A stretch of 64,000 nt of DNA, from contig NZ_QPKJ02000006.1 in NCBI RefSeq assembly GCF_003344625.1, forward strand, positions 703,892-767,891, given 5' to 3'. This DNA comes from Solirubrobacter deserti (GTDB lineage Bacteria > Actinomycetota > Thermoleophilia > Solirubrobacterales > Solirubrobacteraceae). A program made the position numbers and the translations under genes. How positions within the stretch are numbered: the first letter of the stretch is position 1; each line of letters opens with the position of its first letter. Positions 1-64,000 of this stretch are shown piece by piece. A model generated the notes under the pieces. That model was not told the origin of the DNA. It searched no databases and saw nothing but the letters and a program-made list of their open reading frames with translations.

Positions 1-313
1 GACACCCGCCCGGTCCGCGGTCGACGCGCCCGTTGGCGTAGTAGAGGAAGTGGTGGATCATCATCTTGTCCACCGGCAGCGGCTTTGCGTCCGGGCGCTT
101 GGAGTCCACGAGCGCCATCTCCTGGAAGCCGAGAATGGAGCCGGGCTGCGCGGGCGCCTGGCGCCCGTCGGGCTTGAGCGTGACGAACTCCGAGCGGTGC
201 ACGTACGGCAGCGACTGGATCGCCGGGGAGTAGAGCGTCAGCAGCTGCTCGGCCGCGCTCGCGGGCGCCGCGTACAGCAGCACCGCCACGACCGCGAGCA
301 GCGCCGGCCTCAT
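1..313 (-). CDS. Secreted protein, 3' part cut by window edge
   Basis: The ATG is at 311-313 and the frame runs off the left edge, so only about 104 residues are visible. It opens with a signal peptide (MRPALLAVVAVLL, then AAPASA as the likely cleavage site). The mature part contains SPAIQSLPYVHRSEF and later KMMIHHFLYY, a paired-His segment that recalls copper-binding secreted proteins such as Cu monooxygenase-like or SURNod19-like families. That comparison is a guess from a short motif. The start overlaps the stop of the preceding gene (ATGA), so it is probably the last visible gene of the argS transcript. Confidence 0.6.
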   Translation of the reverse strand, partial: MRPALLAVVAVLLYAAPASAAEQLLTLYSPAIQSLPYVHRSEFVTLKPDGRQAPAQPGSILGFQEMALVDSKRPDAKPLPVDKMMIHHFLYYANGRVDRGPGGC

Positions 314-612
314 CGCGCGCCGATCGCCTCGCGGACCGCGTTGAAGTCCGCTTCGCTGACGGTCACCGACAGCAGCTGGTCCTGCGTGCCGACGTAGAGC
401 GTCACCTCGCCGCCGTCGCGATAGCCGCCGACGACGTGCGTCGCCTGGCTGCGCGTCGCGCGCCCCTCCTCGGCGATGATCGCGAACGTCTCGGCGGCGA
501 AGCGCAGCTGGGACGCGGGGACGAACGCGCACTGCGGCCCGTTGCAGAGCACGAGCCCGCGGTTGTCGGCGTGGATGTAGGGCGCCGGCTGCTGGGCGCG
601 GACCGTGATCAC
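310..612 (-). CDS. Small conserved-looking hypothetical protein
   Basis: About 100 residues from a GTG at 610-612 that overlaps the argS stop (ATGTGA), so it is translationally coupled to argS; its own TGA overlaps the next gene. No signal peptide or membrane segment is visible. It has one closely spaced Cys pair (LCNGPQC) and a C-terminal acidic/amphipathic stretch ending VREAIGAR. I do not recognise the family. The reading frame is open far upstream inside argS, but the overlap start gives a compact protein of normal composition, whereas the upstream extension is Arg-rich antisense-type sequence. Confidence 0.6.
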   Translation of the reverse strand: MITVRAQQPAPYIHADNRGLVLCNGPQCAFVPASQLRFAAETFAIIAEEGRATRSQATHVVGGYRDGGEVTLYVGTQDQLLSVTVSEADFNAVREAIGAR

Positions 613-2234
613 ATCTGCTCCGGGGCGGACACACCGAGGAGCGTAAGGGCTGCGGCGAGCGTGCGTCGCGTTGCCACGCTCAGCCCGATCCGGAACGACT
701 GCACGGCCTCGTCGGGCTCGTCGCGCACGGGCGAGTCGCGGTAGAAGGCCGCGAACGCCTGGCCGAGCTCCAGCGCGTAGCTCGCGATCCGGTGCGGCGC
801 GCGCCGCGCGACCGCCTCGTGCACCTCGTGCGGGAACGCCAGCACCTTGCGGATCAGCTCGCGCTCGGCGTCGTTGAGCGCGACGTCCGCCGGCACCGCC
901 GCGTCCACCCGCCCCTCCGGGAGCCGGCGGAAGATGCCCGCGATCCGCGCGTGCATCATCTGCACGTAGTAGACCGGGTTCTCGGGGTCCTGCTTGGCGG
1001 CCAGGTCGAGGTCGAGGTCGATCGTGGAGTCGTGCGAGCGGCTGAGCATGAACCAGCGGGTCGCGTCCACGCCGATGCGCTCGATCAGCTCCGTGAGCGT
1101 CACGAAGTCGCCCGCGCGCTTGGACATCTTCGCCTTCTCGCCACCCTCGACGATGTGCACGAACTGCAGGATCGGCACCTCGACGCGCTCCGGGTCCTCC
1201 CCCAGCGAGCTCGCGATCGCCTTCAGCCGCGCGATGTAGCCGTGGTGGTCGGCGCCGAGCACGTAGATCGCCTTGTCGAACCCGCGCCGGAACTTGTCCT
1301 CCTGGTAGGCGACGTCGGCCGCGAAGTAGGTCGGCGCGCCGGTGGAGCGCTTGAGCACGCGGTCCTTGTCGTCGCCGAACTCGGTCGTGCGCAGCCACAG
1401 CGCGCCCTCGGACTCGTACAGGTGCGCCCGCTCGCGCAGCCGGTGCAGCGCCCGGTCGATCGGCGACGGGTCGCCCTCGTGGAGCGAGCCCTCGAGGAAG
1501 TAGGTGTCGAAGTCCACCCGGTAGGCGTGCAGCGTCTCCCGGATGCCCTCCGTGATCAGCCGCGACGCCTCCGCGCCCAGGTCCTCCGCGCTGCGCTCGG
1601 CGGCTTGCGGGATGGTGCGCGCCAGGTCGGCGACGTAGTCGCCCTTGTAGCCGTCCTCGGGCACCGGCTCGTGGCGGGCGAGCGCACGCACGGACGCGCC
1701 GAGCCGGTCGATCTGCCCGCCCGCGTTGTTGAAGTAGTACTCGCGGCTGACGGTGTGGCCGGCGAGCTCGAGCATGCGGGCGAGCGCGTCGCCGTACGCG
1801 GCGTGGCGGGCGCTGGCCGCCGTCATCGGGCCGGTCGGGTTGGCCGAGACGTACTCGACGTTGACGTTGAGCGGCTGCTCGGGCGTCGCGCGGCCCCAGT
1901 CGTCGCCGGCGGCGAGCACGTCGCGCACCGCGTTCAGGTACCAGGCATCGGCGAGGAAGAGGTTGAGGAACCCCGGCCCGGCGACTTCGACGCGCTCGAC
2001 GTTGTCCCCCAGCCGCTCGGTGACCCGAGCGCCGAGCCGCTCGGCGATCTCACGCGGCGGCGCGCCCAGCGCGGGCGCCAGCAGCATCGCCGCGTTGGTC
2101 GAGTAGTCGCCGAACCCGGCCTTCTTCGGGCGCTCGAAGCTCAGCCGGCCCTTGGGCGCGGGGTCGCCGTTGCGGAGGTCTCCGGCGGCCGCCTCGACCG
2201 CCGCCCGCAGCTCGTCGATGGGGTGCACGGGCAT
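609..2234 (-). CDS. argS: Arginyl-tRNA synthetase
   Basis: Class I aminoacyl-tRNA synthetase that charges tRNA-Arg in the cytoplasm. The 541-residue protein has an N-terminal Add-1-like region (FERPKKAGFGDYSTNAAM), the ANPTGP segment followed by the HIGH-equivalent HAAYGD near residue 145, a KMSK loop (AKMSKRAGDFVTL) near residue 370, and a C-terminal DALR anticodon-binding domain (about 430-541). The length fits the shorter bacterial ArgRS type. The ATG at 2232-2234 starts directly before MPVHPIDELR. It follows the RTX-like pseudogene by only 4 bp and is coupled to two small downstream genes. Confidence 0.97.
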   Translation of the reverse strand: MPVHPIDELRAAVEAAAGDLRNGDPAPKGRLSFERPKKAGFGDYSTNAAMLLAPALGAPPREIAERLGARVTERLGDNVERVEVAGPGFLNLFLADAWYLNAVRDVLAAGDDWGRATPEQPLNVNVEYVSANPTGPMTAASARHAAYGDALARMLELAGHTVSREYYFNNAGGQIDRLGASVRALARHEPVPEDGYKGDYVADLARTIPQAAERSAEDLGAEASRLITEGIRETLHAYRVDFDTYFLEGSLHEGDPSPIDRALHRLRERAHLYESEGALWLRTTEFGDDKDRVLKRSTGAPTYFAADVAYQEDKFRRGFDKAIYVLGADHHGYIARLKAIASSLGEDPERVEVPILQFVHIVEGGEKAKMSKRAGDFVTLTELIERIGVDATRWFMLSRSHDSTIDLDLDLAAKQDPENPVYYVQMMHARIAGIFRRLPEGRVDAAVPADVALNDAERELIRKVLAFPHEVHEAVARRAPHRIASYALELGQAFAAFYRDSPVRDEPDEAVQSFRIGLSVATRRTLAAALTLLGVSAPEQM

Positions 2235-2238
2235 GACG

Positions 2239-3092
2239 TTAGAGGAGGCGGAACCTTGTCGGCTCCTGCTCGCCGTCGGGTTCCACGAGCACCGTCGTGG
2301 GCCGTCGCAGGGGCACCCGTACGCCGTTCGTGCGCTGCAGGGTCGTCACCCGCTCGCCGACGGCGACGCGCACACCGCTCGGACGCGGGAACTCGTCCGT
2401 GTCCCAGCTCAGGACCAGGTGGTCGCGCGCGAGCCGCAGCCGTGTGCCCTGGTGGACGAGCCGCTCGCAGTCCCGCGCACGCCCGTGTCGCCGAACAGGT
2501 AGATGGCGTCGATGCGGTCGCGACCGCTGCCGCAGCGGACGACGCCGTCCCCGGTGAACGACAGGCCGATGCCGTCGTTCCCGGGCCCGCCGTCGAGGCG
2601 ATCGTTGCCGTGCATGGCCTCGAGCGTGTCGTTCCCGGCGCCGCCGAGCACGCGGTCGTGGCCGCGACCACCGTCGAGCTGGTCCGGGCCGCCGCGTCCG
2701 CGGATGTGGTCGTCTCCCGGGCCGCCCTCGATGTCGTTGCGCTCGGCGTCGCCGAGCAGCAGGTCATCGCCGGCGCCGCCGTCGACGGCCACGAGCGCCG
2801 TGCCCCGGGCCTCGACACGGTCGTCGCCGTCCCCCGCCCGCACGGTCATGAGCACGGCGCCGGTGCAGATGACGGCGTCCGGGCCGTCCGCCGGACAGCC
2901 CGTCGGCGCGACGGCGGTGTCGCGCAGCCGTACGCCGCCGGGCACGGACTCGACGGTGATCCGGTTGCGCTCGCCGGGCGCGGCGGTGAACACCCACGTG
3001 CGGTCCTCGAGGGTGATCGTGCCCGCGTGCGCGGGCGCCGCGACGACGAGGCTAGTGGTGATAAGGCTCGTTGCCCAGGATCTTGTGCGCAC
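2239..3092 (-). pseudogene. RTX-like Ca-binding secreted protein, frameshifted
   Basis: From a GTG at 3090-3092 a signal peptide (MRTRSWATSLITTSLVVAAPAHA) leads into glycine/aspartate-rich nonapeptide repeats such as GGAGNDTLE, GGPGNDGI and GGRGHDRVL, which in RTX proteins bind calcium. Near 2470-2478 the frame breaks. The expected continuation DCERLVHQGTRLRLARD is in the next frame and runs to a TAA at 2239-2241, giving a plausible 77-residue C-terminal domain. A one-base deletion (or a sequencing error) explains this. The start lies inside the 3' end of rlmH, and argS begins 4 bp after the stop. Function is unknown; extracellular location is inferred. Confidence 0.7.
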
Positions 3093-3462
3093 GGTAGAGC
3101 TGCTCCAGCAGTACAACGCGCGCGAGCATGTGGGGGAGCGTCATTGGTCCGAAGGACAGCTTGTGGTGCGCCTGCGGCAGCTCGATCCCGAACGCGCCGC
3201 CGATCACGAAGCACACGTCCAGGCCCCCCTGGCGGCGCTCCTCCACCCACTCGCTGAAGGCCTCGCTGGTGTGGGTGCGGCCGCGGCTGTCGAGCAGGCA
3301 GACGTACGCGCGCTCGGGGATGCGGCGGCGCAGCGCATCGTCGTCGGCGACCTCGATGACGTCCACGCGGGCGTAGCGGGTGAGCAGCTTCGCGTAGTGC
3401 GCCAGGGGCTCCGCGTACGGCGTGCCCTTCGATCTCCCAACGGCAACCACGGTGTACCGCAC
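3052..3462 (-). CDS. rlmH: 23S rRNA pseudouridine-1915 N3-methyltransferase
   Basis: SPOUT-class methyltransferase of the RlmH/YbeA family, acting on helix 69 of 23S rRNA in the assembled ribosome. The 136-residue protein is a little shorter than the usual 155, mainly at the N-terminus. Family marks are CLLDSRGRTHTSEAFSEW, the SAM-binding FVIGGAFGI and the C-terminal LSFGPMTLPHMLARVVLLEQLYRA. It begins at GTG 3460-3462. The final 41 bp overlap the downstream RTX-like gene. A DUF3467 gene diverges 20 bp away. Confidence 0.93.
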   Translation of the reverse strand: MRYTVVAVGRSKGTPYAEPLAHYAKLLTRYARVDVIEVADDDALRRRIPERAYVCLLDSRGRTHTSEAFSEWVEERRQGGLDVCFVIGGAFGIELPQAHHKLSFGPMTLPHMLARVVLLEQLYRAHKILGNEPYHH

Positions 3463-3482
3463 GGTGTGGGATGCTAGGCGCG

Positions 3483-3791
3483 ATGGCCTCAGACGACCGC
3501 GAACGGCACTTCAACCTCCACACCACCCCGGAAGTGATGGCGGGCGTGTACGCGAACTTCGCGACCGTCTCGCACTCCGACTACGAGTTCACGCTGACGT
3601 TCTCGCGCGTGGACCACGAGGTCGAGGCCGACGAGGTGCCGGGGGTCGTGGTGTCGCGCATCTCGCTCTCCGCCCAGGCGATGCGCGAGCTGATCGACGC
3701 GATGGAGGACAACTGGTCCAAGTGGTCGGTGCGGGAGGGCATCAAGCGCCTCCCGGAGACCCGCCCGGACTTCAGGGACGACCAGCAGTAA
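3483..3791 (+). CDS. DUF3467 family protein
   Basis: A 102-residue cytoplasmic protein of the DUF3467 type, whose molecular role is not established. Recognisable features are the opening HFNLHTTPEVMAGVYANF, the segment SHSDYEFTLTFSRV, and the later VSRISLSAQAMRELIDAM. The ATG at 3483 is preferred over an in-frame ATG at 3471, because the purine-rich AGGCG sits just ahead of 3483. It is transcribed divergently from rlmH, and convergent with the M48 protease gene. Confidence 0.8.
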   Translation: MASDDRERHFNLHTTPEVMAGVYANFATVSHSDYEFTLTFSRVDHEVEADEVPGVVVSRISLSAQAMRELIDAMEDNWSKWSVREGIKRLPETRPDFRDDQQ

Positions 3792-3820
3792 CGCCCGCCA
3801 ACTCGAGTACGACGGATTCT

Positions 3821-3837
3821 GGCGGGCCCCGCCCGCC
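3821..3837. terminator. Possible bidirectional terminator hairpin
   Basis: A perfect 7-bp GC stem (GGCGGGC / GCCCGCC, loop CCC) lies in the 141-bp space between the convergent DUF3467 and M48 genes. No T-run follows on either side, so an intrinsic terminator is only a possibility. The rest of this space holds further GC-rich partial inverted repeats and no coding sequence I can support. Confidence 0.3.
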
Positions 3838-3932
3838 GCTGCCGGCACCCGGCGGGCACCAACGGACCACCAGTACGCCCGCGCCCACCGTGCACCGGCA
3901 GCGACGACCGTTGCTGCCACCAGCGATCCGCC

Positions 3933-5117
3933 CTACTCGAGCTGACGGGCGAGCGCGGCCCCGATCCGCTCCATCGTGGTGGGGTGGGTCGCCAGCAGCA
4001 GCTGCTGCCAGCGGGGCGGGTCCGGATCGCCGACGTTCTTGACGGTGATCCGCCGCTCGAAGCCGATCATCGCCTCCGGCTCGTTCGTGAGCTCGAGCGC
4101 GAAGGCGTCCGCGCGGCGCTCGATCGCACGCGAGAGCTGGTTGGAGATGGCGGTGAGGACGGGCGCGACGAGCGCGAGGGCGAGCACGGTGGCGGGGACC
4201 GCGGTGGCGCCCGGCTTGGTGAGGCGTTCGGCCACGCGGGCCACGACGAGCGTCCCGAACGGTGCGACGAGCGCCAGCCACAGCAGGCCGCCGGGGACGT
4301 CCTTGTGCTTGACGTGGCCGAGCTCGTGCGCGACGACGAGCCGCGTCTCGGCCGGCGTGAAGTCCTTGAGCAGCGTGTCGTAGAGCACGACCCGCTTGGT
4401 CGTGCCGAGCCCGGTGACGTACGCGTTGGCGGCCGTGGTGCGCCGTGACGCGTCCACCTCGTAGACCTCGCCGACGTCGACTCCGGCCTTGCGTGCGAGC
4501 TCGAGGACGTCGTCGCGGGTCTCGCCCGCCGGGAGCGGCTCGAACCGGTTGAAGATCGGGTCGAGCGCGACCGGGCCGAGGTAGCTGAACACGACCGCGA
4601 AGCCGGCGACGGCGGCCGCGCCGGGCGCCCACCAGTCGCGGCCGAAGCGCCGCAGCCCGACGACCAGCAGCGCGCCGCCGCCCGCCGCGAAGACGCTCGT
4701 GATCGCGGTCGACTTGGCCGTGTCCGCCGCCCAGCCGCCCCACGACTGGGTGATGAGCCCGACGTCCTTGGCGCGCTGGCGCGCGGCGGCGCGCAGCGGG
4801 AGCGCGGCCGTGGTGGTGGCCAGCGTGAGCGCGACGGCCGCCGCGGCGCCGGTCACGACCGGCCGCTTCCCGGCGCGGGGCGCGAACTTGACGGCGCCGA
4901 TCAGGACGGCCAGCTCGACCGCCGTGCGGGCGCCGAACAGCCACAGCTGGCCGGAACGGAAGTCGACCGCGCGCTGCAACTCGGTCGCGCTGAAGTAGGC
5001 TCGCGGATCTGCCTCCACCACCGGGTAGCGCTCCTTGGGCCGCAGCAGGAGCACCGCAGCCTCCGCGATGACGATTGCGGCGACCACTGCGGCGGGAAGG
5101 CGGAGCCTCTGCGGCAC
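3933..5117 (-). CDS. M48 family (Ste24/CAAX-type) membrane zinc protease
   Basis: Integral-membrane metalloprotease of family M48. With the GTG at 5115-5117 it has 394 residues, starting with a hydrophobic segment (LPAAVVAAIVIAEAAVLLL). Further membrane segments follow. The zinc motif is HELGHVKHKD near residue 270, with the third ligand in ERRADAFALEL. Ste24-like features (FNRFEPLPAG; a Thr/Asn-rich loop before YVTGLGTTKRVVLYDTLL) place it with CAAX-protease-like M48 members, which in bacteria usually act in membrane-protein quality control. The frame is open further upstream but that part is Arg-rich noise overlapping the divergent phosphoesterase gene. Confidence 0.88.
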   Translation of the reverse strand: MPQRLRLPAAVVAAIVIAEAAVLLLRPKERYPVVEADPRAYFSATELQRAVDFRSGQLWLFGARTAVELAVLIGAVKFAPRAGKRPVVTGAAAAVALTLATTTAALPLRAAARQRAKDVGLITQSWGGWAADTAKSTAITSVFAAGGGALLVVGLRRFGRDWWAPGAAAVAGFAVVFSYLGPVALDPIFNRFEPLPAGETRDDVLELARKAGVDVGEVYEVDASRRTTAANAYVTGLGTTKRVVLYDTLLKDFTPAETRLVVAHELGHVKHKDVPGGLLWLALVAPFGTLVVARVAERLTKPGATAVPATVLALALVAPVLTAISNQLSRAIERRADAFALELTNEPEAMIGFERRITVKNVGDPDPPRWQQLLLATHPTTMERIGAALARQLE

Positions 5118-5134
5118 CGAATAGACGCTACGCC

Positions 5135-5866
5135 ATGCAGGTCGCCATCTGTACCGACATCCACGGGAACCGCCACGCCTTCGAGGCCGTGATCGCCGCT
5201 GCCCAGGCGGCGGGGGCCGAGGCGATGTGGTGCCTGGGCGACCTCGTCGGGTACGGCGCCGAGCCGGACGCCTGCGTGGCGCTGGCGCGTGAGCACTGCT
5301 CGATCGTGCTCGCCGGCAACCACGACCTGGCGGTGACCGGCGCGCTCTCGCTCGAGGACTTCTCCAAGGGCGCCGCGCTGGCGGCCCAGTGGACGCAGCG
5401 GACGATCTCCGAAGAGACGATGGCCTGGCTGAGCGAGCTCGAGCCGGCGGACGAGAGCCACGGCTACGGGCTCTTCCACGCCTCGCCACGCGATCCGGTG
5501 TGGGAGTACGTGCTGTCGCCGCACACGGCCGAGGGCTGCTTTCGCGCGACCGACTTCCCGGTCTCGTTCGTCGGGCACTCGCACGTCGCGCTCTCGTTCT
5601 CCTGGTTGGAGGGGGAGCCGGTGAGCGGGACGGCGCGCCGCGACGGCACCGAGCTCGACCTGAGCGTCGGGCGCTGGCTGATCAACCCCGGCGGGACGGG
5701 TCAGCCGCGCGACGGTGACCCGCGGGCCGCCTGGCTGCTGCTGGACACGGAGGACGCGCGCGCCTCCTACCGGCGCGCCGAGTACGACATCGCGGGCGCG
5801 CAGGCCGCGATCCGGGCCACGGAGCTGCCCGCCTCACTGGCCGACCGTCTGCAGTACGGGCAGTAA
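5135..5866 (+). CDS. Metallophosphoesterase (YfcE/MJ0936-like)
   Basis: Calcineurin-like phosphoesterase of 243 residues. The metal-ligand motifs are in order: TDIHGNRHA (DxH), CLGDLVGYGAEPD (GDxxGYG), LAGNHDLAV (GNHD), a histidine in LFHASPRD, and FVGHSHVALSF (GHxH). This pattern matches small cytoplasmic phosphodiesterases of the YfcE/Mj0936 type; the substrate is unknown. Only 17 bp separate its ATG from the divergent M48 start, so at least one of the two mRNAs probably has almost no leader. A lipoprotein gene follows 14 bp downstream. Confidence 0.88.
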   Translation: MQVAICTDIHGNRHAFEAVIAAAQAAGAEAMWCLGDLVGYGAEPDACVALAREHCSIVLAGNHDLAVTGALSLEDFSKGAALAAQWTQRTISEETMAWLSELEPADESHGYGLFHASPRDPVWEYVLSPHTAEGCFRATDFPVSFVGHSHVALSFSWLEGEPVSGTARRDGTELDLSVGRWLINPGGTGQPRDGDPRAAWLLLDTEDARASYRRAEYDIAGAQAAIRATELPASLADRLQYGQ

Positions 5867-5880
5867 CCTCGATACGTCGA

Positions 5881-6386
5881 ATGAGACGCGCGCTGCCCCT
5901 CTTCGTCGCGGCCGTCGCCTTTCTGGCGGGCTGCGGACAGTCCAACCCGGAGCTGATCCCGCAGTCCGACGCCGAGACCATGCTCGCCGCGGCCGACAAG
6001 ATCACCGCGGCCTGCGACGCCGAGGACCGCAGCGAGGTCCGCCGCCAGCTGCGGATCATCGACCGCGAGATCGACGGGCTGCCGCGCGCGACCGACGACG
6101 CGCTGCGCGAGAACCTGCAGGCGTGGGCGGACCGCATCGAGGAGCGCGTGACCGACGACTGCCGGGCTCAAGAGCAGGACACGCCGACGCCGACGCCGAC
6201 CGAGACGGCCACCGAGGAGCCGACGGAGACGCCCACGGAGACGCCGACCGAGACGTCAACGCCGCAGGACACGCCGACGCCGACGCCGACCGAAGCGCCG
6301 ACCGAGGAGCCGACGCCCGAGCCGACACAGACGCCCGCGCCGACCGAGCCGCCCGTGGAGCCGACCGTCACGCCGGAGGTGCCGTA

Positions 6387-6387
<1 letters not shown>
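5881..6387 (+). CDS. Lipoprotein with Thr/Pro/Glu-rich tail
   Basis: A 168-residue exported protein. The N-terminus is a lipoprotein signal (FVAAVAFLAGCGQS; lipobox LAGC), followed by a helical charged domain (about residues 30-100) and a low-complexity tail made of PTPTETPTE-type repeats. Such tails are common in actinobacterial surface proteins as stalks or O-glycosylation regions. Its stop codon overlaps the GTG of the kinase gene (TAGTG), so the two are made together. The helical domain may sense or modulate envelope state for the kinase, but that is inference. Confidence 0.8.
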
Positions 6388-7583
<1,196 letters not shown>

Positions 7584-7593
7584 CGGCGCGGCG

Positions 7594-8583
7594 CTAGAGC
7601 GTGCGGCGCAGCGCTTCCAGCCCGCTGTAGCGCGGGTTCCATCCGAGCTCGCGACGGGCCTTGCCGGCGTCCATGATCGCCGGGCGGCTGATCGCCTCGG
7701 CCCACTCGGCGAACGGCGGCGCGAACGGCAGGCCGGCCACCGCCCGCGCGCCGGCCTGGACCACGCGCCGCGGTGCCGGCAGCGGCGCCAGCCCGAGCTC
7801 GCGCGCGACGTCGTGGGCGGTCAGGACGCCTTCGCCCGCGAGGTTGTAGGCGCCCGGCGGGCCCGCGCCCAGCACGCTCAGCAGCAGCGCCTGCCCGACG
7901 TCGTCCTCGTCGACGAACTGCACCGGAAGCTCGGGGACGGCCACCGGCAGCGGCACGGGCGACCGGCGCAGCAGCGCGCCGACACCGCGGGCGAGCGGCG
8001 CGAGCGGCCCGGGGAGCAGGTCCTTGGCGCCGATCGCGTGCGGGCCGAGGACGATCGGCGGGCGCAGCAGGTACAGGCCGAGCTCCGGGCGCCGGCTCGC
8101 CTCCATCGTGAGCTCGCGCTCGATCTCGGCCTTCTCCTGAGCGTAGAAGAGGTGCGACGCCGGGCGCACGGGCCAGGCCTCCGTCAGCGGCTGCGGGTTC
8201 TCGGGGTGGAAGCCGTAGGCCGCCACCGAGGAGGCATACACGAACCGCCGGGCGCCGGCCGCGGCCGCCGCGCGGAAGGCGTTCAGCGTCCCCTCGACGT
8301 TGATCGCGCGGATCGTCGCGCGCGGCGCGGTGCCGGTGATCATGAACGCGAGGTGGACGACCACGTCGGCGCCGGCGAACGCGTCCTCGAGCGCCGCGCG
8401 GTCGCGGACGTCGCCGCGCCGGTACTCGAGCTTCGTCCAGCCGCGCGCGGCCGGGTCGAACGGCCGGCGGGCGATGCCGACCACGTGGCGCACGCGCGCT
8501 TCCGTCTCCAGCAGGGGCAGCAGCCCGAAGCCGAACGTCCCGGTCGGACCGGTCACCGCCACCGTCAGTGCCGCCTCGCTCAT
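7594..8583 (-). CDS. NAD-dependent epimerase/dehydratase (extended SDR)
   Basis: Extended short-chain dehydrogenase of 329 residues. The Rossmann signature is TGPTGTFGFGL near residue 10, followed by VVHLAFMITG, the catalytic serine area YASSVAAYG and the YxxxK pair in FYAQEKAEIE. The C-terminal half carries the substrate-binding region with VQFVDEDDVGQAL. The family acts on sugar nucleotides or other carbonyl/hydroxyl substrates; nothing here fixes which. Its ATG overlaps the stop of the methyltransferase gene (ATGA), as the third gene of the tgt operon, and it ends 10 bp from the convergent kinase gene. Confidence 0.88.
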   Translation of the reverse strand: MSEAALTVAVTGPTGTFGFGLLPLLETEARVRHVVGIARRPFDPAARGWTKLEYRRGDVRDRAALEDAFAGADVVVHLAFMITGTAPRATIRAINVEGTLNAFRAAAAAGARRFVYASSVAAYGFHPENPQPLTEAWPVRPASHLFYAQEKAEIERELTMEASRRPELGLYLLRPPIVLGPHAIGAKDLLPGPLAPLARGVGALLRRSPVPLPVAVPELPVQFVDEDDVGQALLLSVLGAGPPGAYNLAGEGVLTAHDVARELGLAPLPAPRRVVQAGARAVAGLPFAPPFAEWAEAISRPAIMDAGKARRELGWNPRYSGLEALRRTL

Positions 8584-9425
8584 GGCTCCTGCACTACCCA
8601 CGCGACGAGGATGGTGAGCGGCAGCGCGTAGCCGGCGGCGGTCCGGTAGGGCTCGGCGAGAGCTTCGAGCCGCGCGCGGTGCTCGTCCGTCGCGTGCTCG
8701 ATCCGGGCGGCCGTGCGGACCGTGCCGCCACGGGCGCCGTCCCACAGCGCGTCGAGCGAGTCGACGTGGAGCGTGTCGCGCACCGTTGTGACCGTCGCGT
8801 CGCCACCGAGCAGCGCCGCGAGCCGGTCCGGGTGCGCGTAGAGCTCGGAGTCCGGCCCGTCGGGCACGCCGCCGAGGCCGCTCACGGCCCGCGAGGGGAG
8901 GTCGAGGAACGCGACCTCCTCCGCGGGCCCCCACGCGGCGAGCGCGACGGTGCGCGCCACCCGCTTGAGCTCCGCGACCGCGGCGCGCGCGTCGGGAGTG
9001 TGGTTGACCAGGAACGCGCCGAGCGCGACGTCGAACGCCCCGTCCTCGAACGGCAGCCGCTCGGCGTCGGCCTCGACGAAGCTCAGGTCCGGGTGGCGCC
9101 GGCGCGCCTCGGCGATCATGCCGGGCGCGAGATCGACGCCGGTGACGTCCGCGCCCTTGGCCGCCGCCGCGGCCGCGAGCGTCCCCGGCCCGCACCCGAC
9201 GTCCACCACCCGGTCGCCGGCCTTGACGTGCGCGAGCAGCGCGGGATGGGCGAACGCGGTCGCGCGCGCCGTGAGCGCGTCGTACGTGCCCGCGCGCGCC
9301 GACCAGCCGGCGGCTTCAAAGGACTTGAACGCGGCCGCCTCGCCGCCCGCCGCCGCGGCCTCGCCGTCCGCCGCCGCGGCCTCGCCGCCCGCCGCGGCCT
9401 CGTCGCGGCCGCCCGCGCCGCTCAT
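8580..9425 (-). CDS. SAM-dependent methyltransferase (class I)
   Basis: A 281-residue class I methyltransferase of the methyltransf_11 type. The SAM-binding motif is VVDVGCGPGTLAAA, followed by GVDLAPGMI and FVEADAERLPF, which matches ubiquinone/menaquinone-type or small-molecule methyltransferases. The first 35 residues are a low-complexity Ala/Glu/Gly run with a repeated GGEAAA unit, encoded by a short tandem repeat, so the functional domain starts around FKSFEAAGWS. Its ATG overlaps the tgt stop (ATGA) and its stop overlaps the epimerase start, so the three genes are one operon. The substrate is unknown. Confidence 0.85.
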   Translation of the reverse strand: MSGAGGRDEAAAGGEAAAADGEAAAAGGEAAAFKSFEAAGWSARAGTYDALTARATAFAHPALLAHVKAGDRVVDVGCGPGTLAAAAAAKGADVTGVDLAPGMIAEARRRHPDLSFVEADAERLPFEDGAFDVALGAFLVNHTPDARAAVAELKRVARTVALAAWGPAEEVAFLDLPSRAVSGLGGVPDGPDSELYAHPDRLAALLGGDATVTTVRDTLHVDSLDALWDGARGGTVRTAARIEHATDEHRARLEALAEPYRTAAGYALPLTILVAWVVQEP

Positions 9426-10642
9426 CGCGCCGCCGCGAGCTCCCACGGCGCGGCCCCGTCGCGCACGGCCCTCGCCGCCGCGGGCAGGCGGTTCTCGTCG
9501 ATCGCGTCGCGCAGCTCGGCCATCAGGCGCTGCAGGTAGGCGAGGTTGTGGATCGTGAGCAGGCGCATCGCGGTCTGCTCCTGAGCCTTGAACAGGTAGT
9601 GGATGTAGGCACGCGAGTAGCCCGGCTCGCAGGCCGGGCACGGGCAGCCCTCGCACAGCGGCTCTTCGGACTGCTTCCAGCGGGCCTTGGCGAGGTCGAC
9701 GCGCCAGCGCTTGGCCGGGTCGGGGACGACGGCCATGCCGTGGCGGCCGATCCGCGTCGGCATCGCGCAGTCGAAGGTGTCGATGCCGAGCTCGACGCCG
9801 CGCACGAGATCGTCGACCTCACCGATCCCGAGCAGGTGGCGGGGCTTGGCCTCCGGCAGCTCCTCGATCGTCCACTCGACGACGGTGAACATCTGGTCCT
9901 TGGTCTCGCCGAGCGTGCCGCCGATGGCGATGCCGCCGAGGTACTCGCGCGCGGCGACCGCCTGGGCGGAGGCGCGGCGCAGGTCCTCCTCCACCCCGCC
10001 CTGGACGATTCCGTACACAGTCTGACCCTCAGGTCCATGCTTAGAGTGCCAGTCGATGCAGCGGTCCAGCCATCGGTGCGTGCGCTCCGTGGAGCGGGCG
10101 GTGTAGTCGCGGCCGCCGTGGAAGGGCGTGCACTCGTCGAACACGAGCGCGATGTCGCTGCGCAGCGCGGCCTGGACCTCCATCGAGGTCTCCGGCCCCA
10201 TGAACTGCGTCGAGCCGTCGAGGTAGGAGCGGAACGTCACGCCCTCCTCCTCGATCTTGAGGATCGCGCCGGAGCGCTCGCCGACGAACTGCGCCTGGCG
10301 ACCCTTGATCTCGTCGGCCACGGTGCCGTGGCCCATCGAGAAGACCTGGAACCCGCCGGAGTCGGTGATGATCGGCTTGTCCCAGCGCTGGAACTCGTGC
10401 AGGCCGCCGAAGCGCTTGATCAGCTCGTGGCCGGGCGTCAGGAACAGGTGGAACGTGTTCCCGAGCACCATGTCGTAGCCGAGCTCGGCGGCCTCGCGCA
10501 CTTCGAGGGTCTTGACGACGGCCTTGGTGGCCAGCGGCACGAACGCCGGGGTGCGGACCTCACCGTGCGCGAGGCGAAGGGTGCCGGTACGGGCGTAGGA
10601 GCCCGGATCTCTGGTGCGGATGGAGAACACGAGGGCGGCCAC
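9422..10642 (-). CDS. tgt: Queuine tRNA-ribosyltransferase (TGT)
   Basis: Enzyme that exchanges guanine-34 for the queuosine precursor in tRNAs with GUN anticodons. The 406-residue protein shows the substrate-binding DSGGFQVFS, the GGTLGETKDQM region, the nucleophile-bearing FDCAMPTRIGRHG and the zinc site CPCPACEPGYSRAYIHYL. No preQ1 synthesis gene is visible here. It starts at GTG 10640-10642, inside a perfect hairpin (see 10631-10657), and leads a coupled operon with a methyltransferase and an epimerase. Confidence 0.96.
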   Translation of the reverse strand: MAALVFSIRTRDPGSYARTGTLRLAHGEVRTPAFVPLATKAVVKTLEVREAAELGYDMVLGNTFHLFLTPGHELIKRFGGLHEFQRWDKPIITDSGGFQVFSMGHGTVADEIKGRQAQFVGERSGAILKIEEEGVTFRSYLDGSTQFMGPETSMEVQAALRSDIALVFDECTPFHGGRDYTARSTERTHRWLDRCIDWHSKHGPEGQTVYGIVQGGVEEDLRRASAQAVAAREYLGGIAIGGTLGETKDQMFTVVEWTIEELPEAKPRHLLGIGEVDDLVRGVELGIDTFDCAMPTRIGRHGMAVVPDPAKRWRVDLAKARWKQSEEPLCEGCPCPACEPGYSRAYIHYLFKAQEQTAMRLLTIHNLAYLQRLMAELRDAIDENRLPAAARAVRDGAAPWELAAAR

Positions 10643-10657
10643 GTTAGCGCCGCCCTC
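10631..10657 (-). promoter_or_regulatory. Hairpin enclosing the tgt ribosome site and start codon
   Basis: On the mRNA strand the purine-rich GAGGGCGGC (10649-10657), the likely Shine-Dalgarno area, is perfectly complementary over 9 bases to codons 2-4 of tgt (GCCGCCCTC, 10631-10639). The GTG start lies in the 9-base loop. Such a fold would hide the ribosome site, or could act as the terminator of the upstream hsp20 message, which ends 18 bp earlier. No T-run is present. The pairing is seen directly; the role is inference. Confidence 0.5.
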
Positions 10658-10675
10658 GCGGGGTGTGACTGAGCC

Positions 10676-11164
10676 TTACGCGGAGGCCGGCTCGGCGTCG
10701 GAGGACTTGGCCTCGATCGTCTTCGGGGCGATCGAGATCTTGCGCGGCTTGGGCTGCTCGGGCTTCGGGATGCGGACCTCGAGCACGCCGCGGTCGAAGC
10801 TGGCCTCCACGGCCTCCGGCTTGATGCCCTCGGGCAGCGTCAGCGAGCGCGAGAAGGAGCCGAACGCGCGCTCGACGCGGTGGAAGCCGTCCTTCGTCAC
10901 CTCGTGCGTGGCCTTGCGCTCACCCGAGACGGTGAGGACGCGGTCCTCGACCTCGATGTTGACGTCCTCCTCCGACAGCCCGGGCAGGTCGGCGGTCAGG
11001 ACGAAGTGGCCCTCGGTCTCGACGAGGTCCATGGCCGGCATCCAGCGGCGCATCGTGCCGCCGTTGCCCTGCACCGGCGCGTCGAACACGGTGCCGAACA
11101 GGCGGTTCATCTCGTTCTGCAGCGTCGCGAACTCACGAAGCGGTTCCCAGCGAACGATGGCCAT
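10676..11164 (-). CDS. Hsp20/alpha-crystallin small heat-shock protein
   Basis: ATP-independent holdase chaperone of 162 residues. The N-terminus (MAIVRWEPLREFATLQNEMNRL) is typical of actinobacterial Hsp18/Hsp20. The alpha-crystallin domain runs from about MDLVETEGHFVL to RGVLEVRIPKP, with the SLTLPEGI segment. The C-terminal tail is charged. The ATG at 11162-11164 is chosen because GGAGG stands 8 bases ahead; an in-frame upstream start at 11209 would add a sequence from the leader. A good promoter is visible upstream (11219-11248). Confidence 0.95.
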   Translation of the reverse strand: MAIVRWEPLREFATLQNEMNRLFGTVFDAPVQGNGGTMRRWMPAMDLVETEGHFVLTADLPGLSEEDVNIEVEDRVLTVSGERKATHEVTKDGFHRVERAFGSFSRSLTLPEGIKPEAVEASFDRGVLEVRIPKPEQPKPRKISIAPKTIEAKSSDAEPASA

Positions 11165-11218
11165 ATCTCGATCCTCCACGTGACTCGGCGTGAAACCTGA
11201 TGGCCGCAAGTATAGAAA

Positions 11219-11248
11219 TCTCAGTCGATGTCTATCAAGTCTGGGAGG
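11219..11248 (-). promoter_or_regulatory. Promoter of hsp20
   Basis: On the minus strand TTGATA (11243-11248) and TATACT (11219-11224) are separated by 18 bp, a near-consensus housekeeping-type promoter in otherwise GC-rich DNA. The leader would be about 50 bases and contains the GGAGG of hsp20. A partial CTTGAT-N8-ACTGAG arrangement over the -35 recalls the HspR element (CTTGAGT-N7-ACTCAAG) but is too degenerate to call. Confidence 0.6.
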
Positions 11249-11281
11249 CTAAAAGATTCCTTAAACGACGAGAGCCGCCCG

Positions 11282-11301
11282 AAGGCGGCTCGTCCCGGCA
11301 G
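11282..11301 (-). terminator. Intrinsic terminator of marR
   Basis: A perfect 8-bp stem (GAGCCGCC / GGCGGCTC) with a TTCG tetraloop on the minus strand, followed by TCTCGTCGTTTAAG. It lies 16 bp after the marR stop. The tetraloop and the partly T-rich tail make this the best intrinsic terminator in the window. It also insulates marR from hsp20. Confidence 0.65.
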
Positions 11302-11317
11302 AGCGGTCGGCGGCGGG

Positions 11318-11788
11318 TCAGTCGGTGGCGGCAGCGCCGGGCAGCACGCGCTCCCAGGCGCCGGCGAAGGTGCGCAGCTCGTCCTCGGAGAAGTGCGACA
11401 AAAAGCGCTGGCGCACGCCCTCGAGGTGGGTCGGGCGGGCGCGCTCGAGCAGCTCCGCGCCCTTGTCGGTGAGCACCGCGAAGCAGCCGCGGCCGTCGTC
11501 GGTGCACGTGTCGCGCACCAGCAGCTCCTCCTTCTCGAGCCGGTCGACGAGGCGCGTCATCCCGGAACGCGAGAGCAGCACGGAGTCGGCCAGCTCAGCC
11601 ATCCGGCGCTTGCGGTCCGGCGCGGACTCCAGGGTGATCAGCACTTCATACGAGCTCAGCGGAAGGTCGTGCGCGGCAGCCAACTCCGCGTCCAGCGCCT
11701 TCACCAGGGCCGTGTGCACTCGCAGCAGCCCCCGCCAGGCCGCAAGCTCCGTCTCCGTCAGGTCTACGCGTGTCTCTGGTACCGCCAT
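11318..11788 (-). CDS. MarR-family transcriptional regulator
   Basis: A 156-residue winged-helix repressor-type protein. The core is SSYEVLITLESAPDRKRRMAELA, the recognition region LSRSGMTRLVDRLEKEELLVRD and the wing DGRGCFAVLTDKG, as in MarR/SlyA/OhrR dimers. The ligand is unknown. The promoter at 11797-11825 places transcription start within a couple of bases of the ATG, and a GTTG-N6-CAAC palindrome overlaps its -35, suggesting autoregulation. It is a single gene ending at a good terminator. Confidence 0.92.
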   Translation of the reverse strand: MAVPETRVDLTETELAAWRGLLRVHTALVKALDAELAAAHDLPLSSYEVLITLESAPDRKRRMAELADSVLLSRSGMTRLVDRLEKEELLVRDTCTDDGRGCFAVLTDKGAELLERARPTHLEGVRQRFLSHFSEDELRTFAGAWERVLPGAAATD

Positions 11789-11796
11789 GTCAAGGG

Positions 11797-11826
11797 AGTG
11801 TAGCGGCGCCTAGTTGCGCGGACAAC
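11797..11826 (-). promoter_or_regulatory. Leaderless marR promoter with overlapping palindrome
   Basis: Minus-strand TTGTCC (11820-11825) and TACACT (11797-11802) have 17-bp spacing. The ATG begins 8 bases after the -10, so the message would have almost no leader. GTTG-TCCGCG-CAAC (11813-11826) is an inverted repeat covering the -35, where a MarR dimer could block RNA polymerase. Confidence 0.5.
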
Positions 11827-11833
11827 CGACACG

Positions 11834-12205
11834 CTATCCGGGCCGGCGCGCGCGTGCGACGATCGTGCGCGCCGCCACACCCGCCAATGCCAGCAGCGCC
11901 GCGGGCGGCAGCAGCAGGATCAGGCTGCCGAGGAAGCCTATGCCGCAGCTGGGGTCGCACCCACCGGGCGGGTCCGGAGGTGAGCCCCAAGTGCCGTTGA
12001 CCGCCGTGAAGGCCACGAGCGGGATCGCGGCCGCGACCACGCCCAAAGCGGCCCCGGGCAGCCCTCCGAGCCAGCCCAGCAGCGGGAACGACACTCCCAC
12101 CCCCAACGCGATCATGACCGTCCACGGAGGCCCGGGCTCGGTCAGCCAGTAGGCGAGCCCGAGCCCCGTGGAGATCAGGAACAGCGTCAGCGCCCTCCGG
12201 CTCAT
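11834..12205 (-). CDS. Small integral membrane protein, unknown
   Basis: A 123-residue protein made almost entirely of hydrophobic segments: about residues 5-22, 28-48, 52-70 and 92-115, with a Gly/Pro/Cys loop (GGCDPSCG) between the last two. The positive-inside rule is met by the basic C-terminus (ARARRPG). I do not recognise a family. It starts 20 bp after the gpmI stop and is probably the last gene of the glycolytic transcript. Confidence 0.7.
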   Translation of the reverse strand: MSRRALTLFLISTGLGLAYWLTEPGPPWTVMIALGVGVSFPLLGWLGGLPGAALGVVAAAIPLVAFTAVNGTWGSPPDPPGGCDPSCGIGFLGSLILLLPPAALLALAGVAARTIVARARRPG

Positions 12206-12225
12206 CCGCTGCCGCGTCCGCTCGC

Positions 12226-13713
12226 TCAGCCCAGCAGCGAGCGGCCCGTCATCTCCGCCGGTGGCTCGATCCCCAGCAGCTCGAGCGCCGTCGGCGCCAC
12301 GTCCGCCAGGATGCCCTCGCCGTCCAGGGACGACGCGCCCGCGGTGACGATGAACGGCACCGGGTTCAGCGAGTGGGCCGTGTTCGGCGAGCCGTCCTCG
12401 TTGAGCATGTGGTCGCAGTTGCCGTGATCGGCGGTGACGATGCAGGCGCCGCCCGCGGCGTGAACCGCCTCCACCACGCGCCCGAGCTGGGTGTCGACCG
12501 TCTCGACGGCCTTCACCGCCGCCTCGATCACGCCCGTGTGCCCGACCATGTCCGGATTCGCGAAGTTGATGATCGCGAACGCGGGCTTGTCCTCGGAGAA
12601 GTGCTTGACGAAGGCGTCCGCGGCCTCGACCGCCGCCATCTCCGGCTTGTGGTCGTAGGTGGGCACGTCGCGCGGGGACGGCACGAGCTCGCGCACCTCA
12701 CCCTCGTACGGCTTCTCCTCGCCGCCGTTGAAGAAGTACGTCACGTGCGGGTACTTCTCGGTCTCGGCGACGTGCAGCTGTCCGAGGCCGGCGCCGGCGA
12801 TCACCGAGCCGATCGTGACCTCCGGCCGCTTGGGCGGGAACACGACCGGATAGTTCCAGTCCTCGTCGTACTCGGCGAGGGTGATGTAGCGGTCGATCAC
12901 CTGCGCCCCGCCCCGGTCGATCTCGGAGAACTCCGGTTCGCACAGCGCGAGCGTGATCTCGCGCATCCGGTCGGGCCGGAAGTTGAACGCGATCACCGAG
13001 TCGCCGGGACGGATGCGGGTCTCGTCGCCGTCGCCGACGATCGTCGCCGTGATGAACTCGTCCGTCTCCTCGCGCTCGTAGGCGGCCGTGGCCGCTTCCG
13101 CCGCGGAGTTCACGTGGTGCTCGGCCTTGCCGTGCACGAGCAGGTCGTAGGCCTTCTGCACGCGGTCCCAGCGCTTGTCGCGGTCCATGGCGAAGTAGCG
13201 CCCGATCACGGATCCCACGCGCCCGCCCCACGACTCCACGTCGGCGAGGTACTTCGCGCCGCCCTTGGGCGACGTGTCGCGCCCGTCGGTGAAGGCGTGC
13301 ACGATCACGCCCTCACCCGCCAGCTCGATCAGCGCCTTCAGGTGCCGGTCGCTGGAGTGCACGCCGCCGTCGCTCACGAGCCCGATGAGATGGACTCGCG
13401 GAGCGTCACGCAGCGCCGCCTGCAGCACGTCGTTCTCCGCGAGCGACCCGTCGGACACCGCCGTGTCGATGCGCGCGAGGTCCTGCGGCACGATCGCGCC
13501 CGCGCCGAGGTTCAGGTGACCGACCTCGGAGTTGCCCATCTGCCCCTCGGGCAGCCCGACGCTCGGCCCCATCGCGGTCAGCTGCGTGTGCGGCTTGGAC
13601 GACCACAGCTCGTCGAACACCGGCGTCTTCGCCAGCGACACGGCGTTGCCCGGACCGTCGGGGGCGAGCCCCCAGCCGTCCAGGACGATGAGCGCGACGT
13701 GCGGGACGGTCAT
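12226..13713 (-). CDS. gpmI: 2,3-bisphosphoglycerate-independent phosphoglycerate mutase
   Basis: Alkaline-phosphatase-superfamily enzyme that interconverts 3- and 2-phosphoglycerate using two Mn ions. The 495-residue protein begins VALIVLDGWG (metal-binding Asp), has the phosphoserine nucleophile in GNSEVGHLNLG near residue 62, the FTDGRDTSPKGG motif, and the C-terminal metal ligands in NFANPDMVGHTG and VTADHGNCDHM. Length is usual for GpmI. The ATG (13711-13713) overlaps the tpiA stop, so it is the fourth gene of gapA-pgk-tpiA-gpmI. Confidence 0.97.
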   Translation of the reverse strand: MTVPHVALIVLDGWGLAPDGPGNAVSLAKTPVFDELWSSKPHTQLTAMGPSVGLPEGQMGNSEVGHLNLGAGAIVPQDLARIDTAVSDGSLAENDVLQAALRDAPRVHLIGLVSDGGVHSSDRHLKALIELAGEGVIVHAFTDGRDTSPKGGAKYLADVESWGGRVGSVIGRYFAMDRDKRWDRVQKAYDLLVHGKAEHHVNSAAEAATAAYEREETDEFITATIVGDGDETRIRPGDSVIAFNFRPDRMREITLALCEPEFSEIDRGGAQVIDRYITLAEYDEDWNYPVVFPPKRPEVTIGSVIAGAGLGQLHVAETEKYPHVTYFFNGGEEKPYEGEVRELVPSPRDVPTYDHKPEMAAVEAADAFVKHFSEDKPAFAIINFANPDMVGHTGVIEAAVKAVETVDTQLGRVVEAVHAAGGACIVTADHGNCDHMLNEDGSPNTAHSLNPVPFIVTAGASSLDGEGILADVAPTALELLGIEPPAEMTGRSLLG

Positions 13714-14468
13714 GCGCGCGCGGCCTCGACGATCGCGGCGAACGACTCGGCGTCCAGCGACGCGCCGCCCACCAGGGCCCCGTCGATGTCCGGCTGCGAC
13801 AGGATCTCGGCCGCGTTGTCGGGCTTCAGCGAGCCGCCGTAGAGCACGCGCACCTGGTTGCCGGCCTCCTTGTCGAAGCCCTGCACCAGCGCCCGGACGA
13901 AGCCGCACGTCTCCTGCGCCTGCTCGGTCGTGGCCGCCAGGCCCGTGCCGATGGCCCACACGGGCTCATAGGCCACGACGACCTCGTGCAGCCGCTCGAC
14001 CGGCACCTTCTCCAGTCCCTCCTGGACCTGGTGACGGAGGCGCCGCTCCGTGTCGCCCTGCTCGCGCTCCTCCTCGGTCTCACCGACGCAGAGGATCGGG
14101 ATCAGCCCCGCCTCCAGCGCCCGCGGGACCTTCAGCTGGAGCGCTCGGTCGGTCTCGCCGAAGTACTGCCGGCGCTCGGAGTGGCCGACGATCACCCCGG
14201 CGACGTCGATCTCGGCCAGCATCGGGGCCGACACCTCGCCGGTGAACGCGCCCGAGTCCTTCTCGTGCATGTTCTGCGCGTAGACCTGCACGGCGCTCCC
14301 GCGAGCGCTGTCCACGACCGCCGACAGCGCCAGGAACGACGGCGCCACGACGACGTCGACGTCCTCGACGGCGCCGACCCGGGGCAGCAGCGCCTGGATC
14401 AGCTCCTCCGCCTCGGCGATCGTGTTGTTCAGCTTCCAGTTGCCCGCGATGAACGGTTTACGGCTCAT
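13710..14468 (-). CDS. tpiA: Triosephosphate isomerase
   Basis: TIM-barrel glycolytic enzyme of 252 residues interconverting dihydroxyacetone phosphate and glyceraldehyde 3-phosphate. Catalytic residues are visible: Lys in GNWKLN, His in VGHSERRQYF, Glu in AYEPVWAIGTG; the phosphate-binding loops end in VLYGGSLKPDN and LVGGASLD. It lies 67 bp after pgk, and overlaps gpmI by 4 bp. Confidence 0.98.
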   Translation of the reverse strand: MSRKPFIAGNWKLNNTIAEAEELIQALLPRVGAVEDVDVVVAPSFLALSAVVDSARGSAVQVYAQNMHEKDSGAFTGEVSAPMLAEIDVAGVIVGHSERRQYFGETDRALQLKVPRALEAGLIPILCVGETEEEREQGDTERRLRHQVQEGLEKVPVERLHEVVVAYEPVWAIGTGLAATTEQAQETCGFVRALVQGFDKEAGNQVRVLYGGSLKPDNAAEILSQPDIDGALVGGASLDAESFAAIVEAARA

Positions 14469-14535
14469 GGGCGACCACCGCCACTCGCGGCGAGGGCCGG
14501 CTTGGCGGTCGCTTTCAGCATCGCTTCGCGGATTC

Positions 14536-16693
<2,158 letters not shown>

Positions 16694-16708
16694 CTACCGA
16701 ACGCGGCG

Positions 16709-17695
16709 TTATGACCCCGGGACGATCACAACCTTTCCATGGAATCCGCCCGCCTCGGCGAAGCGCAGCGCCTCGGCGGCCTGCTCGAGCGGGTAGCGGG
16801 CGGCGATCTGCGGCTCGATCACGCCGTCGCGCAGCAACTCGAACACGGTGATCAGGTCGGCGCGCAGCCGGGCGCGGAAGCGGTCACGCCGGCGATACCC
16901 CGCCCAGAGGTTGAAGAAGGTCGCGCGACGCCCGTTTGGCAGGGCGTTCCAAACCTGCAGCTTGGCGATCAGCTTCAGCACCGGGAGCGCGGGATTGCCC
17001 GGCACGTCGCGGGTCGAGGCGGTGCCGTAGGAGACCAGCGTGCCGCCCTTGCCCAGCATCCGCCAGGAGTCGTCGATGCCCGCCCCGCCGACGTGGTCGA
17101 AGACGGCCGCGACGCCGTTCGGCGCGAGCGCGCGCACGCGGGCCGCGACGTCCTCGTTGCGGTGGTCGATCACGGTCGCGCCCATGGCGCGGACCTGCTC
17201 GAGCTGCTTCGGGCCGGACGTGCCGATGACCTCGATGCCGGCGTGTCTCGCCAGCTGGACGAGCGTCGTGCCGACGCCGCCCGACGCGCCGAGCACGACG
17301 ATCGTCTGGCCGCGCTTGACCTTGGCCACCTGGTGCAGCATCCGGTAGGCCGTGAGGCCGTTGACGACGACGGTCTCCGCCGCCTCGGCGCTCACGCCGT
17401 CCGGCACCGGGACCAGATCGGCGCGGTCGAGCACGACGTGGTCGGCCCAGCCGCCGACCTTGGTGAGCGCCGCCACGCGTCGTCCCTCCGCCATGCCGAC
17501 CAGGTCATAACCCGGCACGAACGGGAACTTCGGCTGGTCGTAGTACTTGCCGCGGCGCATCTGCTGCTCGGCGAACGAGACGCCGCTCGCCTCCACCCGC
17601 ACCAGCACCTGATCCGGTCGGGGCGCGGGCAGCTCGCGCGTCCGGGCCTGCGGGAACTCGCCCCTCGCCGCCATCTCCATCTGCAGTGCCTGCAT
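16709..17695 (-). CDS. MDR-family quinone oxidoreductase/zinc-free alcohol dehydrogenase
   Basis: Medium-chain dehydrogenase of 328 residues resembling quinone oxidoreductases. It has the N-terminal GroES-like fold (DQVLVRVEASGVSFAEQQMRRG, FVPGYDLVG) and the Rossmann motif VLGASGGVGTTLVQLARHAG. The zinc-ligand set of classical alcohol dehydrogenases is absent, so it is probably an NADPH:quinone or enoyl-type reductase. A GGAGG stands 7 bases before the ATG. It diverges from tetR with a 31-bp spacer whose inverted repeats reach into the tetR start, so it is probably the target of that regulator. Confidence 0.88.
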   Translation of the reverse strand: MQALQMEMAARGEFPQARTRELPAPRPDQVLVRVEASGVSFAEQQMRRGKYYDQPKFPFVPGYDLVGMAEGRRVAALTKVGGWADHVVLDRADLVPVPDGVSAEAAETVVVNGLTAYRMLHQVAKVKRGQTIVVLGASGGVGTTLVQLARHAGIEVIGTSGPKQLEQVRAMGATVIDHRNEDVAARVRALAPNGVAAVFDHVGGAGIDDSWRMLGKGGTLVSYGTASTRDVPGNPALPVLKLIAKLQVWNALPNGRRATFFNLWAGYRRRDRFRARLRADLITVFELLRDGVIEPQIAARYPLEQAAEALRFAEAGGFHGKVVIVPGS

Positions 17696-17717
17696 GTCGT
17701 CGCCTCCGTGTTATATG

Positions 17718-17743
17718 CTCTAACTGATGTTAGAGACTCTAAC
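17718..17743. promoter_or_regulatory. Three-half-site TetR operator over divergent promoters
   Basis: Three copies of one heptamer in alternating orientation: CTCTAAC (17718-17724), GTTAGAG (17729-17735), CTCTAAC (17737-17743). They form two overlapping perfect palindromes, one with a 4-base and one with a 1-base centre, and they span the tetR start codon (17727). AT-rich TTATAT (17711-17716) next to it fits -10 elements for either direction. Binding would block both genes. Confidence 0.7.
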
Positions 17744-18245
17744 CAACGATCGCGGCGAACAGGTACGGGCAGCCGTAAAGCGCGTCGCGCTGACGCAGCT
17801 GAAGTCGGGCGGGCCGGCGGCGGTGGCGCTCAACGCGATCGCGCGCGAGCTCGGCGTGAGCGGCCCGGCGCTCTACCGCTACTTCTCCAGCCGGGACGCG
17901 CTGCTGACCGCGCTCGTCGTCGACGCGTACGACGACCTCGCGGACGTGCTCGAGCCGGCGACCGATCTCGAAACCCTCGCGCGCGCGTATCGCGCGTGGG
18001 CGCGCGCGCAACCACACCGCTACCGGCTGCTGTTCAGCGCACCATGGCCGGGCTACGACCCGCACCAGCCGTCGCTGGTCGCCGCCGCCAAGCGGTCGAT
18101 GGACGTCCTGCTCCGCTACGTGGACGCCGAACGCGCCGTGACGCTGTGGTCACGGATGCACGGCCACGTGCTGCTGGAGATCGAGGGCAACTTCGCGTCG
18201 ATGGGCCTCGACGCGGACAAGCTGTTCGAAGCCGTCACCGCTTGA
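17727..18245 (+). CDS. TetR/AcrR-family transcriptional regulator
   Basis: A 172-residue TetR-type regulator. The helix-turn-helix is AVALNAIARELGVSGPALYRYFSSRDALLTALV (shown in two parts: ALNAIARELGVSG, then PALYRYFSSRDAL). The ligand-binding half (about 65-172) includes QPHRYRLLFSAPWPGY, typical of the WHG/TetR_C group. The operator covers its own ATG, and probable -10 placement makes the message leaderless. It diverges from a quinone oxidoreductase gene and its end overlaps the convergent rapZ by 11 bp. Confidence 0.9.
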   Translation: MLETLTNDRGEQVRAAVKRVALTQLKSGGPAAVALNAIARELGVSGPALYRYFSSRDALLTALVVDAYDDLADVLEPATDLETLARAYRAWARAQPHRYRLLFSAPWPGYDPHQPSLVAAAKRSMDVLLRYVDAERAVTLWSRMHGHVLLEIEGNFASMGLDADKLFEAVTA

Positions 18246-19164
18246 TCGGCAAGCGGTCGACGTCGCGGTGCGCGACCTCGACGAAGTACTCCGGCCGGTC
18301 CCGGAAGTGCGCGGCCAGGTGCTCGGTGATCGCCACGGAGCGGTGGCGGCCGCCCGTGCAGCCGATCGCGACCATCAGGTGCGCCTTGCCCTCGGTCACG
18401 TACTGCGGGAGCAGGAACTCGAGCAGCGGCTTGACGTAGCCGTAGAACTCCTCCAGGCGGCCGTCGCGGCCGACGTAGTCCACGATCCGCTGGTCGAAGC
18501 CCGTCAGCGGCCGCAGGTCGGCGTCGTAGTGCGGGTTCGGGAGGAAGCGCACGTCGAACGCGAGATCGGCGTCGCGCGGCGGGCCGTGCTTGTGCCCGAA
18601 CGACGTGAAGGTGACCGCGAGCTTGCCCGGCGTGGAGGGCTCCAGCAGCTCGTCGGCGACCTTGCGCCGCAGCGCCGCGGCGCTCAGCCCGCTCGTGTCG
18701 ATCACGATGTCCGCGCGCTGGCGCACGGGCTCGAGCAGCTCGAGCTCGGCGCGGATGCCGTCCACGACGCTGCCGTGCGGGGACAGCGGGTGGCGCCGGC
18801 GCGTCTCCTTGTAGCGCGTGACGAGCGCCTGCTCGTCCGCGGTGAGGAACACGACGCGGTGCACGACGCCGGCTTCGGCGAGCTGGTCGATCACCCCCGC
18901 GAGCTCGGCGAGGTACTCACCGCCGCGTGAGTCGCACACCACCGCGGCGCGCTCCACCTTCGAGCCCTCGTGCATGAACAGCTCCGACAGCGAGCGGATC
19001 ATCGACGCGGGGAGGTTGTCCACGCAGAAGTAGCCCGCGTCCTCGAACACGTTCATCGCGCTCGACTTGCCGGCGCCCGAGAGGCCGGAGATGACCACCA
19101 GGTCCTCGAGGTTCGACCCGGGCCGGCGGCCGTCCAGCCTCTGGTCGCGAACGGCGTTGGCCAC
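18235..19164 (-). CDS. rapZ: RNase adapter RapZ/YvcJ-type P-loop protein
   Basis: P-loop NTPase of the RapZ/YvcJ family, 309 residues. The Walker A is ISGLSGAGKSSAMNVFED; then come GYFCVDNLP, FLTADEQALVTRYKETRRRHPL, FGHKHGPP, DVRFLPNPHY and the C-terminal GCTGGRHRSVAITE. In enterobacteria RapZ delivers small RNAs to RNase E; in Gram-positives YvcJ binds nucleotides and influences competence or cell-wall sensing. It follows uvrC by 3 bp, the usual neighbour, but the usual next genes yvcK and whiA are absent here. Confidence 0.95.
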   Translation of the reverse strand: MANAVRDQRLDGRRPGSNLEDLVVISGLSGAGKSSAMNVFEDAGYFCVDNLPASMIRSLSELFMHEGSKVERAAVVCDSRGGEYLAELAGVIDQLAEAGVVHRVVFLTADEQALVTRYKETRRRHPLSPHGSVVDGIRAELELLEPVRQRADIVIDTSGLSAAALRRKVADELLEPSTPGKLAVTFTSFGHKHGPPRDADLAFDVRFLPNPHYDADLRPLTGFDQRIVDYVGRDGRLEEFYGYVKPLLEFLLPQYVTEGKAHLMVAIGCTGGRHRSVAITEHLAAHFRDRPEYFVEVAHRDVDRLPIKR

Positions 19165-19167
19165 GGG

Positions 19168-21048
19168 TCAGCGTCCCGTCTTGTTGAGGTGGGCGTACAG
19201 GTCGCGCGCGACCTTCTGTGGGAATCCCGGCACTTGTTCCAGATCCTCTCGCGAGGCACCGAGCACCGCCTCGGGCGACCCGAAGTGTTTCAGCAGCGCA
19301 CGCTTGCGTGCCGGGCCGATGCCCGGGAGCTCGTCCATGATCGACTCGGTCATCGCCTTGTCACGCCGGATGCGGTGATGGGTGATGGCGAAGCGGTGCG
19401 CCTCGTCCCGGATGCGCTGGAGCAGCTGCAGCTCCGGCGTCTCGTGGGCCATCAGCACGGGATTCGGCACGCCCGGGAGGAAGACCTCCTCGATCCGCTT
19501 GGCCAATGAGACCACCGCCACGCCGCGGTCGCGGAAGCCCTGCAGCGGCGGCAGGCCCGCGCTCAGCTGGCCCTTGCCGCCGTCGATCACCACGAGGTTC
19601 GGCAGGGCGGCGAACGACGCGTCGCGATCCGCGTCGTAGGGCGACTTCTCGTTCTGCTTCTCCCACTGCGCGTACCGCCGCCCCAGGACCTCGTTCATCG
19701 AGGCAAAATCGTCGTTGCCGTCGTGCGAGCGGATCGTGAAGCGCCGGTAATCGCTCTTCTTCGGCGCGCCGCCCTCGAACACGACCATCGAGGCCACGGT
19801 GTGCGTGCCGCCGACGTGCGAGATGTCGAAGCACTCGATGCGCACGGGGATCGCGCTCAGGTCCAGCGCGCTCTGAAGCCCGTTGAGCGAGTCCACGCGC
19901 TGCTGGCGCTTGCGCTCGGCCTTGAGCTTCTCCTGGTCGAGCGCGAGCTTGGCGTTGCGCTCGGCCAGATCGAGGATGCGGCGCTTGCCGCCGCGCTCGG
20001 ACGCGCGGATCTCGACGTTGCTGCCCCGTCGCTCGCCGAGCAGCTGGCCGAGCACGCCGAGCTCGGAGCCCTCGGCCATGAACCCGGGCACGACGATCAG
20101 CGACGGGATGCTCAGCGCGCTCGCGTAGAACTGGAGCATGAACTCCTCGGTGACGATCGCCGGGTCCTGCTCGGCCTGGTTGTCCAGGTAGAAGGACTGG
20201 CGGTCGCTCAGCACGCCGTCGCGCACCTGGAAGACCTGCGCGTTGGCCTCGGTGCCCTCGACGGCGACCGCGACCGCGTCATAGGTGCCGGCGCCGCCCT
20301 CGGCCACGCGCTGGCGCTCCAGCAGCGCCTTGACGGCCTGCAGGCGGTTGCGCTCGATCGTCGCCTGCTCGTAGTCCTGCTCGCCCGCCGCGAAGTACAT
20401 CTTCTTCTCGAGGTCGCGCTCGATCTGCTTGAAACGGCCCGACAGGAACGCGACCACGCCGTCGATCCCCTCGCGGTACTCCTCCTTGGAGACGTAGCCC
20501 ACGCAGGGTGCTCCGCAGCGCTTGATGTAGTAGTCCAGGCACGGCGAGCCGGAGTGGCGGCCGGGCTCGGGGCCCTCGCAGGAACGGAACAGGAAGATCT
20601 TGCCGAGCAGGTCGAGCGTGTTGCGCACGCGCTTGGCCGACGAGTACGGGCCGAAGTAGGCGCGCTTGCTCTTGTGCTTCTCGCGGGTGAAGTAGACGCG
20701 CGGAAAGTCCTCGTCGAGGCTGATCGCGATGTACGGGTACGACTTGTCGTCGCGCAGCCGGATGTTGAACTTCGGCTTGTACTGCTTGATGAAGTTCTGC
20801 TCGGTGAGCAGCGCCTCGGACTCGGTCACGACGACGAGGGGCTGGATGTCGGCGATCTCCGACGTCAGCGCCGTCGTCCCGTACATCGTCGGGTTCGAGA
20901 AGTGGCTCGCGACGCGCTTGCGGATCGACTTGGCCTTGCCGACGTAGATGACCTTGCCGCGTTGGTCGCGGAACACGTACACGCCGGGCTGATCCGGCAG
21001 CGACAGGCGCTGCTCGCGAAGGCGTTCGGATTCCGTTTGAACTGCCAT
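19168..21048 (-). CDS. uvrC: Excinuclease ABC subunit C
   Basis: Nuclease subunit of UvrABC nucleotide-excision repair, 626 residues. Domains in order: GIY-YIG nuclease (PDQPGVYVFRDQRGKVIYVG, about 15-100), the Cys-rich segment CLDYYIKRCGAPCVGYV, UVR/UvrB-binding helix (YEQATIERNRLQAVKALL), RNase H-like C-terminal nuclease (ECFDISHVGGTHTV; VIDGGKGQL) and a helix-hairpin-helix pair (LPGIGPARKRALLKHFG). The ATG at 21046-21048 gives the standard N-terminus; the open frame upstream lies in the divergent promoter region. Confidence 0.97.
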   Translation of the reverse strand: MAVQTESERLREQRLSLPDQPGVYVFRDQRGKVIYVGKAKSIRKRVASHFSNPTMYGTTALTSEIADIQPLVVVTESEALLTEQNFIKQYKPKFNIRLRDDKSYPYIAISLDEDFPRVYFTREKHKSKRAYFGPYSSAKRVRNTLDLLGKIFLFRSCEGPEPGRHSGSPCLDYYIKRCGAPCVGYVSKEEYREGIDGVVAFLSGRFKQIERDLEKKMYFAAGEQDYEQATIERNRLQAVKALLERQRVAEGGAGTYDAVAVAVEGTEANAQVFQVRDGVLSDRQSFYLDNQAEQDPAIVTEEFMLQFYASALSIPSLIVVPGFMAEGSELGVLGQLLGERRGSNVEIRASERGGKRRILDLAERNAKLALDQEKLKAERKRQQRVDSLNGLQSALDLSAIPVRIECFDISHVGGTHTVASMVVFEGGAPKKSDYRRFTIRSHDGNDDFASMNEVLGRRYAQWEKQNEKSPYDADRDASFAALPNLVVIDGGKGQLSAGLPPLQGFRDRGVAVVSLAKRIEEVFLPGVPNPVLMAHETPELQLLQRIRDEAHRFAITHHRIRRDKAMTESIMDELPGIGPARKRALLKHFGSPEAVLGASREDLEQVPGFPQKVARDLYAHLNKTGR

Positions 21049-21166
21049 CAGGTCCTGCAACAGATCGTACGAGGGCCGCGCTATATGCCCGCGGCCGGCT
21101 TCGCCGGGCGCGTGGTCATCGCGGCATGGTCCGCAACTCGACGTGCTGCTAGTGGTTGGTGACCGT

Positions 21167-22105
21167 ATGCACCGAACGAGAACGACACTCGTCGTCGCCG
21201 CGATCGCGGCCCTCGCCATGTGCGCTCCGGCTTCCGCCAACTACCGGGTCGGTCTGAGTGAGCAGAATGCAGCGGTCTTCAGCCAGCCTTCGTGGCAGGC
21301 GTTGAAGCTCAAGCGCATCCGCTACATCGTCCCGTGGGACTACGCCTCCGAGCCCGCGCAGAAGGCGGAGGTCGAACACTTCCTGGCCACCGCGCGTGCC
21401 GCGAACCAGGACGTCCTCCTGATGTTCACCGCCCGCCGCGGCTGCTGGAACGGCCGGACCTACTCCAAGTCGTCCGCCTGCCGCGCGCCCTCGACGAGCG
21501 CCTACAGGAAGGCGGTCTCCACGTTCCGCCGCGAGCACTCGTGGATCAAGACCTACGCGCCCTGGAACGAGGCCAACCACGTCTCGCAGCCGACCGCCAA
21601 GAGCCCGAAGCGCGCCGCCCAGTACTACTCGACCCTGCGCAGCGTGTGCGGGTCCAAGTGCAAGGTGATGGCCGCCGACGTGCTCGACCAGAGCACGGTC
21701 AAGAAGTGGCTGACCGACTTCATCCGCTACTCCAAGAACAAGGGGCGGATCTGGGGCCTGCACAACTACAAGGACGTCAACCGCCGCCAGTCCAAGGGCC
21801 TGACGACCGTCCTGAAGACCGTCCCCGGCGAGGTCTGGCTGACCGAGACGGGCGGCATCACGACGTTCGCGCCGGACTTCCCGACGAGCGCCACGCGCGC
21901 CGCGTCCTCCACCAAGTACATGTTCACGCTGGCCGACCGCTACGACGCGAAGAAGCGCGGCTACAAGTCCAAGCTCACGCGCCTGTACGTCTACCGCTGG
22001 TTCGGTGAGACGGGCAACTGGGACTCCGGCCTGGTGAACCCGGACGGCTCGCCGCGCCCCGCGCTCGAGCAGTTCCAGAAGTACGCCGCGAAGCGCCTCA
22101 AGTAG
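21167..22105 (+). CDS. Secreted clan-A glycoside hydrolase-like protein
   Basis: A 312-residue exported protein. The ATG at 21167 precedes a signal peptide ending AMCAPASA. The mature domain looks like a clan GH-A (beta/alpha)8 barrel: APWNEANHVS fits the acid/base glutamate at the end of strand 4, and EVWLTETGGI fits the nucleophile glutamate at strand 7. A cysteine-rich loop (RGCWNGRTYSKSSACRAPS) is present. The family number and the polysaccharide target are not recognisable. It is transcribed divergently from uvrC. Confidence 0.75.
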   Translation: MHRTRTTLVVAAIAALAMCAPASANYRVGLSEQNAAVFSQPSWQALKLKRIRYIVPWDYASEPAQKAEVEHFLATARAANQDVLLMFTARRGCWNGRTYSKSSACRAPSTSAYRKAVSTFRREHSWIKTYAPWNEANHVSQPTAKSPKRAAQYYSTLRSVCGSKCKVMAADVLDQSTVKKWLTDFIRYSKNKGRIWGLHNYKDVNRRQSKGLTTVLKTVPGEVWLTETGGITTFAPDFPTSATRAASSTKYMFTLADRYDAKKRGYKSKLTRLYVYRWFGETGNWDSGLVNPDGSPRPALEQFQKYAAKRLK

Positions 22106-22108
22106 TTT

Positions 22109-22125
22109 CCAGGGCTTGGCCCTGG
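22109..22125 (+). promoter_or_regulatory. Hairpin with the aldolase TTG start in its loop
   Basis: CCAGGGC (22109-22115) and GCCCTGG (22119-22125) pair perfectly over 7 bp and leave only TTG, the aldolase start codon, as the loop. The structure begins 4 bp after the glycosidase stop. It may be a terminator of the upstream gene or a translation brake. No T-run follows. Confidence 0.4.
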
Positions 22126-23144
22126 TCAACCTGTACTCAGACACGCAGACCCGTCCGACCTCCGCCATGCGCACCGCCATGGCGGAGGCGGAAGTGGGTG
22201 ACGAGCAGCGCTTCGAGGATCCGCAGGTCACGGAGCTGTGCTCACGGGTCGCTGCCCTGCTGGGCATGGAAGCGGCCGTCTTCCTGCCGTCCGGAACGAT
22301 GTGCAACGAGATCGCGTTCCGGCTCCACATCCGTCCCGGAGGCGACGAGGCGATCCTGCATCGCCGGTCGCACCCGATCATCGCCGAGGCCGGCGGGCCG
22401 GCGGCGTTCGCGGGCGCGATGATGTACCCGCTGGACACGCCGTTGGGCATGTTCACGGGCGAAGACGTGCGCCGCGCGCTGCGGCGGCCCGGCGATCGCT
22501 ACGCGCCGCGGTCACGTCTCGTGTGCGTCGAGCAGACGACGAACATGTCCGGCGGGCGCGTGTGGCCGCTCGAGCAGCTGCGGGACGTCGTCGAGGCGGC
22601 GCGCGACGCCGGCCTGCGGCTGCACATGGACGGCGCGCGGCTGATGAACGCGGTCGTCGCCTCGGGCGTGCCCGCGGCGGAGATGACGCGCGGGTTCGAC
22701 ACCGCGTGGCTGGACTTCACGAAGGGTCTCGGAGCGCCGCTGGGCGCCGTGCTGGCGGGGTCGGCGGAGCTGATCGACGAGGCGTGGCGGTACAAGCAGA
22801 TGCTCGGCGGCGCGCTGCGCCAGGCGGGGATCGTCGCGGCGGGCGCGCTGTACGCGCTCGACCATCACGTGGACCGGCTGGCCGAGGATCACGCGCGCGC
22901 CCGACGGCTTGCCGAGGGGCTCGCGGCGCTGCCGGGCGTGACGATCGACCCGTCGACGGTCGAGACCAACATCGTCATCTTCGAGCACGACGATCCCGGA
23001 GGGCTGTGCGCCAAGTTGGAGGCGCACGAGGTGCGCATGGGCGCCGTGGGGCCGCGGCAGGTGCGCGCGGTCACGCACCTGGACGTCGACGACGACGGAA
23101 TACAACGGGCGCTCGACGCGCTAGAACGTGTCAGCGCGCGATGA
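22116..23144 (+). CDS. Low-specificity L-threonine aldolase (PLP enzyme)
   Basis: Fold-type I PLP enzyme of 342 residues that cleaves L-threonine or allo-threonine to glycine and acetaldehyde. It opens VNLYSDTQTRPTSAMR, has FLPSGTMCNEIA, the PLP-phosphate and Asp region LHMDGARLMNAVVASG, the Schiff-base lysine in DFTKGLGAPLGAVL and RQAGIVAAGALYAL. The TTG at 22116 is the only start that keeps the full N-terminal strand; it lies in a hairpin loop. It is coupled (ATGA) to the downstream dioxygenase gene. Confidence 0.9.
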   Translation: MALVNLYSDTQTRPTSAMRTAMAEAEVGDEQRFEDPQVTELCSRVAALLGMEAAVFLPSGTMCNEIAFRLHIRPGGDEAILHRRSHPIIAEAGGPAAFAGAMMYPLDTPLGMFTGEDVRRALRRPGDRYAPRSRLVCVEQTTNMSGGRVWPLEQLRDVVEAARDAGLRLHMDGARLMNAVVASGVPAAEMTRGFDTAWLDFTKGLGAPLGAVLAGSAELIDEAWRYKQMLGGALRQAGIVAAGALYALDHHVDRLAEDHARARRLAEGLAALPGVTIDPSTVETNIVIFEHDDPGGLCAKLEAHEVRMGAVGPRQVRAVTHLDVDDDGIQRALDALERVSAR

Positions 23145-24076
23145 AGCTCGAAGGCATTCATCACATCACCGCGATCACCGGCGACGCGCCCCGCAACGTC
23201 GACTTCTACGTCCGGCTGCTGGGCCTCCGCTTGGTCAAGAAGTCCGTCAACCAGGACGATCCGACGGTCTACCACCTGTTCTACGCCGACGAGCACGGCT
23301 CGGCCGGATCGGACCTGACGTTCTTCGAGTACCCGAACGCCCGCCCCGGGCGGGCGGGGGCCGGGATGGTCCACCGCATCGTGCACCGGGTCGCCTCGGC
23401 GGACACGCTGGCGTTCTGGGAGGACCGCTTCGGGTCCGAGGGCGTCGAGTGCACGCGCGTGGAAAGCGGGCTGCGGTTCGCGGACTTCGAAGGCCTCCAG
23501 CACGAGCTGCGCGTCGTCGAGGTGCCGGACCCGCCGCTGGCCGCCGGCTCCACCGAGGTGCCGGCCGAGCACGCGCTGCTCGGCTTCCACGAGGTGCACG
23601 CGGCGGTCGCCGATCCGCGCAAGTCCGAGAAGCACCTGCGGGAGACGCTGGCGTTCGAGGAGGTCGGCGAGCACGCCTTCGAGGCGCGCGGCGCCGCCCG
23701 CGGCGGATCGATCGTCTTCGAGCCGTCGCCGGGTCGTGGATTCGGGGGCGCGGGCACGGTCCATCACATCGCATGGGCCTCCCCGATGGACGACCACGAG
23801 GCCTGGCGGGCGCGGATCGCCGACTCCGGCCTGCAGGTCACGCCCGTGATCGACCGCTTCTACTTCCGCTCGATCTACTCGCGCGAGCCGGGCGGGATCC
23901 TGTACGAGATCGCGACCATCGGGCCCGGGTTCGCCACGGATGAGTCCGCGTCGTCGCTGGGCGAGTCGCTGGCGCTGCCGCCCGAGTTCGAGCACCTGCG
24001 CGCGCAGGTCGAGCCGCTGCTCACGCCGCTGCCGGACGTGCGGCAGTGGCGTCCGTCGGCGGCGGAAGCCTCGTAG
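23141..24076 (+). CDS. VOC-superfamily ring-cleaving dioxygenase (MhqO-like)
   Basis: A 311-residue protein with two vicinal-oxygen-chelate modules. The first begins LEGIHHITAITGDAPRNVDFY and contains GLRLVKKSVNQDDPTVYHL; the second contains GTVHHIAWASPMDDHEAW and ends PGGILYEIATIGPGF. The His/His/Glu ligands match the MhqO/LinE-like glyoxalase/dioxygenase group, in which members detoxify hydroquinones using Fe or Mn. It overlaps the threonine aldolase stop by 4 bp; the pairing has no obvious shared pathway. Confidence 0.88.
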   Translation: MKLEGIHHITAITGDAPRNVDFYVRLLGLRLVKKSVNQDDPTVYHLFYADEHGSAGSDLTFFEYPNARPGRAGAGMVHRIVHRVASADTLAFWEDRFGSEGVECTRVESGLRFADFEGLQHELRVVEVPDPPLAAGSTEVPAEHALLGFHEVHAAVADPRKSEKHLRETLAFEEVGEHAFEARGAARGGSIVFEPSPGRGFGGAGTVHHIAWASPMDDHEAWRARIADSGLQVTPVIDRFYFRSIYSREPGGILYEIATIGPGFATDESASSLGESLALPPEFEHLRAQVEPLLTPLPDVRQWRPSAAEAS

Positions 24077-24084
24077 CCCGCGGC

Positions 24085-24110
24085 ACGGCGCCGGTGAAGA
24101 CCGGCGCCGT
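24085..24110. terminator. Bidirectional terminator-like hairpin
   Basis: A perfect 11-bp stem (ACGGCGCCGGT / ACCGGCGCCGT) with a GAAG loop fills the 45-bp space between the convergent VOC dioxygenase gene and a secreted-protein gene. There is no T-run, but position and strength make termination from both sides the likely role. Confidence 0.55.
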
Positions 24111-24121
24111 GGCGCGTGCCG

Positions 24122-24655
24122 CTACAGCACGACGGGCTTGAGGACGAACTCGTTCATGCCGCTGTTCGCGCGCAGCTCGAACGGCAGCGAGTAGCCGACG
24201 CCCTTGTAGGTGAGCTTGCGGTGGGGGGAGAGGCGGTTCGTGATCGTGCTGGTGTTGCTGCCGGGCACCGGGGTGATCTTCCACTGCTGCGACTCGCTCC
24301 CGTCGAACACCGAGGTGCCGGCGAACGAGCCCTCGCCGGCGTCCGCCGGCCCCGGGGGCTCCGTGTGCGTGTTCTGGGAGTCGAGGACCTGTTCGCCGTT
24401 GGCGAGCCAGTGGCCGTTGCGGATGGTCACGTAGCCGTCCGACGCCGGCACGATCCGCCAGACCTCGGCGGTCGTGATGTGGGACGAGTCGCGCGGCGCG
24501 GTCTGGAAGTAGATGCCCTGCGCCATGTCGACCTTCGGCGCCACCTTCGGGATGATGGCCACGCCGTTGGCCGCGGCGGTTCCGCCGCTGCCGAGGGCGG
24601 CGCCCAGGGCGACGACGGCGATCGCGAGCGTGCGGTGCGTGCGAGGTGTCTTCAT
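24122..24655 (-). CDS. Secreted protein, possible beta-trefoil lectin fold
   Basis: A 177-residue exported protein. The signal peptide (AIAVVALGAALGSGGTAAA) is followed by a beta-rich domain with AEVWRIVPASDGYVTIRNGHWLA and later SESQQWKITPVPG, then TITNRLSPHRKLTYKG. The repeated W/QxW elements resemble the QxW motif of ricin-B beta-trefoils, which bind carbohydrates. I would treat that as a fold guess only. It diverges from the LuxR regulator across 102 bp. Confidence 0.65.
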   Translation of the reverse strand: MKTPRTHRTLAIAVVALGAALGSGGTAAANGVAIIPKVAPKVDMAQGIYFQTAPRDSSHITTAEVWRIVPASDGYVTIRNGHWLANGEQVLDSQNTHTEPPGPADAGEGSFAGTSVFDGSESQQWKITPVPGSNTSTITNRLSPHRKLTYKGVGYSLPFELRANSGMNEFVLKPVVL

Positions 24656-24757
24656 GGTGCGAGAGACGCCCGATCCTGAGCGCTTGCTCCGGGACGCCTG
24701 TCCCGCCACTGTCCCCCGCGCGGGAATGCCCGGCGCCGCGCCGACGTCTGTGACGGC

Positions 24758-27484
24758 ATGGACGTCGTCGGGCGCGAGGCGGAGCTGAGGATGTTCGCGA
24801 CCGCCGCCGCGGAGGTCGACGACGGCCAGACGCGGCTGGTCGGCGTGGTCGGCGAGGCCGGGATCGGCAAGACCGCCGTGCTGGCCGAGACCGCGCGCCG
24901 GGCACGCGGCGACGGGTTCCTGGTGCTGGAGGGCCGCGGCGCCGAGCACGAACGCGACGTCCCGTTCGGGATCGTGATCGACGCGCTCGACGACCACGTC
25001 GCCGGCCTGGCGCCGGAGGATCTCGCCGCCGTCGGCTCAGGGCTGGGCGCCGTGCTGCCCGCGGCCGGGGCGTCCAGCACCACGGAGCGCTTCCTGCAGC
25101 TGCGGGCGCTGCGGGCGCTGATCGAGCTGGTGGCGCGCGAGCAGCCGCTGACGCTGCTGCTCGACGACCTGCACTGGGCGGACGCGGCGTCGTTCGAGTT
25201 CGTGCTGCACCTGCTGCGCCGTCCCCCACGCGCGCCGTGCCTGCTCGCGTTCGCGTTGCGCCCGGGCACGCGGGCGACGCAGCTGCTGGCCGCGGCGCGG
25301 GCGACGCCCGGCTTCACGCACCTGGCGCTCGGCCCGCTCGCGGACGACGCCGCGTACGCGATGCTGGCCGCGGTGGACCCGAAGCAGCGCGCGCGCCTCG
25401 CCGCCGAAGCCGCCGGCAACCCCCTGTTCCTGCGCGAGCTCGCCCGCCACGCCGGGCAGGCGGCGCTGCCGGCGACCCTGAGCGCCGCGGTCGCGCTGGA
25501 GCTGGAGACGCTCGCGCCGGAGGCACGGACGCTGGCCGCGGGCGCGGCCGTGGTGGGCGATCCGTTCGAGCCGGAGCTGGCGGCCGCCGCGGCGGGGGTC
25601 GACTCCGCCGCGGCGCGGGTCGACTCCGCCGCGGCGCTCGACGCCCTGGCCGCCGCGGAGCTGGTCACCGCGACCGGGGGCAGGCGGACGTTCGCGTTCC
25701 GCCATCCGCTCGTCCGCCGCGCGATCTACGAGCAGACCCCGCCCGGGTGGCGGATGCAGGCGCACCAGCGGGTCGCGGACGCGCTCGCGCGGCGTGGCGC
25801 CGGGCCCGCGGCGCGCGCCTACCACGTGACGCGCTTCGCGCAGGCCGGGGATCGCGCGGCGGTCGCGGTGCTCACCGCGGCGGGCGAGCATGCCGCCGCG
25901 ACCTCGCCGGCGACAGCCGCCCAGTGGTACGGCGCGGCGCTGGAGCTGCTGCCCGCGGACGCGCGCGGGCCGCTGCTGGCGCCCGCGGCGCGGGCCTACG
26001 CGAACGCGGGGCAGCTCGAGGAGAGCCGCGCCTGTCTGGTCGAGGCGCTGGAGGCGGACGACGCGCCGCTCGAGCTCGTCAGCGCCTGCGCGCAGGCGGA
26101 GATCGCGCTCGGCCGGCACGCGCGGGCGCGGGCTCGTCTGTCAGAAGCGCTGCGGGTGGCCCCGCCGGCCGCCCAGGCGGCGCTCGCGTTCGAGCTGGCG
26201 TGTGACGCCATGACGCAGGGGCGCAGCGACGAGCTGCGCCGGTGGGCCGAGCACGCCGCCGCCACGGCGGACGACCGCGTCCTGCGGATCGGCGCGCAGG
26301 CGCTGGCGCGGCTCGGGGCGATCTGGACCGGCGAGCGCTCGCCCACGGACCTGGCCGGCCGGCTCGCCGAGCTCGACGACCGGGAGCTGAGCGCGCAGGT
26401 CGCCGCGCTGCCGCAGATCGGGCGTGCCCTGCTGCGGCTCGGTCACTACCGCCAGGCGTCGTCGATCGTCGCGCGCGGGCTCGCGATCTGCCGCGAGACG
26501 CCGCACGAGCAGGTGCTGGTGTGGCTGCGCGTCGTGCACGTGTGGACGCTCGCGCTGCTGCTCGACTTCGACGCGGCGTTGACCGAGGTGGAGGCCGCGG
26601 AGGAAGCGGTGCGCCTGCAGGCGTCGCCGCACCCGCTGCTGCTCGTGCTGTGCAAGCGCATCCTCGTGCACCACCACCGCGGCGACGCGGTGGCCGCCGA
26701 GCGCGCCGCGGAGGAAGCGTGCGAGCTGGCCGCGACCCTGGAGCCGAGCGCGTTCACCGCACACGCCGTGTGCCACGCCGCCGAGCTGCGGCTCGAACGC
26801 GACCCGGAGCGTTGCATCCACGACCTTCAAGCGGCCGCGGGTCCGGCGGTCGACCTCACCGACCCGTCGCTGTCGAGCTGGACCCGCCTCCAGCTCGTGC
26901 GGGCCGCGGTCGCCGCCGGCCGGCTCGCCGACGCGGACCGCTGGGCCGACGAAGCCGCCGCGCGCGCCGAGCATCTCCGGCTGCCCGTGGTCAGCGTGCG
27001 TGCCGACTGCGCGCGCGCCGAGGCGTCGCTCGCGCGCGGCGACGCGCCCGCCGCGGCGCCGCTGGCGCTGGCCGCCGCCGCGGCCGCTGACCGGATCCCC
27101 GCCCCGCTGGACGCGGCGAAGGCGCGCTTGCTCACCGGCCGCGCGTTCGCCGCGGCGGGTGAGAGCGAGAGCGCGAAGGCGGCGCTGCAGCAGGTCGCCG
27201 CCGACGCGAGCCGCGGCGGCGCGCTGCTCCTGCGCGACGCCGCCGCCCGCGAGCTGCGCCGCCTCGGCACGCGCGTGGCGACCCGTCATGACGCGCGGGA
27301 GCCGCTGACCGAGCGTGAGCGGTGCATCGCCGATCTCGTCGCCGGCGGGCACTCCAACAAGCAGATCGCGGCGACGCTGTTCCTCAGCGAGAAGACGGTC
27401 CGCAACGCGCTCACCCGCGTGTACGCGAAGCTCGGCGTGCGCTCGCGCACGCAGCTGGCGCGGGCGGTGGCTACGAGAAGGTGA
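24758..27484 (+). CDS. Large LuxR-family (LAL-type) ATPase regulator
   Basis: A 908-residue regulator of the LAL/MalT type. The N-terminal P-loop ATPase starts MDVVGREAEL and has Walker A GEAGIGKTAVLA and Walker B LTLLLDDLHWADAASF. The middle 500 residues are alpha-helical, Ala-rich and probably tetratricopeptide-like. The C-terminal LuxR helix-turn-helix is LTERERCIADLVAGGHSNKQ, continuing IAATLFLSEKTVRNALTRVY. Such proteins integrate an inducer and ATP to activate transcription. It diverges from the lectin-like gene and overlaps a convergent lipoprotein gene by 14 bp. Confidence 0.92.
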   Translation: MDVVGREAELRMFATAAAEVDDGQTRLVGVVGEAGIGKTAVLAETARRARGDGFLVLEGRGAEHERDVPFGIVIDALDDHVAGLAPEDLAAVGSGLGAVLPAAGASSTTERFLQLRALRALIELVAREQPLTLLLDDLHWADAASFEFVLHLLRRPPRAPCLLAFALRPGTRATQLLAAARATPGFTHLALGPLADDAAYAMLAAVDPKQRARLAAEAAGNPLFLRELARHAGQAALPATLSAAVALELETLAPEARTLAAGAAVVGDPFEPELAAAAAGVDSAAARVDSAAALDALAAAELVTATGGRRTFAFRHPLVRRAIYEQTPPGWRMQAHQRVADALARRGAGPAARAYHVTRFAQAGDRAAVAVLTAAGEHAAATSPATAAQWYGAALELLPADARGPLLAPAARAYANAGQLEESRACLVEALEADDAPLELVSACAQAEIALGRHARARARLSEALRVAPPAAQAALAFELACDAMTQGRSDELRRWAEHAAATADDRVLRIGAQALARLGAIWTGERSPTDLAGRLAELDDRELSAQVAALPQIGRALLRLGHYRQASSIVARGLAICRETPHEQVLVWLRVVHVWTLALLLDFDAALTEVEAAEEAVRLQASPHPLLLVLCKRILVHHHRGDAVAAERAAEEACELAATLEPSAFTAHAVCHAAELRLERDPERCIHDLQAAAGPAVDLTDPSLSSWTRLQLVRAAVAAGRLADADRWADEAAARAEHLRLPVVSVRADCARAEASLARGDAPAAAPLALAAAAAADRIPAPLDAAKARLLTGRAFAAAGESESAKAALQQVAADASRGGALLLRDAAARELRRLGTRVATRHDAREPLTERERCIADLVAGGHSNKQIAATLFLSEKTVRNALTRVYAKLGVRSRTQLARAVATRR

Positions 27485-28667
27485 CCAGCGGGCCTTCCAT
27501 GCTCTTGACGCCCGCGACGCACTCGCGGCGCGCCTGGGGCGTGGAGAGCTCGGGGCAGCCCGTGGTGCGGAACTTGCCGTCGCTGATGACGCCGAGCGTC
27601 TTGCCCAGCCAGCGGTGACAGGCGGAGGCGAGCCCGCCGCGGAAGATCTCGCCGCACTGCTTGATCAAGTCGGTCTTCATCTCGTCCGGGTACTGCATGA
27701 GGTTCTGGACCTTGGTGCCGCGGATGCACGCCACGACGTCGCTCTCGGCCTCGAGACCTGAGCAGACCGCGAGCTGGTTGACCGGGTCGGGCGGGCCGAT
27801 GACGCTCGCACCGGTGACGCAGGCGGCGCGCTGGAGGCCTTCGAGGCCGGAGCAGGCCTCGTCGATCTGCTCGCCGGACTCCATCCGCGTGCCCTTCGCG
27901 GTCTCCACGAACGAGCGGTACCAGCACACGCGCACGAACTCCTCGGGCTGGGCGCCGCACAGCTCGCGCGGGTCGGTGACGAGCTTGGCCGGCTTCTTCG
28001 TGGCGTCGATGCCGTTCACCGCGAACCAGTAGTCGTGGTAGATGCCCTGGGAGCAGTCGGCGGCCGCGTCGCTGCCAAGCTCCTCGCACATCTGCAGCGA
28101 CGGAGCGATGGCCTCGTTGTTGAGGCGCATGAACGCGTGGCCGAAGCCGTGCGTGCACGAGTAGCGCTGGTAGCGCGTCTCGGAGTTCGCGCACAGGCGG
28201 TTCGCGACCTTCGGCCCCGCGCGCTCGATCTCCGGCGCGACCGCCGTGACGAGGCCGTGCGCGTAGCCCGCGGAGCAGCCCGGGTCGTTCGTGCGCGGCA
28301 GGCTGTCCATCAGCTTGTCGAGCTTGAGCCCGGTGCGCAGCGCGTACTCGCGCGCGACAGTGTGCATGATCCCGTGGCAGTTGGCGAGCAGGAAGCCGCC
28401 CTGGTCGGCGTACGCGGCCTGCGTGATGCCCTCCACCGCGGCGAGCGGGTCGCCGGCGCCGTTGACGATCGCCGCCAGCTCGCGCGAGTAGCAGGCGCGC
28501 CCCTCGTCCTGGATCAGGCCCGAGCAGGTGTTCAGGTCGCCGGTGGCGGTCGGCTCGGACGTCGCGACGCCGTCCCTGGGCTCGGGCGTGCTCGCCGGCT
28601 GCTGCGGATCGCTGCCGCCGCAGCCGATCATGACGGCCGCGAGCGCGGCCACGAGCAGGCGCTTCAC
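27471..28667 (-). CDS. Lipoprotein with repeated Cys-x-x-Gly-x-x-His motifs
   Basis: A 398-residue lipoprotein (VMIGCGGS lipobox) from a GTG overlapping the upstream stop. The mature protein is rich in Cys and His and carries repeated motifs of one type: CHGIMH, CSAGYAH, CTHGFGH, CSQGIYH, plus CHRWLG near the end. Intervening segments begin with CxxL-type turns (NTCSGLIQDEGRACYSREL; EACSGLEGLQRAACV; AVCSGLEAESDVVACI). The regular Cys/His spacing suggests disulfide-linked helical repeats or metal/heme binding. I do not recognise a family. The upstream gene encodes a protein sharing the first repeat. Confidence 0.75.
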   Translation of the reverse strand: MKRLLVAALAAVMIGCGGSDPQQPASTPEPRDGVATSEPTATGDLNTCSGLIQDEGRACYSRELAAIVNGAGDPLAAVEGITQAAYADQGGFLLANCHGIMHTVAREYALRTGLKLDKLMDSLPRTNDPGCSAGYAHGLVTAVAPEIERAGPKVANRLCANSETRYQRYSCTHGFGHAFMRLNNEAIAPSLQMCEELGSDAAADCSQGIYHDYWFAVNGIDATKKPAKLVTDPRELCGAQPEEFVRVCWYRSFVETAKGTRMESGEQIDEACSGLEGLQRAACVTGASVIGPPDPVNQLAVCSGLEAESDVVACIRGTKVQNLMQYPDEMKTDLIKQCGEIFRGGLASACHRWLGKTLGVISDGKFRTTGCPELSTPQARRECVAGVKSMEGPLVTFS

Positions 28668-29092
28668 TGCGCGACCCAGGTCGTCCAAGAGGCCTTGGTC
28701 GCGTCGGTCGCGCCGACACGGATGTGCAGGTCGCACAGCAGCGCGGCCGTGTCGGCGGCCGCGAAGGTCACGGTGCTGCTCGCGCTGGCGGCCAGCGCGC
28801 GCGGTGCGCCTCCGCCGGCCGCGGCGAGCTCCCGCCCGACTTCCCGCGCGTAGCACGCGCGCGCCGGCTCACCGGTGAGCGCGGCGCACGTGCGCACGTT
28901 CCCGCCCGCGGCCGCGGTGGACCCCTCGCTGCGGCCGAAGGCCAGCACGACGAACGCGCCGAAGGCGATCAACGCCCCAGCGGTGACCCAGCGACGTGAC
29001 GGTGACGAAAGGAACCGCAACAAGACCGTTTCCAGCGTACTCGGGGGTGGTTCGCGCCCTTCCCCCAAAGGGTTGGGTGCCTGACCGGCCAC
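28664..29092 (-). CDS. Membrane protein sharing one Cys repeat with its neighbour
   Basis: About 142 residues with one membrane helix (WVTAGALIAFGAFVVLAFG). Its external part contains TCAALTGEPARACYAREVGRELAA, which parallels TCSGLIQDEGRACYSREL of the next protein, then a single C-x-x-H (LLCDLHIRVG). It looks like a partial or truncated paralogue, coupled to that gene by GTGA. The start is uncertain: GTG 29090-29092 lies in a strong hairpin, and a TTG at 29021-29023 or 29066-29068 would begin closer to the membrane helix. Confidence 0.55.
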   Translation of the reverse strand: MAGQAPNPLGEGREPPPSTLETVLLRFLSSPSRRWVTAGALIAFGAFVVLAFGRSEGSTAAAGGNVRTCAALTGEPARACYAREVGRELAAAGGGAPRALAASASSTVTFAAADTAALLCDLHIRVGATDATKASWTTWVAQ

Positions 29093-29121
29093 CCGCTGGC
29101 CTTGGCCGAGCGGGTGGCCGG
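29085..29121. terminator. 13-bp perfect hairpin after the M14 gene
   Basis: CCGGCCACCCGCT (29085-29097) and AGCGGGTGGCCGG (29109-29121) pair perfectly; the 11-base loop can form a further short GGC/GCC helix. It lies 17 bp after the M14 carboxypeptidase stop on the minus strand, so it is probably that gene's terminator. It covers the GTG assigned to the next gene. Confidence 0.55.
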
Positions 29122-29137
29122 AGCGGACAGGCGCTCC

Positions 29138-31216
29138 CTACGGGTTCGTGGTGGAGAGCGTGAACGTCAGCGTCTTGCTGTACGTCCCCGTCCGCAGTGG
29201 GTCGCCGGCGCCGATGGCCTGCTTGAAGGCCACCGTCACCGGGTCGTTGCTGACCGGACCGGACCAGGTCAGCAGAGGTGTGGAGGCACCCACCGGGACG
29301 GGCGCGGCGCCGGCGCCGGCGGCCGGGCTCGACGCGGCCGCGCGCAGCGGCTGCGCGAGCGCGAACGCGCCGTTGACGAGCTTGCCGGTGTTGACCGGGT
29401 CGGCGTCGCCGACGCTCAGCGTGGCGTCGCCCGCCGTGCTGATCACGTCCGCGTGCGTGCTGGCGTCGTACTCCTGCGCGACGCCCGGCACGAACGGCGG
29501 GAACGCCGCCGCACCCTTGAGCGTGAGCGAGAGCGTCGCGGGCACCGTGCCGCCGACGCCGCCGGCCGTGCACAGGCTGCGGTTGGCCATCTGGCCGCGC
29601 GCGATCTTCAGGGTCGTGCGCTCGAGCACCGTCCCGTCCGGCGCGGCGCACACGAGGTCGTACGCCTCGTCGAGGTGCGCCGCGTCGTACTGGCTGGCGC
29701 GCAGCGACGGGTTGATGTGCCACTCGAACTTCCCGCTCGCTCCGACCGTGATCGTCTGCGCGATCGCGTTCGGGAACGCGCGCACCTGCGCGGGCTGGCC
29801 CGTCTCCCACACGAGGCTCGAGCTGTCCAGCAGCGTCGACTTCGAGAGCGTGAGCTTGGTGCCCGCGGGCGCGGTGCCGGTGAGCACCGAGTGCAGCTTG
29901 GCCTCCGTCGCCGCCTCGAAGGCGTCGTAATAGAGGCCGCGCATCGTCTGGCCGGCGTAGCGCGTTCCCGTGCCCAGGTAGTTGTCGATCACGTTCTGGT
30001 ACGGCGGGTGGAACGTCTGCGGGGCGCTGAAGCCCGGCGTCGCCTCGGGCGTGAAGCCGAACGCGCCGTACGCGTAGTACGCCTGCTGCTCGGCGGTCGA
30101 GGACGCTTCGTAGTAGACGTCGGTCCACGGGCCCGCGGGCCAGCCCGGCAGGTTCTTGGCCAGCCGCTGCAGCAGCTCCTCGTAGACGACCTCGTCCGCG
30201 ACGACCTCCGGCTCGTTCGAGGAGCTGGGCGCGCGCAGCAGGCGCTGGTCGGGCGTGTGGTTGTTGATCGCGACCGTGACGTTGCTCTTGTTGAGCAGGT
30301 CGATCATGCCGCGGTTCTCGGGCTCGGACGCGGGCGCCGAGCCGCGGTGGTTGGACGCGGTGGCGTTCGAGGACGAGCCCGGACCGCCCCAGAACGGGAT
30401 GTAGTTGCGGTTGTTGTCGACGCCGCGGTTGACGTTCGCCGCCGCGGTGCAGTCGGCGAGCGTCGGGGTGGCGCCGGCCGTGATGCGGCAGTTCTTGCGC
30501 TTCTGCTCGTTCTGAAGGCTGCGGCTGAGCTCGTAGCCGTCGGGGTTGACGACGGGGACGGCGATCAGCTTGCCCTTGCTGAGCAGCGCGTTGGCGTCGT
30601 CGCCGGGCTTGTCGTTGAGCAGCAGGTCCCACACGAACTCGAGCGTGAACTCGGCGGTCGGCCACTCGCGCGCGTGGTGGACGCCCGACAGCAGGAACGA
30701 CGGCTTGGCGCCGGCGTTCGCGACGTCATGGCTGACCTCGACGCCGTAGATCGGCTTGCCGAGCAGCGAGGGCTCGCTCAGCGTGAACAGCTTGACCTTG
30801 TCCGGGTAGGTCGTCGCGAGTTGCTGGAGCTCGGCGTTGATGTCGGTCAGGGTGCGGTACGCGACGCGGCCGGTCGGCAGCGTGGACAGCGGAGCGATCC
30901 CGCGCTCGACGCGCTGCTGGCGCGCCTCCTCGGGCTCGAGGTAGTGGTCGTTGGCGCCCTCCAGGTCCTCGGTGAGGACCTTGTAGGCGTAGCCCGATTC
31001 GTCGAGGATCTGCCGGTCCTCGGGGCCGTGCAGCATCACTTCGGTCCGCTGCTCGCCCTCGTACGTGACGTCGAGCCCGAGCGCCTCCAGATGATGCAGC
31101 GCGGCGTGGCTCGTCTCCTTGAGCTCGACGAGCGTCGTCTTCGCGTGCGCGACGCCCGGCGCGAACAGCGCAGTCGCTGCTGCGAGCCCGGCCACGAGCT
31201 TGGATCGTTGGAACAC
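29138..31216 (-). CDS. Secreted M14 zinc carboxypeptidase
   Basis: About 692 residues. After a signal peptide (LVAGLAAATALFAPGVAHA) and a prodomain-like region comes the M14 carboxypeptidase domain: zinc ligands His and Glu in SGVHHAREWPTAEF, substrate Arg/Asn region VNRGVDNNRNY, and the later zinc His in NNHTPDQRL. The C-terminal part (about 480-692) is beta-rich and probably cell-wall or substrate associated. GTG 31214-31216 (after AGGGGGGAAG) is chosen; a TTG at 31232-31234 preceded by AGGAGG is the alternative. It releases C-terminal residues from peptides outside the cell. Confidence 0.9.
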   Translation of the reverse strand: MFQRSKLVAGLAAATALFAPGVAHAKTTLVELKETSHAALHHLEALGLDVTYEGEQRTEVMLHGPEDRQILDESGYAYKVLTEDLEGANDHYLEPEEARQQRVERGIAPLSTLPTGRVAYRTLTDINAELQQLATTYPDKVKLFTLSEPSLLGKPIYGVEVSHDVANAGAKPSFLLSGVHHAREWPTAEFTLEFVWDLLLNDKPGDDANALLSKGKLIAVPVVNPDGYELSRSLQNEQKRKNCRITAGATPTLADCTAAANVNRGVDNNRNYIPFWGGPGSSSNATASNHRGSAPASEPENRGMIDLLNKSNVTVAINNHTPDQRLLRAPSSSNEPEVVADEVVYEELLQRLAKNLPGWPAGPWTDVYYEASSTAEQQAYYAYGAFGFTPEATPGFSAPQTFHPPYQNVIDNYLGTGTRYAGQTMRGLYYDAFEAATEAKLHSVLTGTAPAGTKLTLSKSTLLDSSSLVWETGQPAQVRAFPNAIAQTITVGASGKFEWHINPSLRASQYDAAHLDEAYDLVCAAPDGTVLERTTLKIARGQMANRSLCTAGGVGGTVPATLSLTLKGAAAFPPFVPGVAQEYDASTHADVISTAGDATLSVGDADPVNTGKLVNGAFALAQPLRAAASSPAAGAGAAPVPVGASTPLLTWSGPVSNDPVTVAFKQAIGAGDPLRTGTYSKTLTFTLSTTNP

Positions 31217-31333
31217 CTTCCCCCCTCTGGTCAAGTCCCCTCCTGACCTTCTATCCGGCGTGGGAGGACGCTAGGGGAGCGGCGCCGAGGATGGAAACGG
31301 TTGGGTGTGGACATGTCTCAGCGCAGGAGCCGG

Positions 31334-32770
31334 TCACGACACCAGGCGAACTTCCAGCGCCGTGCCGTCGCCGGGCCCGATCGGCTGGCCCGCACCGCTC
31401 ATCAGGCCCAGGATGCGGGCGACGTAGCCCTGCGTCTCGGGGATGTTCGGGACGCAGCCGCAGGCCTGCACCCGGCCCGGGCCCGCGTTGTAGGCGGCGA
31501 GCGCGAGCGGGACGCTGCCGAACTGGCGCAGCAGGTCGCGCATCATGTGCGCCTGGGCGTTGATCGCGCTCGTCGCGTCGAACGGGTCGTCGAGGCCGTA
31601 CTGGCGCGCCGTCGCCGGCATGAACTGCGCGATGCCCTGGGCGCCGGCGGGGGACGTCACGAACGGGTTGAAGTTCGACTCGGCGTAGATCTGCGCGGCG
31701 AGCAGCGTGGCGGACACGTTCCAGCGCTGAGCGGCTTCGCGCAGCGCCGGCGCGAACCGTTGCGGGACGAAGCCGGGGACGCTGCCGCGGCCGAGGCCCG
31801 CGCGGCCGTCGCCGCCGCTGCTCGTCGACCGGGCATTGAGCGTGTACCCGTAGTGCCACGGCTCCCAGCTGTAGCGCTGCGTGAAGTGGAAGCGGCGCGC
31901 GTTGGCCGCCAGCCAGCCGTAGGCCGCGGGCGGGCCGAGGTCGAGCTCGGTGCCGTTGCGGTGCAGCGACTTCCCGGGCGGCGCCACCATTCGCGGGTCC
32001 GGGTTGCGCGCGAACAGGACCGCCTGCTCGGCGTCGGAGCGGTAGCCGCTCGTGATCGTGAGCGCGACGCCGTCCTGCTTGGCCGCCGCCTCCAGGCGAT
32101 CGAAGGCCTGCGCGACGTCGGGGCGCATCGGCTTGCCCTGCCGGTACGCGAGCGGGCCGTCGTAGCCACCGCCTTCGGCGAAGCCGAGGTTCGCCGCGGC
32201 GCCGAGCTGCGCCTCGGCGGTGACGAGGATGCGCGCGCGTTCCTCATCGACCTCCACCGTGTCTCTCACGGCCACCTTGATCCGCACGGGCGCGATGGTG
32301 CGCTCGTCCGGGAAGCTGACCGTCGTGTGCGGCGCGCCGTTGGCGGCGGCCACGGCGCGCGCGGCGCTGCGGCCGAGGGCGAGATAGTCCGCCTTCGTCA
32401 GGTGCCGCGGGTTCGGCCGGCGGCGGGTGAGCGCGGGCTCGAACAGCCGCCCGTAGTTCGCGTGCATCGCCTTCGCCCCGGCGACCGCGGCGAGGTCCGC
32501 CGCGCGCTGGGCCGCCGCTTCCCGGCCCACGGCTCGGGCCAGCGCGCCGGCGATCACGACCGCGATCAGCACCCCGGCCAGACCGCCGATCAGGAGAATC
32601 GACGCCTGCCCGCGCTGCGAGTGGTCGTCTTCTCGGCCCAGCGCCGAGAGATCGAGCATTCGCGGGCGCATCGCCGCCCGTGCCCACCGCGCGTGTGCGA
32701 GGTTCGCCGCTCGCGGCCACCGAGGGCGGGCGCGGCCCCGACCCGTCCGTCGCATTGCGCGTGCGGTCAT
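31334..32770 (-). CDS. TadG-like pseudopilin fused to M15 peptidase and lytic transglycosylase
   Basis: A 478-residue fusion. Residues about 40-130 have a TadG-type membrane anchor (QRGQASILLIGGLAGVLIAV). Next is an M15/VanY-type D,D-carboxypeptidase (SGYRSDAEQAVLF; HRNGTELDLG; WEPWHYGY) with zinc ligands H-x6-D and a distal H. Last is a lytic transglycosylase domain with the catalytic Glu in IYAESNFNPF, then GAQGIAQFMPATARQYG and ALAAYNAGPGRV. It overlaps the upstream gene by ATGA. I infer a pilus-type anchored wall hydrolase that opens peptidoglycan for a surface assembly; no Tad ATPase is in the window. Confidence 0.85.
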   Translation of the reverse strand: MTARAMRRTGRGRARPRWPRAANLAHARWARAAMRPRMLDLSALGREDDHSQRGQASILLIGGLAGVLIAVVIAGALARAVGREAAAQRAADLAAVAGAKAMHANYGRLFEPALTRRRPNPRHLTKADYLALGRSAARAVAAANGAPHTTVSFPDERTIAPVRIKVAVRDTVEVDEERARILVTAEAQLGAAANLGFAEGGGYDGPLAYRQGKPMRPDVAQAFDRLEAAAKQDGVALTITSGYRSDAEQAVLFARNPDPRMVAPPGKSLHRNGTELDLGPPAAYGWLAANARRFHFTQRYSWEPWHYGYTLNARSTSSGGDGRAGLGRGSVPGFVPQRFAPALREAAQRWNVSATLLAAQIYAESNFNPFVTSPAGAQGIAQFMPATARQYGLDDPFDATSAINAQAHMMRDLLRQFGSVPLALAAYNAGPGRVQACGCVPNIPETQGYVARILGLMSGAGQPIGPGDGTALEVRLVS

Positions 32771-33804
32771 CTCCTGCTCCCCTCGTGCGCGTCGACGAGC
32801 GCACGGATCGGTCCGGCCGCGCGGATGCCGGCGCGCGACAGCTCGCGGGCCAGGCCGCGCTTGAGCGGACGGGTGGGCACGATGTGGCCGAGGCCCGCGC
32901 CCGCGGCCTGCGCCAGCGGGCCGTCGGGCTCCGTCGTCACCAGGACGGTGAGGTCCTGCTCGACGAGCGCGGCGTCGATCGCCGGCGTCCGCGGGGCCGT
33001 GACCGCGAGCACGACGGGCGCCGCGAGCAGCGCGACCTGCCAGACCAGGCTCGCCAGCTCCGGCGACGCCGGATCGAGCCGCACCCACACCAGCCGCCCC
33101 CGAACCCGCGGCTCGAGTCCGTGCGCTTCCAGCCGCGCCGCGACTCGCCGGCCCGCCCCTCCCCCACTGCTCGCCTCGGGCAGCGGCGGACCGACCACCG
33201 CGACCGTCGCGACCTTCGCGCGCGTCTCCCGCCGCAGCGCGAGCGCAAGCGCCGCCGCGACGGGCTCCGCCTCGCGCGGCCGCCCCAACACGGCCGCGCC
33301 CGTGAGGACGCCCGCGTCGGCGATGAGCGCGGCCGGCGGCACGGCCGCCGCGACCGGGTTCCGCGCCCGCCGCTTGCGCCGAGTCCGTCCCGCGGGGCCC
33401 GCCGCGGAGGGCCGAGGCGAGCCCGGCGCGGCCGCGGCCGGCGAAGAAGGAGGCGCGGCGAGCGGCGGCAAGGGCACCGGGGGCGAGCCCGGCGCGACCA
33501 CGGCGGACGCGAACGGCAGCCCCGGCACGAGCGCCGCGGGCGGCGGCGATGACGGGGCCGGCACGACCACGGCCGGCGCCAACGACGCGCCCGGCACACG
33601 CGCCGCGGGCGACGCCGACGACACGCCCGGCATGACCGCCGCGGGCGACGACGACGCGCCTGGCACGAGCGCCGCGGGCGGCGGCGATGACGGGGCCGGC
33701 ACGACCACGGTCGGCGCCAACGGCGCGCCCGGCGTGGATCGGGAGCCGGCGGCGGAGGGCTCGGGCTCGGGTGGGGCGAGGAAGAAGTCGAGGGCGCGGC
33801 TCAT
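32767..33804 (-). CDS. Ala/Pro-rich protein with a C-terminal Rossmann-like domain
   Basis: A 345-residue protein. Residues 1-140 are low-complexity Pro/Ala/Ser, including two near-identical copies of VVVPAPSSPPPAALVPG. A basic cluster (RTRRKRRARN) follows, then an alternating hydrophobic domain (AALIADAGVLTGAAVLG; VATVAVVGPP; VVLAVTAPRTPAIDAAL; LTVLVTTEP) that looks like a degenerate P-loop or TadZ/MinD-like fold without a clear Walker A. Unrecognised. It sits between TadE-like and TadG-fusion genes with ATGA overlaps on both sides, so it probably serves the same pilus-like complex. Confidence 0.65.
   Translation of the reverse strand: MSRALDFFLAPPEPEPSAAGSRSTPGAPLAPTVVVPAPSSPPPAALVPGASSSPAAVMPGVSSASPAARVPGASLAPAVVVPAPSSPPPAALVPGLPFASAVVAPGSPPVPLPPLAAPPSSPAAAAPGSPRPSAAGPAGRTRRKRRARNPVAAAVPPAALIADAGVLTGAAVLGRPREAEPVAAALALALRRETRAKVATVAVVGPPLPEASSGGGAGRRVAARLEAHGLEPRVRGRLVWVRLDPASPELASLVWQVALLAAPVVLAVTAPRTPAIDAALVEQDLTVLVTTEPDGPLAQAAGAGLGHIVPTRPLKRGLARELSRAGIRAAGPIRALVDAHEGSRR
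33524..33722. repeat. 61-bp direct repeat inside a coding region
   Basis: 33524-33584 and 33662-33722 are identical at 60 of 61 bases (one C/T difference at the codon for Ala or Thr). They encode the duplicated VVVPAPSSPPPAALVPG segment. The near identity indicates a recent duplication or recombination-prone region. Confidence 0.85.
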
Positions 33805-34211
33805 GGGGCGGACGGTCCGGCGTCGGCGTGGGCGGTTCCGGCGAGGCGGGCGGCGAGGCCCGGGATCGGCAGGGCGGTGCGGGGAAGGACGCGGACGCGC
33901 ACGCGGCGACCCGTGACGGTGATCGAGGCGCGGTTGCGGGTGGACGCCGGGAGCGCCTCGCGGGCCGCGCCGCGCGGGTCCGTCTCGCCCTGGAGGAGCG
34001 CGAGCGCGCCGGCCTGGGCGGCTTCACCGGCCTGTTCGGAGGCGGTGTAGGACGCGACGACGGTGAACCCGGCGAGCGCGAGGGCGAGGACCAGCGGCAG
34101 CAGGCCCAGGAGCTCGATCGAGGCCTGGCCGCGCTCGCCACCGGGGGTGTGTCGTTTGACTCTCGGAGAACGAGAGTCAAACGACACACCCGTGATCTCG
34201 GCCGCGCGCAT
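33801..34211 (-). CDS. TadE-like pseudopilin
   Basis: About 136 residues. The hallmark is the prepilin-like GERGQASIELLGLLPLVLAL near residue 28, a glutamate five residues into a long N-terminal helix, then a small soluble domain with RRVRVRVLPRTALPIPGL. TadE proteins are minor pseudopilins processed by a prepilin peptidase. The ATG at 34209-34211 is preferred; GTG 34212-34214 and GTG 34185-34187 are alternatives. The first 20 codons contain a perfect 21-bp inverted repeat (34145-34191). It overlaps the neighbouring genes on both sides. Confidence 0.78.
   Translation of the reverse strand: MRAAEITGVSFDSRSPRVKRHTPGGERGQASIELLGLLPLVLALALAGFTVVASYTASEQAGEAAQAGALALLQGETDPRGAAREALPASTRNRASITVTGRRVRVRVLPRTALPIPGLAARLAGTAHADAGPSAP
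34145..34191. repeat. Perfect 21-bp inverted repeat in a gene start
   Basis: The arms 34145-34165 and 34171-34191 are perfect reverse complements around the loop GAGAA. Outer ends are GGGTGTGTCG and CGACACACCC. Composition is markedly more AT-rich than the surrounding DNA (arm core GTTTGACTCTC). It is read through in frame, so it encodes part of the cytoplasmic N-terminus of the TadE-like protein. Confidence 0.9.
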
Positions 34212-34807
34212 CACGTCTGCGGGCGGAAGTGGGAGGTGGCGCCGACCCGCCCGAGGCCCAGCGACGGCAGGATGGCCGGGACGCGGATCGACACGCGAAC
34301 GTCGCCGCCCTCGCGCGTGGTGACCCGAAGGCCCCGCTCGAGTCCAGACGGGAGATGGCCGCGAGCGGCGCGTTCGGCGTCCGCGCCGACGGCGTGTGCG
34401 CGGGCGGCGGCGCGGGCCGCGACCCGCGCGTGCCAGACCGCCTGCGCCGCCAGCACGGCCTGCCAGGCCAGCGCGACGACGACGATCACGAGCGGGAGCA
34501 CCGCGATGAGCTCGACGGACGCCTGGCCGCTCGCTGAACCGGCACGAGGGCCCCGCGCCCGTCGCCCGCGGACGCGCGGAAAGGCGACGCGCACGGGCCC
34601 GCGCCGCGAGGACGCGACGGAACCGGCGCCGCCCCGCGAGGACGCGACGGAACCGGCGGCGCGCGGCGGCGAGAAGGCGGCGCGGGCGGCATCGGGCGAG
34701 GGGCCTGGAGCGGCGGCGGCCCCCGTGCGAGACGTGAGCGGGTTCGGGCTCGCGGGTGGGGCGTGCGGGGCGGTCAGGCCTGCGGGGCGGACGGGGTGCG
34801 GCGGCAT
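34211..34807 (-). CDS. Second TadE-like pseudopilin with long N-terminal tail
   Basis: A 198-residue protein. The first 90 residues are low-complexity Pro/Ala/Arg/Ser, including a duplicated GSVASSRG segment. Then come the TadE signature SGQASVELIAVLPLVIVVV and a helical domain with HARVAARAAARAHAVG, ending FRPQT. A later start near the TadE motif is possible but no in-frame start with a better ribosome site is obvious. It is the first gene of the run tadE-tadE-unknown-TadG fusion and is transcribed minus, with a 4-bp type overlap to the next gene. Confidence 0.68.
   Translation of the reverse strand: MPPHPVRPAGLTAPHAPPASPNPLTSRTGAAAAPGPSPDAARAAFSPPRAAGSVASSRGGAGSVASSRRGPVRVAFPRVRGRRARGPRAGSASGQASVELIAVLPLVIVVVALAWQAVLAAQAVWHARVAARAAARAHAVGADAERAARGHLPSGLERGLRVTTREGGDVRVSIRVPAILPSLGLGRVGATSHFRPQT
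34604..34658. repeat. Tandem 25-bp repeat (30-bp period)
   Basis: 34604-34628 and 34634-34658 are identical 25-base units beginning CCGCGAGGACGCGACGG. They encode the duplicated SVASSRG peptide in the N-terminal tail of the TadE-like protein. Confidence 0.8.
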
Positions 34808-34888
34808 GCCGACACTTTCCGTCTTGGCCCTGTTGTGGGTCTAGACGCAGGTGTTACAGAACTGTGCCGGCTTTGTGCCGACTTGGTT

Positions 34889-35260
34889 CTAGTAGGTGCG
34901 GTAGGAGCGCCAGACGCTGTAGATGGCCCAGCCGGCGGCGCCGAGCATGAGGAGCCAGAGCATGCCGCCGAGCAGGGCGAGCTCGTTCCAGAGGCGGCTG
35001 GTGGCGATCAGGGCGAAGAGTGCGAGGGCGGAGGCTCCGTAGAGCAGGCCGCGTTGGCGTTCTTCGAGCCCGAGGATGGTGTCGCGGTGCTCCATGTAGA
35101 GGCGGTAGCCGAAGAAGAACATGCCGCCGAGGAACAGCACCGAGAAGATGTTGCGGATCGTGTTCGCGCCGGTGCCGCCGCCTGGCACGAGCCAGACGGC
35201 AACGGCGAGAAGCAGGACGATGCCGAAGTTGCGGATATGTGCGTTGCGGTCCGGGCCCAC
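34889..35260 (-). CDS. Small membrane protein with four hydrophobic segments
   Basis: A 123-residue protein starting at GTG 35258-35260. Predicted membrane segments: FGIVLLLAVAVWLVPG (about 12-27), NIFSVLFLGGMFFFGYRLYM (about 37-56), LLYGASALALFALIAT (about 71-86) and LALLGGMLWLLMLGAAGW (about 92-110), with a charged loop EHRDTILGLEERQR in the middle. No family recognised. It lies 12 bp downstream of the PhoB-type regulator gene and is probably co-transcribed with it. Confidence 0.72.
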   Translation of the reverse strand: MGPDRNAHIRNFGIVLLLAVAVWLVPGGGTGANTIRNIFSVLFLGGMFFFGYRLYMEHRDTILGLEERQRGLLYGASALALFALIATSRLWNELALLGGMLWLLMLGAAGWAIYSVWRSYRTY

Positions 35261-35272
35261 CGGACTTCAACT

Positions 35273-36121
35273 TTAGCCCGCGCGGGCGAAATCAGGCTCG
35301 GGAACCGTCACCGGCTCCACGGCCGGCACCGGCACGTCACTCACGCCGGGCATCGCCTCCCCGAGGGCGGCGTCCTCGACGGGCTCGGCGGAGAAGCGGT
35401 AGCCGATGCCGAAGTGGGTGTGGATGTAGCGCCAGCTGGACGACGCCTTCTCGAGCTTCGAACGCAGCTTGCGCACGAAGACGTCGACGGAGCGGTCGCC
35501 GTGGACCATCGCGTAGCCCCAGACGCGCTGGTAGATCTCCTCGCGCTGCAGGACCTGGCCCTCGGCCTCGGCCAGCAGCTGGATGAGCTCGAACTCGCGG
35601 CGGGTCAGCTCGACCGAGACGCCGTTCACGAAGGCCTGGAACTGGTCCGCGCGGATCTCCACCTCGCCGATGACGACGGGGCCCTTGTCGACGCGCACGT
35701 CGGCGCGCTTGCGGCGCCGGACGACGGCCTCGATGCGGGCGATGAGCTCCTCGGGGTGACAGGGCTTGGTGACCCAGTCGTCAGCGCCGAGCCGCAGGCC
35801 GCGGACGCGCTGGGCGACGGAGGACTGGCCCGTGCAGACGATCACGCCCAGCCCCGGGAGACGGGCGCAGAGCTTATCCAGGTACGTCCAGCCCTGCGGG
35901 CCGAGCACCGCGAGGTCGACCACGACCGCGTTCAGGCGCATGGCCACCATGGCGTCCAGCGGGACGGGGGACGCCAACACGCGGTACTGCCAACCCATTC
36001 CCTCCAGGCGCTTGCCGAGCACCTGCAGGAAACCGGTGTCGGAATCGATCACCGCGAGCCGGACGGCGGACTGACCACCCGGCGCGACGCCGGCGCGTCG
36101 CTCTTCGCTCATCGTCGTCAT
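35273..36121 (-). CDS. PhoB/OmpR-type response regulator
   Basis: A 282-residue two-domain regulator. The receiver (about 20-135) has the acidic IDSD, the phospho-acceptor Asp in NAVVVDLAVLG, Thr in VIVCTGQSS and Lys in DDWVTKPC. The winged-helix domain (about 150-255) has RREFELIQLLAEAEGQVLQ, the recognition helix DRSVDVFVRKLRSKL and the wing YIHTHFGIGYRF. It lies next to phoU-pstBACS, so it is the likely phosphate-starvation regulator of this region. No cognate sensor kinase is in the window. A GT-type 11-bp repeat stands upstream (36177-36209). Confidence 0.9.
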   Translation of the reverse strand: MTTMSEERRAGVAPGGQSAVRLAVIDSDTGFLQVLGKRLEGMGWQYRVLASPVPLDAMVAMRLNAVVVDLAVLGPQGWTYLDKLCARLPGLGVIVCTGQSSVAQRVRGLRLGADDWVTKPCHPEELIARIEAVVRRRKRADVRVDKGPVVIGEVEIRADQFQAFVNGVSVELTRREFELIQLLAEAEGQVLQREEIYQRVWGYAMVHGDRSVDVFVRKLRSKLEKASSSWRYIHTHFGIGYRFSAEPVEDAALGEAMPGVSDVPVPAVEPVTVPEPDFARAG

Positions 36122-36176
36122 CTCGCCGGGAACAGTATCCAGAGGGAGGTTTGTTATCGAGGGATAAACCTGGCGG

Positions 36177-36209
36177 GTAACGACCTGGTTACAAACCGGA
36201 AACCGGATC
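36177..36209. promoter_or_regulatory. Weak Pho-box-like repeats before the response regulator
   Basis: GTAACGACCTG (36177-36187), GTTACAAACCG (36188-36198) and GAAACCGGATC (36199-36209) repeat every 11 bp, matching the spacing of the stronger boxes in this window; a separate GTTATCGAGGG at 36153 resembles their GTTATC units. They lie 56-88 bp ahead of the regulator start. The 151-bp phoU-regulator spacer holds nothing else I can identify. Confidence 0.4.
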
Positions 36210-36272
36210 CGCCGAGAACGCGGGCCAAACGTGGGCTTCTGTGACGCAGCTCCGCGCCCTCCCCCAAACGGG

Positions 36273-36950
36273 TCAGTTCACGTGCGACGCGTCCGAGAAC
36301 TCCCGGAACTGGCCGGTGACGACGAACGCCACCTGCTCGCCGATGTCGACCGCGTTGTCGCCGATGCGCTCGATCGCGCGCGCGACGAGCATCATCGACA
36401 TCGCCCACTCGCGCCGGTCGGCATCGGTGCCGACTTCCACGGCGCGCGAGAACACGCACCGGTTCAGGCGGTTGATCTCCGCGTCCTGGCGCACCAGGTC
36501 CTCGGCGACCGCGACGTCACGCAGCAGGAACGCCTGCTTGGACTGCTCGACCTCCGAGCGCGCGAGCTTGCCCATCTTGAAGATGTACTCGAGCATCTGC
36601 TCGTCCTTGGGCGGCTCGTAGCCGACCACGGGCAGCATCTTCGCGATGTTCACGCACTGGTCGCCCATCCGCTCCACGTGCTTGATCACGTGCAGCAGCG
36701 CGGCGACGAGCCGCAGGTCCGACGCGACGGGCGCCTGCAGCGCGAGCAGGGACAGGATCCCCTGCTGCACCTCCAGGTAGCGCCCGTCGATGCGATCGTC
36801 ATCGTGGATGACGATCGAAGCGAGCTCGATGTCCTGGTGCTCGAGCGCCTCGAGGGTCCGGTCCATGGTCTTGACGACCAGGTCGATCCCGCCGAGGGCC
36901 TGCACCTCGAGCTCGCGCAACTCCTCCTGAAAATGCTGACGACCGCCCAC
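36273..36950 (-). CDS. phoU: Phosphate uptake regulator PhoU
   Basis: A 225-residue PhoU protein with two three-helix repeats: MDRTLEALEHQDIELASIVI and the matching second half FSRAVEVGTDADRREWAMSM. Metal/interface residues appear in IKHVERMGDQCVNIAKM and ARAIERIGDNAVDIGEQVAF, the E-R-x-G-D repeat of PhoU. It links the Pst transporter to the sensor kinase and dampens the Pho response when phosphate is plentiful. GTG 36948-36950 is chosen, with GGAGAG just ahead. It follows pstB by 25 bp. Confidence 0.95.
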   Translation of the reverse strand: MGGRQHFQEELRELEVQALGGIDLVVKTMDRTLEALEHQDIELASIVIHDDDRIDGRYLEVQQGILSLLALQAPVASDLRLVAALLHVIKHVERMGDQCVNIAKMLPVVGYEPPKDEQMLEYIFKMGKLARSEVEQSKQAFLLRDVAVAEDLVRQDAEINRLNRCVFSRAVEVGTDADRREWAMSMMLVARAIERIGDNAVDIGEQVAFVVTGQFREFSDASHVN

Positions 36951-36975
36951 GATCTCTCTCCGAATCGGGGGGATG

Positions 36976-37782
36976 TCAGCCGAATCGGCCGCTGACGTAG
37001 TCCTCGGTCTCCTTGTGCGTCGGGTTGGAGAAGATCTTCTCCGTGGTGTCAACCTCGACGAGCCGGCCGGGCTTGCCCGTGCCCTCGATGTTGAAGAACG
37101 CCGTGTTGTCGCTCGCACGCGACGCCTGCTGCATGTTGTGCGTGACGATCACGATCGTGTACTCCTTCTTGAGCTCGGTGATCAGGTCCTCGATCGCGAG
37201 CGTGGAGATCGGGTCGAGGGCCGAGGCGGGCTCGTCCATCAGCAGCACGTCCGGCTCGACGGCCGTCGCGCGGGCGATGCACAGGCGCTGCTGCTGGCCG
37301 CCGGACAGGCCCATGCCGGGCTTGCCGAGACGGTCCTTGACCTCGTCCCACAGATTCGCGCCGCGCAGCGCGCGCTCGACGATCGCGTCCAGGTCGGACT
37401 TCTTGATCTTGCGCGAGTTGAGCTTCAGGCCGGCCGCGACGTTGTCGTAGATCGACATCGTCGGGAACGGGTTCGGCGCCTGGAAGACCATGCCGATCTG
37501 GCGGCGGACCTGGACGGGGTCGGCGTCGGCGGCGTAGATGTCGACGTCGTCGAGCAGGACCTCGCCGTCGGCGTACGCCCCCGGAACGAGCTCGTGCATG
37601 CGGTTCAGCGAGCGCAGGAACGTCGACTTGCCGCAGCCGGAGGAGCCGATGAGGGCCGTGACCTTGTTCGGCTCGATCGTGATGTTGACGCCCTTGACCG
37701 CCAGGAAGCTGCCGTAGTACAGGTCCAGGTCGGTGGCCGTGATGCTCTTGGCCTGGACGGGCGTGTGGGCGGGAGCGGTCAT
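36976..37782 (-). CDS. pstB: Phosphate ABC transporter ATPase PstB
   Basis: ATP-binding subunit of the high-affinity phosphate importer, 268 residues. Walker [20 protein letters not shown]-loop [11 protein letters not shown], signature [14 protein letters not shown], Walker [14 protein letters not shown] and H-loop [14 protein letters not shown] are all present, and NRMHEL is the PstB-type mark. ATG 37780-37782 overlaps the pstA stop. Confidence 0.97.
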
Positions 37783-38951
37783 CGGATCTCCGTGCCGAAG
37801 CGGCGGTAGATGAAGCGAGCGGTGATGTTGAGCACCATGACGATCAGGATCAGCACGAGCGCGGCGGTCCACGCGCGATCGATCGACGGCTCAGGCGGCA
37901 CGCCGGGGGACTTGTAGGAGTTGAAGGCGAAGACCGCGAGGTTCTGCATGCGGCCGTCGAACGGGTTCACGTTCACGGACGAGACGACGCCCACGGTGAT
38001 CAGCAGCGGCGCGGTCTCACCGATGATGCGGGCGACCGCGAGCACCACGCCGGTGACGATGCCGCCGAGCGCCGTCGGGAGCACGACCTTGACGATCGTG
38101 CGCCACTTGGACACGCCGAGGGCGTAGGACGCCTCGCGCAGCGAGTTCGGGACGATCCGCAGCATCTCCTCGGTGGAGCGCACGACGATCGGGATCATCA
38201 GCACCGACAGCGCGACCGAGCCCATGATGCCGAGGCGGATGCCCGGGCCGAAGAAGATCGAGAACAGCGAGAACGCGAACAGGCCGGCGACGATCGACGG
38301 GATGCCGGTCATGACGTCCACGAAGAACGTGAGCGCGCGCTTGAGGCGGCCCTGGCCGTATTCCTGCAGGTAGATCGCGGCGAGGATGCCGATCGGCACC
38401 GAGATCAGCGTCGCGCAGCCCGTGATGATCAGCGTGCCGTAGATGGCGTGGACCGCGCCGCCGCCCTCGCCGATGACGCCGCGCATCGACCACGTGAAGA
38501 ACTCGCCGTCGAAGCGCGCGGCACCGCGCGAGACGACGGTGTAGAGCAGCGAGATGAGCGGCGCGAGCGCGAGCGCGAAGGCGGCGACGATGGCGTAGGT
38601 GAAGCCGCGGTCGGTGGCGCGGCGCTTGCCCTCGACGGCGCGCGAGACAACGTACTGCGCGGCACCGCCGACGACGACCGTGCCGACGACCCAGAGGGCC
38701 CAGTTCCACCCGATGGCCGCGACGAGGCCCGCCATCACGACGGCGGTCGCGGCGACGATGCCCCACGGCGCCCACCCCGGGAGGACCTTGCCGGCCACCT
38801 GCACGGGCGGACGCACGCGCGCCGGCGCGGCGACCGTATGAGCGTCCTCGGCGTGCGCGTGGGCGTTGGACGCCAACGAGCCGAGCCCCGGCACGTCGGC
38901 GTTGGGGTCGGTGTCGGTCACGTCTTCCCGTTGAGTCGGTTCGGTGCTCAT
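37779..38951 (-). CDS. pstA: Phosphate ABC transporter permease PstA
   Basis: Permease subunit of 390 residues, about 90 longer than the usual PstA. The extension is an acidic, His-containing tail (about 1-60) plus two extra membrane segments (about 63-105). The conserved permease region has [32 protein letters not shown], and the EAA-type loop [26 protein letters not shown] (split: [26 protein letters not shown]). It lies 1 bp after pstC and overlaps pstB. Confidence 0.95.
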
Positions 38952-38952
38952 C

Positions 38953-39900
38953 TCAGATACGCATCTGTCGGTTGATCACCGTGCGCGCGGCCATGTTGAC
39001 CACGAGCGTGACGGCGAAGAGGACAAGACCAGAGGCGATCAGGGCGTTGACCGCAAGACCGGAGGACTCGGGGAAGTCGAGCGCGATGTTGGCCGCGATG
39101 GTCGAGGGGTTGCCCGAGCCGATCAGGTCGAACGTGATCGCGCCGGAGACCGAGAGCACGATCGCAACGGCCATCGTCTCGCCGAGCGCGCGGCCGAGGC
39201 CGAGCATCGACGCCGAGATGATCGCGGACTTGCCGAACGGCAGCACGGTGAGGCGGATCATCTCCCAGCGCGTGGCGCCGAGGGCGAGCGCGCCCTCCTG
39301 CAGCCGGCGCGGCGTCTGCTCGAACACCGAGCGCGTAACCGCCGTGATGATCGGCAGGATCATCACCGCCAGCACGGCGGCGACGACCAGCATCGTGCGC
39401 CCGGTGGCGGACGCGGGACCCTCGAAGAACGGAAGCCAGCCGAGGTTGTCCTCGAGCCAGCGCAGCAGGCCGACCGAGGCCGGGCCGAGCACCGCGATGC
39501 CCCAGAGGCCGTAGATGACGCTCGGGATCGCGGCCAGCAGGTCGATCAGGTAGCTCATCGGCTGCGCGATCCGCCGCGGGGCGATGTGGCTGATGAACAG
39601 CGCGACCGCGACCGACAGCGGCACCGCGATCACGATGGCGATCGTGGCCGCGATGATCGTGCCGAAGGTCAGCGGCCAGATGTAGGCGAGCAGGTTCTCG
39701 CCGCCCGGGAGATCCTCGGCACTGGCCGTGATGGCCGGCCAGGCGCGGACGATCAGGAAGAGGGCGACACCGGCGAGCGTGGCCAGGATGACCACGCCCG
39801 CTCCGGTCGCGAGGCCTCGAAAGACGCGGTCCCCGGCGCCGCCCCGGGCGGGCCCGCCGCGAACTACTGACTGCAGGTCGTCGACGTTGGTCGAACTCAC
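38953..39900 (-). CDS. pstC: Phosphate ABC transporter permease PstC
   Basis: Permease subunit of 315 residues with six membrane segments. Marks of PstC: FLIVRAWPAI, YIWPLTFGTIIAATIAI, LLAAIPSVIYGLWG and the coupling loop EGALALGATRWEMIRLTVLPF. It follows pstS by 38 bp and precedes pstA with no gap, in the normal order pstS-C-A-B-phoU. Confidence 0.96.
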   Translation of the reverse strand: MSSTNVDDLQSVVRGGPARGGAGDRVFRGLATGAGVVILATLAGVALFLIVRAWPAITASAEDLPGGENLLAYIWPLTFGTIIAATIAIVIAVPLSVAVALFISHIAPRRIAQPMSYLIDLLAAIPSVIYGLWGIAVLGPASVGLLRWLEDNLGWLPFFEGPASATGRTMLVVAAVLAVMILPIITAVTRSVFEQTPRRLQEGALALGATRWEMIRLTVLPFGKSAIISASMLGLGRALGETMAVAIVLSVSGAITFDLIGSGNPSTIAANIALDFPESSGLAVNALIASGLVLFAVTLVVNMAARTVINRQMRI

Positions 39901-39938
39901 GTCTATCTCAGCGCTCCTGTGCTTCTTCGGGTGGTGGG

Positions 39939-41057
39939 CTAGCTCGCGGCGATCGCGTCGACCGCGGGCTGCACCTTCTGGCGAACAGCATCGCTGATCG
40001 GGGCCGAGCCCGCGTTCGAGGCGGCCGCTTCCTGTCCCTCAGGGCTGATGATGTAGTTGATGAAGCCCTTGACGAGCGCGCCCTGGGCCGCGTCGTCGTA
40101 CTGCGTGCAGGCCATAATGTAGGAGACGAGCACGATCGGGTACGTGCCGGCCTCGGTCGTCTCGCGGTTGAGGTCGTACGTGAACACGTGCGCACCCGGG
40201 TCGTCGGTCTCCTGGGACGCCTCGACGATCTTGGCCGCGGCCTCGGGCGTCGGGCCGACGAACTCCTCGCCGACCTTGATGCTGGCCGTGCCCAGCTCGC
40301 CGGCCTGAGAGGCGTCGGCGTAGCCGATGGCGCCCGCGCCGGCCTTGACGGCGTCCACGACGCCGGACGTGCCCTGCGCCGCCTCGCCGCCCTTGACGGG
40401 CCAATCGCCGCTGATCTCGAAGTCCCAGACGTCAGGGGCCACGGCGGCGAGGTACTCGACGAAGTTCTCCGTCGTGCCCGACTCGTCGGCGCGGTTGACC
40501 ACCGTGATGCGGTCGCTCGGCAGCTGCGCGTCCGGGTTGTCGGCCTTGATGGCCGCGTCGTCCCAGGTCTTGATCTCCTGCTTGAAGATCTTCGCCACCG
40601 TCTCCGGCGAGAGCTGCAGGTTGTCGACGCCCTCGAGGTTGTAGATGACGGCGATCGGCGAGATGTAGGCCGGAATCTCGATCAGGTTGTCGGGGCCGCC
40701 GCAGCGCTCCTGGGCGCCGGTGAGCTCCTCGTCGGCGAGGTGCGCGTCGGTGCCGCCGAAGGCGGTGCCGCCGGCGACGAACTGCTCGCGACCGCCGCCC
40801 GAGCCCACCGGGTCGTAGGAGATGGTGGCGCCGGGGTTGGCCTCGCCGAAGCCGGCGATCCAGGCCTGCATGGCGGCTTCCTGCGAAGACGCACCGGCGC
40901 CGGCGATGTTGCCCTCGAGCTCCTCCGCCGCGGGCGTGCTCTCACCACCGGCAGCCGGGGTGTTGGTCGGCTCCTCCTCGTTGGAGGCACCGCAGGCAGC
41001 CAGCGTCAGCGCGGCGGCGAAGGCCACGCACGCCGGCATGAACCGCTTCGAAATCAT
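39939..41057 (-). CDS. pstS: Phosphate-binding lipoprotein PstS
   Basis: Periplasm-side/cell-surface phosphate receptor, 372 residues. Lipobox LAACGASN, then an acidic Thr/Pro linker and the binding lobes. Phosphate contacts sit in GAGASSQEAA, GSGGGREQFVAGG, GGTDAHLAD and RADESGTTENF. Shine-Dalgarno AAGGAAGGG stands 9 bases before the ATG. Four 11-bp repeats lie about 60 bp upstream, inside the end of the preceding gene, so it is presumably phosphate-starvation induced. Confidence 0.97.
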   Translation of the reverse strand: MISKRFMPACVAFAAALTLAACGASNEEEPTNTPAAGGESTPAAEELEGNIAGAGASSQEAAMQAWIAGFGEANPGATISYDPVGSGGGREQFVAGGTAFGGTDAHLADEELTGAQERCGGPDNLIEIPAYISPIAVIYNLEGVDNLQLSPETVAKIFKQEIKTWDDAAIKADNPDAQLPSDRITVVNRADESGTTENFVEYLAAVAPDVWDFEISGDWPVKGGEAAQGTSGVVDAVKAGAGAIGYADASQAGELGTASIKVGEEFVGPTPEAAAKIVEASQETDDPGAHVFTYDLNRETTEAGTYPIVLVSYIMACTQYDDAAQGALVKGFINYIISPEGQEAAASNAGSAPISDAVRQKVQPAVDAIAAS

Positions 41058-41116
41058 CGAACCCTTCCTTCTGTATCCATGAGCCGGCGACCCTGGCAGG
41101 CCGTCGGCGCAAGTCT

Positions 41117-41160
41117 GTTATCGAGACGTTTCCGACCTGTGAAAAGGATGTGAAGGCTCC
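41117..41160. promoter_or_regulatory. Pho box of pstS: four 11-bp direct repeats
   Basis: On the plus strand the units are GTTATCGAGAC, GTTTCCGACCT, GTGAAAAGGAT and GTGAAGGCTCC, contiguous and in register. Read on the pstS strand they give TTCAC every 11 bp, like actinobacterial PhoP boxes (GTTCA-type repeats), and the same 11-bp spacing as PhoB boxes. They end 60 bp before pstS and overlap the last codons of the orphan DNA-binding gene. Confidence 0.8.
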
Positions 41161-41498
41161 GGCTGGAACCGGTAGCCGAAGCCGAAGTGCGTGTGGATGA
41201 ACCCCCACTCCGGCAACGCGGCTGCGAGCTTGGTCCTCAGCTTGTGCACGTACACATCCACGGACCGATCCTGTCCGCGTAGCGGCGCTCCCCACACCGT
41301 CTCGTACAGCTCCTCGCGCGCCACGATCCGCCCCTCACGCCGCGCCAGCGCGGCCAGCAACTCCAGCTCGCGGACGGACAGCGACAGCGTGCGACCGCGG
41401 GCCCGGGCCAGGTGCTCTGAGGGTCGAATCTCCAGGTCCCCGGCAACCAAGACTTCGATCGGCTCACTTGTCTGCACGAGCCGTACCTTGTGCGGCAA
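41118..41498 (-). CDS. Orphan OmpR/PhoB-type DNA-binding domain, no receiver
   Basis: A 119-126-residue protein that is only a winged-helix domain. LSVRELELLAALARREGRIV, the recognition helix DRSVDVYVHKLRTKL and the wing FIHTHFGFGYRF match the PhoB-type regulator at 35.3-36.1 kb closely (DRSVDVFVRKLRSKL; YIHTHFGIGYRF). With no receiver it cannot be switched by phosphorylation. Start is TTG 41496-41498 or GTG 41475-41477. Pho-type repeats lie both upstream and over its 3' end. It could compete with, or keep up basal expression of, the Pho regulon; that is inference. Confidence 0.85.
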   Translation of the reverse strand: MPHKVRLVQTSEPIEVLVAGDLEIRPSEHLARARGRTLSLSVRELELLAALARREGRIVAREELYETVWGAPLRGQDRSVDVYVHKLRTKLAAALPEWGFIHTHFGFGYRFQPEPSHPFHRSETSR

Positions 41499-41511
41499 GC
41501 GCCGCGCTCCG

Positions 41512-41555
41512 GTTACGCGGCCGTGAACTCGCTGTTATCAGGTTGTGAAGGCGGC
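41512..41555. promoter_or_regulatory. Pho box before the orphan DNA-binding gene
   Basis: Four contiguous 11-bp units on the plus strand: GTTACGCGGCC, GTGAACTCGCT, GTTATCAGGTT, GTGAAGGCGGC. They overlap the 3' end of the HD-hydrolase gene and end about 14 bp before the orphan regulator's first possible start. Alternating GTTA/GTGA units resemble the pstS box. Confidence 0.72.
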
Positions 41556-42130
41556 AGCACGTCGAGCGCCCACAACTCGAACTCGAGCTGATCCACGAGC
41601 GCGAGGTCCTGCGTGCTCGCGCGCAGCATCTCCAGGCTGGCGCGGTAGTGCTCCAGTTTCCGGCCCAGCAGCTCGCTCGGGTCGCGGATGGCCTTCCCGC
41701 GCAGCTCGCGCACCTTGGCGACCTTGTCGGCGGCGTAGATCGCGCACGCGTCGCGACCGGCGGCGGCCACCTGGTCGCGCAGCGCGCTCTTGCGCGCCGC
41801 GTAGGCCTGGATGCTCGGGTTCTCGGTGACGGCGGCCACCAGCCGCGCCACCCGTGAGCCGAACCGCCGGTGCACGTCGTCGAGCGTGACGCTGGTGTTC
41901 TCGACGATGTCGTGCAGCACGCCCGCGGTCACCACGTCGTCGTCGAAGTCGCGCCCGTTGAGCAGCGACGCCACCTCCAGCGGGTGCAGGACGAACGGCG
42001 CCTGGTCCACCTCCCGGCGCTGATCGGCATGCATGATCAGCGCCCACTCGACGGCGCGGCGGACGGGAGGACGGGTTTCGGCGAACGGCGGCAGGCGTGT
42101 TGTCAGCACCCTGTCCAAAGTATCGTTCAC
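41513..42130 (-). CDS. HD-domain protein of the RelA/SpoT hydrolase type
   Basis: A 205-residue stand-alone HD domain like MESH1/SpoT-type alarmone hydrolases. FVLHPLEVASLL holds the first metal His, GVLHDIVENT the HD pair, and YAADKVAKVREL the distal Asp. Two residues differ from the usual pattern: the ED pair after HD is EN here, and the Asn of the DRLHN motif is Lys. Substrate could therefore be (p)ppGpp or another nucleotide. GTG 42128-42130 starts it. It lies directly upstream of the orphan PhoB-type gene, suggesting a link between phosphate stress and alarmone levels. Confidence 0.8.
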   Translation of the reverse strand: MNDTLDRVLTTRLPPFAETRPPVRRAVEWALIMHADQRREVDQAPFVLHPLEVASLLNGRDFDDDVVTAGVLHDIVENTSVTLDDVHRRFGSRVARLVAAVTENPSIQAYAARKSALRDQVAAAGRDACAIYAADKVAKVRELRGKAIRDPSELLGRKLEHYRASLEMLRASTQDLALVDQLEFELWALDVLPPSQPDNSEFTAA

Positions 42131-42193
42131 AACTGCCGCCTTGGCGGGCTGAGCGTCAAGCGGATCAAGCCGCCGGGTTCCGCGGGTGGAGCG

Positions 42194-42955
42194 TCAGCCC
42201 TCGGTCTCGCCGGCGCTCTGCCCCTGGGCCTTCATGAAGCCGCAGCGGAACGCCTCGGGCGAGGAGATCGGCTTGCCGCCGGCGAACCCGCCCTTGTCCC
42301 CGTTGTCGTAGACCGTCACATACTGCAGCGTCTGCGGGTACGGGTTGGCGGCCAGCGGCACCGGGTCCGGCTCCCCCGCGCGCGGATCGCCGCGCGAGCC
42401 CTCGGTCACGCCCTGCGACCCCGCGGCCGAGGAACCCGCCTGCGTGGTGATCAGCGTCGAGGACATCTCCCGCCGGTCCTTGAGGCCGTCCGTCGCGTCC
42501 ACGTCCGGTGAGGAGGAGACGGGCGCGTCGTCGATCGTCGAGGACAGCTTCACGCGGTCGGCGGCGCCGATCAGCTGCGCGGCCGTCGGCAGGAAGCCGC
42601 CCGCCTCCACGCACGCCTTGGACGCGTACGCGTAGTCGTTCTTGCCGATGTCCTCGTTGGGCACCGGGTGCGGCGAGGCCTCCAGGCACCAGGTCCCGAG
42701 GTCCACCGTCTGCGGATCGCAGTTGAGCTGCAGGTCCTGCGCGCGCAGCGTGCCGAGGCGGTCGGCGCGCCGCGCGGACGCGACCTTCGGGATCGCCTTG
42801 GCCGGGAACTTGCCCTTCTTGTCCAGCTTGAGGACCGCGTTCGGCTTGGGCTTGGACACGACGTTGACGACCGCTTGGCGGGCGGCGTCGGCGACCCCCG
42901 TGAACGAGACGGTGAGGGCGAGCAGCGCGATGATCAGCGCGGCGTGTTTCTTCAT
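42194..42955 (-). CDS. Secreted protein of unknown function
   Basis: A 253-residue exported protein. Signal peptide LIIALLALTVSFTGVADA; then a Lys-rich segment (VLKLDKKGKFPAKAIPKV, SARRADRLGTL) of a kind often seen at the base of secreted or fibre-like proteins, and a C-terminal domain with paired cysteines (NCDPQTVDLGTWCLEA; KACVEAGGFLPTAAQL). It lies downstream of the 1523-residue surface protein with ATGA overlap and is the last gene of the long minus-strand cluster. Confidence 0.7.
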   Translation of the reverse strand: MKKHAALIIALLALTVSFTGVADAARQAVVNVVSKPKPNAVLKLDKKGKFPAKAIPKVASARRADRLGTLRAQDLQLNCDPQTVDLGTWCLEASPHPVPNEDIGKNDYAYASKACVEAGGFLPTAAQLIGAADRVKLSSTIDDAPVSSSPDVDATDGLKDRREMSSTLITTQAGSSAAGSQGVTEGSRGDPRAGEPDPVPLAANPYPQTLQYVTVYDNGDKGGFAGGKPISSPEAFRCGFMKAQGQSAGETEG

Positions 42956-45900
42956 GGACGGCGTCTCCGGTACGGGAGGGTCGGCGGGTGATGGACGGAG
43001 GCGGTGGCGATGCTGCGGTCCCGGCGCTTGAGGCCGAGGCGCAGCGTCGCGCCCGCGAAGGCGGCGAGGATCACGAGGCCGTAGAGGTAGACGCCGACCG
43101 GCCCGTGCTGCTCCGGGAAGTACGCGACCGCCGCCGACGAGGACTCGGGCGCGGCCTCTTCCTCACGCTTCTCCTCGTAGACGCGGATGACCGCGCCGCC
43201 GGGCGGGATCGGGCGCGCGAACGCGCTCGCCGGCGGCGGCGGGGCGGCCGGGGTGCCGCTCTTGGGCTCGGTGCGGCGCGCGGGCGGCGTCGGCTCGGGT
43301 GTGACCACCGCGGTCGGGAACGGCGTCGGCTGGGGACGCGGGCGTTCGCGCTCGCGTTCGCGCTCGGGCTCGGACTGCGGCAGCGGCGGCGCCGGAACCG
43401 GAGGCGGGGCCGAGTTGGGAGCGGGCGCCGGAGCGGGCGCCGGGGGCGCGGCGGCGGCGTCCGGCGGCGGCGGCTGCGTGAAGCGCTCCGGGTTGAGCGG
43501 ACGCGTGCCGCACGGCCGCTGGACCTGGCCGGCGAGGACGGTGACGACCGTGCTGTAGGAGAGCCCGCCGGCCTTGACCGTGACGGTCGTCTTGCCCGCA
43601 TTGAACGGGCAGAACAGGCCGGAGCGATTGTCGGTGATGACCTTGTCGTCGGCGCCGAGCAGCGGCTTGCGCAGGTTCGTCGACGCGGGGTCCCGGGCCA
43701 CGAAGTCGCCGATGTCGGGATCGCTGGAGGTGAACTCGTACTCGGGCACGATCCGGGTCGCGCACGTGGCGCCCGCGCACGGCTGGGGAGGGAACGCCGT
43801 GTACGGGTCCGAGCCCGGAGGCTGCGGGTCGCCGCCGCCCGCGACGGCGCCCCAGCGGTCGCCCGCGGCCGGGCGCCGGCCGAGGCCCTCGAACAGCGAC
43901 GGGCGCGAGCGGCGCACCAGCGTGCCGTCGACGGCCTGCAACGTCAGCTCGGACACGATCGGCAGCAGCCGCGCGGTCACGGGCGCGCGGTTGGTGGCCG
44001 GGTCGCGCTTGCTGGTGTCGACCTCGGCGAGCAGGAGACCGGCGTCGCCGAACACGGCGTCCGGGCCGTTGGTGGTGTTGGCCAGAGGCGAGCGGTAGCT
44101 GAGCGTGCCCGTCCCGAACGCGGGGATCGTCTGGGTCGCGCCGCTCGGGATCGGGTACACGCGCGTCTCCTCCGGGCGTTCGAAGAAGTACGCGGACGCG
44201 CCGCCGTCCACGAGCAGCTTGGCGATCTCGTCGCCGTCGCCGGCGACGTTGAGCGCGGGCGCGAAGCGCGAGTTGAGGTCGCGGCTGCCCATGACGATCG
44301 CTGGGATGCCCTGCGCCTTGGCCTGCGCGAGCATCGCGGTCAGCCACGGCTTCTGGGGCTCGAGCGGGTTCTGGTGCGGGTCCGAGGCCTCCAGCGAGCC
44401 GCGCGAATTGTCGATCACGATCACCCTCACGGTCCCGCCGCGCCCGGCCGAGTCGAACGCGTAATGCGTACGCGCGCCGGGAGCTGCGACCGCTGCGCTC
44501 CCGACCGGGGCGACGCCCGCCGCGGGCAGGCCGCCGCCGAACGGCGCGGGCGCGCCCGAGAACGCTGAGGTGAACGCCGCCACCGCACTCGGCGTGGCCG
44601 TCGCCGTCGGGGTGGGGGAAGCGGTCGCCGCCCCCTCCGCCGTGTCGGCGGCGGAGGGAGCGGCGTAGGCCGGTGCGCCTGGGAGCAGCAGATCCGCGAA
44701 GCGCGTGGCTTCGCGACTGTCGAGTGGCTGCTCGTCTGGCAGACGCCCGCCCGTGTAGAGGAGCATGCGCGGCCCGCCCGGCTGGGCCGCGAGCTCACCG
44801 ACAAGGTTCTTGGCCGCGCGCAGCGTCACGTCCGGGCCGAGCGCGTTGTCGCGCAGGTCTGCGCACTTGGACGCGCATTCGGCGTGGCCGGCGACCGCAA
44901 AGCGCGCGACGGCGGCCTCCAGGTTCGTACCGGTGCGCGTGACCGACGACGGTGGCGGCGGCTGCGCGCCGGTCGCGTAGCGCAGGACCGCGGCCGTCTG
45001 CACGCGCGTGCGGTCCGCGCGGCCCTGGGTGGAGCGGTTGCCGTTGCCGCGGCCGGCGGCGTCGGACTCGCCGCTCCAACCGCCGAGCGCCCAGCCCTCC
45101 CCGTTGCCGTCCACGAGCAGCGCCGCGATCGGGTCCGACTTGACCGGGCGGTCGGCGGTCGTGCCCGCGAACGCGGTGCGCTGCTCGTCGCGCCAGCCCG
45201 TATCGGTTTCGCGCAGCAGGTAGCCGTCGGCGGGCAGCGGGAACGGCGGGATCAGCGGCGGCGGCGAGTCCGGCCCGACCTCGGGGATCAGGTCCGGGAC
45301 GGGATACGGCAGCGCGGGCTGCACGGCCGCGAGCGCGCGTACCGAGCCGCCCGAGCGGAACGCGGCCAGCGCGACCGGCGTCACGCCGAGCAGCGGCTGC
45401 GAGGAGAAGCGCCACGGCGTGCCCGCAGGCCCGTCGCGTTCGATCACGAAGTCCGGGCCGCCCGCGACCGCGCTGCCGTCCGGCAGCCCGGCGACGACGA
45501 CGATCTGGCGGTTGGCGGCCGGCAGCGTCGCGAACAGCGCGTGCACGCCCTCGTCCGCGTGCCACGCGCCGCCCTCGTTGACGAGCAGGTCCGGGCCGGC
45601 GGCGACGAGCGCCTGGCTGCCGGCGAACGCGACGCTCGTCAGGTGGCGGCCGGCGAAGCCCTCCGGCAGCGGCTCCTGCGTCCACGTCTTGTCGTAGCGC
45701 AGGAGCACGCCCTCCTTGCCGACGGCGTAGCCGCGCAGCGGGTCGCCGGCCTGGAAGGCGACCCCCATGAGGTTGCCCTCGAAGCCGACCGGCGCGGCGG
45801 GGTCGCGCTCCCACAGCCCGGTCTCCGCCCGCCACAGCCACATCGTGCCGAGGTCGCCGACGGCGTGCGCGCGCGCCGGCTCGGGCCACGCGACACCGCG

Positions 45901-47523
45901 CAGCACCGGCTTGGACACCGCGCCCGACGAAGAGAGCAGGAACTCACGCGTCCAGCCCGAGCCGGCCGCGTAGCGCAGGACCGTGCCCTCCTGGCCGACG
46001 GCGAGCGCGCCGGAGTCGACCGAGCCGACGGCTTGCCCCGGCGCACTGATCGCGGCCGTGAGCGGGGCGCGGGCCGCAGCCGGCCACGAGCGCAGCAGGT
46101 CCGGGCGTGCCCCGGCGCCGATCTGCACCGGACCCTCCAGCCAGCCCTGCGTCGGTGAGCGAAACGCGGCGCTCGGGCGGAACGAGCCGCCCGCGCCCGG
46201 CATGCGCTCGAAGGCGTTCCCGCGGCGCACCGCGTAGGTGCCGCGGTTGTCCTCGTCGGCGCCGCCGGGCGGCAGCGGGTTGGAGATCACGCGCTCGCCG
46301 CCGGCGAAGCCGATCGAGTGGTAGCCCGAGCTGCGCGAGAAGCGGATGCCGAACGGGTGGTCGCACGCGGGGTCGTCACACCACGAGGTGACGCTGCCGT
46401 CGGACGCGCGCAGGAACGTGGCGTCGGTCGGCGCGGGGTTGCCCGAAGCGGCGCGCACGCCCGCATCGATCCAGATGCCGTCGGGCGTGACCGTCAGCGG
46501 GTCGCCGGCCGCCGACAGCGGGGAGAGCGCGAGGCCGCTCGGCAGCGTGAGCGGACGCGGCTCCCACTCCGCACCGCTCGTGCGCTCGAACAGCGCGAGC
46601 TCGCCGTCACCGTCCGCGCCGAGCAGCCAGGCGTTCGTGCCGGAGACGTCGAGCGCACGGATCTCGAACGCGTCCAGCTGGTCGCCGGCGAGCTCGATCG
46701 GCTCGCGCGTCCACGTGCGCGCGCCGTCGTCGTAGTGCAGGACGGTGTCCTGGACGCGCCGGCCGAGCACGCCGAAGAGCGCGTGCAGCTCGCCCGCGTC
46801 CTCGTAGGCCGCCGGGGCGACGCGCCCGGCGCCGTTCTCCTCGGCCACCGTCTCGGCGCGGTTGGGCGCGGGCGGCGGGGTCGGCGTCGCGGTCACGGTG
46901 GGGGTCGCGGTCGCCGTGGTCGTCGCCGTCGCGGTCGGCGTGGCGGTCACGGTCGGCGTGGCGGTCGCGGTCGGCGTGGCGGTCACGGTCGGCGTGGCGG
47001 TCACGGTCGGCGTCGCCGTCGGCGTCGGGGCGGGGTCCGCCGGCGCGAGCAGGCCGGCGGGAATCGCCGGGGCCTCGCGGAAGCGCCCGCCGGGCTTGCG
47101 CACCAGCACGCTCACGCCGTTGTCGCCGCGCCCGACCAGCAGGCCGCCGCCGTTCGAAGTGATGCGCGCCGCAGCGCGGTTCGGCGTCGGCCCGGCGATC
47201 GTGGCGCCGTTGGCGTCGGCCGGCGTCTCGACGACCTGCCAGCCCAGTCCTTCGCGGTGGCGCAGGAACGCGAGCTGGCGCCCGTTGGTCCCGAGCGCGC
47301 CGATCTCGACGCCCGCCGGCGGCGCGGCCTCGCGCGAGAGCACGCGGTAGCCCCACGTGTCCTCGCCGGACACGCCCATCAGCACCGTGGCGTCGTCCGC
47401 GGTGCCCAGCGCCGGCAGCGCCGTCACGGCCGCCGGGTTCTGCGCGTCCGCGCCCGTCGTCAATCCCCACGCCACCGCTGCCGCCAGCACCGGCGGCGCG
47501 AGCAGCGCCCACACCCGCCGCAT
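42952..47523 (-). CDS. Giant membrane-anchored surface protein, propeller and Ig-like
   Basis: A 1523-residue protein with a signal peptide (MRRVWALLAPPVLAAAVAW), a beta-propeller-like region with recurring YAVGKEGVLLRYD/VGDLGTMWLWR-type blades, a Thr/Pro/Ala linker encoded by tandem DNA repeats, and more propeller sequence to about residue 950. Around 1090-1150, VRVIVIDNSRGS and AIVMGSRDL recall a phosphoesterase whose metal His is lost. An Ig-like segment (TTVTVKAGGLSYSTVVTVLAG, in parts TTVTVKAGG and STVVTVLAG) precedes a Pro-rich stalk, one membrane helix (GVYLYGLVILAAFAGATL) and a basic tail. Function unknown; it is the biggest member of the FtsH/PstS-like operon. Confidence 0.82.
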   Translation of the reverse strand: MRRVWALLAPPVLAAAVAWGLTTGADAQNPAAVTALPALGTADDATVLMGVSGEDTWGYRVLSREAAPPAGVEIGALGTNGRQLAFLRHREGLGWQVVETPADANGATIAGPTPNRAAARITSNGGGLLVGRGDNGVSVLVRKPGGRFREAPAIPAGLLAPADPAPTPTATPTVTATPTVTATPTATATPTVTATPTATATTTATATPTVTATPTPPPAPNRAETVAEENGAGRVAPAAYEDAGELHALFGVLGRRVQDTVLHYDDGARTWTREPIELAGDQLDAFEIRALDVSGTNAWLLGADGDGELALFERTSGAEWEPRPLTLPSGLALSPLSAAGDPLTVTPDGIWIDAGVRAASGNPAPTDATFLRASDGSVTSWCDDPACDHPFGIRFSRSSGYHSIGFAGGERVISNPLPPGGADEDNRGTYAVRRGNAFERMPGAGGSFRPSAAFRSPTQGWLEGPVQIGAGARPDLLRSWPAAARAPLTAAISAPGQAVGSVDSGALAVGQEGTVLRYAAGSGWTREFLLSSSGAVSKPVLRGVAWPEPARAHAVGDLGTMWLWRAETGLWERDPAAPVGFEGNLMGVAFQAGDPLRGYAVGKEGVLLRYDKTWTQEPLPEGFAGRHLTSVAFAGSQALVAAGPDLLVNEGGAWHADEGVHALFATLPAANRQIVVVAGLPDGSAVAGGPDFVIERDGPAGTPWRFSSQPLLGVTPVALAAFRSGGSVRALAAVQPALPYPVPDLIPEVGPDSPPPLIPPFPLPADGYLLRETDTGWRDEQRTAFAGTTADRPVKSDPIAALLVDGNGEGWALGGWSGESDAAGRGNGNRSTQGRADRTRVQTAAVLRYATGAQPPPPSSVTRTGTNLEAAVARFAVAGHAECASKCADLRDNALGPDVTLRAAKNLVGELAAQPGGPRMLLYTGGRLPDEQPLDSREATRFADLLLPGAPAYAAPSAADTAEGAATASPTPTATATPSAVAAFTSAFSGAPAPFGGGLPAAGVAPVGSAAVAAPGARTHYAFDSAGRGGTVRVIVIDNSRGSLEASDPHQNPLEPQKPWLTAMLAQAKAQGIPAIVMGSRDLNSRFAPALNVAGDGDEIAKLLVDGGASAYFFERPEETRVYPIPSGATQTIPAFGTGTLSYRSPLANTTNGPDAVFGDAGLLLAEVDTSKRDPATNRAPVTARLLPIVSELTLQAVDGTLVRRSRPSLFEGLGRRPAAGDRWGAVAGGGDPQPPGSDPYTAFPPQPCAGATCATRIVPEYEFTSSDPDIGDFVARDPASTNLRKPLLGADDKVITDNRSGLFCPFNAGKTTVTVKAGGLSYSTVVTVLAGQVQRPCGTRPLNPERFTQPPPPDAAAAPPAPAPAPAPNSAPPPVPAPPLPQSEPERERERERPRPQPTPFPTAVVTPEPTPPARRTEPKSGTPAAPPPPASAFARPIPPGGAVIRVYEEKREEEAAPESSSAAVAYFPEQHGPVGVYLYGLVILAAFAGATLRLGLKRRDRSIATASVHHPPTLPYRRRRP
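46937..47026. repeat. 18-bp tandem repeat encoding TPTVTA stalk
   Basis: Four near-perfect units of GGCGTGGCGGTCACGGTC (46937-47008, one unit with a single change) and a diverged fifth encode the Thr/Pro/Val/Ala linker of the giant surface protein. Similar copies continue less regularly from 46880. Copy number is likely to vary between strains. Confidence 0.85.
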
Positions 47524-47525
47524 CC

Positions 47526-49232
47526 TCAGCCTCCCGTGGTGGTGACGGTGTCGTCGGTGGTCGGGGTCGTCGTCACCGTGTCGTCGGACGGCGGCGCGAG
47601 CTGGGACTCGTCGAGCGTCAGCTCCTTGGTGCGAAAGCGCAGGGCCGTCGGCCACTGCTTGCGCGAGAGCTGCAGCTTGAGCGTGTGCTTGCCCTTGTTG
47701 AGCGTGCGGTTCTTCGTCTTGGCGACGGTCTTGCCCTTGCGCCGCGCGATCAGCTGCACGCGCGCCTTGCGCGAGACGGTGAACGTGAGCGACAGGACGA
47801 GCTTCTTAGACACCTTCGGCTTGCGGACGTTGCGGATCAGCGCCGCCAGCGGCTCGGGCTCGGCCTGCTCGGTCGGCTCGGGCTCGATCGCCACCGGCGG
47901 CGGGGCGAAGCGCTGGGAGTCGTCGGCCGGCGGCGCGTCGGGCACGAACTGCTCGGCGGCCTCGTTCGGGCGCGAGGTGATCGGGCCCGCGAACGCGGGG
48001 TCGGTGTCCTTGGCCGGGCGCGTGCCGTCCGTGTAGTGGAACAGCCAGCCGGCGTTGGTGACCATCCAGCCGTCCGTCGGCGACGTGAACGCGATCCGCG
48101 CGGCCGCCCCACGGCCGGAGCCGGACGCGGGCAGCGACTCGACCGTCGTGAGGCCCGTCCGCGCGTCGATGCGCGCGAGCTGGGCCTTGACGTTCGTGCG
48201 TCCCCGCTCGGCGAACGGCACGAGCGCCGCCCACGCCTCGCTGGTGCCGGGCACCGCCGCGACGTCCTCGAAGCGATCGGCGGGGCCGAACGTCGGACCG
48301 GTCAGCGCGAGCTCGCGCGTCGGCCCGCCGACGCCCACGGCCACGAGCGGCGGTCGCTGGACGACGCCGTCGACGCCGCGCGCGGCTACGGCCGGGCCCG
48401 ACGCAGCGCCGCCGCCGACCGCCCACGTGACGCCGCTGTCGCTGTCCAGGGCGAGCAGCTCGGTGCCGCCGTCGGCCTCTTGGGAGGGCAGGAACGGGTC
48501 ATCGCTGAAGACGGTGCCCTCGATGCGCTGGAGCAGGTACGCGCGCGACTCCAGCGGCGGCGGGTCCGGCGCGTCGGGCGAGCCGCGACGCGGGCCGACG
48601 GCGGAGGACTCCAGGTAGCCCGTGGCGGTCGCCTCGATGTCGGTCACCGCGCGGCCGCTGCCGGCGTTGTAGACCGTGCGCAGGCTCGCGCCGTCCCAGT
48701 GCAGGTGGAAGGCGCCGACGCGCGTGCCCGTGGGGTCACGCGAGCCGATGCCGGCGAACCAGCAGTCGTTGACCGCGCGGCAGGCGGCCGCGTGCATCTG
48801 GCGGTACGGGTCGGCGGCCGTGTCCGCCGTCGAGTAGGAGCCGACGACCTGGCCGTCCTTGAAGCGGCACAGCGCCGTGCCCGAGCCCTGGCGCGGCCGG
48901 CTCGGCTCCGAGACGGTCCAGAACTCGTTCGCGGCCGCCCAGGCGATCCGCATCGTGTCCCCCGGGCCGCCGCAGACGGTCGACAGGGTGTGCCACGACT
49001 CGCCGTCGTAGGCGAGGATGCCGCGCGGCACGACGCTGTTGCCCTCCACGCCGAGCAGGCCGCGGTTCGGTGCCCAGAACGTCAGCGAGCCGGGAGCGCC
49101 GAGCGCCACGTTGAACGGCGCGCCGGCGGGCGGCGCCGGCTGCTCCAGGCGCCAGACAGGGGCCGACTGCGCGCTCGCCGGGGCGACCGCGCAGCACCAC
49201 ACCCACAGAACCAAGACAGCGAGTCGTCTCAC
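47526..49232 (-). CDS. Secreted propeller-like protein with Ig-like C-terminus
   Basis: A 568-residue exported protein from GTG 49230-49232, which overlaps the ftsH stop. Signal peptide LAVLVLWVWCCAVAPASA; then repeated Trp/Gly-rich blades (FWAPNRGLLGVEGNS; EFWTVSEPSRP; DCWFAGIGSRDP; TDGWMVTNAGWLFHYTDG) like YCF48/sialidase-type propellers, and a C-terminal beta domain rich in Lys (FTVSRKARVQLIARRKGKTV). The end is a Thr/Asp tail (TVTTTPTTDDTVTTTGG). No catalytic residues recognised. It is coupled between ftsH and the giant protein gene. Confidence 0.78.
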   Translation of the reverse strand: MRRLAVLVLWVWCCAVAPASAQSAPVWRLEQPAPPAGAPFNVALGAPGSLTFWAPNRGLLGVEGNSVVPRGILAYDGESWHTLSTVCGGPGDTMRIAWAAANEFWTVSEPSRPRQGSGTALCRFKDGQVVGSYSTADTAADPYRQMHAAACRAVNDCWFAGIGSRDPTGTRVGAFHLHWDGASLRTVYNAGSGRAVTDIEATATGYLESSAVGPRRGSPDAPDPPPLESRAYLLQRIEGTVFSDDPFLPSQEADGGTELLALDSDSGVTWAVGGGAASGPAVAARGVDGVVQRPPLVAVGVGGPTRELALTGPTFGPADRFEDVAAVPGTSEAWAALVPFAERGRTNVKAQLARIDARTGLTTVESLPASGSGRGAAARIAFTSPTDGWMVTNAGWLFHYTDGTRPAKDTDPAFAGPITSRPNEAAEQFVPDAPPADDSQRFAPPPVAIEPEPTEQAEPEPLAALIRNVRKPKVSKKLVLSLTFTVSRKARVQLIARRKGKTVAKTKNRTLNKGKHTLKLQLSRKQWPTALRFRTKELTLDESQLAPPSDDTVTTTPTTDDTVTTTGG

Positions 49233-51214
49233 TCGACCGGCGGCTGTACCGAACGCCGGCCGTTGACCGGCAGGTCCGACTCCAGGGTGACGGGCGTGAG
49301 CAGGGCTTCCAGCGCGAGGCCGGACACCGTCTCGTGATCGAGCAGCACCTGCGTGATCTCGCGCACCGCGCTCCAGTTGGCCTGCAGGATCACGGTCGCG
49401 CGCTCGAGCGCCTCGGCCACGATCCGCTCGACCTCGTTGTCGATCAGGTCGAGCGTCGCCGGGCCGACGGAACCGAGCTCCTGCAGCGATGCGCCGAGGA
49501 AGACCTCGCCGCCCTGCTCGCCGATCGTGACCATGCCGAGCTTCGCCGACATGCCGAACGAGGTGACCATCGAGCGCGCGAGGTTGGTCGCGGCGTGCAG
49601 GTCGTCGTTGACGGCCGTCGAGACGACGCCGAACTGGACCTTCTCGCCCGCGGCGCCGGCGAGGATCGCGCACAGCTGCCGCTGCAGATCGTGCTCCTGC
49701 ATGACCGTCACGTCCTTGTCCACCAGCTGGGACGCGGACGTCCCGAGCGTGCGCCCGCGCGCGACGATCGAGATCTTCTGCGCGCCCGAGCCGGTCGACT
49801 GGCCGACCGCGCGCGCGACGACCGCGTGCGAGGACTCGTGGATCGCGATCACCTGGCGTTCGCGCACGCTGAGCACGTGCGACTTCTTCGCCGGGCCGGC
49901 GACGACGCGGTCGATCGACTCCTCCAGCGTGGCCTGGTCGATCGTCTCGCGGCCCTCGCGGACCGTCAGCAGCGCCGCCTCGTTGACGACGTTCGCGAGC
50001 TCGGCGCCCGAGAACCCCGGGCACAGCTTCGCGACCTCCATCAGGTCGGCCGACGGGTCGATCGGCTTCTTGCGCGCGTGCAGCTGCAAGATCTCGTAGC
50101 GGCCGTGCACGTCCGGCGTGTCCACGACGACCTGGCGGTCGAAGCGGCCCGGGCGCAGCAGCGCCGGGTCCAGGATGTCCGGGCGGTTGGTGGCCGCCAT
50201 CACGACCAGACCGGAGTCGCCCCCGAAGCCGTCCATCTCGACCAGCAGCTGGTTGAGCGTCTGCTCGCGCTCGTCGTTGCCCTGGCCGATGCCGGCGCCG
50301 CGCTTGCGGCCGGCGGCGTCGACCTCGTCGATGAAGATGATCGCCGGGGCCATCTTGCGGGCCTTGGCGAACAGGTCGCGCACGCGGGCGGCTCCGACTC
50401 CGACGAGCGACTCGACGAACTCCGCGCCGGAGACCGAGAAGAAGGCCGCGTCGGCCTCGCCCGCGGTGGCCTTGGCGAGCAGGGTCTTGCCCGTGCCCGG
50501 AGGGCCGACGAGCAGCACTCCCTTGGGCGGCGCCGCGCCGAGCGCGAGGTACTTGCTGGGGTCTTCGAGGTAGTCGCGGATCTCGCGCAGCTCGACGACC
50601 GCCTCACCCGCGCCCGCGACGTTCGCGAACGTGATCGAGTTGGCGGACTTGGCACCGCGCTTGCGGCCCTTGCCCTTGAAGTTCGAGAAGGAGGCGATGC
50701 CCCCGGCGCCGCCGTCGGCACCGATCCGCGTGAAGAGCGCGAACAGGCACACCAGCAGCAGGATCGGGACCAGGAACTGGACGAGGATGGCCTTCGCGGG
50801 CTTCCCCGCCTGCTGGTCCACGGTGACGACCGCGCCGTTCTCGCGCAGCGACGTCATGAGCGCGGTCGTCTGCGCGTCCGACTCGGGATACGCGGCCCAG
50901 AACTCCGCGCCGCCGGACGTGTCGGCCACGACCCGCGAGTCCTGGTCGAGCATCGTCGCCCGCACGATCGACTTCGCCTCCGAGTACTGGAGCATCGTCG
51001 AGAACGGAATCTCCCGGCCCGACGACGACGGCTGCGTGCCGCCGAGCAGCGAGAAGAACAGGACGGTCAACGCGACCGACGCAACGAGCAGGAACGCCGA
51101 GAAGCGGTCCTTGAGAAGGGGACGAACCAGCCCCCCGAGCAGTGTCCCCAGGCTCCCGACTACGCGCGAGAAAGCGCTGGGGCGGCTCGCGAGGGCTGGC
51201 TTGTCCCGACTCAT
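49229..51214 (-). CDS. ftsH: FtsH-type AAA+ membrane zinc protease
   Basis: Membrane-anchored ATP-dependent protease of 661 residues. Two N-terminal membrane helices ([39 protein letters not shown]) bracket an extracytoplasmic loop. The AAA module has [27 protein letters not shown] and [19 protein letters not shown]. The protease domain has HESSH in [12 protein letters not shown] (usual: HEAGH) and [11 protein letters not shown] for the third ligand. It sits in the middle of a secreted-protein operon behind a PstS-like gene, an unusual place; it may be a dedicated paralogue rather than the housekeeping copy. Confidence 0.93.
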
Positions 51215-51218
51215 TTCC

Positions 51219-53042
51219 CTACTTCTTCGAGGACTTGGGCTGCTTGACCGTGATCGTCTTCGTCACGGTCTTCGCGCTGCCACCGGTCGGGGTGTACGTG
51301 ATCTTGAGCGTGAACTTGAGCTTCTTGTCCTTGCGGAGCGCGCTCTTGGCCTTCGAGTTCAGGCTCAGGGAGATGGTCTGCGAGCCGGCCTTCGTGACGT
51401 CGACGGTCTTCGTCGCGAGCTTGACCGCCTTGCCCTTCTTCGGCTTGGCCGAGGACGTGACGCTCACCTTGCCCGGGCCGGGGAACTGCAGCGAGAGGCG
51501 GATCGTGGTGCCGACGGCGCGCGTTGAGGCGAGCTTGGCGTCGTTGCTCGGCGCCGCCGGGGGCGGCGTCGTGCCGCCGCCACCGCCCGCGGGCGGATTG
51601 TTGGTGTCGCCGCCACCACCGGGCGGCGGGGGCGGCTGCTCGTCGCCGCACGGACGGCCGGTGCCGCCCTTGTTCCAGCCGATCGCGTTCACGCCCGCGC
51701 GCGCGACGTCGAGGATGGCGCCGGGCACACGCGCGTAGTCGCTCCCCGGCAGCGTGGCCTGGCCGGCCGGCGACACGACGGCCTTCGTGAAGTAGTCCTT
51801 GATCGTGCGGGCCTTGGCCTCCTCCGCCGGCGACTTGCAGTACACGACCGCGTTGTCGTCGAAGAGCAGGTTGTAGGTCAGCGTGCAGGCGGCGTAGCCG
51901 TCCTCGCTCATCGAGGAGTCGGCGTTGGTCCAGTCCCCCAGCGTCGAGCTCGGGATGCCGGTCGGCTGGACGGCGGTGCAGTTGGCGCCACGGTCGGCGA
52001 CCGGGGTGTTGGGCTTGTAGCCCTGCGCGTTGGCCTGCGGGTCGAAGTAGTTGCCCGTGTCGGTCGTCGAGCTCTGCAGCGGCAGCCAGAACGTGCGGTC
52101 GATCGGGGCGGCCGCGCCGTCCCACGTGTACGCGCCGGCACCGCGGGCGCGGGCCGTGGCGAGGTCCACGTAGCCGAGCGTGCCCGGCGTGGCGAGCGCC
52201 AGGTCGGTCAGCGCGGAGCCGCCGTCGGTGGCGGCCTTGACGACCGTGGTCGCGCCCGTGTCGTTCGGCCAGGCCGCGCCGCCGGCGCGGGTCTTCCAGT
52301 CCGCGGCGTTGGCCGGGTCGATCTTGGCCAGCAGCTGGCGCAGCGCGTACGTGGTGCCGGACGAGTCGCGGCGCACCGCGCGCTTGATCGGCGCCTGGCG
52401 GCAGGTGTTGTCGTTCGGCAGCAGCGTCGGGATCAGATCGCCCCACGTGGCGGCGGTGCCGCGGAACACGTCCTCGAGCGCCGTCAGCGCCGTCTTCGGG
52501 CGGTCACGGAACAGGTCGTTGCCCACCGCGCCGTAGTCGACGCAGCCCGCGGGGAGGTGCACGAGGATCGCGATCGCGCCCATGGCGGCCGGGACGACGT
52601 GGAGCGGGCTGTTGTCGGCCGCGGTGAGGTCCGTTGTCGTGCCCGGGACGACCGCGCCCTTCTCCATCTGCTCGCGCTGCGCCTGCGTGGGCGGCTCGTC
52701 GGAGCCTGCCCAGCGGACGCTCGGATCGCGGTCGCCGTTGGTGTTCGGCGCGCTGCGCTCGCCGAGCGCACGACGGCCGGCGCCGGACCCGGCGCCGTCC
52801 CACGTCAGGGCGTTGAGGGCGGCCGCTCCGCAGCCGTCGCTCTCGGTGCCGTACAGGCTGCGAAAGCCGCTGAACGCCGTGTTCTGGAACGACGCCCCGC
52901 GACCGGGGGCCAGGGAACCGCCGCATTCGGCGAGGGTGAACTGCGCAGACGCGCCGGGCGCGACCATGAGCATCGCGGCCAGCGCCCCTCCGACGCTGAG
53001 CGCGAGGCGGCGCCGTCGCGGGCTGGGCCCGAACGAAGACAT
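51219..53042 (-). CDS. Large PstS-like secreted binding protein
   Basis: A 607-residue exported protein starting at ATG 53040-53042 (AAGGAG lies 12 bases ahead); signal peptide LSVGGALAAMLMVAPGASA. The binding lobes keep PstS marks: PGRGASFQNTAF, GAIAILVHLPAGC and the anion-loop RRDSSGTTYALRQLL, then GTLGYVDLATARA. Cysteines occur in pairs. A Pro/Gly linker leads to a C-terminal Ig-like domain with Lys-rich strands (KKGKAVKLATKTVDV). No permease gene follows; ftsH starts 4 bp downstream. Five Pho-type repeats lie upstream. It may bind phosphate or a phosphorylated ligand at the surface. Confidence 0.82.
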   Translation of the reverse strand: MSSFGPSPRRRRLALSVGGALAAMLMVAPGASAQFTLAECGGSLAPGRGASFQNTAFSGFRSLYGTESDGCGAAALNALTWDGAGSGAGRRALGERSAPNTNGDRDPSVRWAGSDEPPTQAQREQMEKGAVVPGTTTDLTAADNSPLHVVPAAMGAIAILVHLPAGCVDYGAVGNDLFRDRPKTALTALEDVFRGTAATWGDLIPTLLPNDNTCRQAPIKRAVRRDSSGTTYALRQLLAKIDPANAADWKTRAGGAAWPNDTGATTVVKAATDGGSALTDLALATPGTLGYVDLATARARGAGAYTWDGAAAPIDRTFWLPLQSSTTDTGNYFDPQANAQGYKPNTPVADRGANCTAVQPTGIPSSTLGDWTNADSSMSEDGYAACTLTYNLLFDDNAVVYCKSPAEEAKARTIKDYFTKAVVSPAGQATLPGSDYARVPGAILDVARAGVNAIGWNKGGTGRPCGDEQPPPPPGGGGDTNNPPAGGGGGTTPPPAAPSNDAKLASTRAVGTTIRLSLQFPGPGKVSVTSSAKPKKGKAVKLATKTVDVTKAGSQTISLSLNSKAKSALRKDKKLKFTLKITYTPTGGSAKTVTKTITVKQPKSSKK

Positions 53043-53162
53043 GAGCTGGGACGACTCCTTAGAAGCAGACGAGACGGGGTTTCGCGCCGGAGCGACCGGG
53101 CGCACCTGCCCTTCCGGGGCAAGGACGCTCGGCAGCCTCCCGGAGTTCAGAGCCGGTGTGGA

Positions 53163-53217
53163 GGGGCGTTCACCAACTTGGAACAGACCCTTGACAGGTC
53201 CGCAACATGACATTCAC
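53163..53217 (-). promoter_or_regulatory. Pho box of the PstS-like/ftsH operon: five 11-bp repeats
   Basis: On the minus strand five contiguous units all begin GT: GTGAATGTCAT, GTTGCGGACCT, GTCAAGGGTCT, GTTCCAAGTTG, GTGAACGCCCC. Equivalent plus-strand units each end in AC. The block overlaps the stop codon of the upstream propeller gene and ends about 120 bp before the PstS-like start. The 171-bp space contains no other clear signal. Confidence 0.7.
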
Positions 53218-55166
53218 TTCCGCTTCGGCGGAGCGCTGAAGCGGACGTTCGCCGCGCCCTGACGCGGTGCGCCGGAAGCCGGCGTGAAGACCACGCTCGC
53301 GCGCCCGTCGAGCTTCTTCTCACGCCGCGTGACCGCGTCGTACCGCTTCGCGAGCCTGACGTCGATCGTCACGTCGCCGGCCCTCCTGACGGTCTTGCGC
53401 GCCTTGCCCAGCAGCTTCGCCGAGCCGCGCAGACGGCCGTCACGATCGGGGACGCGCCCGCGGACCTCGACCGCGAGCCTGCCGCGTCCAGGCGCCCGCA
53501 CGCGCAACCGCACGCGTCCCCCCGGCGCCTTGCGGATCACGACGCGCAGTCGCGCAACCTGTGGCGTCGGCGGATCGAAGACCTCCGCCGGCGGCTCCGC
53601 GGGCGGCTCGGGCGCGTCCGGCACCGGGGGCGCGGCGTCCAGGCGATCGATCACGAACACGTCGGCGCGCTGGTTGGCGTCGCCGAAGAAGAGGTTCTCC
53701 GCGTTGGAGCCGAACGTGATGCGGTGGCCACCGTCCGACAGCGATACCGGGCCCAGCGTGCTGGCCGCCGCCGCGGCGCCGTTGGCTCCCCGGACGGCCC
53801 GCTCGACCGTGCGGCCGTCCAGGTCGACGAGGTACAGCTCCTCCGCTCCCGGCACGGTGGTCGGGGTGTTCACCAGCCGCAGGGCGGGCAGCAGGAAGCG
53901 CGTGCGCTGCGTGAGCACGCCCGCCCAGCGCCCGTCCGGGGAGAGGGCCACCGCGGTGATGCTCGACGCGTCGGCCGGGTCGCGGTTGGAGCCTTCGCGC
54001 GTGAGCTCCACGCTCGCGGCGGTGCGCGAGAGCCCGTCGCGCATGTCGGTCATCCACAGGTCCAGCGCGTACCCGGGTGTGGGCGGTCGCGGCGGCGCCG
54101 ACGTGAGGAACAGCACGCGGCGGCCGTCGGCGCTGAGAGCGGGCAGCGTGCCGTTGATGCCGGCGACGGACTGCTCGAACTCCGACAGCGGGCCGCTGCA
54201 CGGTCCGCGCGTGCTCGGCGAGGGGTCGTACGTGGAGCAGCCGGGAAGCTCGGGCTCGGCGGGGCCCGTGATCCGGCGGGTGCCGCCGTCGTCCACCCGG
54301 CGCCACAGGTAGTACGCGGCCGCCGGGTCGGGGAACTCGCCGTCGAGAAAGCGCGTCTGCGCGCCGGCGTTGGCGCCCGGCCACGCGACGGTGCTGCCGT
54401 CGGCGCTGAGCGCGCCGCCGTTGCGGGCGCCGCCGGCGGGCTCGCCCGTCGCGGCGACGCGCGTGATCAGCTCGGTGCGCCGGGTCGAGCGCTCGCGTAC
54501 CAGCAGCTGGTACGGCTCGGTGTCGGTGCCCGCGCGGGCCGGCAGGTCGGACGCGATGTCGACCGTGCGGAACAGGACGCGGTCGCCGTCGGCGGACAGG
54601 GACACACCGGGGCTGACGTCCGCGCCGGGGTTGCGCCCGGGTGTGTCGGGGTCGCGCGCCGCGTAGCTCGCCGGAGCGCTGCCGCCGTCGCGCACGGAGA
54701 TCAGCTCGTACGCGCCGGTGACCATGTCCCGCACGTAGACGTCGATGTTGCCGTTGACGTCCTCGGGCACCAGCTTCTGGGCCGTCGAGAACGCGACCAC
54801 GCGGCCGTCGGCCGACACGGACGGGTTGCGAGCGCCGCGCTGTTGGACGCCGCCTCCCAGGTTCCCGACGAGGTCGCCGGGCGCGACGAGCTCGAGCGCC
54901 CCCGTCGTGAGATCCCGCCGCATCACGCCTCCCTGCCAATGCGCGCCGGGCGGATCCGCGAACGTCGGCGGGAAGAGGTTGCGCGCCTGCGTGTCGAACA
55001 CCACGTAGCGCCCGTCCGCGGAGATCGCCGCGTTGCCGGAGGCCTCGTCGCCCTGCTCGCGCAGCTCGAGCGACGCGGACACGATCTTCGCTCCCGGCGC
55101 GACCCACGCCTCAGCGGTCGCGACCGGCAGCGCGAGCGCGATCGTCAGTCCGGCGAGCCACCTCAT
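53214..55166 (-). CDS. Secreted PD40/TolB-like beta-propeller protein
   Basis: A 650-residue exported protein. Signal peptide LAGLTIALALPVATAEA; then WD40/TolB-like PD40 blades with the recurring SADGRYVVFDT, SADGRVVAFST, SADGDRVLFRT, SADGSTVAWPG, SADGRRVLFLT and SPDGRWAGVLT. A Pro/Glu linker precedes a basic C-terminal Ig-like domain (VRLRVRAPGRGRLAVEVRG). The blades look intact, so ligand or partner binding is the likely role. Its ATG overlaps the stop of the preceding gene, and its end overlaps the Pho-type repeats of the next gene. Confidence 0.85.
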   Translation of the reverse strand: MRWLAGLTIALALPVATAEAWVAPGAKIVSASLELREQGDEASGNAAISADGRYVVFDTQARNLFPPTFADPPGAHWQGGVMRRDLTTGALELVAPGDLVGNLGGGVQQRGARNPSVSADGRVVAFSTAQKLVPEDVNGNIDVYVRDMVTGAYELISVRDGGSAPASYAARDPDTPGRNPGADVSPGVSLSADGDRVLFRTVDIASDLPARAGTDTEPYQLLVRERSTRRTELITRVAATGEPAGGARNGGALSADGSTVAWPGANAGAQTRFLDGEFPDPAAAYYLWRRVDDGGTRRITGPAEPELPGCSTYDPSPSTRGPCSGPLSEFEQSVAGINGTLPALSADGRRVLFLTSAPPRPPTPGYALDLWMTDMRDGLSRTAASVELTREGSNRDPADASSITAVALSPDGRWAGVLTQRTRFLLPALRLVNTPTTVPGAEELYLVDLDGRTVERAVRGANGAAAAASTLGPVSLSDGGHRITFGSNAENLFFGDANQRADVFVIDRLDAAPPVPDAPEPPAEPPAEVFDPPTPQVARLRVVIRKAPGGRVRLRVRAPGRGRLAVEVRGRVPDRDGRLRGSAKLLGKARKTVRRAGDVTIDVRLAKRYDAVTRREKKLDGRASVVFTPASGAPRQGAANVRFSAPPKRK

Positions 55167-57085
55167 GGCGACACCCGCTTGCTCGTGGTCACGCGGTTGC
55201 CGGCCTTGTCGGTCGCGCGCACGGTGACCGTGAACGGGCCGCCGCCGGCGTAGCGGTGCGAAGCCGTGCGGCGGCCGCTGGAGCGCTTGCCGTCGCCCCA
55301 GCGAATGCTGACGGTCCCGTTGTCGACGCCGCTCGTGCTCGAGCGGGCGCCGTCGCTCACCGTGACCTGGACGAGCCGGTTGCGGAAGCGCTGGACGCGC
55401 ACGCGCGGCTTGCGGCGGTCCAGCTTGAGCTCGGCCGGGCGGCTCGTGGTCTCCTGCCCGCCGGCGTCCTCGGCGATCACCTGGACGACCTGCACGCCGT
55501 CGTCGAGGTTGCGTGAGCGCAGCGCGAGCTTGGTCCGGGTGAGGTTCTCGGCCACCGTGTCGTCGTCGACGGTCACGGCGTACTTGACGCCGCCGATCGC
55601 GTGCGCGGGGACCTCCCACTGGAGCTCGGGCACGGTGCGCACCCAGTCCACGGGCGTCTGGACGGCGAACGGGTCGGGCGGCGCGTCGACGACGACCGCG
55701 GCGATCTGCGGGCCGCTCTCGGGACCCTGCGCCCAGCCGACGATCGCGTCGCCGAGGCCGGAGCCCGCGAGGGCGAAGCCGGACACGATCCCGCCCACCG
55801 GGGCGGTCAGCGCCTGAGCGGTGGGGACGCCGTCCGAGCGGCGCTCGCTGACGCCGATGCCGCCGGCGCCGCCGCGGCGGACCTGCCAGGCGGCGACGGA
55901 CGCGCCGGAGGCGGCGAGATCGACGACGGGCGTGCCGGGGATGCTGGTGCGGCCGTCGTCGAGCCGCTCGGGCGGGTTCACGGTGCGGTCGTCGGCGCCC
56001 ACGAGCACGCTGCGCTGGCCGAGTCCGAACACGGTCGCCGTGTCCCCCACCCGGTCCACGGCCACGGACGGCGGCCCCACCGCGGCGGGGGCGGCCGCGC
56101 CGGCGCCGTCGACGATCCGCGGCGCGCCGAATCTGGCGGCGTCGGGCGAGGAGACCTCGGGGATCGTCGCGAGCATGATCCGCGGGCCGGGCAGCGGGCC
56201 GCCGGGCGCGGCGAGCTGGCGGTAGGCGATCGCGCCCTGGCCGAAGCCGGCGGTGTCGAGCGAGAACTGGTCCACGCCCGCGCGCAGCGGCTGCTCCTCC
56301 CACGTCGCGGGCGACACCAGCGTGGCAATGCCGACCTGGCCCGAACCGAAGATGCGGCGCGCCCAGACGCGATCGACGAACTGGTCGTCCGGCTCCTGCC
56401 AGGCGAGCAGGCCGTTGCCCTGCACGTCGATGGTCAGGCGCGGCGTCGCGCCCGCGGCGGGCAGCCGCAGCGGCGCGGCGGTGTTGCGGTTCAGCGGGAA
56501 GCCGAAGCCCGACCACAGCGCGCCGTCGTAGCGCGCGCCCCGCAGCTCGCCGCGCGCGTAGCCCGGCGGGTCGGCGGCGCCGGGCACCTGCATCGCGAGG
56601 TAGCTGATGAACGCGTTGCCGCTCGGCGCCATCGCGATCGACGGCCAGGTGCCCGTCGACTCGCCGACGTTGAGGTCGATCGGTACGGGCGGCTGGAAGC
56701 GGCGCGCGCCCGGGTCCAGCGCGGCGGAGTACAGGCGGTCGGTCGACGGGCCGTACTCCTGCACCCAGGCGACGACGAGCCGGCCCCCGTTGCCGGCGCC
56801 GATGGCCGGCCACGACGAGTCGAAGCGCTGGCCGTTGTCGACGCGCTGCGGTGCGCGCCAGCCGCCCCGGCTGTCGAACTGCGCGGCGAAGATGTGGATG
56901 CGGCCGTCGACGCGCTTGCGGTAGACGACCCCGCCCGTCCCGTCCGGCGCCATCGCGACCCCCCCGAAGTCGACGATCTCGGCCGACGGACCGTCGATGG
57001 GGGTCAGTGAGGAGATGCTCGCGCGCGCCGTGCCGGGAAGGCACGCCGCGCCCAGCAGCAAGACGAACGACACAAGCAGGCGCAC
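55163..57085 (-). CDS. Secreted repeat protein with PKD/Ig-like C-terminus
   Basis: A 640-residue exported protein starting at GTG 57083-57085; signal peptide LLVSFVLLLGAACLPGTARA. The body has recurring beta segments (GGRLVVAWVQEYGP; GNAFISYLAMQVPG; GNGLLAWQEPDDQ; GASVAAWQVRRGG; GDAIVGWAQGPESG), consistent with a propeller. The last 150 residues contain Ig/PKD-like strands, including GGGPFTVTVRATDKAGNRVT. It is the first gene of the minus-strand cluster and diverges from pstS2 across a 94-bp region with a palindrome. Confidence 0.8.
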   Translation of the reverse strand: MRLLVSFVLLLGAACLPGTARASISSLTPIDGPSAEIVDFGGVAMAPDGTGGVVYRKRVDGRIHIFAAQFDSRGGWRAPQRVDNGQRFDSSWPAIGAGNGGRLVVAWVQEYGPSTDRLYSAALDPGARRFQPPVPIDLNVGESTGTWPSIAMAPSGNAFISYLAMQVPGAADPPGYARGELRGARYDGALWSGFGFPLNRNTAAPLRLPAAGATPRLTIDVQGNGLLAWQEPDDQFVDRVWARRIFGSGQVGIATLVSPATWEEQPLRAGVDQFSLDTAGFGQGAIAYRQLAAPGGPLPGPRIMLATIPEVSSPDAARFGAPRIVDGAGAAAPAAVGPPSVAVDRVGDTATVFGLGQRSVLVGADDRTVNPPERLDDGRTSIPGTPVVDLAASGASVAAWQVRRGGAGGIGVSERRSDGVPTAQALTAPVGGIVSGFALAGSGLGDAIVGWAQGPESGPQIAAVVVDAPPDPFAVQTPVDWVRTVPELQWEVPAHAIGGVKYAVTVDDDTVAENLTRTKLALRSRNLDDGVQVVQVIAEDAGGQETTSRPAELKLDRRKPRVRVQRFRNRLVQVTVSDGARSSTSGVDNGTVSIRWGDGKRSSGRRTASHRYAGGGPFTVTVRATDKAGNRVTTSKRVSP

Positions 57086-57121
57086 CAGGCCGAACCTATG
57101 GCGAAGACATCACGCAATGGA

Positions 57122-57149
57122 CCGTCTTTCACGAGATGAGCACATCTCG
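57122..57149. promoter_or_regulatory. Divergent control region: palindrome and two Pho-like units
   Basis: CGAGATG-AGCA-CATCTCG (57132-57149) is a perfect 7-bp inverted repeat centred between the divergent propeller and pstS2 genes. Overlapping it on the minus strand are GTGCTCATCTC and GTGAAAGACGG (57143-57122), two units with the 11-bp spacing of the other Pho boxes. A TAGGTT placed 7 bases before the propeller GTG suggests a leaderless promoter on that side. Confidence 0.42.
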
Positions 57150-57179
57150 GCCACAATCCGCCGAGAGAGTGGCGGCGCG

Positions 57180-57986
57180 ATGAAGCGCTCCCGTCTCCTG
57201 CTGCTCGCCGCCGGCACTCTCGCCGCGGCCACGTTCCCGACCGCTGCCCACGCCCAGTCGAAGATCCTCATGAGCGGATCGACCTCGGTCTACCCGCTCA
57301 CGGCTGATCTCATCAAGGCGTACAAGAAGAACAACCCCAACACGAGGTTCACCGTCTCCCAGGGCGGCTCGGACGTCGGCATCGGGGACGTCGCGCGCAA
57401 GCGCGTGAACATCGGTATGTCCTCGCGTGACCAGCAGTCCGGTGACCCGGGCGGGCTGAACTTCTACAAGATCGCGCGCGACGGCGTGTGCATCGCGACG
57501 CACCCCGACAACAACCTCGCGAACCTGTCCCAGCAGAACGTGCAGGACATCTTCTCGGGCAAGGTCCGCCGCTGGCAGGACGTGCCCGGTGCGAAGGTCA
57601 CGGGCCCGATCAACCTGAACGTCCGTACGCAGGCCTCCGGTACCCAGGACGCGTTCCGCAACATCTTCATGGGCCCGTCGCTGAACGTGACGCCGAGCGC
57701 CTCCCAGAAGGCGTCCAACGGTCTCGTCCAGACCGCGATCCGCAGCGACCGCAACGCGATCGGCTACCTCGACGTCAACTTCACCCAGGGCACCTACCCC
57801 GTGCCGTACAAGGGCGTCGCGTGCAACCTGCGCAACGCCAAGTCGGGCCAGTACCCCGGCGTCCGTAACTTCTGGTTCGTCACGGTCGGCCCCGCCAAGG
57901 GCGAGGTCAAGAAGTTCATCGACTTCGCGCGCTCTTCCTCGACGCAGAGCAGCGTCGTCGCGAAGAAGTACGTGCCGTACCGGTAG
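57180..57986 (+). CDS. Second PstS-type phosphate-binding protein
   Basis: A 268-residue exported binding protein of the short PstS type. Signal peptide LLLLAAGTLAAATFPTAAHA without a lipobox, so it is released or wall-held. Binding marks: MSGSTSVYPLTADLIKAY, VSQGGSDVGIGDVA, NIGMSSRDQQSGD and VRTQASGTQDAFRNIF. The usual GSGTG loop reads GSDVG here, so affinity or ligand may differ. It begins the plus-strand operon and its stop overlaps the pstC2 GTG by one base. Confidence 0.9.
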   Translation: MKRSRLLLLAAGTLAAATFPTAAHAQSKILMSGSTSVYPLTADLIKAYKKNNPNTRFTVSQGGSDVGIGDVARKRVNIGMSSRDQQSGDPGGLNFYKIARDGVCIATHPDNNLANLSQQNVQDIFSGKVRRWQDVPGAKVTGPINLNVRTQASGTQDAFRNIFMGPSLNVTPSASQKASNGLVQTAIRSDRNAIGYLDVNFTQGTYPVPYKGVACNLRNAKSGQYPGVRNFWFVTVGPAKGEVKKFIDFARSSSTQSSVVAKKYVPYR

Positions 57987-58942
57987 TGAGCGGCTGGTGG
58001 TCTGACCGGCGCGTCGGACCGGCGCTCGGCAGCGCGGGCGTGCTCGTGCTGGCGATCATCGCGGGGATGACGGTCTACGTCTTGCGAGAGGCGTGGCCGT
58101 CGTTCTCCGCCAACGGCCTGGCGTGGTTCGGCACCGGCGGCGACGCCAACGTGCAGCTGGAGAACATCTTCCGCTCGGAGCCGCCGTTCGAGTACATGCT
58201 GCGGGCCTGGCCGCTGCTCTACGGGACGCTGCTGTCCTCGGGTGGCGCGGTGATCTTCGGGCTCGTCCTGTCCACGCTGACGGCCGTGTTCATCGTGGAG
58301 TTCGCGCCGCCGTCGGTGGTCCGCATCCTCGAGCCCGTCGTGCGGCTGCTCGCCGGTGTGCCGAGCGTGATCTACGGGCTGATCGGCGTGCTCGTGCTCG
58401 TGCCGTTCCTCAATGACCACCTGATCTCCACCGAGCGCAAGGAGTCGGTCTTCTACGTGATCCAGCTGACGGGTCAGAGCCTGCTCGTGGCCACGGCGCT
58501 GCTGACGATCATGATCGTGCCGATCATGATCGCGATCGCGGTCGACGCCCTGCGCTCGGTGCCGTCTTCGTGGACCGAGGGCGCGCTCGCCCTCGGTGCC
58601 AACCGCATGCGCGTGATGTGGACGATCGCGCTGCGCGCCGCGCGTCCCGCGCTGGTCGCCGGCGCCGTGCTCGCGCTGGCGCGCGCGCTGGGCGAGGCGA
58701 TCATGCTCGCGATGGTCTCGGGCGGCGTCATCTTCGCGCCCAACCCGCTCGACGGAAGCACGTTCTTCTTCGAGCCGATCCAGCCGCTCGCGGCCGCGAT
58801 CGTGCAGGGCGCCGAGGGCATCACGGTCAAGCCGTACGGGCAGACGCTGTTCGCCTTCGCCGCCGTGATCATGGTCTCCAGCGTCGGCCTCTCGATCACC
58901 GGCTGGGCCGTGCGCCGCCGGCTGCGGAGGTTCGCGGCGTGA
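57986..58942 (+). CDS. Second PstC-type permease
   Basis: A 318-residue permease with six membrane segments. PstC-like marks: VYVLREAWPSFSANGLAWF, AWPLLYGTLLSSGGAVIFGL, LLAGVPSVIYGLIGVLV and the coupling loop EGALALGANRMRVMWTIAL. An extracytoplasmic insertion with FRSEPPFEYML is present. It starts at GTG 57986 directly on the pstS2 stop. A 70-bp spacer with a small hairpin (ACCGGC-GAA-GCCGGT, 58980-58994) precedes pstA2. Confidence 0.92.
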   Translation: MSGWWSDRRVGPALGSAGVLVLAIIAGMTVYVLREAWPSFSANGLAWFGTGGDANVQLENIFRSEPPFEYMLRAWPLLYGTLLSSGGAVIFGLVLSTLTAVFIVEFAPPSVVRILEPVVRLLAGVPSVIYGLIGVLVLVPFLNDHLISTERKESVFYVIQLTGQSLLVATALLTIMIVPIMIAIAVDALRSVPSSWTEGALALGANRMRVMWTIALRAARPALVAGAVLALARALGEAIMLAMVSGGVIFAPNPLDGSTFFFEPIQPLAAAIVQGAEGITVKPYGQTLFAFAAVIMVSSVGLSITGWAVRRRLRRFAA

Positions 58943-59012
58943 GATCCGCGAAGCGATCTCTCTGCCGAACTGGCCCCGCACCGGCGAAGCCGGTCGCGGA
59001 CAGGTGGCGCCC

Positions 59013-59996
59013 GTGAGCGCGCTGGCGACACCCCCGCAGGAGCGCCCGCCGCGCCTGCGCACCGACCCGTCCGGGTCCTGGCGCGCGTGGCCGCTGCGCG
59101 ACCGCGTCCTGCTCGGCCTGTGCTGGGCGGCCGGTCTGGCGCTGATCGCGATCGCCGCGCTGATCGTCCTCTACATGCTCGTCAAGGGCGTGCAGTACCT
59201 GCGGCCCGAGCTGCTGTGGGACCGGCCCGAGGCGTCGATCGACCAGTCGCGGTCCGGCGGCTTCCTGGACCCGATCCTGGGCACGGTCCTGATCGTCGTC
59301 GGCGCGCTCGTGATCGCGGCGCCGCTCGGCGTCGCGACCGCCGTGTGGCTGACCGAGTACGGCAAGCCCAAGTGGCTCGCGCGCATGGTGGAGTCCGGCA
59401 TCGAGGTGATCGCGGGTACCCCGTCGATCGTGCTCGCGCTGTTCGGCCTCGCGTTCTTCGCGCAGGGCGGGCTCGGGTTCCTGTCGGCGACGGGCGAGGG
59501 CGGCGCCGTGTTCGGGCGCTCGCTGCTGATCTGCTGCGCCGTGCTCTCGCTGGAGGCGCTACCGCTGATCGTGGGCGCCACGCGTGAGGGCCTGCTGTCC
59601 ACGCCGCGCCACGTGCGCGAGGCGTCGTACGCGCTGGGCAAGACGCGCGCGGCGACGATCCACCGCGTGCTGCTGCCGGTCGCGCGCCCGAACATCGCGA
59701 CGGGCTGCGCGCTCGGGATGGGCCGTGTCGCCGGCGACACGGCGGTCGTGCTGCTGCTCGGCGGCGGCACGCTGCAGCTGACGACCAACGGCTCGATCCC
59801 GGGCCTGAACTATCTGCAGGGCACGGGCTCGACGCTCACGACGTACGTGTACGCGAACTCGCCCTCGGGCGAGGGCGGCGCGCCCGAGAAGGCGTACGCG
59901 GCAGCGTTCCTGCTGCTGGCGCTGGTGTTGGTGTTGAACTGGGCGGTCGACCGGATCGCGCGCGGTAGCAACGAGAGGCTGGGATGGACCCGCTGA
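59013..59996 (+). CDS. Second PstA-type permease
   Basis: A 327-residue permease. PstA-like marks: YMLVKGVQYLRPELLWDRP, GGFLDPILGTVLIVVGA, VIAGTPSIVLALFGLAFF and the coupling loop [23 protein letters not shown] 59013 is preferred over GTG 59004 because AGGTGG sits 6 bases before it. It overlaps pstB2 by 13 bp. It lacks the long N-terminal extension of the first PstA. Confidence 0.92.
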   Translation: MSALATPPQERPPRLRTDPSGSWRAWPLRDRVLLGLCWAAGLALIAIAALIVLYMLVKGVQYLRPELLWDRPEASIDQSRSGGFLDPILGTVLIVVGALVIAAPLGVATAVWLTEYGKPKWLARMVESGIEVIAGTPSIVLALFGLAFFAQGGLGFLSATGEGGAVFGRSLLICCAVLSLEALPLIVGATREGLLSTPRHVREASYALGKTRAATIHRVLLPVARPNIATGCALGMGRVAGDTAVVLLLGGGTLQLTTNGSIPGLNYLQGTGSTLTTYVYANSPSGEGGAPEKAYAAAFLLLALVLVLNWAVDRIARGSNERLGWTR

Positions 59997-60865
59997 TGCC
60001 CCCGCCGCCGATCCGGCGGATCGTCGTCGACGCGCCGCACGTGGTCGTGCCGGCGCCGGAGCCCGAGACCAACGGCGCCGTCCGGATGCGCCCGCGCGTC
60101 ACGACCGACGTGGTCGAGCGCATGCGCGTCGAGGAGCTCACAATCACCTACGGCCCGAAGGTCGCCGTCAACGGCGTCAACCTGCCCGTCCACCAGGGCG
60201 AGGTGCTGGCGCTGATCGGCCCGTCGGGCTGCGGCAAGACGACCTTGCTGCGGTCGCTGAACCGGCTCGTGGAGCTCACGCCGGGCGCCGCGCGCGGCGG
60301 CAAGATCGTGCTCGACGGCGACGACGTGGACGCGATCGAGGTCACCAGCCTGCGCCGGCGGATCTCGATGGTCTTCCAGCAGCCGAACCCGTTCCCGATG
60401 TCGATCTTCGACAACGTCGCCTACGCACTGCGCGAGCAAGGCTCCAAGCGCGTCAAGCGGGCGGAGCTGATGGCGCCGGTGCGCAACGCGCTCGAACGCG
60501 CGGGCCTGTGGGACGAGGTCGGCGACGACCTGGACCGGCCCGCGCTGCGCATGTCGGGCGGCCAGCAGCAGCGGCTGTGCATCGCGCGGGCGCTCGCCGC
60601 CGACCCCGAGGTGTTGTTGCTCGACGAACCGTGCTCGGCGCTCGACCCGCGCTCGACGGCCACGATCGAGGAGCTGATCCTGCAGCTGCGCGAGTCGCTC
60701 GCGGTCGTGATCGTCACGCACAACCTGCAGCAGGCGTACCGGATCGCCGACCGGGTCGCGTTCATGTACCTGGGCGAGCTCGTCGAGTACGGGCTGGCCG
60801 AGGACGTCTTCGAGCGCCCGCAGCACACACGCACCGCCGAGTACGTGGGTGGCGCGTTCGGATGA
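59984..60865 (+). CDS. Second PstB-type ATPase
   Basis: A 293-residue ABC ATPase of the phosphate importer family. The first 45 residues are a Pro/Val-rich extension. Then Walker A IGPSGCGKTTLLRSLNRL, Q-loop SMVFQQPNPFP, signature [15 protein letters not shown], Walker B VLLLDEPCSALDP and H-loop IVTHNLQQAYRIADRV. It is coupled to a lipoprotein gene by ATGA. Confidence 0.94.
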   Translation: MDPLMPPPPIRRIVVDAPHVVVPAPEPETNGAVRMRPRVTTDVVERMRVEELTITYGPKVAVNGVNLPVHQGEVLALIGPSGCGKTTLLRSLNRLVELTPGAARGGKIVLDGDDVDAIEVTSLRRRISMVFQQPNPFPMSIFDNVAYALREQGSKRVKRAELMAPVRNALERAGLWDEVGDDLDRPALRMSGGQQQRLCIARALAADPEVLLLDEPCSALDPRSTATIEELILQLRESLAVVIVTHNLQQAYRIADRVAFMYLGELVEYGLAEDVFERPQHTRTAEYVGGAFG

Positions 60866-61578
60866 GGTGGCTCGTGGCGTGCCTGGCCCTGGTCGCGTTC
60901 GCGGGTTGCGAGTCGACCCAGGCCAAGAGCGCTCGGCTCGAGCGCCAGGCGCAGGCCGCCAAGACGGAGAAGGGGGTCGTCGTCACCCGCGACGCGCCCG
61001 AGATCGAGGTCGGCGAGGCCGCCGTGCTGCAGGACGCCAACGGCGCCGCCACGGCCGTCGAGCTGCGCAACAAGTCCGGCGCGCCGCTGGTCGGGCTGCC
61101 GATCAGCGTCTCGGTGCTCGACGCCGCCAAGAAGCCGGTCTACACCAACGACACGCCCGGCCTGGACGCGTCGCTGGTCAGCGTCCCCGCCCTGGCCGGC
61201 GGTGAGCGGCTGGTCTGGGTCAACGACCAGGTCACGCTCGCCGGCGAGGGCAAGGAGGTCACCGCGCGCGTCGGCACCGGCGGCAAGCCCGGCCCGCCCG
61301 AGCTGCCCGAGATGGAGATCACCGGGTTGAAGGTGACCACCGACGTCGGCGGCAGCGCCACCGGCGTCGGCACCGTCCACAACCGCTCGGACGTCCTCCA
61401 GCGCCGCCTGGTCGTGTTCGTCGCCGCCCGCAAGGCCGACCGCGTCGTCGCCGCCGGCCGCGCCATCGTCGAGCAGCTCCCTGCGGGCAAGTCCGCGAAC
61501 TTCACCGCCTTCCTCATCGGCGACGCGGCGGGAGCCGAGCTCTCCGCCGCGGCGCCCCCGACCATCGTCACGCCGTAA
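60862..61578 (+). CDS. Lipoprotein of the second pst operon
   Basis: A 238-residue lipoprotein (LVAFAGCEST lipobox). A helical charged stretch (AKSARLERQAQAAKTEK) is followed by two beta-sandwich-like halves: VELRNKSGAPLVGLPISVSV and GVGTVHNRSDVLQRRLVVFV, the pattern of FxLYD/DUF-type Ig-like domains. It has no close family name I can give. Overlap with pstB2 suggests it works with the second transporter at the membrane surface. Confidence 0.75.
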   Translation: MRWLVACLALVAFAGCESTQAKSARLERQAQAAKTEKGVVVTRDAPEIEVGEAAVLQDANGAATAVELRNKSGAPLVGLPISVSVLDAAKKPVYTNDTPGLDASLVSVPALAGGERLVWVNDQVTLAGEGKEVTARVGTGGKPGPPELPEMEITGLKVTTDVGGSATGVGTVHNRSDVLQRRLVVFVAARKADRVVAAGRAIVEQLPAGKSANFTAFLIGDAAGAELSAAAPPTIVTP

Positions 61579-61588
61579 GGACCCCGCG

Positions 61589-62716
61589 ATGCAACACACC
61601 GCCCCACCCACTCCGCACGACGCGCCGACGGCCGAGTTCGCACCGGTCGGCGCCGCTTCGCCGCCGCACGGGGCGGCGGCGCCCCACGCCGTCCCCGCCA
61701 CCGGGCAGTACGCGGCGGCGACCCCGGTCACCGTGCAGTACGGCGCGGCGGCCTTCGGCTCGGTCCCGGCGCACGCTCCCGTCGCGTCCGCCCCGGCCGA
61801 CGAGGCCGGATTCTTCGCGCCGCGCCTCGGCCCCGACGGCGAGCCGTGCGCGAGCTGCGGCGCGCCGCTCGCGGCTGACCAGCGCTACTGCCTGAACTGC
61901 GGTGAGCGCCGCGCCGCCACGCGCGTGCCGTTCCCGGCCGCCGTCGCGCCGCAGCCGACCGCTACCACGGTCACGCACTCCACGCTGCCGGTGCGCCGGT
62001 CGCTCCCGCCGATGCCGATCTGGACGGGTCTGGCCGGCGTGGCGGCGGTCAGCCTCGGCATCCTCGCGGGCGTCGTGCTCATGAACGCGCGCGACGACGA
62101 CCCGGTCACGGTGGCCGCCACGCCGACGCCGACCGCGTCCGTCGCCGCGGCGCCGCCCCCGGCGCAGTCGACGCCCGCGCCGGAAGCCGCGCCCGCGACC
62201 TTCACGCCGGACTGGCCCGCAGGCACCGACGGCTGGACGGTCCAGCTGCGGACGCTGCCCAAGGACGGCACGACGCCGGACGCCGTCGCCGCGGCCAAGA
62301 ACGAGGCGTCGACGCAGGGCGCCGCCGACGTCGGCGCGCTCGACTCGGACTCCTATCCGTCGCTGGACCCGGGCCAGTACGTCATCTACTCGACGGTCTC
62401 CACCAGCCAGGCGGACGCCGAGTCGATCCTCGACGGCATCAAGGCCAACTTCCCGGACGCGAAGGTCGTCGAGGTCTCCCAGACTCCGGGCGGCGGCACC
62501 GGCGACGACAACACCACCGAGGACAGCGGCGACACCGGTGACTCCCCTCCCCCGACGAGCGACGAGGCGCTCAAGGAGAAGGAGCAGACGCAGACGCCGG
62601 AGGAGGCGCAGAAGAAGCTGCGCGACGCGCCGGACGAGCAGGCGACCGAGGGCGGCGAGCTGCCCGAGGCCGACGGCGGCGAGCCGGGCGGCGGCACGGA
62701 GGCGACGGAGTTCTGA
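61589..62716 (+). CDS. Zinc-ribbon membrane protein with SPOR-like domain
   Basis: A 375-residue protein. The cytoplasmic N-terminus is a Pro/Ala linker and a zinc ribbon (CASCGAPLAADQRYCLNCGERR, two CxxC pairs near 85-107). One membrane helix (GLAGVAAVSLGILAGVVLM, about 148-166) leads to an external Thr/Pro linker and a domain with GWTVQLRTLPKDG and SYPSLDPGQYVIYS, which resembles a SPOR peptidoglycan-binding fold (SPOR proteins bind denuded glycan strands). The tail is acidic (DDNTTEDSGDTGD). It starts 10 bp after the lipoprotein gene and overlaps the next start. Confidence 0.72.
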   Translation: MQHTAPPTPHDAPTAEFAPVGAASPPHGAAAPHAVPATGQYAAATPVTVQYGAAAFGSVPAHAPVASAPADEAGFFAPRLGPDGEPCASCGAPLAADQRYCLNCGERRAATRVPFPAAVAPQPTATTVTHSTLPVRRSLPPMPIWTGLAGVAAVSLGILAGVVLMNARDDDPVTVAATPTPTASVAAAPPPAQSTPAPEAAPATFTPDWPAGTDGWTVQLRTLPKDGTTPDAVAAAKNEASTQGAADVGALDSDSYPSLDPGQYVIYSTVSTSQADAESILDGIKANFPDAKVVEVSQTPGGGTGDDNTTEDSGDTGDSPPPTSDEALKEKEQTQTPEEAQKKLRDAPDEQATEGGELPEADGGEPGGGTEATEF

Positions 62717-63075
62717 TGAAGCTGCGCGGCCGCACCTACGTCCCCGACCCTCAGCCGCTGCCGCCCGGCGGCGGCCGCTCGGTGAGCCCCGCCGAGCTCA
62801 ACGAGCGCCGGCGCCGACTCGAGCGCGAGTTCGCCGAGCTGCAGTTCGACCTCGGCGGGCTCGCCTACGAGATGGCGATCCGCGACCACTTTCGCGTCGA
62901 CCTGCTCGTGCGCCACGCGGCGCGGCTGCAGGCGCTCGACGCCGAGCTCGGCGCCGTCGAGCGGCTCGCCCGCATGGACGAGGGCGGCGCCGCGGGCACG
63001 TGCCCGAACTGCGACGCGCTGTACCCGCGCGGCGCGGCGTTCTGCTCGCAGTGCGCGCATCCGCTGATGCGATGA
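62716..63075 (+). CDS. Small coiled-coil zinc-ribbon protein
   Basis: A 119-residue soluble protein. A helical, charged middle (NERRRRLEREFAELQFDLGG and HAARLQALDAELGAVERLAR) fits a coiled coil, and the C-terminus is a zinc ribbon with CPNCDALYPRGAAFCSQC. It shares the double-zinc-ribbon theme with the upstream membrane protein and overlaps its stop (TGATG). Role unknown; an adapter between the two ribbons is possible. Confidence 0.75.
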   Translation: MKLRGRTYVPDPQPLPPGGGRSVSPAELNERRRRLEREFAELQFDLGGLAYEMAIRDHFRVDLLVRHAARLQALDAELGAVERLARMDEGGAAGTCPNCDALYPRGAAFCSQCAHPLMR

Positions 63076-63089
63076 CCCCGTTAGGGGAG

Positions 63090-63141
63090 CCCCCGGGCCC
63101 GACGCGGCGAGGAGAGAGAGGAACCGCGCCTGGCCCGGGGG
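63090..63141 (+). terminator. Two-tier stem-loop after the second pst operon
   Basis: CCCCCGGGCC (63090-63099) pairs with GGCCCGGGGG (63132-63141); inside it CGCGG (63103-63107) pairs with CCGCG (63124-63128), leaving a purine-rich apical loop with GGAGAGAGAGG. It lies 15 bp after the last operon gene. Termination or mRNA protection is the simplest reading; no T-run is present. Confidence 0.4.
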
Positions 63142-63180
63142 GTGCTACCTGGCGCGCCGCTCCGGCTGCGCCGCGGCACA

Positions 63181-63264
63181 GTGAACCTCGCGTGTGGGAA
63201 GTGGCCGTGACCAGCTTGTGAATTGTTCATCGGACCTTCGCCGTGAAGAGTTTGTGAACGCCCT
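63181..63264 (+). promoter_or_regulatory. Three pairs of 11-bp Pho-type repeats before DUF47 gene
   Basis: Pairs in register: GTGAACCTCGC-GTGTGGGAAGT (63181-63202), GTGACCAGCTT-GTGAATTGTTC (63207-63228), GTGAAGAGTTT-GTGAACGCCCT (63243-63264). This is the densest cluster in the window. A TACGGT 6 bases before the GTG start could be the -10 of a leaderless transcript activated from here. Confidence 0.75.
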
Positions 63265-63298
63265 CGGCACGGCCCGGTGACCGCTGTACGGTCGGTTC

Positions 63299-63928
63299 GT
63301 GCTGCTGCGCAGGACCCGGCCTGACCCGGAGCTGCTGTCCCTGTTCGAGGAATCGGGCCGGAACGTCCAGCGTTCGACCATGCTCCTGCGCGACCTGCTG
63401 TCGGACTATCCCGAGCGGTCCACGCTCGCGCGCGACATCCTGCTGTGTGAGCAAGAGGGCGACCGGATCGTCCACGACATCCACCACCGCCTCGCCAAGC
63501 GCGGGTCGCGCCGCGCGCACCTGGACTCGGTCGACGTGCACGCGCTCGCCGGCGCGCTGGACGACATCGTCGACTTCGCCGAGGAAGCCGCCGACCAGCT
63601 CGCGCTCTACGGCGTCGAGGCGCCGATGGAGCAGGCCGAGGCGATGGCGGCCGTCCTGGTCAAGTGCGCCGACCAGGTCGCCCACTCGCTGCGCGGGCTG
63701 CGCAACGGGCTCGACGTCGGCGCGCAGCTCGTGGAGATCCACCGGCTCGAGAACGAGGGCGACAAGCTCCAGCGTGCCGCCCTCGCCGACCTCTTCGTCG
63801 CCGGCATCGACCCGATGATCGTCATCCGCTGGAAGGACATCTTCGACACGATCGAGAGCGCCATCGACGCGTGCGAGACCGTGGCGAACGTCCTCGAGGG
63901 AATGACGCTCAAGCGGGCGATGGCCTAG
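63299..63928 (+). CDS. DUF47/PhoU-like phosphate transport regulator
   Basis: A 209-residue all-helical protein of the DUF47 (PhoU-related, YkaA/Pit-accessory) family, starting at GTG 63299-63301. Typical segments are STMLLRDLLSDYPERSTLARD, ILLCEQEGDRIVHDIHHRLAK, LDDIVDFAEEAADQLALYGV, EIHRLENEGDKLQRAALADL and IVIRWKDIFDTIESAIDACE. The repeated ExExDR/ENEGD acids bind metals. Family members usually pair with PitA-type low-affinity phosphate permeases, which may lie just beyond the window. Strong Pho-type repeats are upstream. Confidence 0.92.
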   Translation: MLLRRTRPDPELLSLFEESGRNVQRSTMLLRDLLSDYPERSTLARDILLCEQEGDRIVHDIHHRLAKRGSRRAHLDSVDVHALAGALDDIVDFAEEAADQLALYGVEAPMEQAEAMAAVLVKCADQVAHSLRGLRNGLDVGAQLVEIHRLENEGDKLQRAALADLFVAGIDPMIVIRWKDIFDTIESAIDACETVANVLEGMTLKRAMA

Positions 63929-64000
63929 CTCTCCTGCCTTCAGAGGTTGTGAACGTCTGAGAAGACGTCCGGGCCCGTCCTGAGGCTCTGCGGTTCCGCC

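Follow-up and report, generated by a model that had tools for sequence, protein, structure and literature searches.

A divergent gene cluster of Solirubrobacter deserti suggests a link between membrane proteolysis and phosphate supply in some soil bacteria

The DNA analyzed here (the window) is a stretch of 64,000 nt from Solirubrobacter deserti (GCF_003344625.1, contig NZ_QPKJ02000006.1, positions 703,892-767,891, forward strand), in which a divergent cluster occupies 42194..63075 (Table 1). The genes named in the initial annotation are all present, and every gene of the cluster has a strong coding signal in the window gene calls. The minus side, comprising M1 to M7, had been described as one operon with mostly 4-bp stop-start overlaps. 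This gene set was recovered, but it may form two transcription units, since the start of M3 probably lies at 53042 (an ATG after AAGGAG), leaving a gap of 171 nt behind M2. Overlaps of 4 bp occur at three of the six minus-strand junctions (M1/M2, M4/M5 with its GTG at 49232, and M6/M7), but the other junctions differ, including gaps of 4 nt at M3/M4 and 2 nt at M5/M6. A scan of the window against Rfam returned no RNA element at the gathering score, and because the DNA is GC-rich, the scans for sigma-70 sites (none) and terminators (6 vs. 4.4 expected) were uninformative.

Table 1. Features of the divergent cluster, in window coordinates.
Feature	Position	Strand	Basis or remark
M7, small secreted or signal-anchored protein, 253 aa, weakly C-type-lectin-like	42194..42955	-	
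M6, surface protein, 1523 aa, predicted single-pass	42952..47523	-	Pfam, alignment, model
M6 residues 862-1345, predicted metallophosphoesterase fold and Ig-like domain	43489..44940	-	structure model, Foldseek/VIA
M5, secreted, conserved Cys pairs, basic C-terminal part	47526..49232	-	propeller-like by inspection; GTG start
M4, FtsH paralogue of M6-linked clade, 661 aa	49229..51214	-	TIGR01241, trees, motifs
M3, secreted PstS-like protein, phosphate-binding type, basic C-terminal domain	51219..53042	-	Pfam, motifs
M2, secreted PD40 (WD40-like) propeller, 650 aa, basic C-terminal domain	53214..55166	-	Pfam
M1, secreted protein, 640 aa, C-terminal PKD-like domain	55163..57085	-	first minus-side gene
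Divergent promoter region	57086..57179	.	weak PHO-box-like pair only
pstS2	57180..57986	+	TIGR02136 below cut-off
pstC2, permease	57986..58942	+	
pstA2, permease	59004..59996	+	
pstB2, ATPase	59984..60865	+	
FxLYD-like lipoprotein, marker of this Pst2 type	60862..61578	+	
Zinc-ribbon membrane protein	61589..62716	+	Zn_Ribbon_1 E 4e-4, below cut-off
Zinc-ribbon protein, 119 aa	62716..63075	+	Zn_Ribbon_1 24 bits, cut-off 25

On the plus side, pstS2 scores 161.3 bits with TIGR02136, below the cut-off of 206.6. The lipoprotein encoded behind pstB2, previously called Ig-like, is instead FxLYD-like (20.3 bits, cut-off 23), and of the zinc-ribbon and SPOR-like character proposed for the next protein, the zinc ribbon was retained but SPOR found no match in Pfam or NCBIfam. 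The FxLYD marker is present in 49 of 299 genomes of the class and is accompanied by neither M5 nor M6 in 32 of those 49; the Pst2 operon is thus less tightly associated with the module.

Among the secreted proteins of the minus side, M3 carries a PBP-like domain (PBP_like_2, PF12849, 40.6 bits, cut-off 27) and scores below the PstS equivalog model (TIGR00975, 45.4 bits, cut-off 205). The window protein has GASF, GSG, xD, and RxxSGT, which we take to be the phosphate-contact motifs of PstS. Across 30 aligned rows of the family, the motif residues S, S, D, and S/G/T are kept in 25, 28, 26, and 26/30/27 rows, respectively, with the exceptions including the weak matches at L044 and L045 and a fragment at L033 (L numbers denote loci in relatives). 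As proposed, this PstS-like protein has no permease of its own among the minus-side genes, and pst2 is divergent. M1 has a PKD_4 match just below the cut-off (E 7.5e-6, 26.3 bits, cut-off 27) and homologues in the cluster loci, and M2 is a PD40 protein (37.3 bits, cut-off 20.9). The propeller assignment of M5 is by inspection, and the protein has no Pfam match. A C-terminal domain common to all secreted proteins was considered and rejected, as hhalign of the C-terminal ends backs the M2/M3 pair only (98%, compared with 26.6% for M2/M5, 4.9% for M3/M5, and at most 1.2% for M1 against the others). For M7, three of 12 members give a weak UL45 C-type-lectin-like hint (best E 0.14), and a fold assignment was abandoned because the model was too poor (pLDDT 48).

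M6 is, judging from its sequence, a predicted type-I surface protein with a propeller. Its apparent order is a signal peptide, a Ycf48-like propeller (PSII_BNR, PF14870, 30.9 bits, cut-off 27), a pseudo-metallophosphoesterase, an Ig-like domain, a Pro-rich stretch, the motif EEKREEEAAPESSxA, a transmembrane helix, and a basic tail. The motif is juxtamembrane, extracellular, and strongly conserved, and the cytoplasmic tail has at least 20 aa in 110 of 117 M6 homologues with a transmembrane helix. Residues 862-1345 were modeled with a mean pLDDT of 85.4, and Foldseek/VIA assigned this confident model a phosphoesterase fold; conserved histidines are absent from the domain. The domain profile matched none of four phosphoesterases from the same genome, so the fold claim derives from the model. 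Metallophosphoesterases bind their two metals through conserved His, Asp, and Asn ligands. Judged by motif order, without superposition, such ligands are not conserved in M6, where no His column exceeds 17 of 24 rows and only six columns keep Asp/Asn in 90% of the rows or more. No phosphoesterase appears among the six Pfam families found at E ≤1 for 24 members, a listing in which few matches with E beyond about 0.1 survive the HMMER filters. The family has at least 878 database matches; among the matches listed (the best 120, with about 7,990 candidates scored), those named by their source are annotated as hypothetical. A photosystem-type Ycf48 role was rejected (28.1 bits vs. an NCBIfam equivalog cut-off of 326), and the likeness to this photosystem II assembly factor is limited to the propeller repeats.

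FtsH is known mainly for housekeeping proteolysis in company with SPFH proteins, and the initial annotation regarded the cluster FtsH as a general protease in unusual company. M4 matches the FtsH (M41) family model (TIGR01241, 648.8 bits, cut-off 600) and contains Walker A, Walker B, and HEXXH, the last conserved in 28 of 28 linked rows. Rather than a general protease, however, it is a member of a distinct FtsH clade that is tied above all to M6. Sampled members of this clade adjoin M6-type proteins or cluster families, in both the big cluster and two-gene FtsH-M6 operons. Two genomes without M6 (G077 and G087) encode three FtsHs that score 817-868 bits with the cluster-FtsH profile, comparable to 818-877 bits for the pair FtsHs, but the tree separates them. 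They adjoin genes for a secreted protein (3/3) and a MinD-type ATPase (2/3), so M6 is not the only setting in which an FtsH has secreted neighbours. The trees omit repeat loci (L048, L049, L055, L059, L061, L063, L069, L083, L113, L114, L117, and L118) and fragments with fewer than 350 aligned residues (L038, L056, and L079); the most divergent FtsHs (L086 and L121) are in the first tree and omitted from two later ones; and the last tree used 25 of 30 places, omitting L231, L234, and L235 (<300 bits) and the pieces L236 and L238. A defence system was also rejected, as the only PADLOC matches of FtsH were of AAA type (IetA, TRIP13) and the nine other proteins scanned had none.

Across the 299 class genomes, M3 and M5 occur together in 17, M3 alone in two, and M5 alone in one. 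The company of the cluster genes is far above chance in Fisher tests, which ignore kinship. Whether the families keep their neighbours outside close relatives had been set beforehand as the check on the grouping; it was run, and they do. FtsH stays with M6 in shuffled gene orders and alone in two-gene operons. In the loci of relatives, a simple gene caller set the gene ends. Four loci (L042, L043, L074, and L125) keep M1-M2-M5-M6-M3, with no FtsH within the stretch examined, and M6 is absent from the same stretch at L033 and L037, which are contig ends.

PHO-box-like direct repeats with an 11-nt period are clear upstream in many relatives, and in the window the divergent region holds a PHO-box-like pair at 57127 that reaches only 9/12. 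The count covered 34 stretches (the window and 33 loci, skipping L054, which had no gene calls, and omitting repeats); PHO-like sites of at least 10/12 are present at only 17 of 31 loci, and five Patulibacter loci, where arrays precede M1, M2, M3, and FtsH, account for 34 of the 48 unshared sites. L029 (61% GC) was counted separately, with two sites. Some of the regions assigned to M3 (in L035-L037 and L125) lie before long proteins with a weak likeness to M3, and in L175 a region assigned to FtsH lies before an unlinked FtsH. No site of at least 10/12 was found before the cluster in Solirubrobacter (the window and L050-L052) or before five of six FtsH-M6 pair operons tested, L171 having too short an upstream DNA.

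Overall, the initial proposal of a phosphate-related surface assembly with quality control holds as to one functional neighbourhood and the phosphate link, which is supported by the PHO-box-like arrays in relatives and the PstS motifs in M3, but the role given to FtsH has changed: with an M6-linked clade, assembly quality control is one option and M6 as a partner or regulator of FtsH is another. The reading that we tentatively favour, while holding it somewhat short of probable, is that the cluster is a surface module of Solirubrobacterales for phosphate starvation, centred on a dedicated membrane protease. At low phosphate, a PhoP-type regulator would turn the set on; M3, M1, M2, and M5 would be located at or in the wall, partly via their basic C-terminal parts; and M3 would take up phosphate near the surface. 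The dead phosphoesterase domain of M6 might sense conditions at the surface (phosphate, an ester of phosphate, or M3 in its loaded form), its juxtamembrane motif and transmembrane helix may recruit or gate the FtsH hexamer, and the hexamer would then remove membrane targets such as Pst2, other envelope proteins, or M6 itself. M6 would act on FtsH as HflK/C acts on E. coli FtsH, but as an unrelated partner. That FtsH and M6 form a signalling protease of a new, membrane-spanning class, with a dead surface phosphoesterase as the receptor controlling a dedicated AAA+ protease across the membrane and the larger cluster as a phosphate-acquiring surface machine, we consider decidedly unlikely; if true, the receptor would respond to phosphate or one of its esters, and envelope composition would follow extracellular phosphate without a kinase.

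The most serious alternative, itself rather unlikely, is close to the earlier quality-control view: FtsH would be a quality-control or turnover protease for the surface assembly, and M6, which has a short basic cytoplasmic tail, its substrate, extracted from the membrane and degraded if misassembled or when phosphate returns. The FtsH-M6 overlap, the separate clade, and the widespread tail noted above agree with this, as does the engagement of disordered peptide segments of substrates by FtsH (PMC12048511). However, a housekeeping FtsH could suffice for such turnover, some loci have M1-M2-M5-M6 with no FtsH nearby, and a tail-based degron leaves the conserved extracellular juxtamembrane motif unexplained. 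We consider it improbable that M1, M2, M3, M5, M6, and M7 are simply a phosphate-scavenging layer feeding Pst2, with FtsH an operon-inherited neighbour without special tie; the M3 motifs, PHO-like arrays, basic C-terminal parts, and Pst2 linkage would fit, but not the own clade of FtsH or its persistence with M6 in shuffled orders and two-gene operons.

The phosphate signals might instead belong to the Pst operon only, with the module serving another envelope function such as adhesion or wall remodelling. Several of its proteins are of propeller or Ig surface types, and good PHO-like sites are missing in Solirubrobacter and five of the six tested pair operons, but in Patulibacter loci with both on one contig, some 10 kb separate the FxLYD gene from the arrays before M1, M2, M3, and FtsH, and we regard this reading as quite improbable. 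An active M6, working outside the cell as a phosphodiesterase or nuclease through a non-canonical site that has moved within the fold, and freeing phosphate for M3 and Pst2, is at least as improbable, given the sparse His and Asp/Asn columns and the Pfam result described above.

The preferred module reading can be compared with known systems. In E. coli, the membrane partners HflK and HflC have large extracytoplasmic parts and control the access of membrane substrates to FtsH (PMC12048511). By analogy, M6 may be a candidate partner of FtsH with a large extracytoplasmic part, but unlike the SPFH proteins HflK/HflC it matches no SPFH model (a Pfam scan at E 0.1 gave PSII_BNR only), and it is predicted to combine, over about 1500 aa, a propeller, a pseudo-phosphoesterase, an Ig-like domain, and a C-terminal anchor. 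Plasmodium GAP50 (3tgh) is a membrane anchor with a metallophosphoesterase fold; by contrast with M6, it belongs to an unrelated organism and has no FtsH, and M6 adds the propeller and Ig-like domain. The module shares PstS-type proteins, a full Pst2, and, in relatives, PHO-box-like arrays with the Pst systems of the Pho regulon (pstSCAB, PhoU, Pit), but it goes beyond them with a PstS that lacks a permease and carries a basic domain, with five further surface proteins, and with FtsH. In the literature searched, we found no published account of FtsH in Thermoleophilia or Solirubrobacter, or of FtsH with a metallophosphoesterase pseudoenzyme.

These results suggest that some soil bacteria have a system, undescribed so far, in which membrane proteolysis is coupled to phosphate supply. 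Gene arrangement ties one FtsH clade to a surface protein that is unrelated to the SPFH partners and a predicted pseudoenzyme, and in many relatives also to control sites of the phosphate type. Should FtsH and M6 prove to be partners, this would be a second, unrelated way to steer FtsH from outside the membrane, and would give a function to the M6 family of common, little-studied soil bacteria.

The genes that the initial annotation had picked out were confirmed in the window (G000:C399:703892-767891, in a genome of 7.55 Mb), where a minus-strand series of surface genes and ftsH, here named M1 to M7, faces away from a second Pst operon (Pst2). The same locus is present in Solirubrobacter deserti CPCC 204708 (L049), with an M5 that is 100% identical. 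The small HD_4 protein beside M7, which we take to be RelA/SpoT-hydrolase-like, belongs to a family of which no member was seen in the fetched locus L052.

Features of the window and of compared loci, with positions
Feature	Position	Strand	Remarks
First Pst operon, PhoU, PhoB-type response regulator	35-41 kb		by inspection; left of cluster
126-aa ORF	41118-41498	-	directly upstream of pstS1; by eye, a DNA-binding domain of winged-helix (PhoB/OmpR) type standing alone, similar to the response regulator at 35273-36121 in the C-terminal half of the latter
HD_4 protein, small, stand-alone	41513-42130	-	PF13328, 61.8 bits; between M7 and pstS1
M1 to M7	leftward from 57085	-	M1 (PKD-like end), M2 (PD40 propeller), M3 (PstS-like), M4 (FtsH), M5, M6 (1523 aa), M7
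Pst2 side	from 57180	+	pstS2-C2-A2-B2, FxLYD-like lipoprotein, two zinc-ribbon proteins, DUF47-like gene (by inspection) at contig end
PHO-box-like pairs	63207-63260		before the DUF47-like gene; good, 10 and 11 of 12
Longer FtsHs of G077 and G087	L239:9347-12016, L240:7556-10165, L241:9877-12537		869-889 aa (own gene calls)
M6-like frame of G336	L173:3270-7342	-	adjoins a PstS-like (M3) frame
Extra ~1100-aa protein, Patulibacter	L035:8379-11777, L036:7925-11212, L037:1957-5235		among PstS-like genes

In our sample of 299 genomes of the class, M3 was found in 19 and the secreted propeller-like M5 in 18, with 17 common to both; the two M3-only genomes (G146, G252) have C-terminal matches close to the threshold, and the single M5-only genome (G272) does contain a divergent M3 (235.6 bits). 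A profile of the M6 domain matched 22 of the 299, including every M5 genome except G222, in which the contig breaks off inside M5. The association among M3, M5 and M6 is strong (Fisher p <=1e-18, in a test that ignores kinship), and presence is patchy, as six genera (g1, g3, g4, g8, g11, g15) each include carriers and non-carriers. Within the limits of the contigs, 10 genomes beyond the window share the divergent two-operon order: Solirubrobacter taibaiensis, S. phytolaccae, S. soli and S. deserti (the same species as the window), Paraconexibacter algicola (G212), Conexibacter sp. CPCC 205762, G198, G230, the 2.1-Mb genome G071, and the L058 MAG, which is labelled Chlamydiae. L058, L054 and L075 are titled Bifidobacterium breve or Chlamydiae yet carry Solirubrobacterales-type clusters, and are probably mislabelled MAGs. 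Patulibacter and other lineages keep these families together but in different orders, such as FtsH-M7-M1 divergent from PstS-like-M2-M5-M6, or FtsH-M7-M1-M2-M5-M6. The grouping proposed initially is thus kept well beyond close relatives, and company maintained despite shuffled order points to function rather than to recent shared ancestry. In the phylum sample, 5 of 396 matched with M6-like frames, and G336 was the only such genome outside the class; one of its frames lies beside an M3-like frame, so the M6-M3 company extends beyond the class. The pieces fetched from this genome showed no FtsH.

The window genome encodes seven M41 proteases, and G071 and G081 two each, one of which is the cluster copy. 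In a tree of 39 FtsHs, the 20 cluster copies form one branch (support 89/99, 92% of bootstrap trees), and the nearest FtsHs outside it (G000:C9 and G157:C2) each stand immediately before a paralogue of M6 (1536 aa and 1531 aa, respectively). The M6-domain search added five further FtsH-M6 pairs (L170, L171, L174, L175, L176), while in L177 the distance between an FtsH and a weakly matching M6-like frame (70 bits) is a few kb. In the enlarged tree, 28 M6-linked FtsHs form a single group versus 16 others (100/100, 100% of 200 bootstraps). The two genes overlap by 4 bp in 5/7 pairs, the remaining two having gaps of 23 and 26 nt. Since they also occur as two-gene pairs, the smallest unit observed is FtsH plus M6. 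In G157, a congener of the window genome, M3, M5 and the FxLYD-type Pst2 gave no match, yet the pair is kept (L123).

Control M41 proteases from eight same-family genomes without an M6 match (30 places, 25 usable) contributed 0/25 members to the M6-linked group (quick tree, with SH-aLRT support of 100). Three of these controls, two in G077 and one in G087, reach 817-868 bits against the cluster-FtsH profile versus 818-877 for the pair FtsHs, and adjoin a secreted protein of 543-573 aa, with MinD/ParA-like ATPases in 2/3 (by eye). This is a different specialised FtsH, and it calls for caution, since an FtsH may have secreted neighbours without M6 as well. Counting against the pairing, four loci (L042, L043, L074, L125) have M6 and surface genes with no FtsH within the fetched stretch; the genomes of L042 and L043 (G248 and G260) have an FtsH-M6 pair elsewhere. 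In L033 and L037, the stretch carrying FtsH ends before any M6. The early view of a general protease in unusual company is narrowed to an FtsH clade of its own, whose partner gene encodes a surface pseudo-phosphoesterase.

The FxLYD-like lipoprotein, our marker for Pst2, is present in 49 of the 299 genomes, 17 with M6 and 32 without. Among the 17, it lies by coordinates within ~14 kb of an M6 gene in 13, is distant in one (G272), and is on a different contig of a fragmented assembly in three (G098, G190, G290). A pst2-FxLYD-zinc-ribbon operon lies ~6 kb from the FtsH-M6 pair in L174 and ~3 kb from that in L176, which links Pst2 to FtsH and M6 even without the other surface genes. As for M3, the solved proteins closest to it by sequence (E 8e-5 to 2e-3) are phosphate-binding proteins of PstS type, and the motifs of M3 align with those of PstS1, with S of GASF in 25/30 rows, S of GSG in 28/30, D of xD in 26/30, and S, G and T of RxxSGT in 26, 30 and 27 of 30. 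M3 is thus likely to bind phosphate. M2 and M3 share a homologous basic C-terminal domain (hhalign 98%).

The PHO unit of Streptomyces coelicolor is given as GTTCACC, and PHO boxes as 11-nt direct repeats, in PMC4415409. With this consensus, we scored GTTCAC pairs at an 11-nt period matching at least 10/12. Nine divergent regions contained 12 such sites, all within five of the nine, versus 0.16 in Markov shuffles; none was found in the window (best 9, P 0.03), L050, L052 or L072. Across 33 stretches, densities per kb were 3.27 upstream of cluster genes and 3.83 upstream of pst/DUF47 genes, against 0.275 in other intergenic DNA and 0.053 in coding DNA. Excluding regions shared with pst genes left 48 sites in 16,253 bases, 34 of them from five Patulibacter (g9) loci; the remaining loci alone have 14 in 10,202 bases (p ~9e-4 versus other intergenic DNA). 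At least one site occurs in 17/31 loci, and in 1/6 FtsH-M6 pair operons for which the DNA upstream is long enough. Given this distribution, Pho control appears well supported in Patulibacter and is likely in genomes of Conexibacter type; in Solirubrobacter, and for most FtsH-M6 pairs, it is unproven. In Patulibacter, PHO-like sites also precede some of the extra genes among the PstS-like genes, which encode the ~1100-aa protein and, in the same three loci, a ~215-aa protein.

Judging from the motifs in relatives, low phosphate would induce expression, and the surface proteins would be made. M6 may then read the surface while FtsH acts inside, as suggested by gene pairing, shared clade, topology and a conserved juxtamembrane motif. 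Escherichia coli FtsH with HflK/C, as described in PMC12048511, offers a precedent for control by a partner from outside. No SPFH match was found in M6, so the likeness to HflK/C is one of manner of working, not of membership. Overall, the FtsH belongs to a clade of its own and is paired with a surface pseudo-phosphoesterase, inside a set that appears to be Pho-controlled in many relatives.
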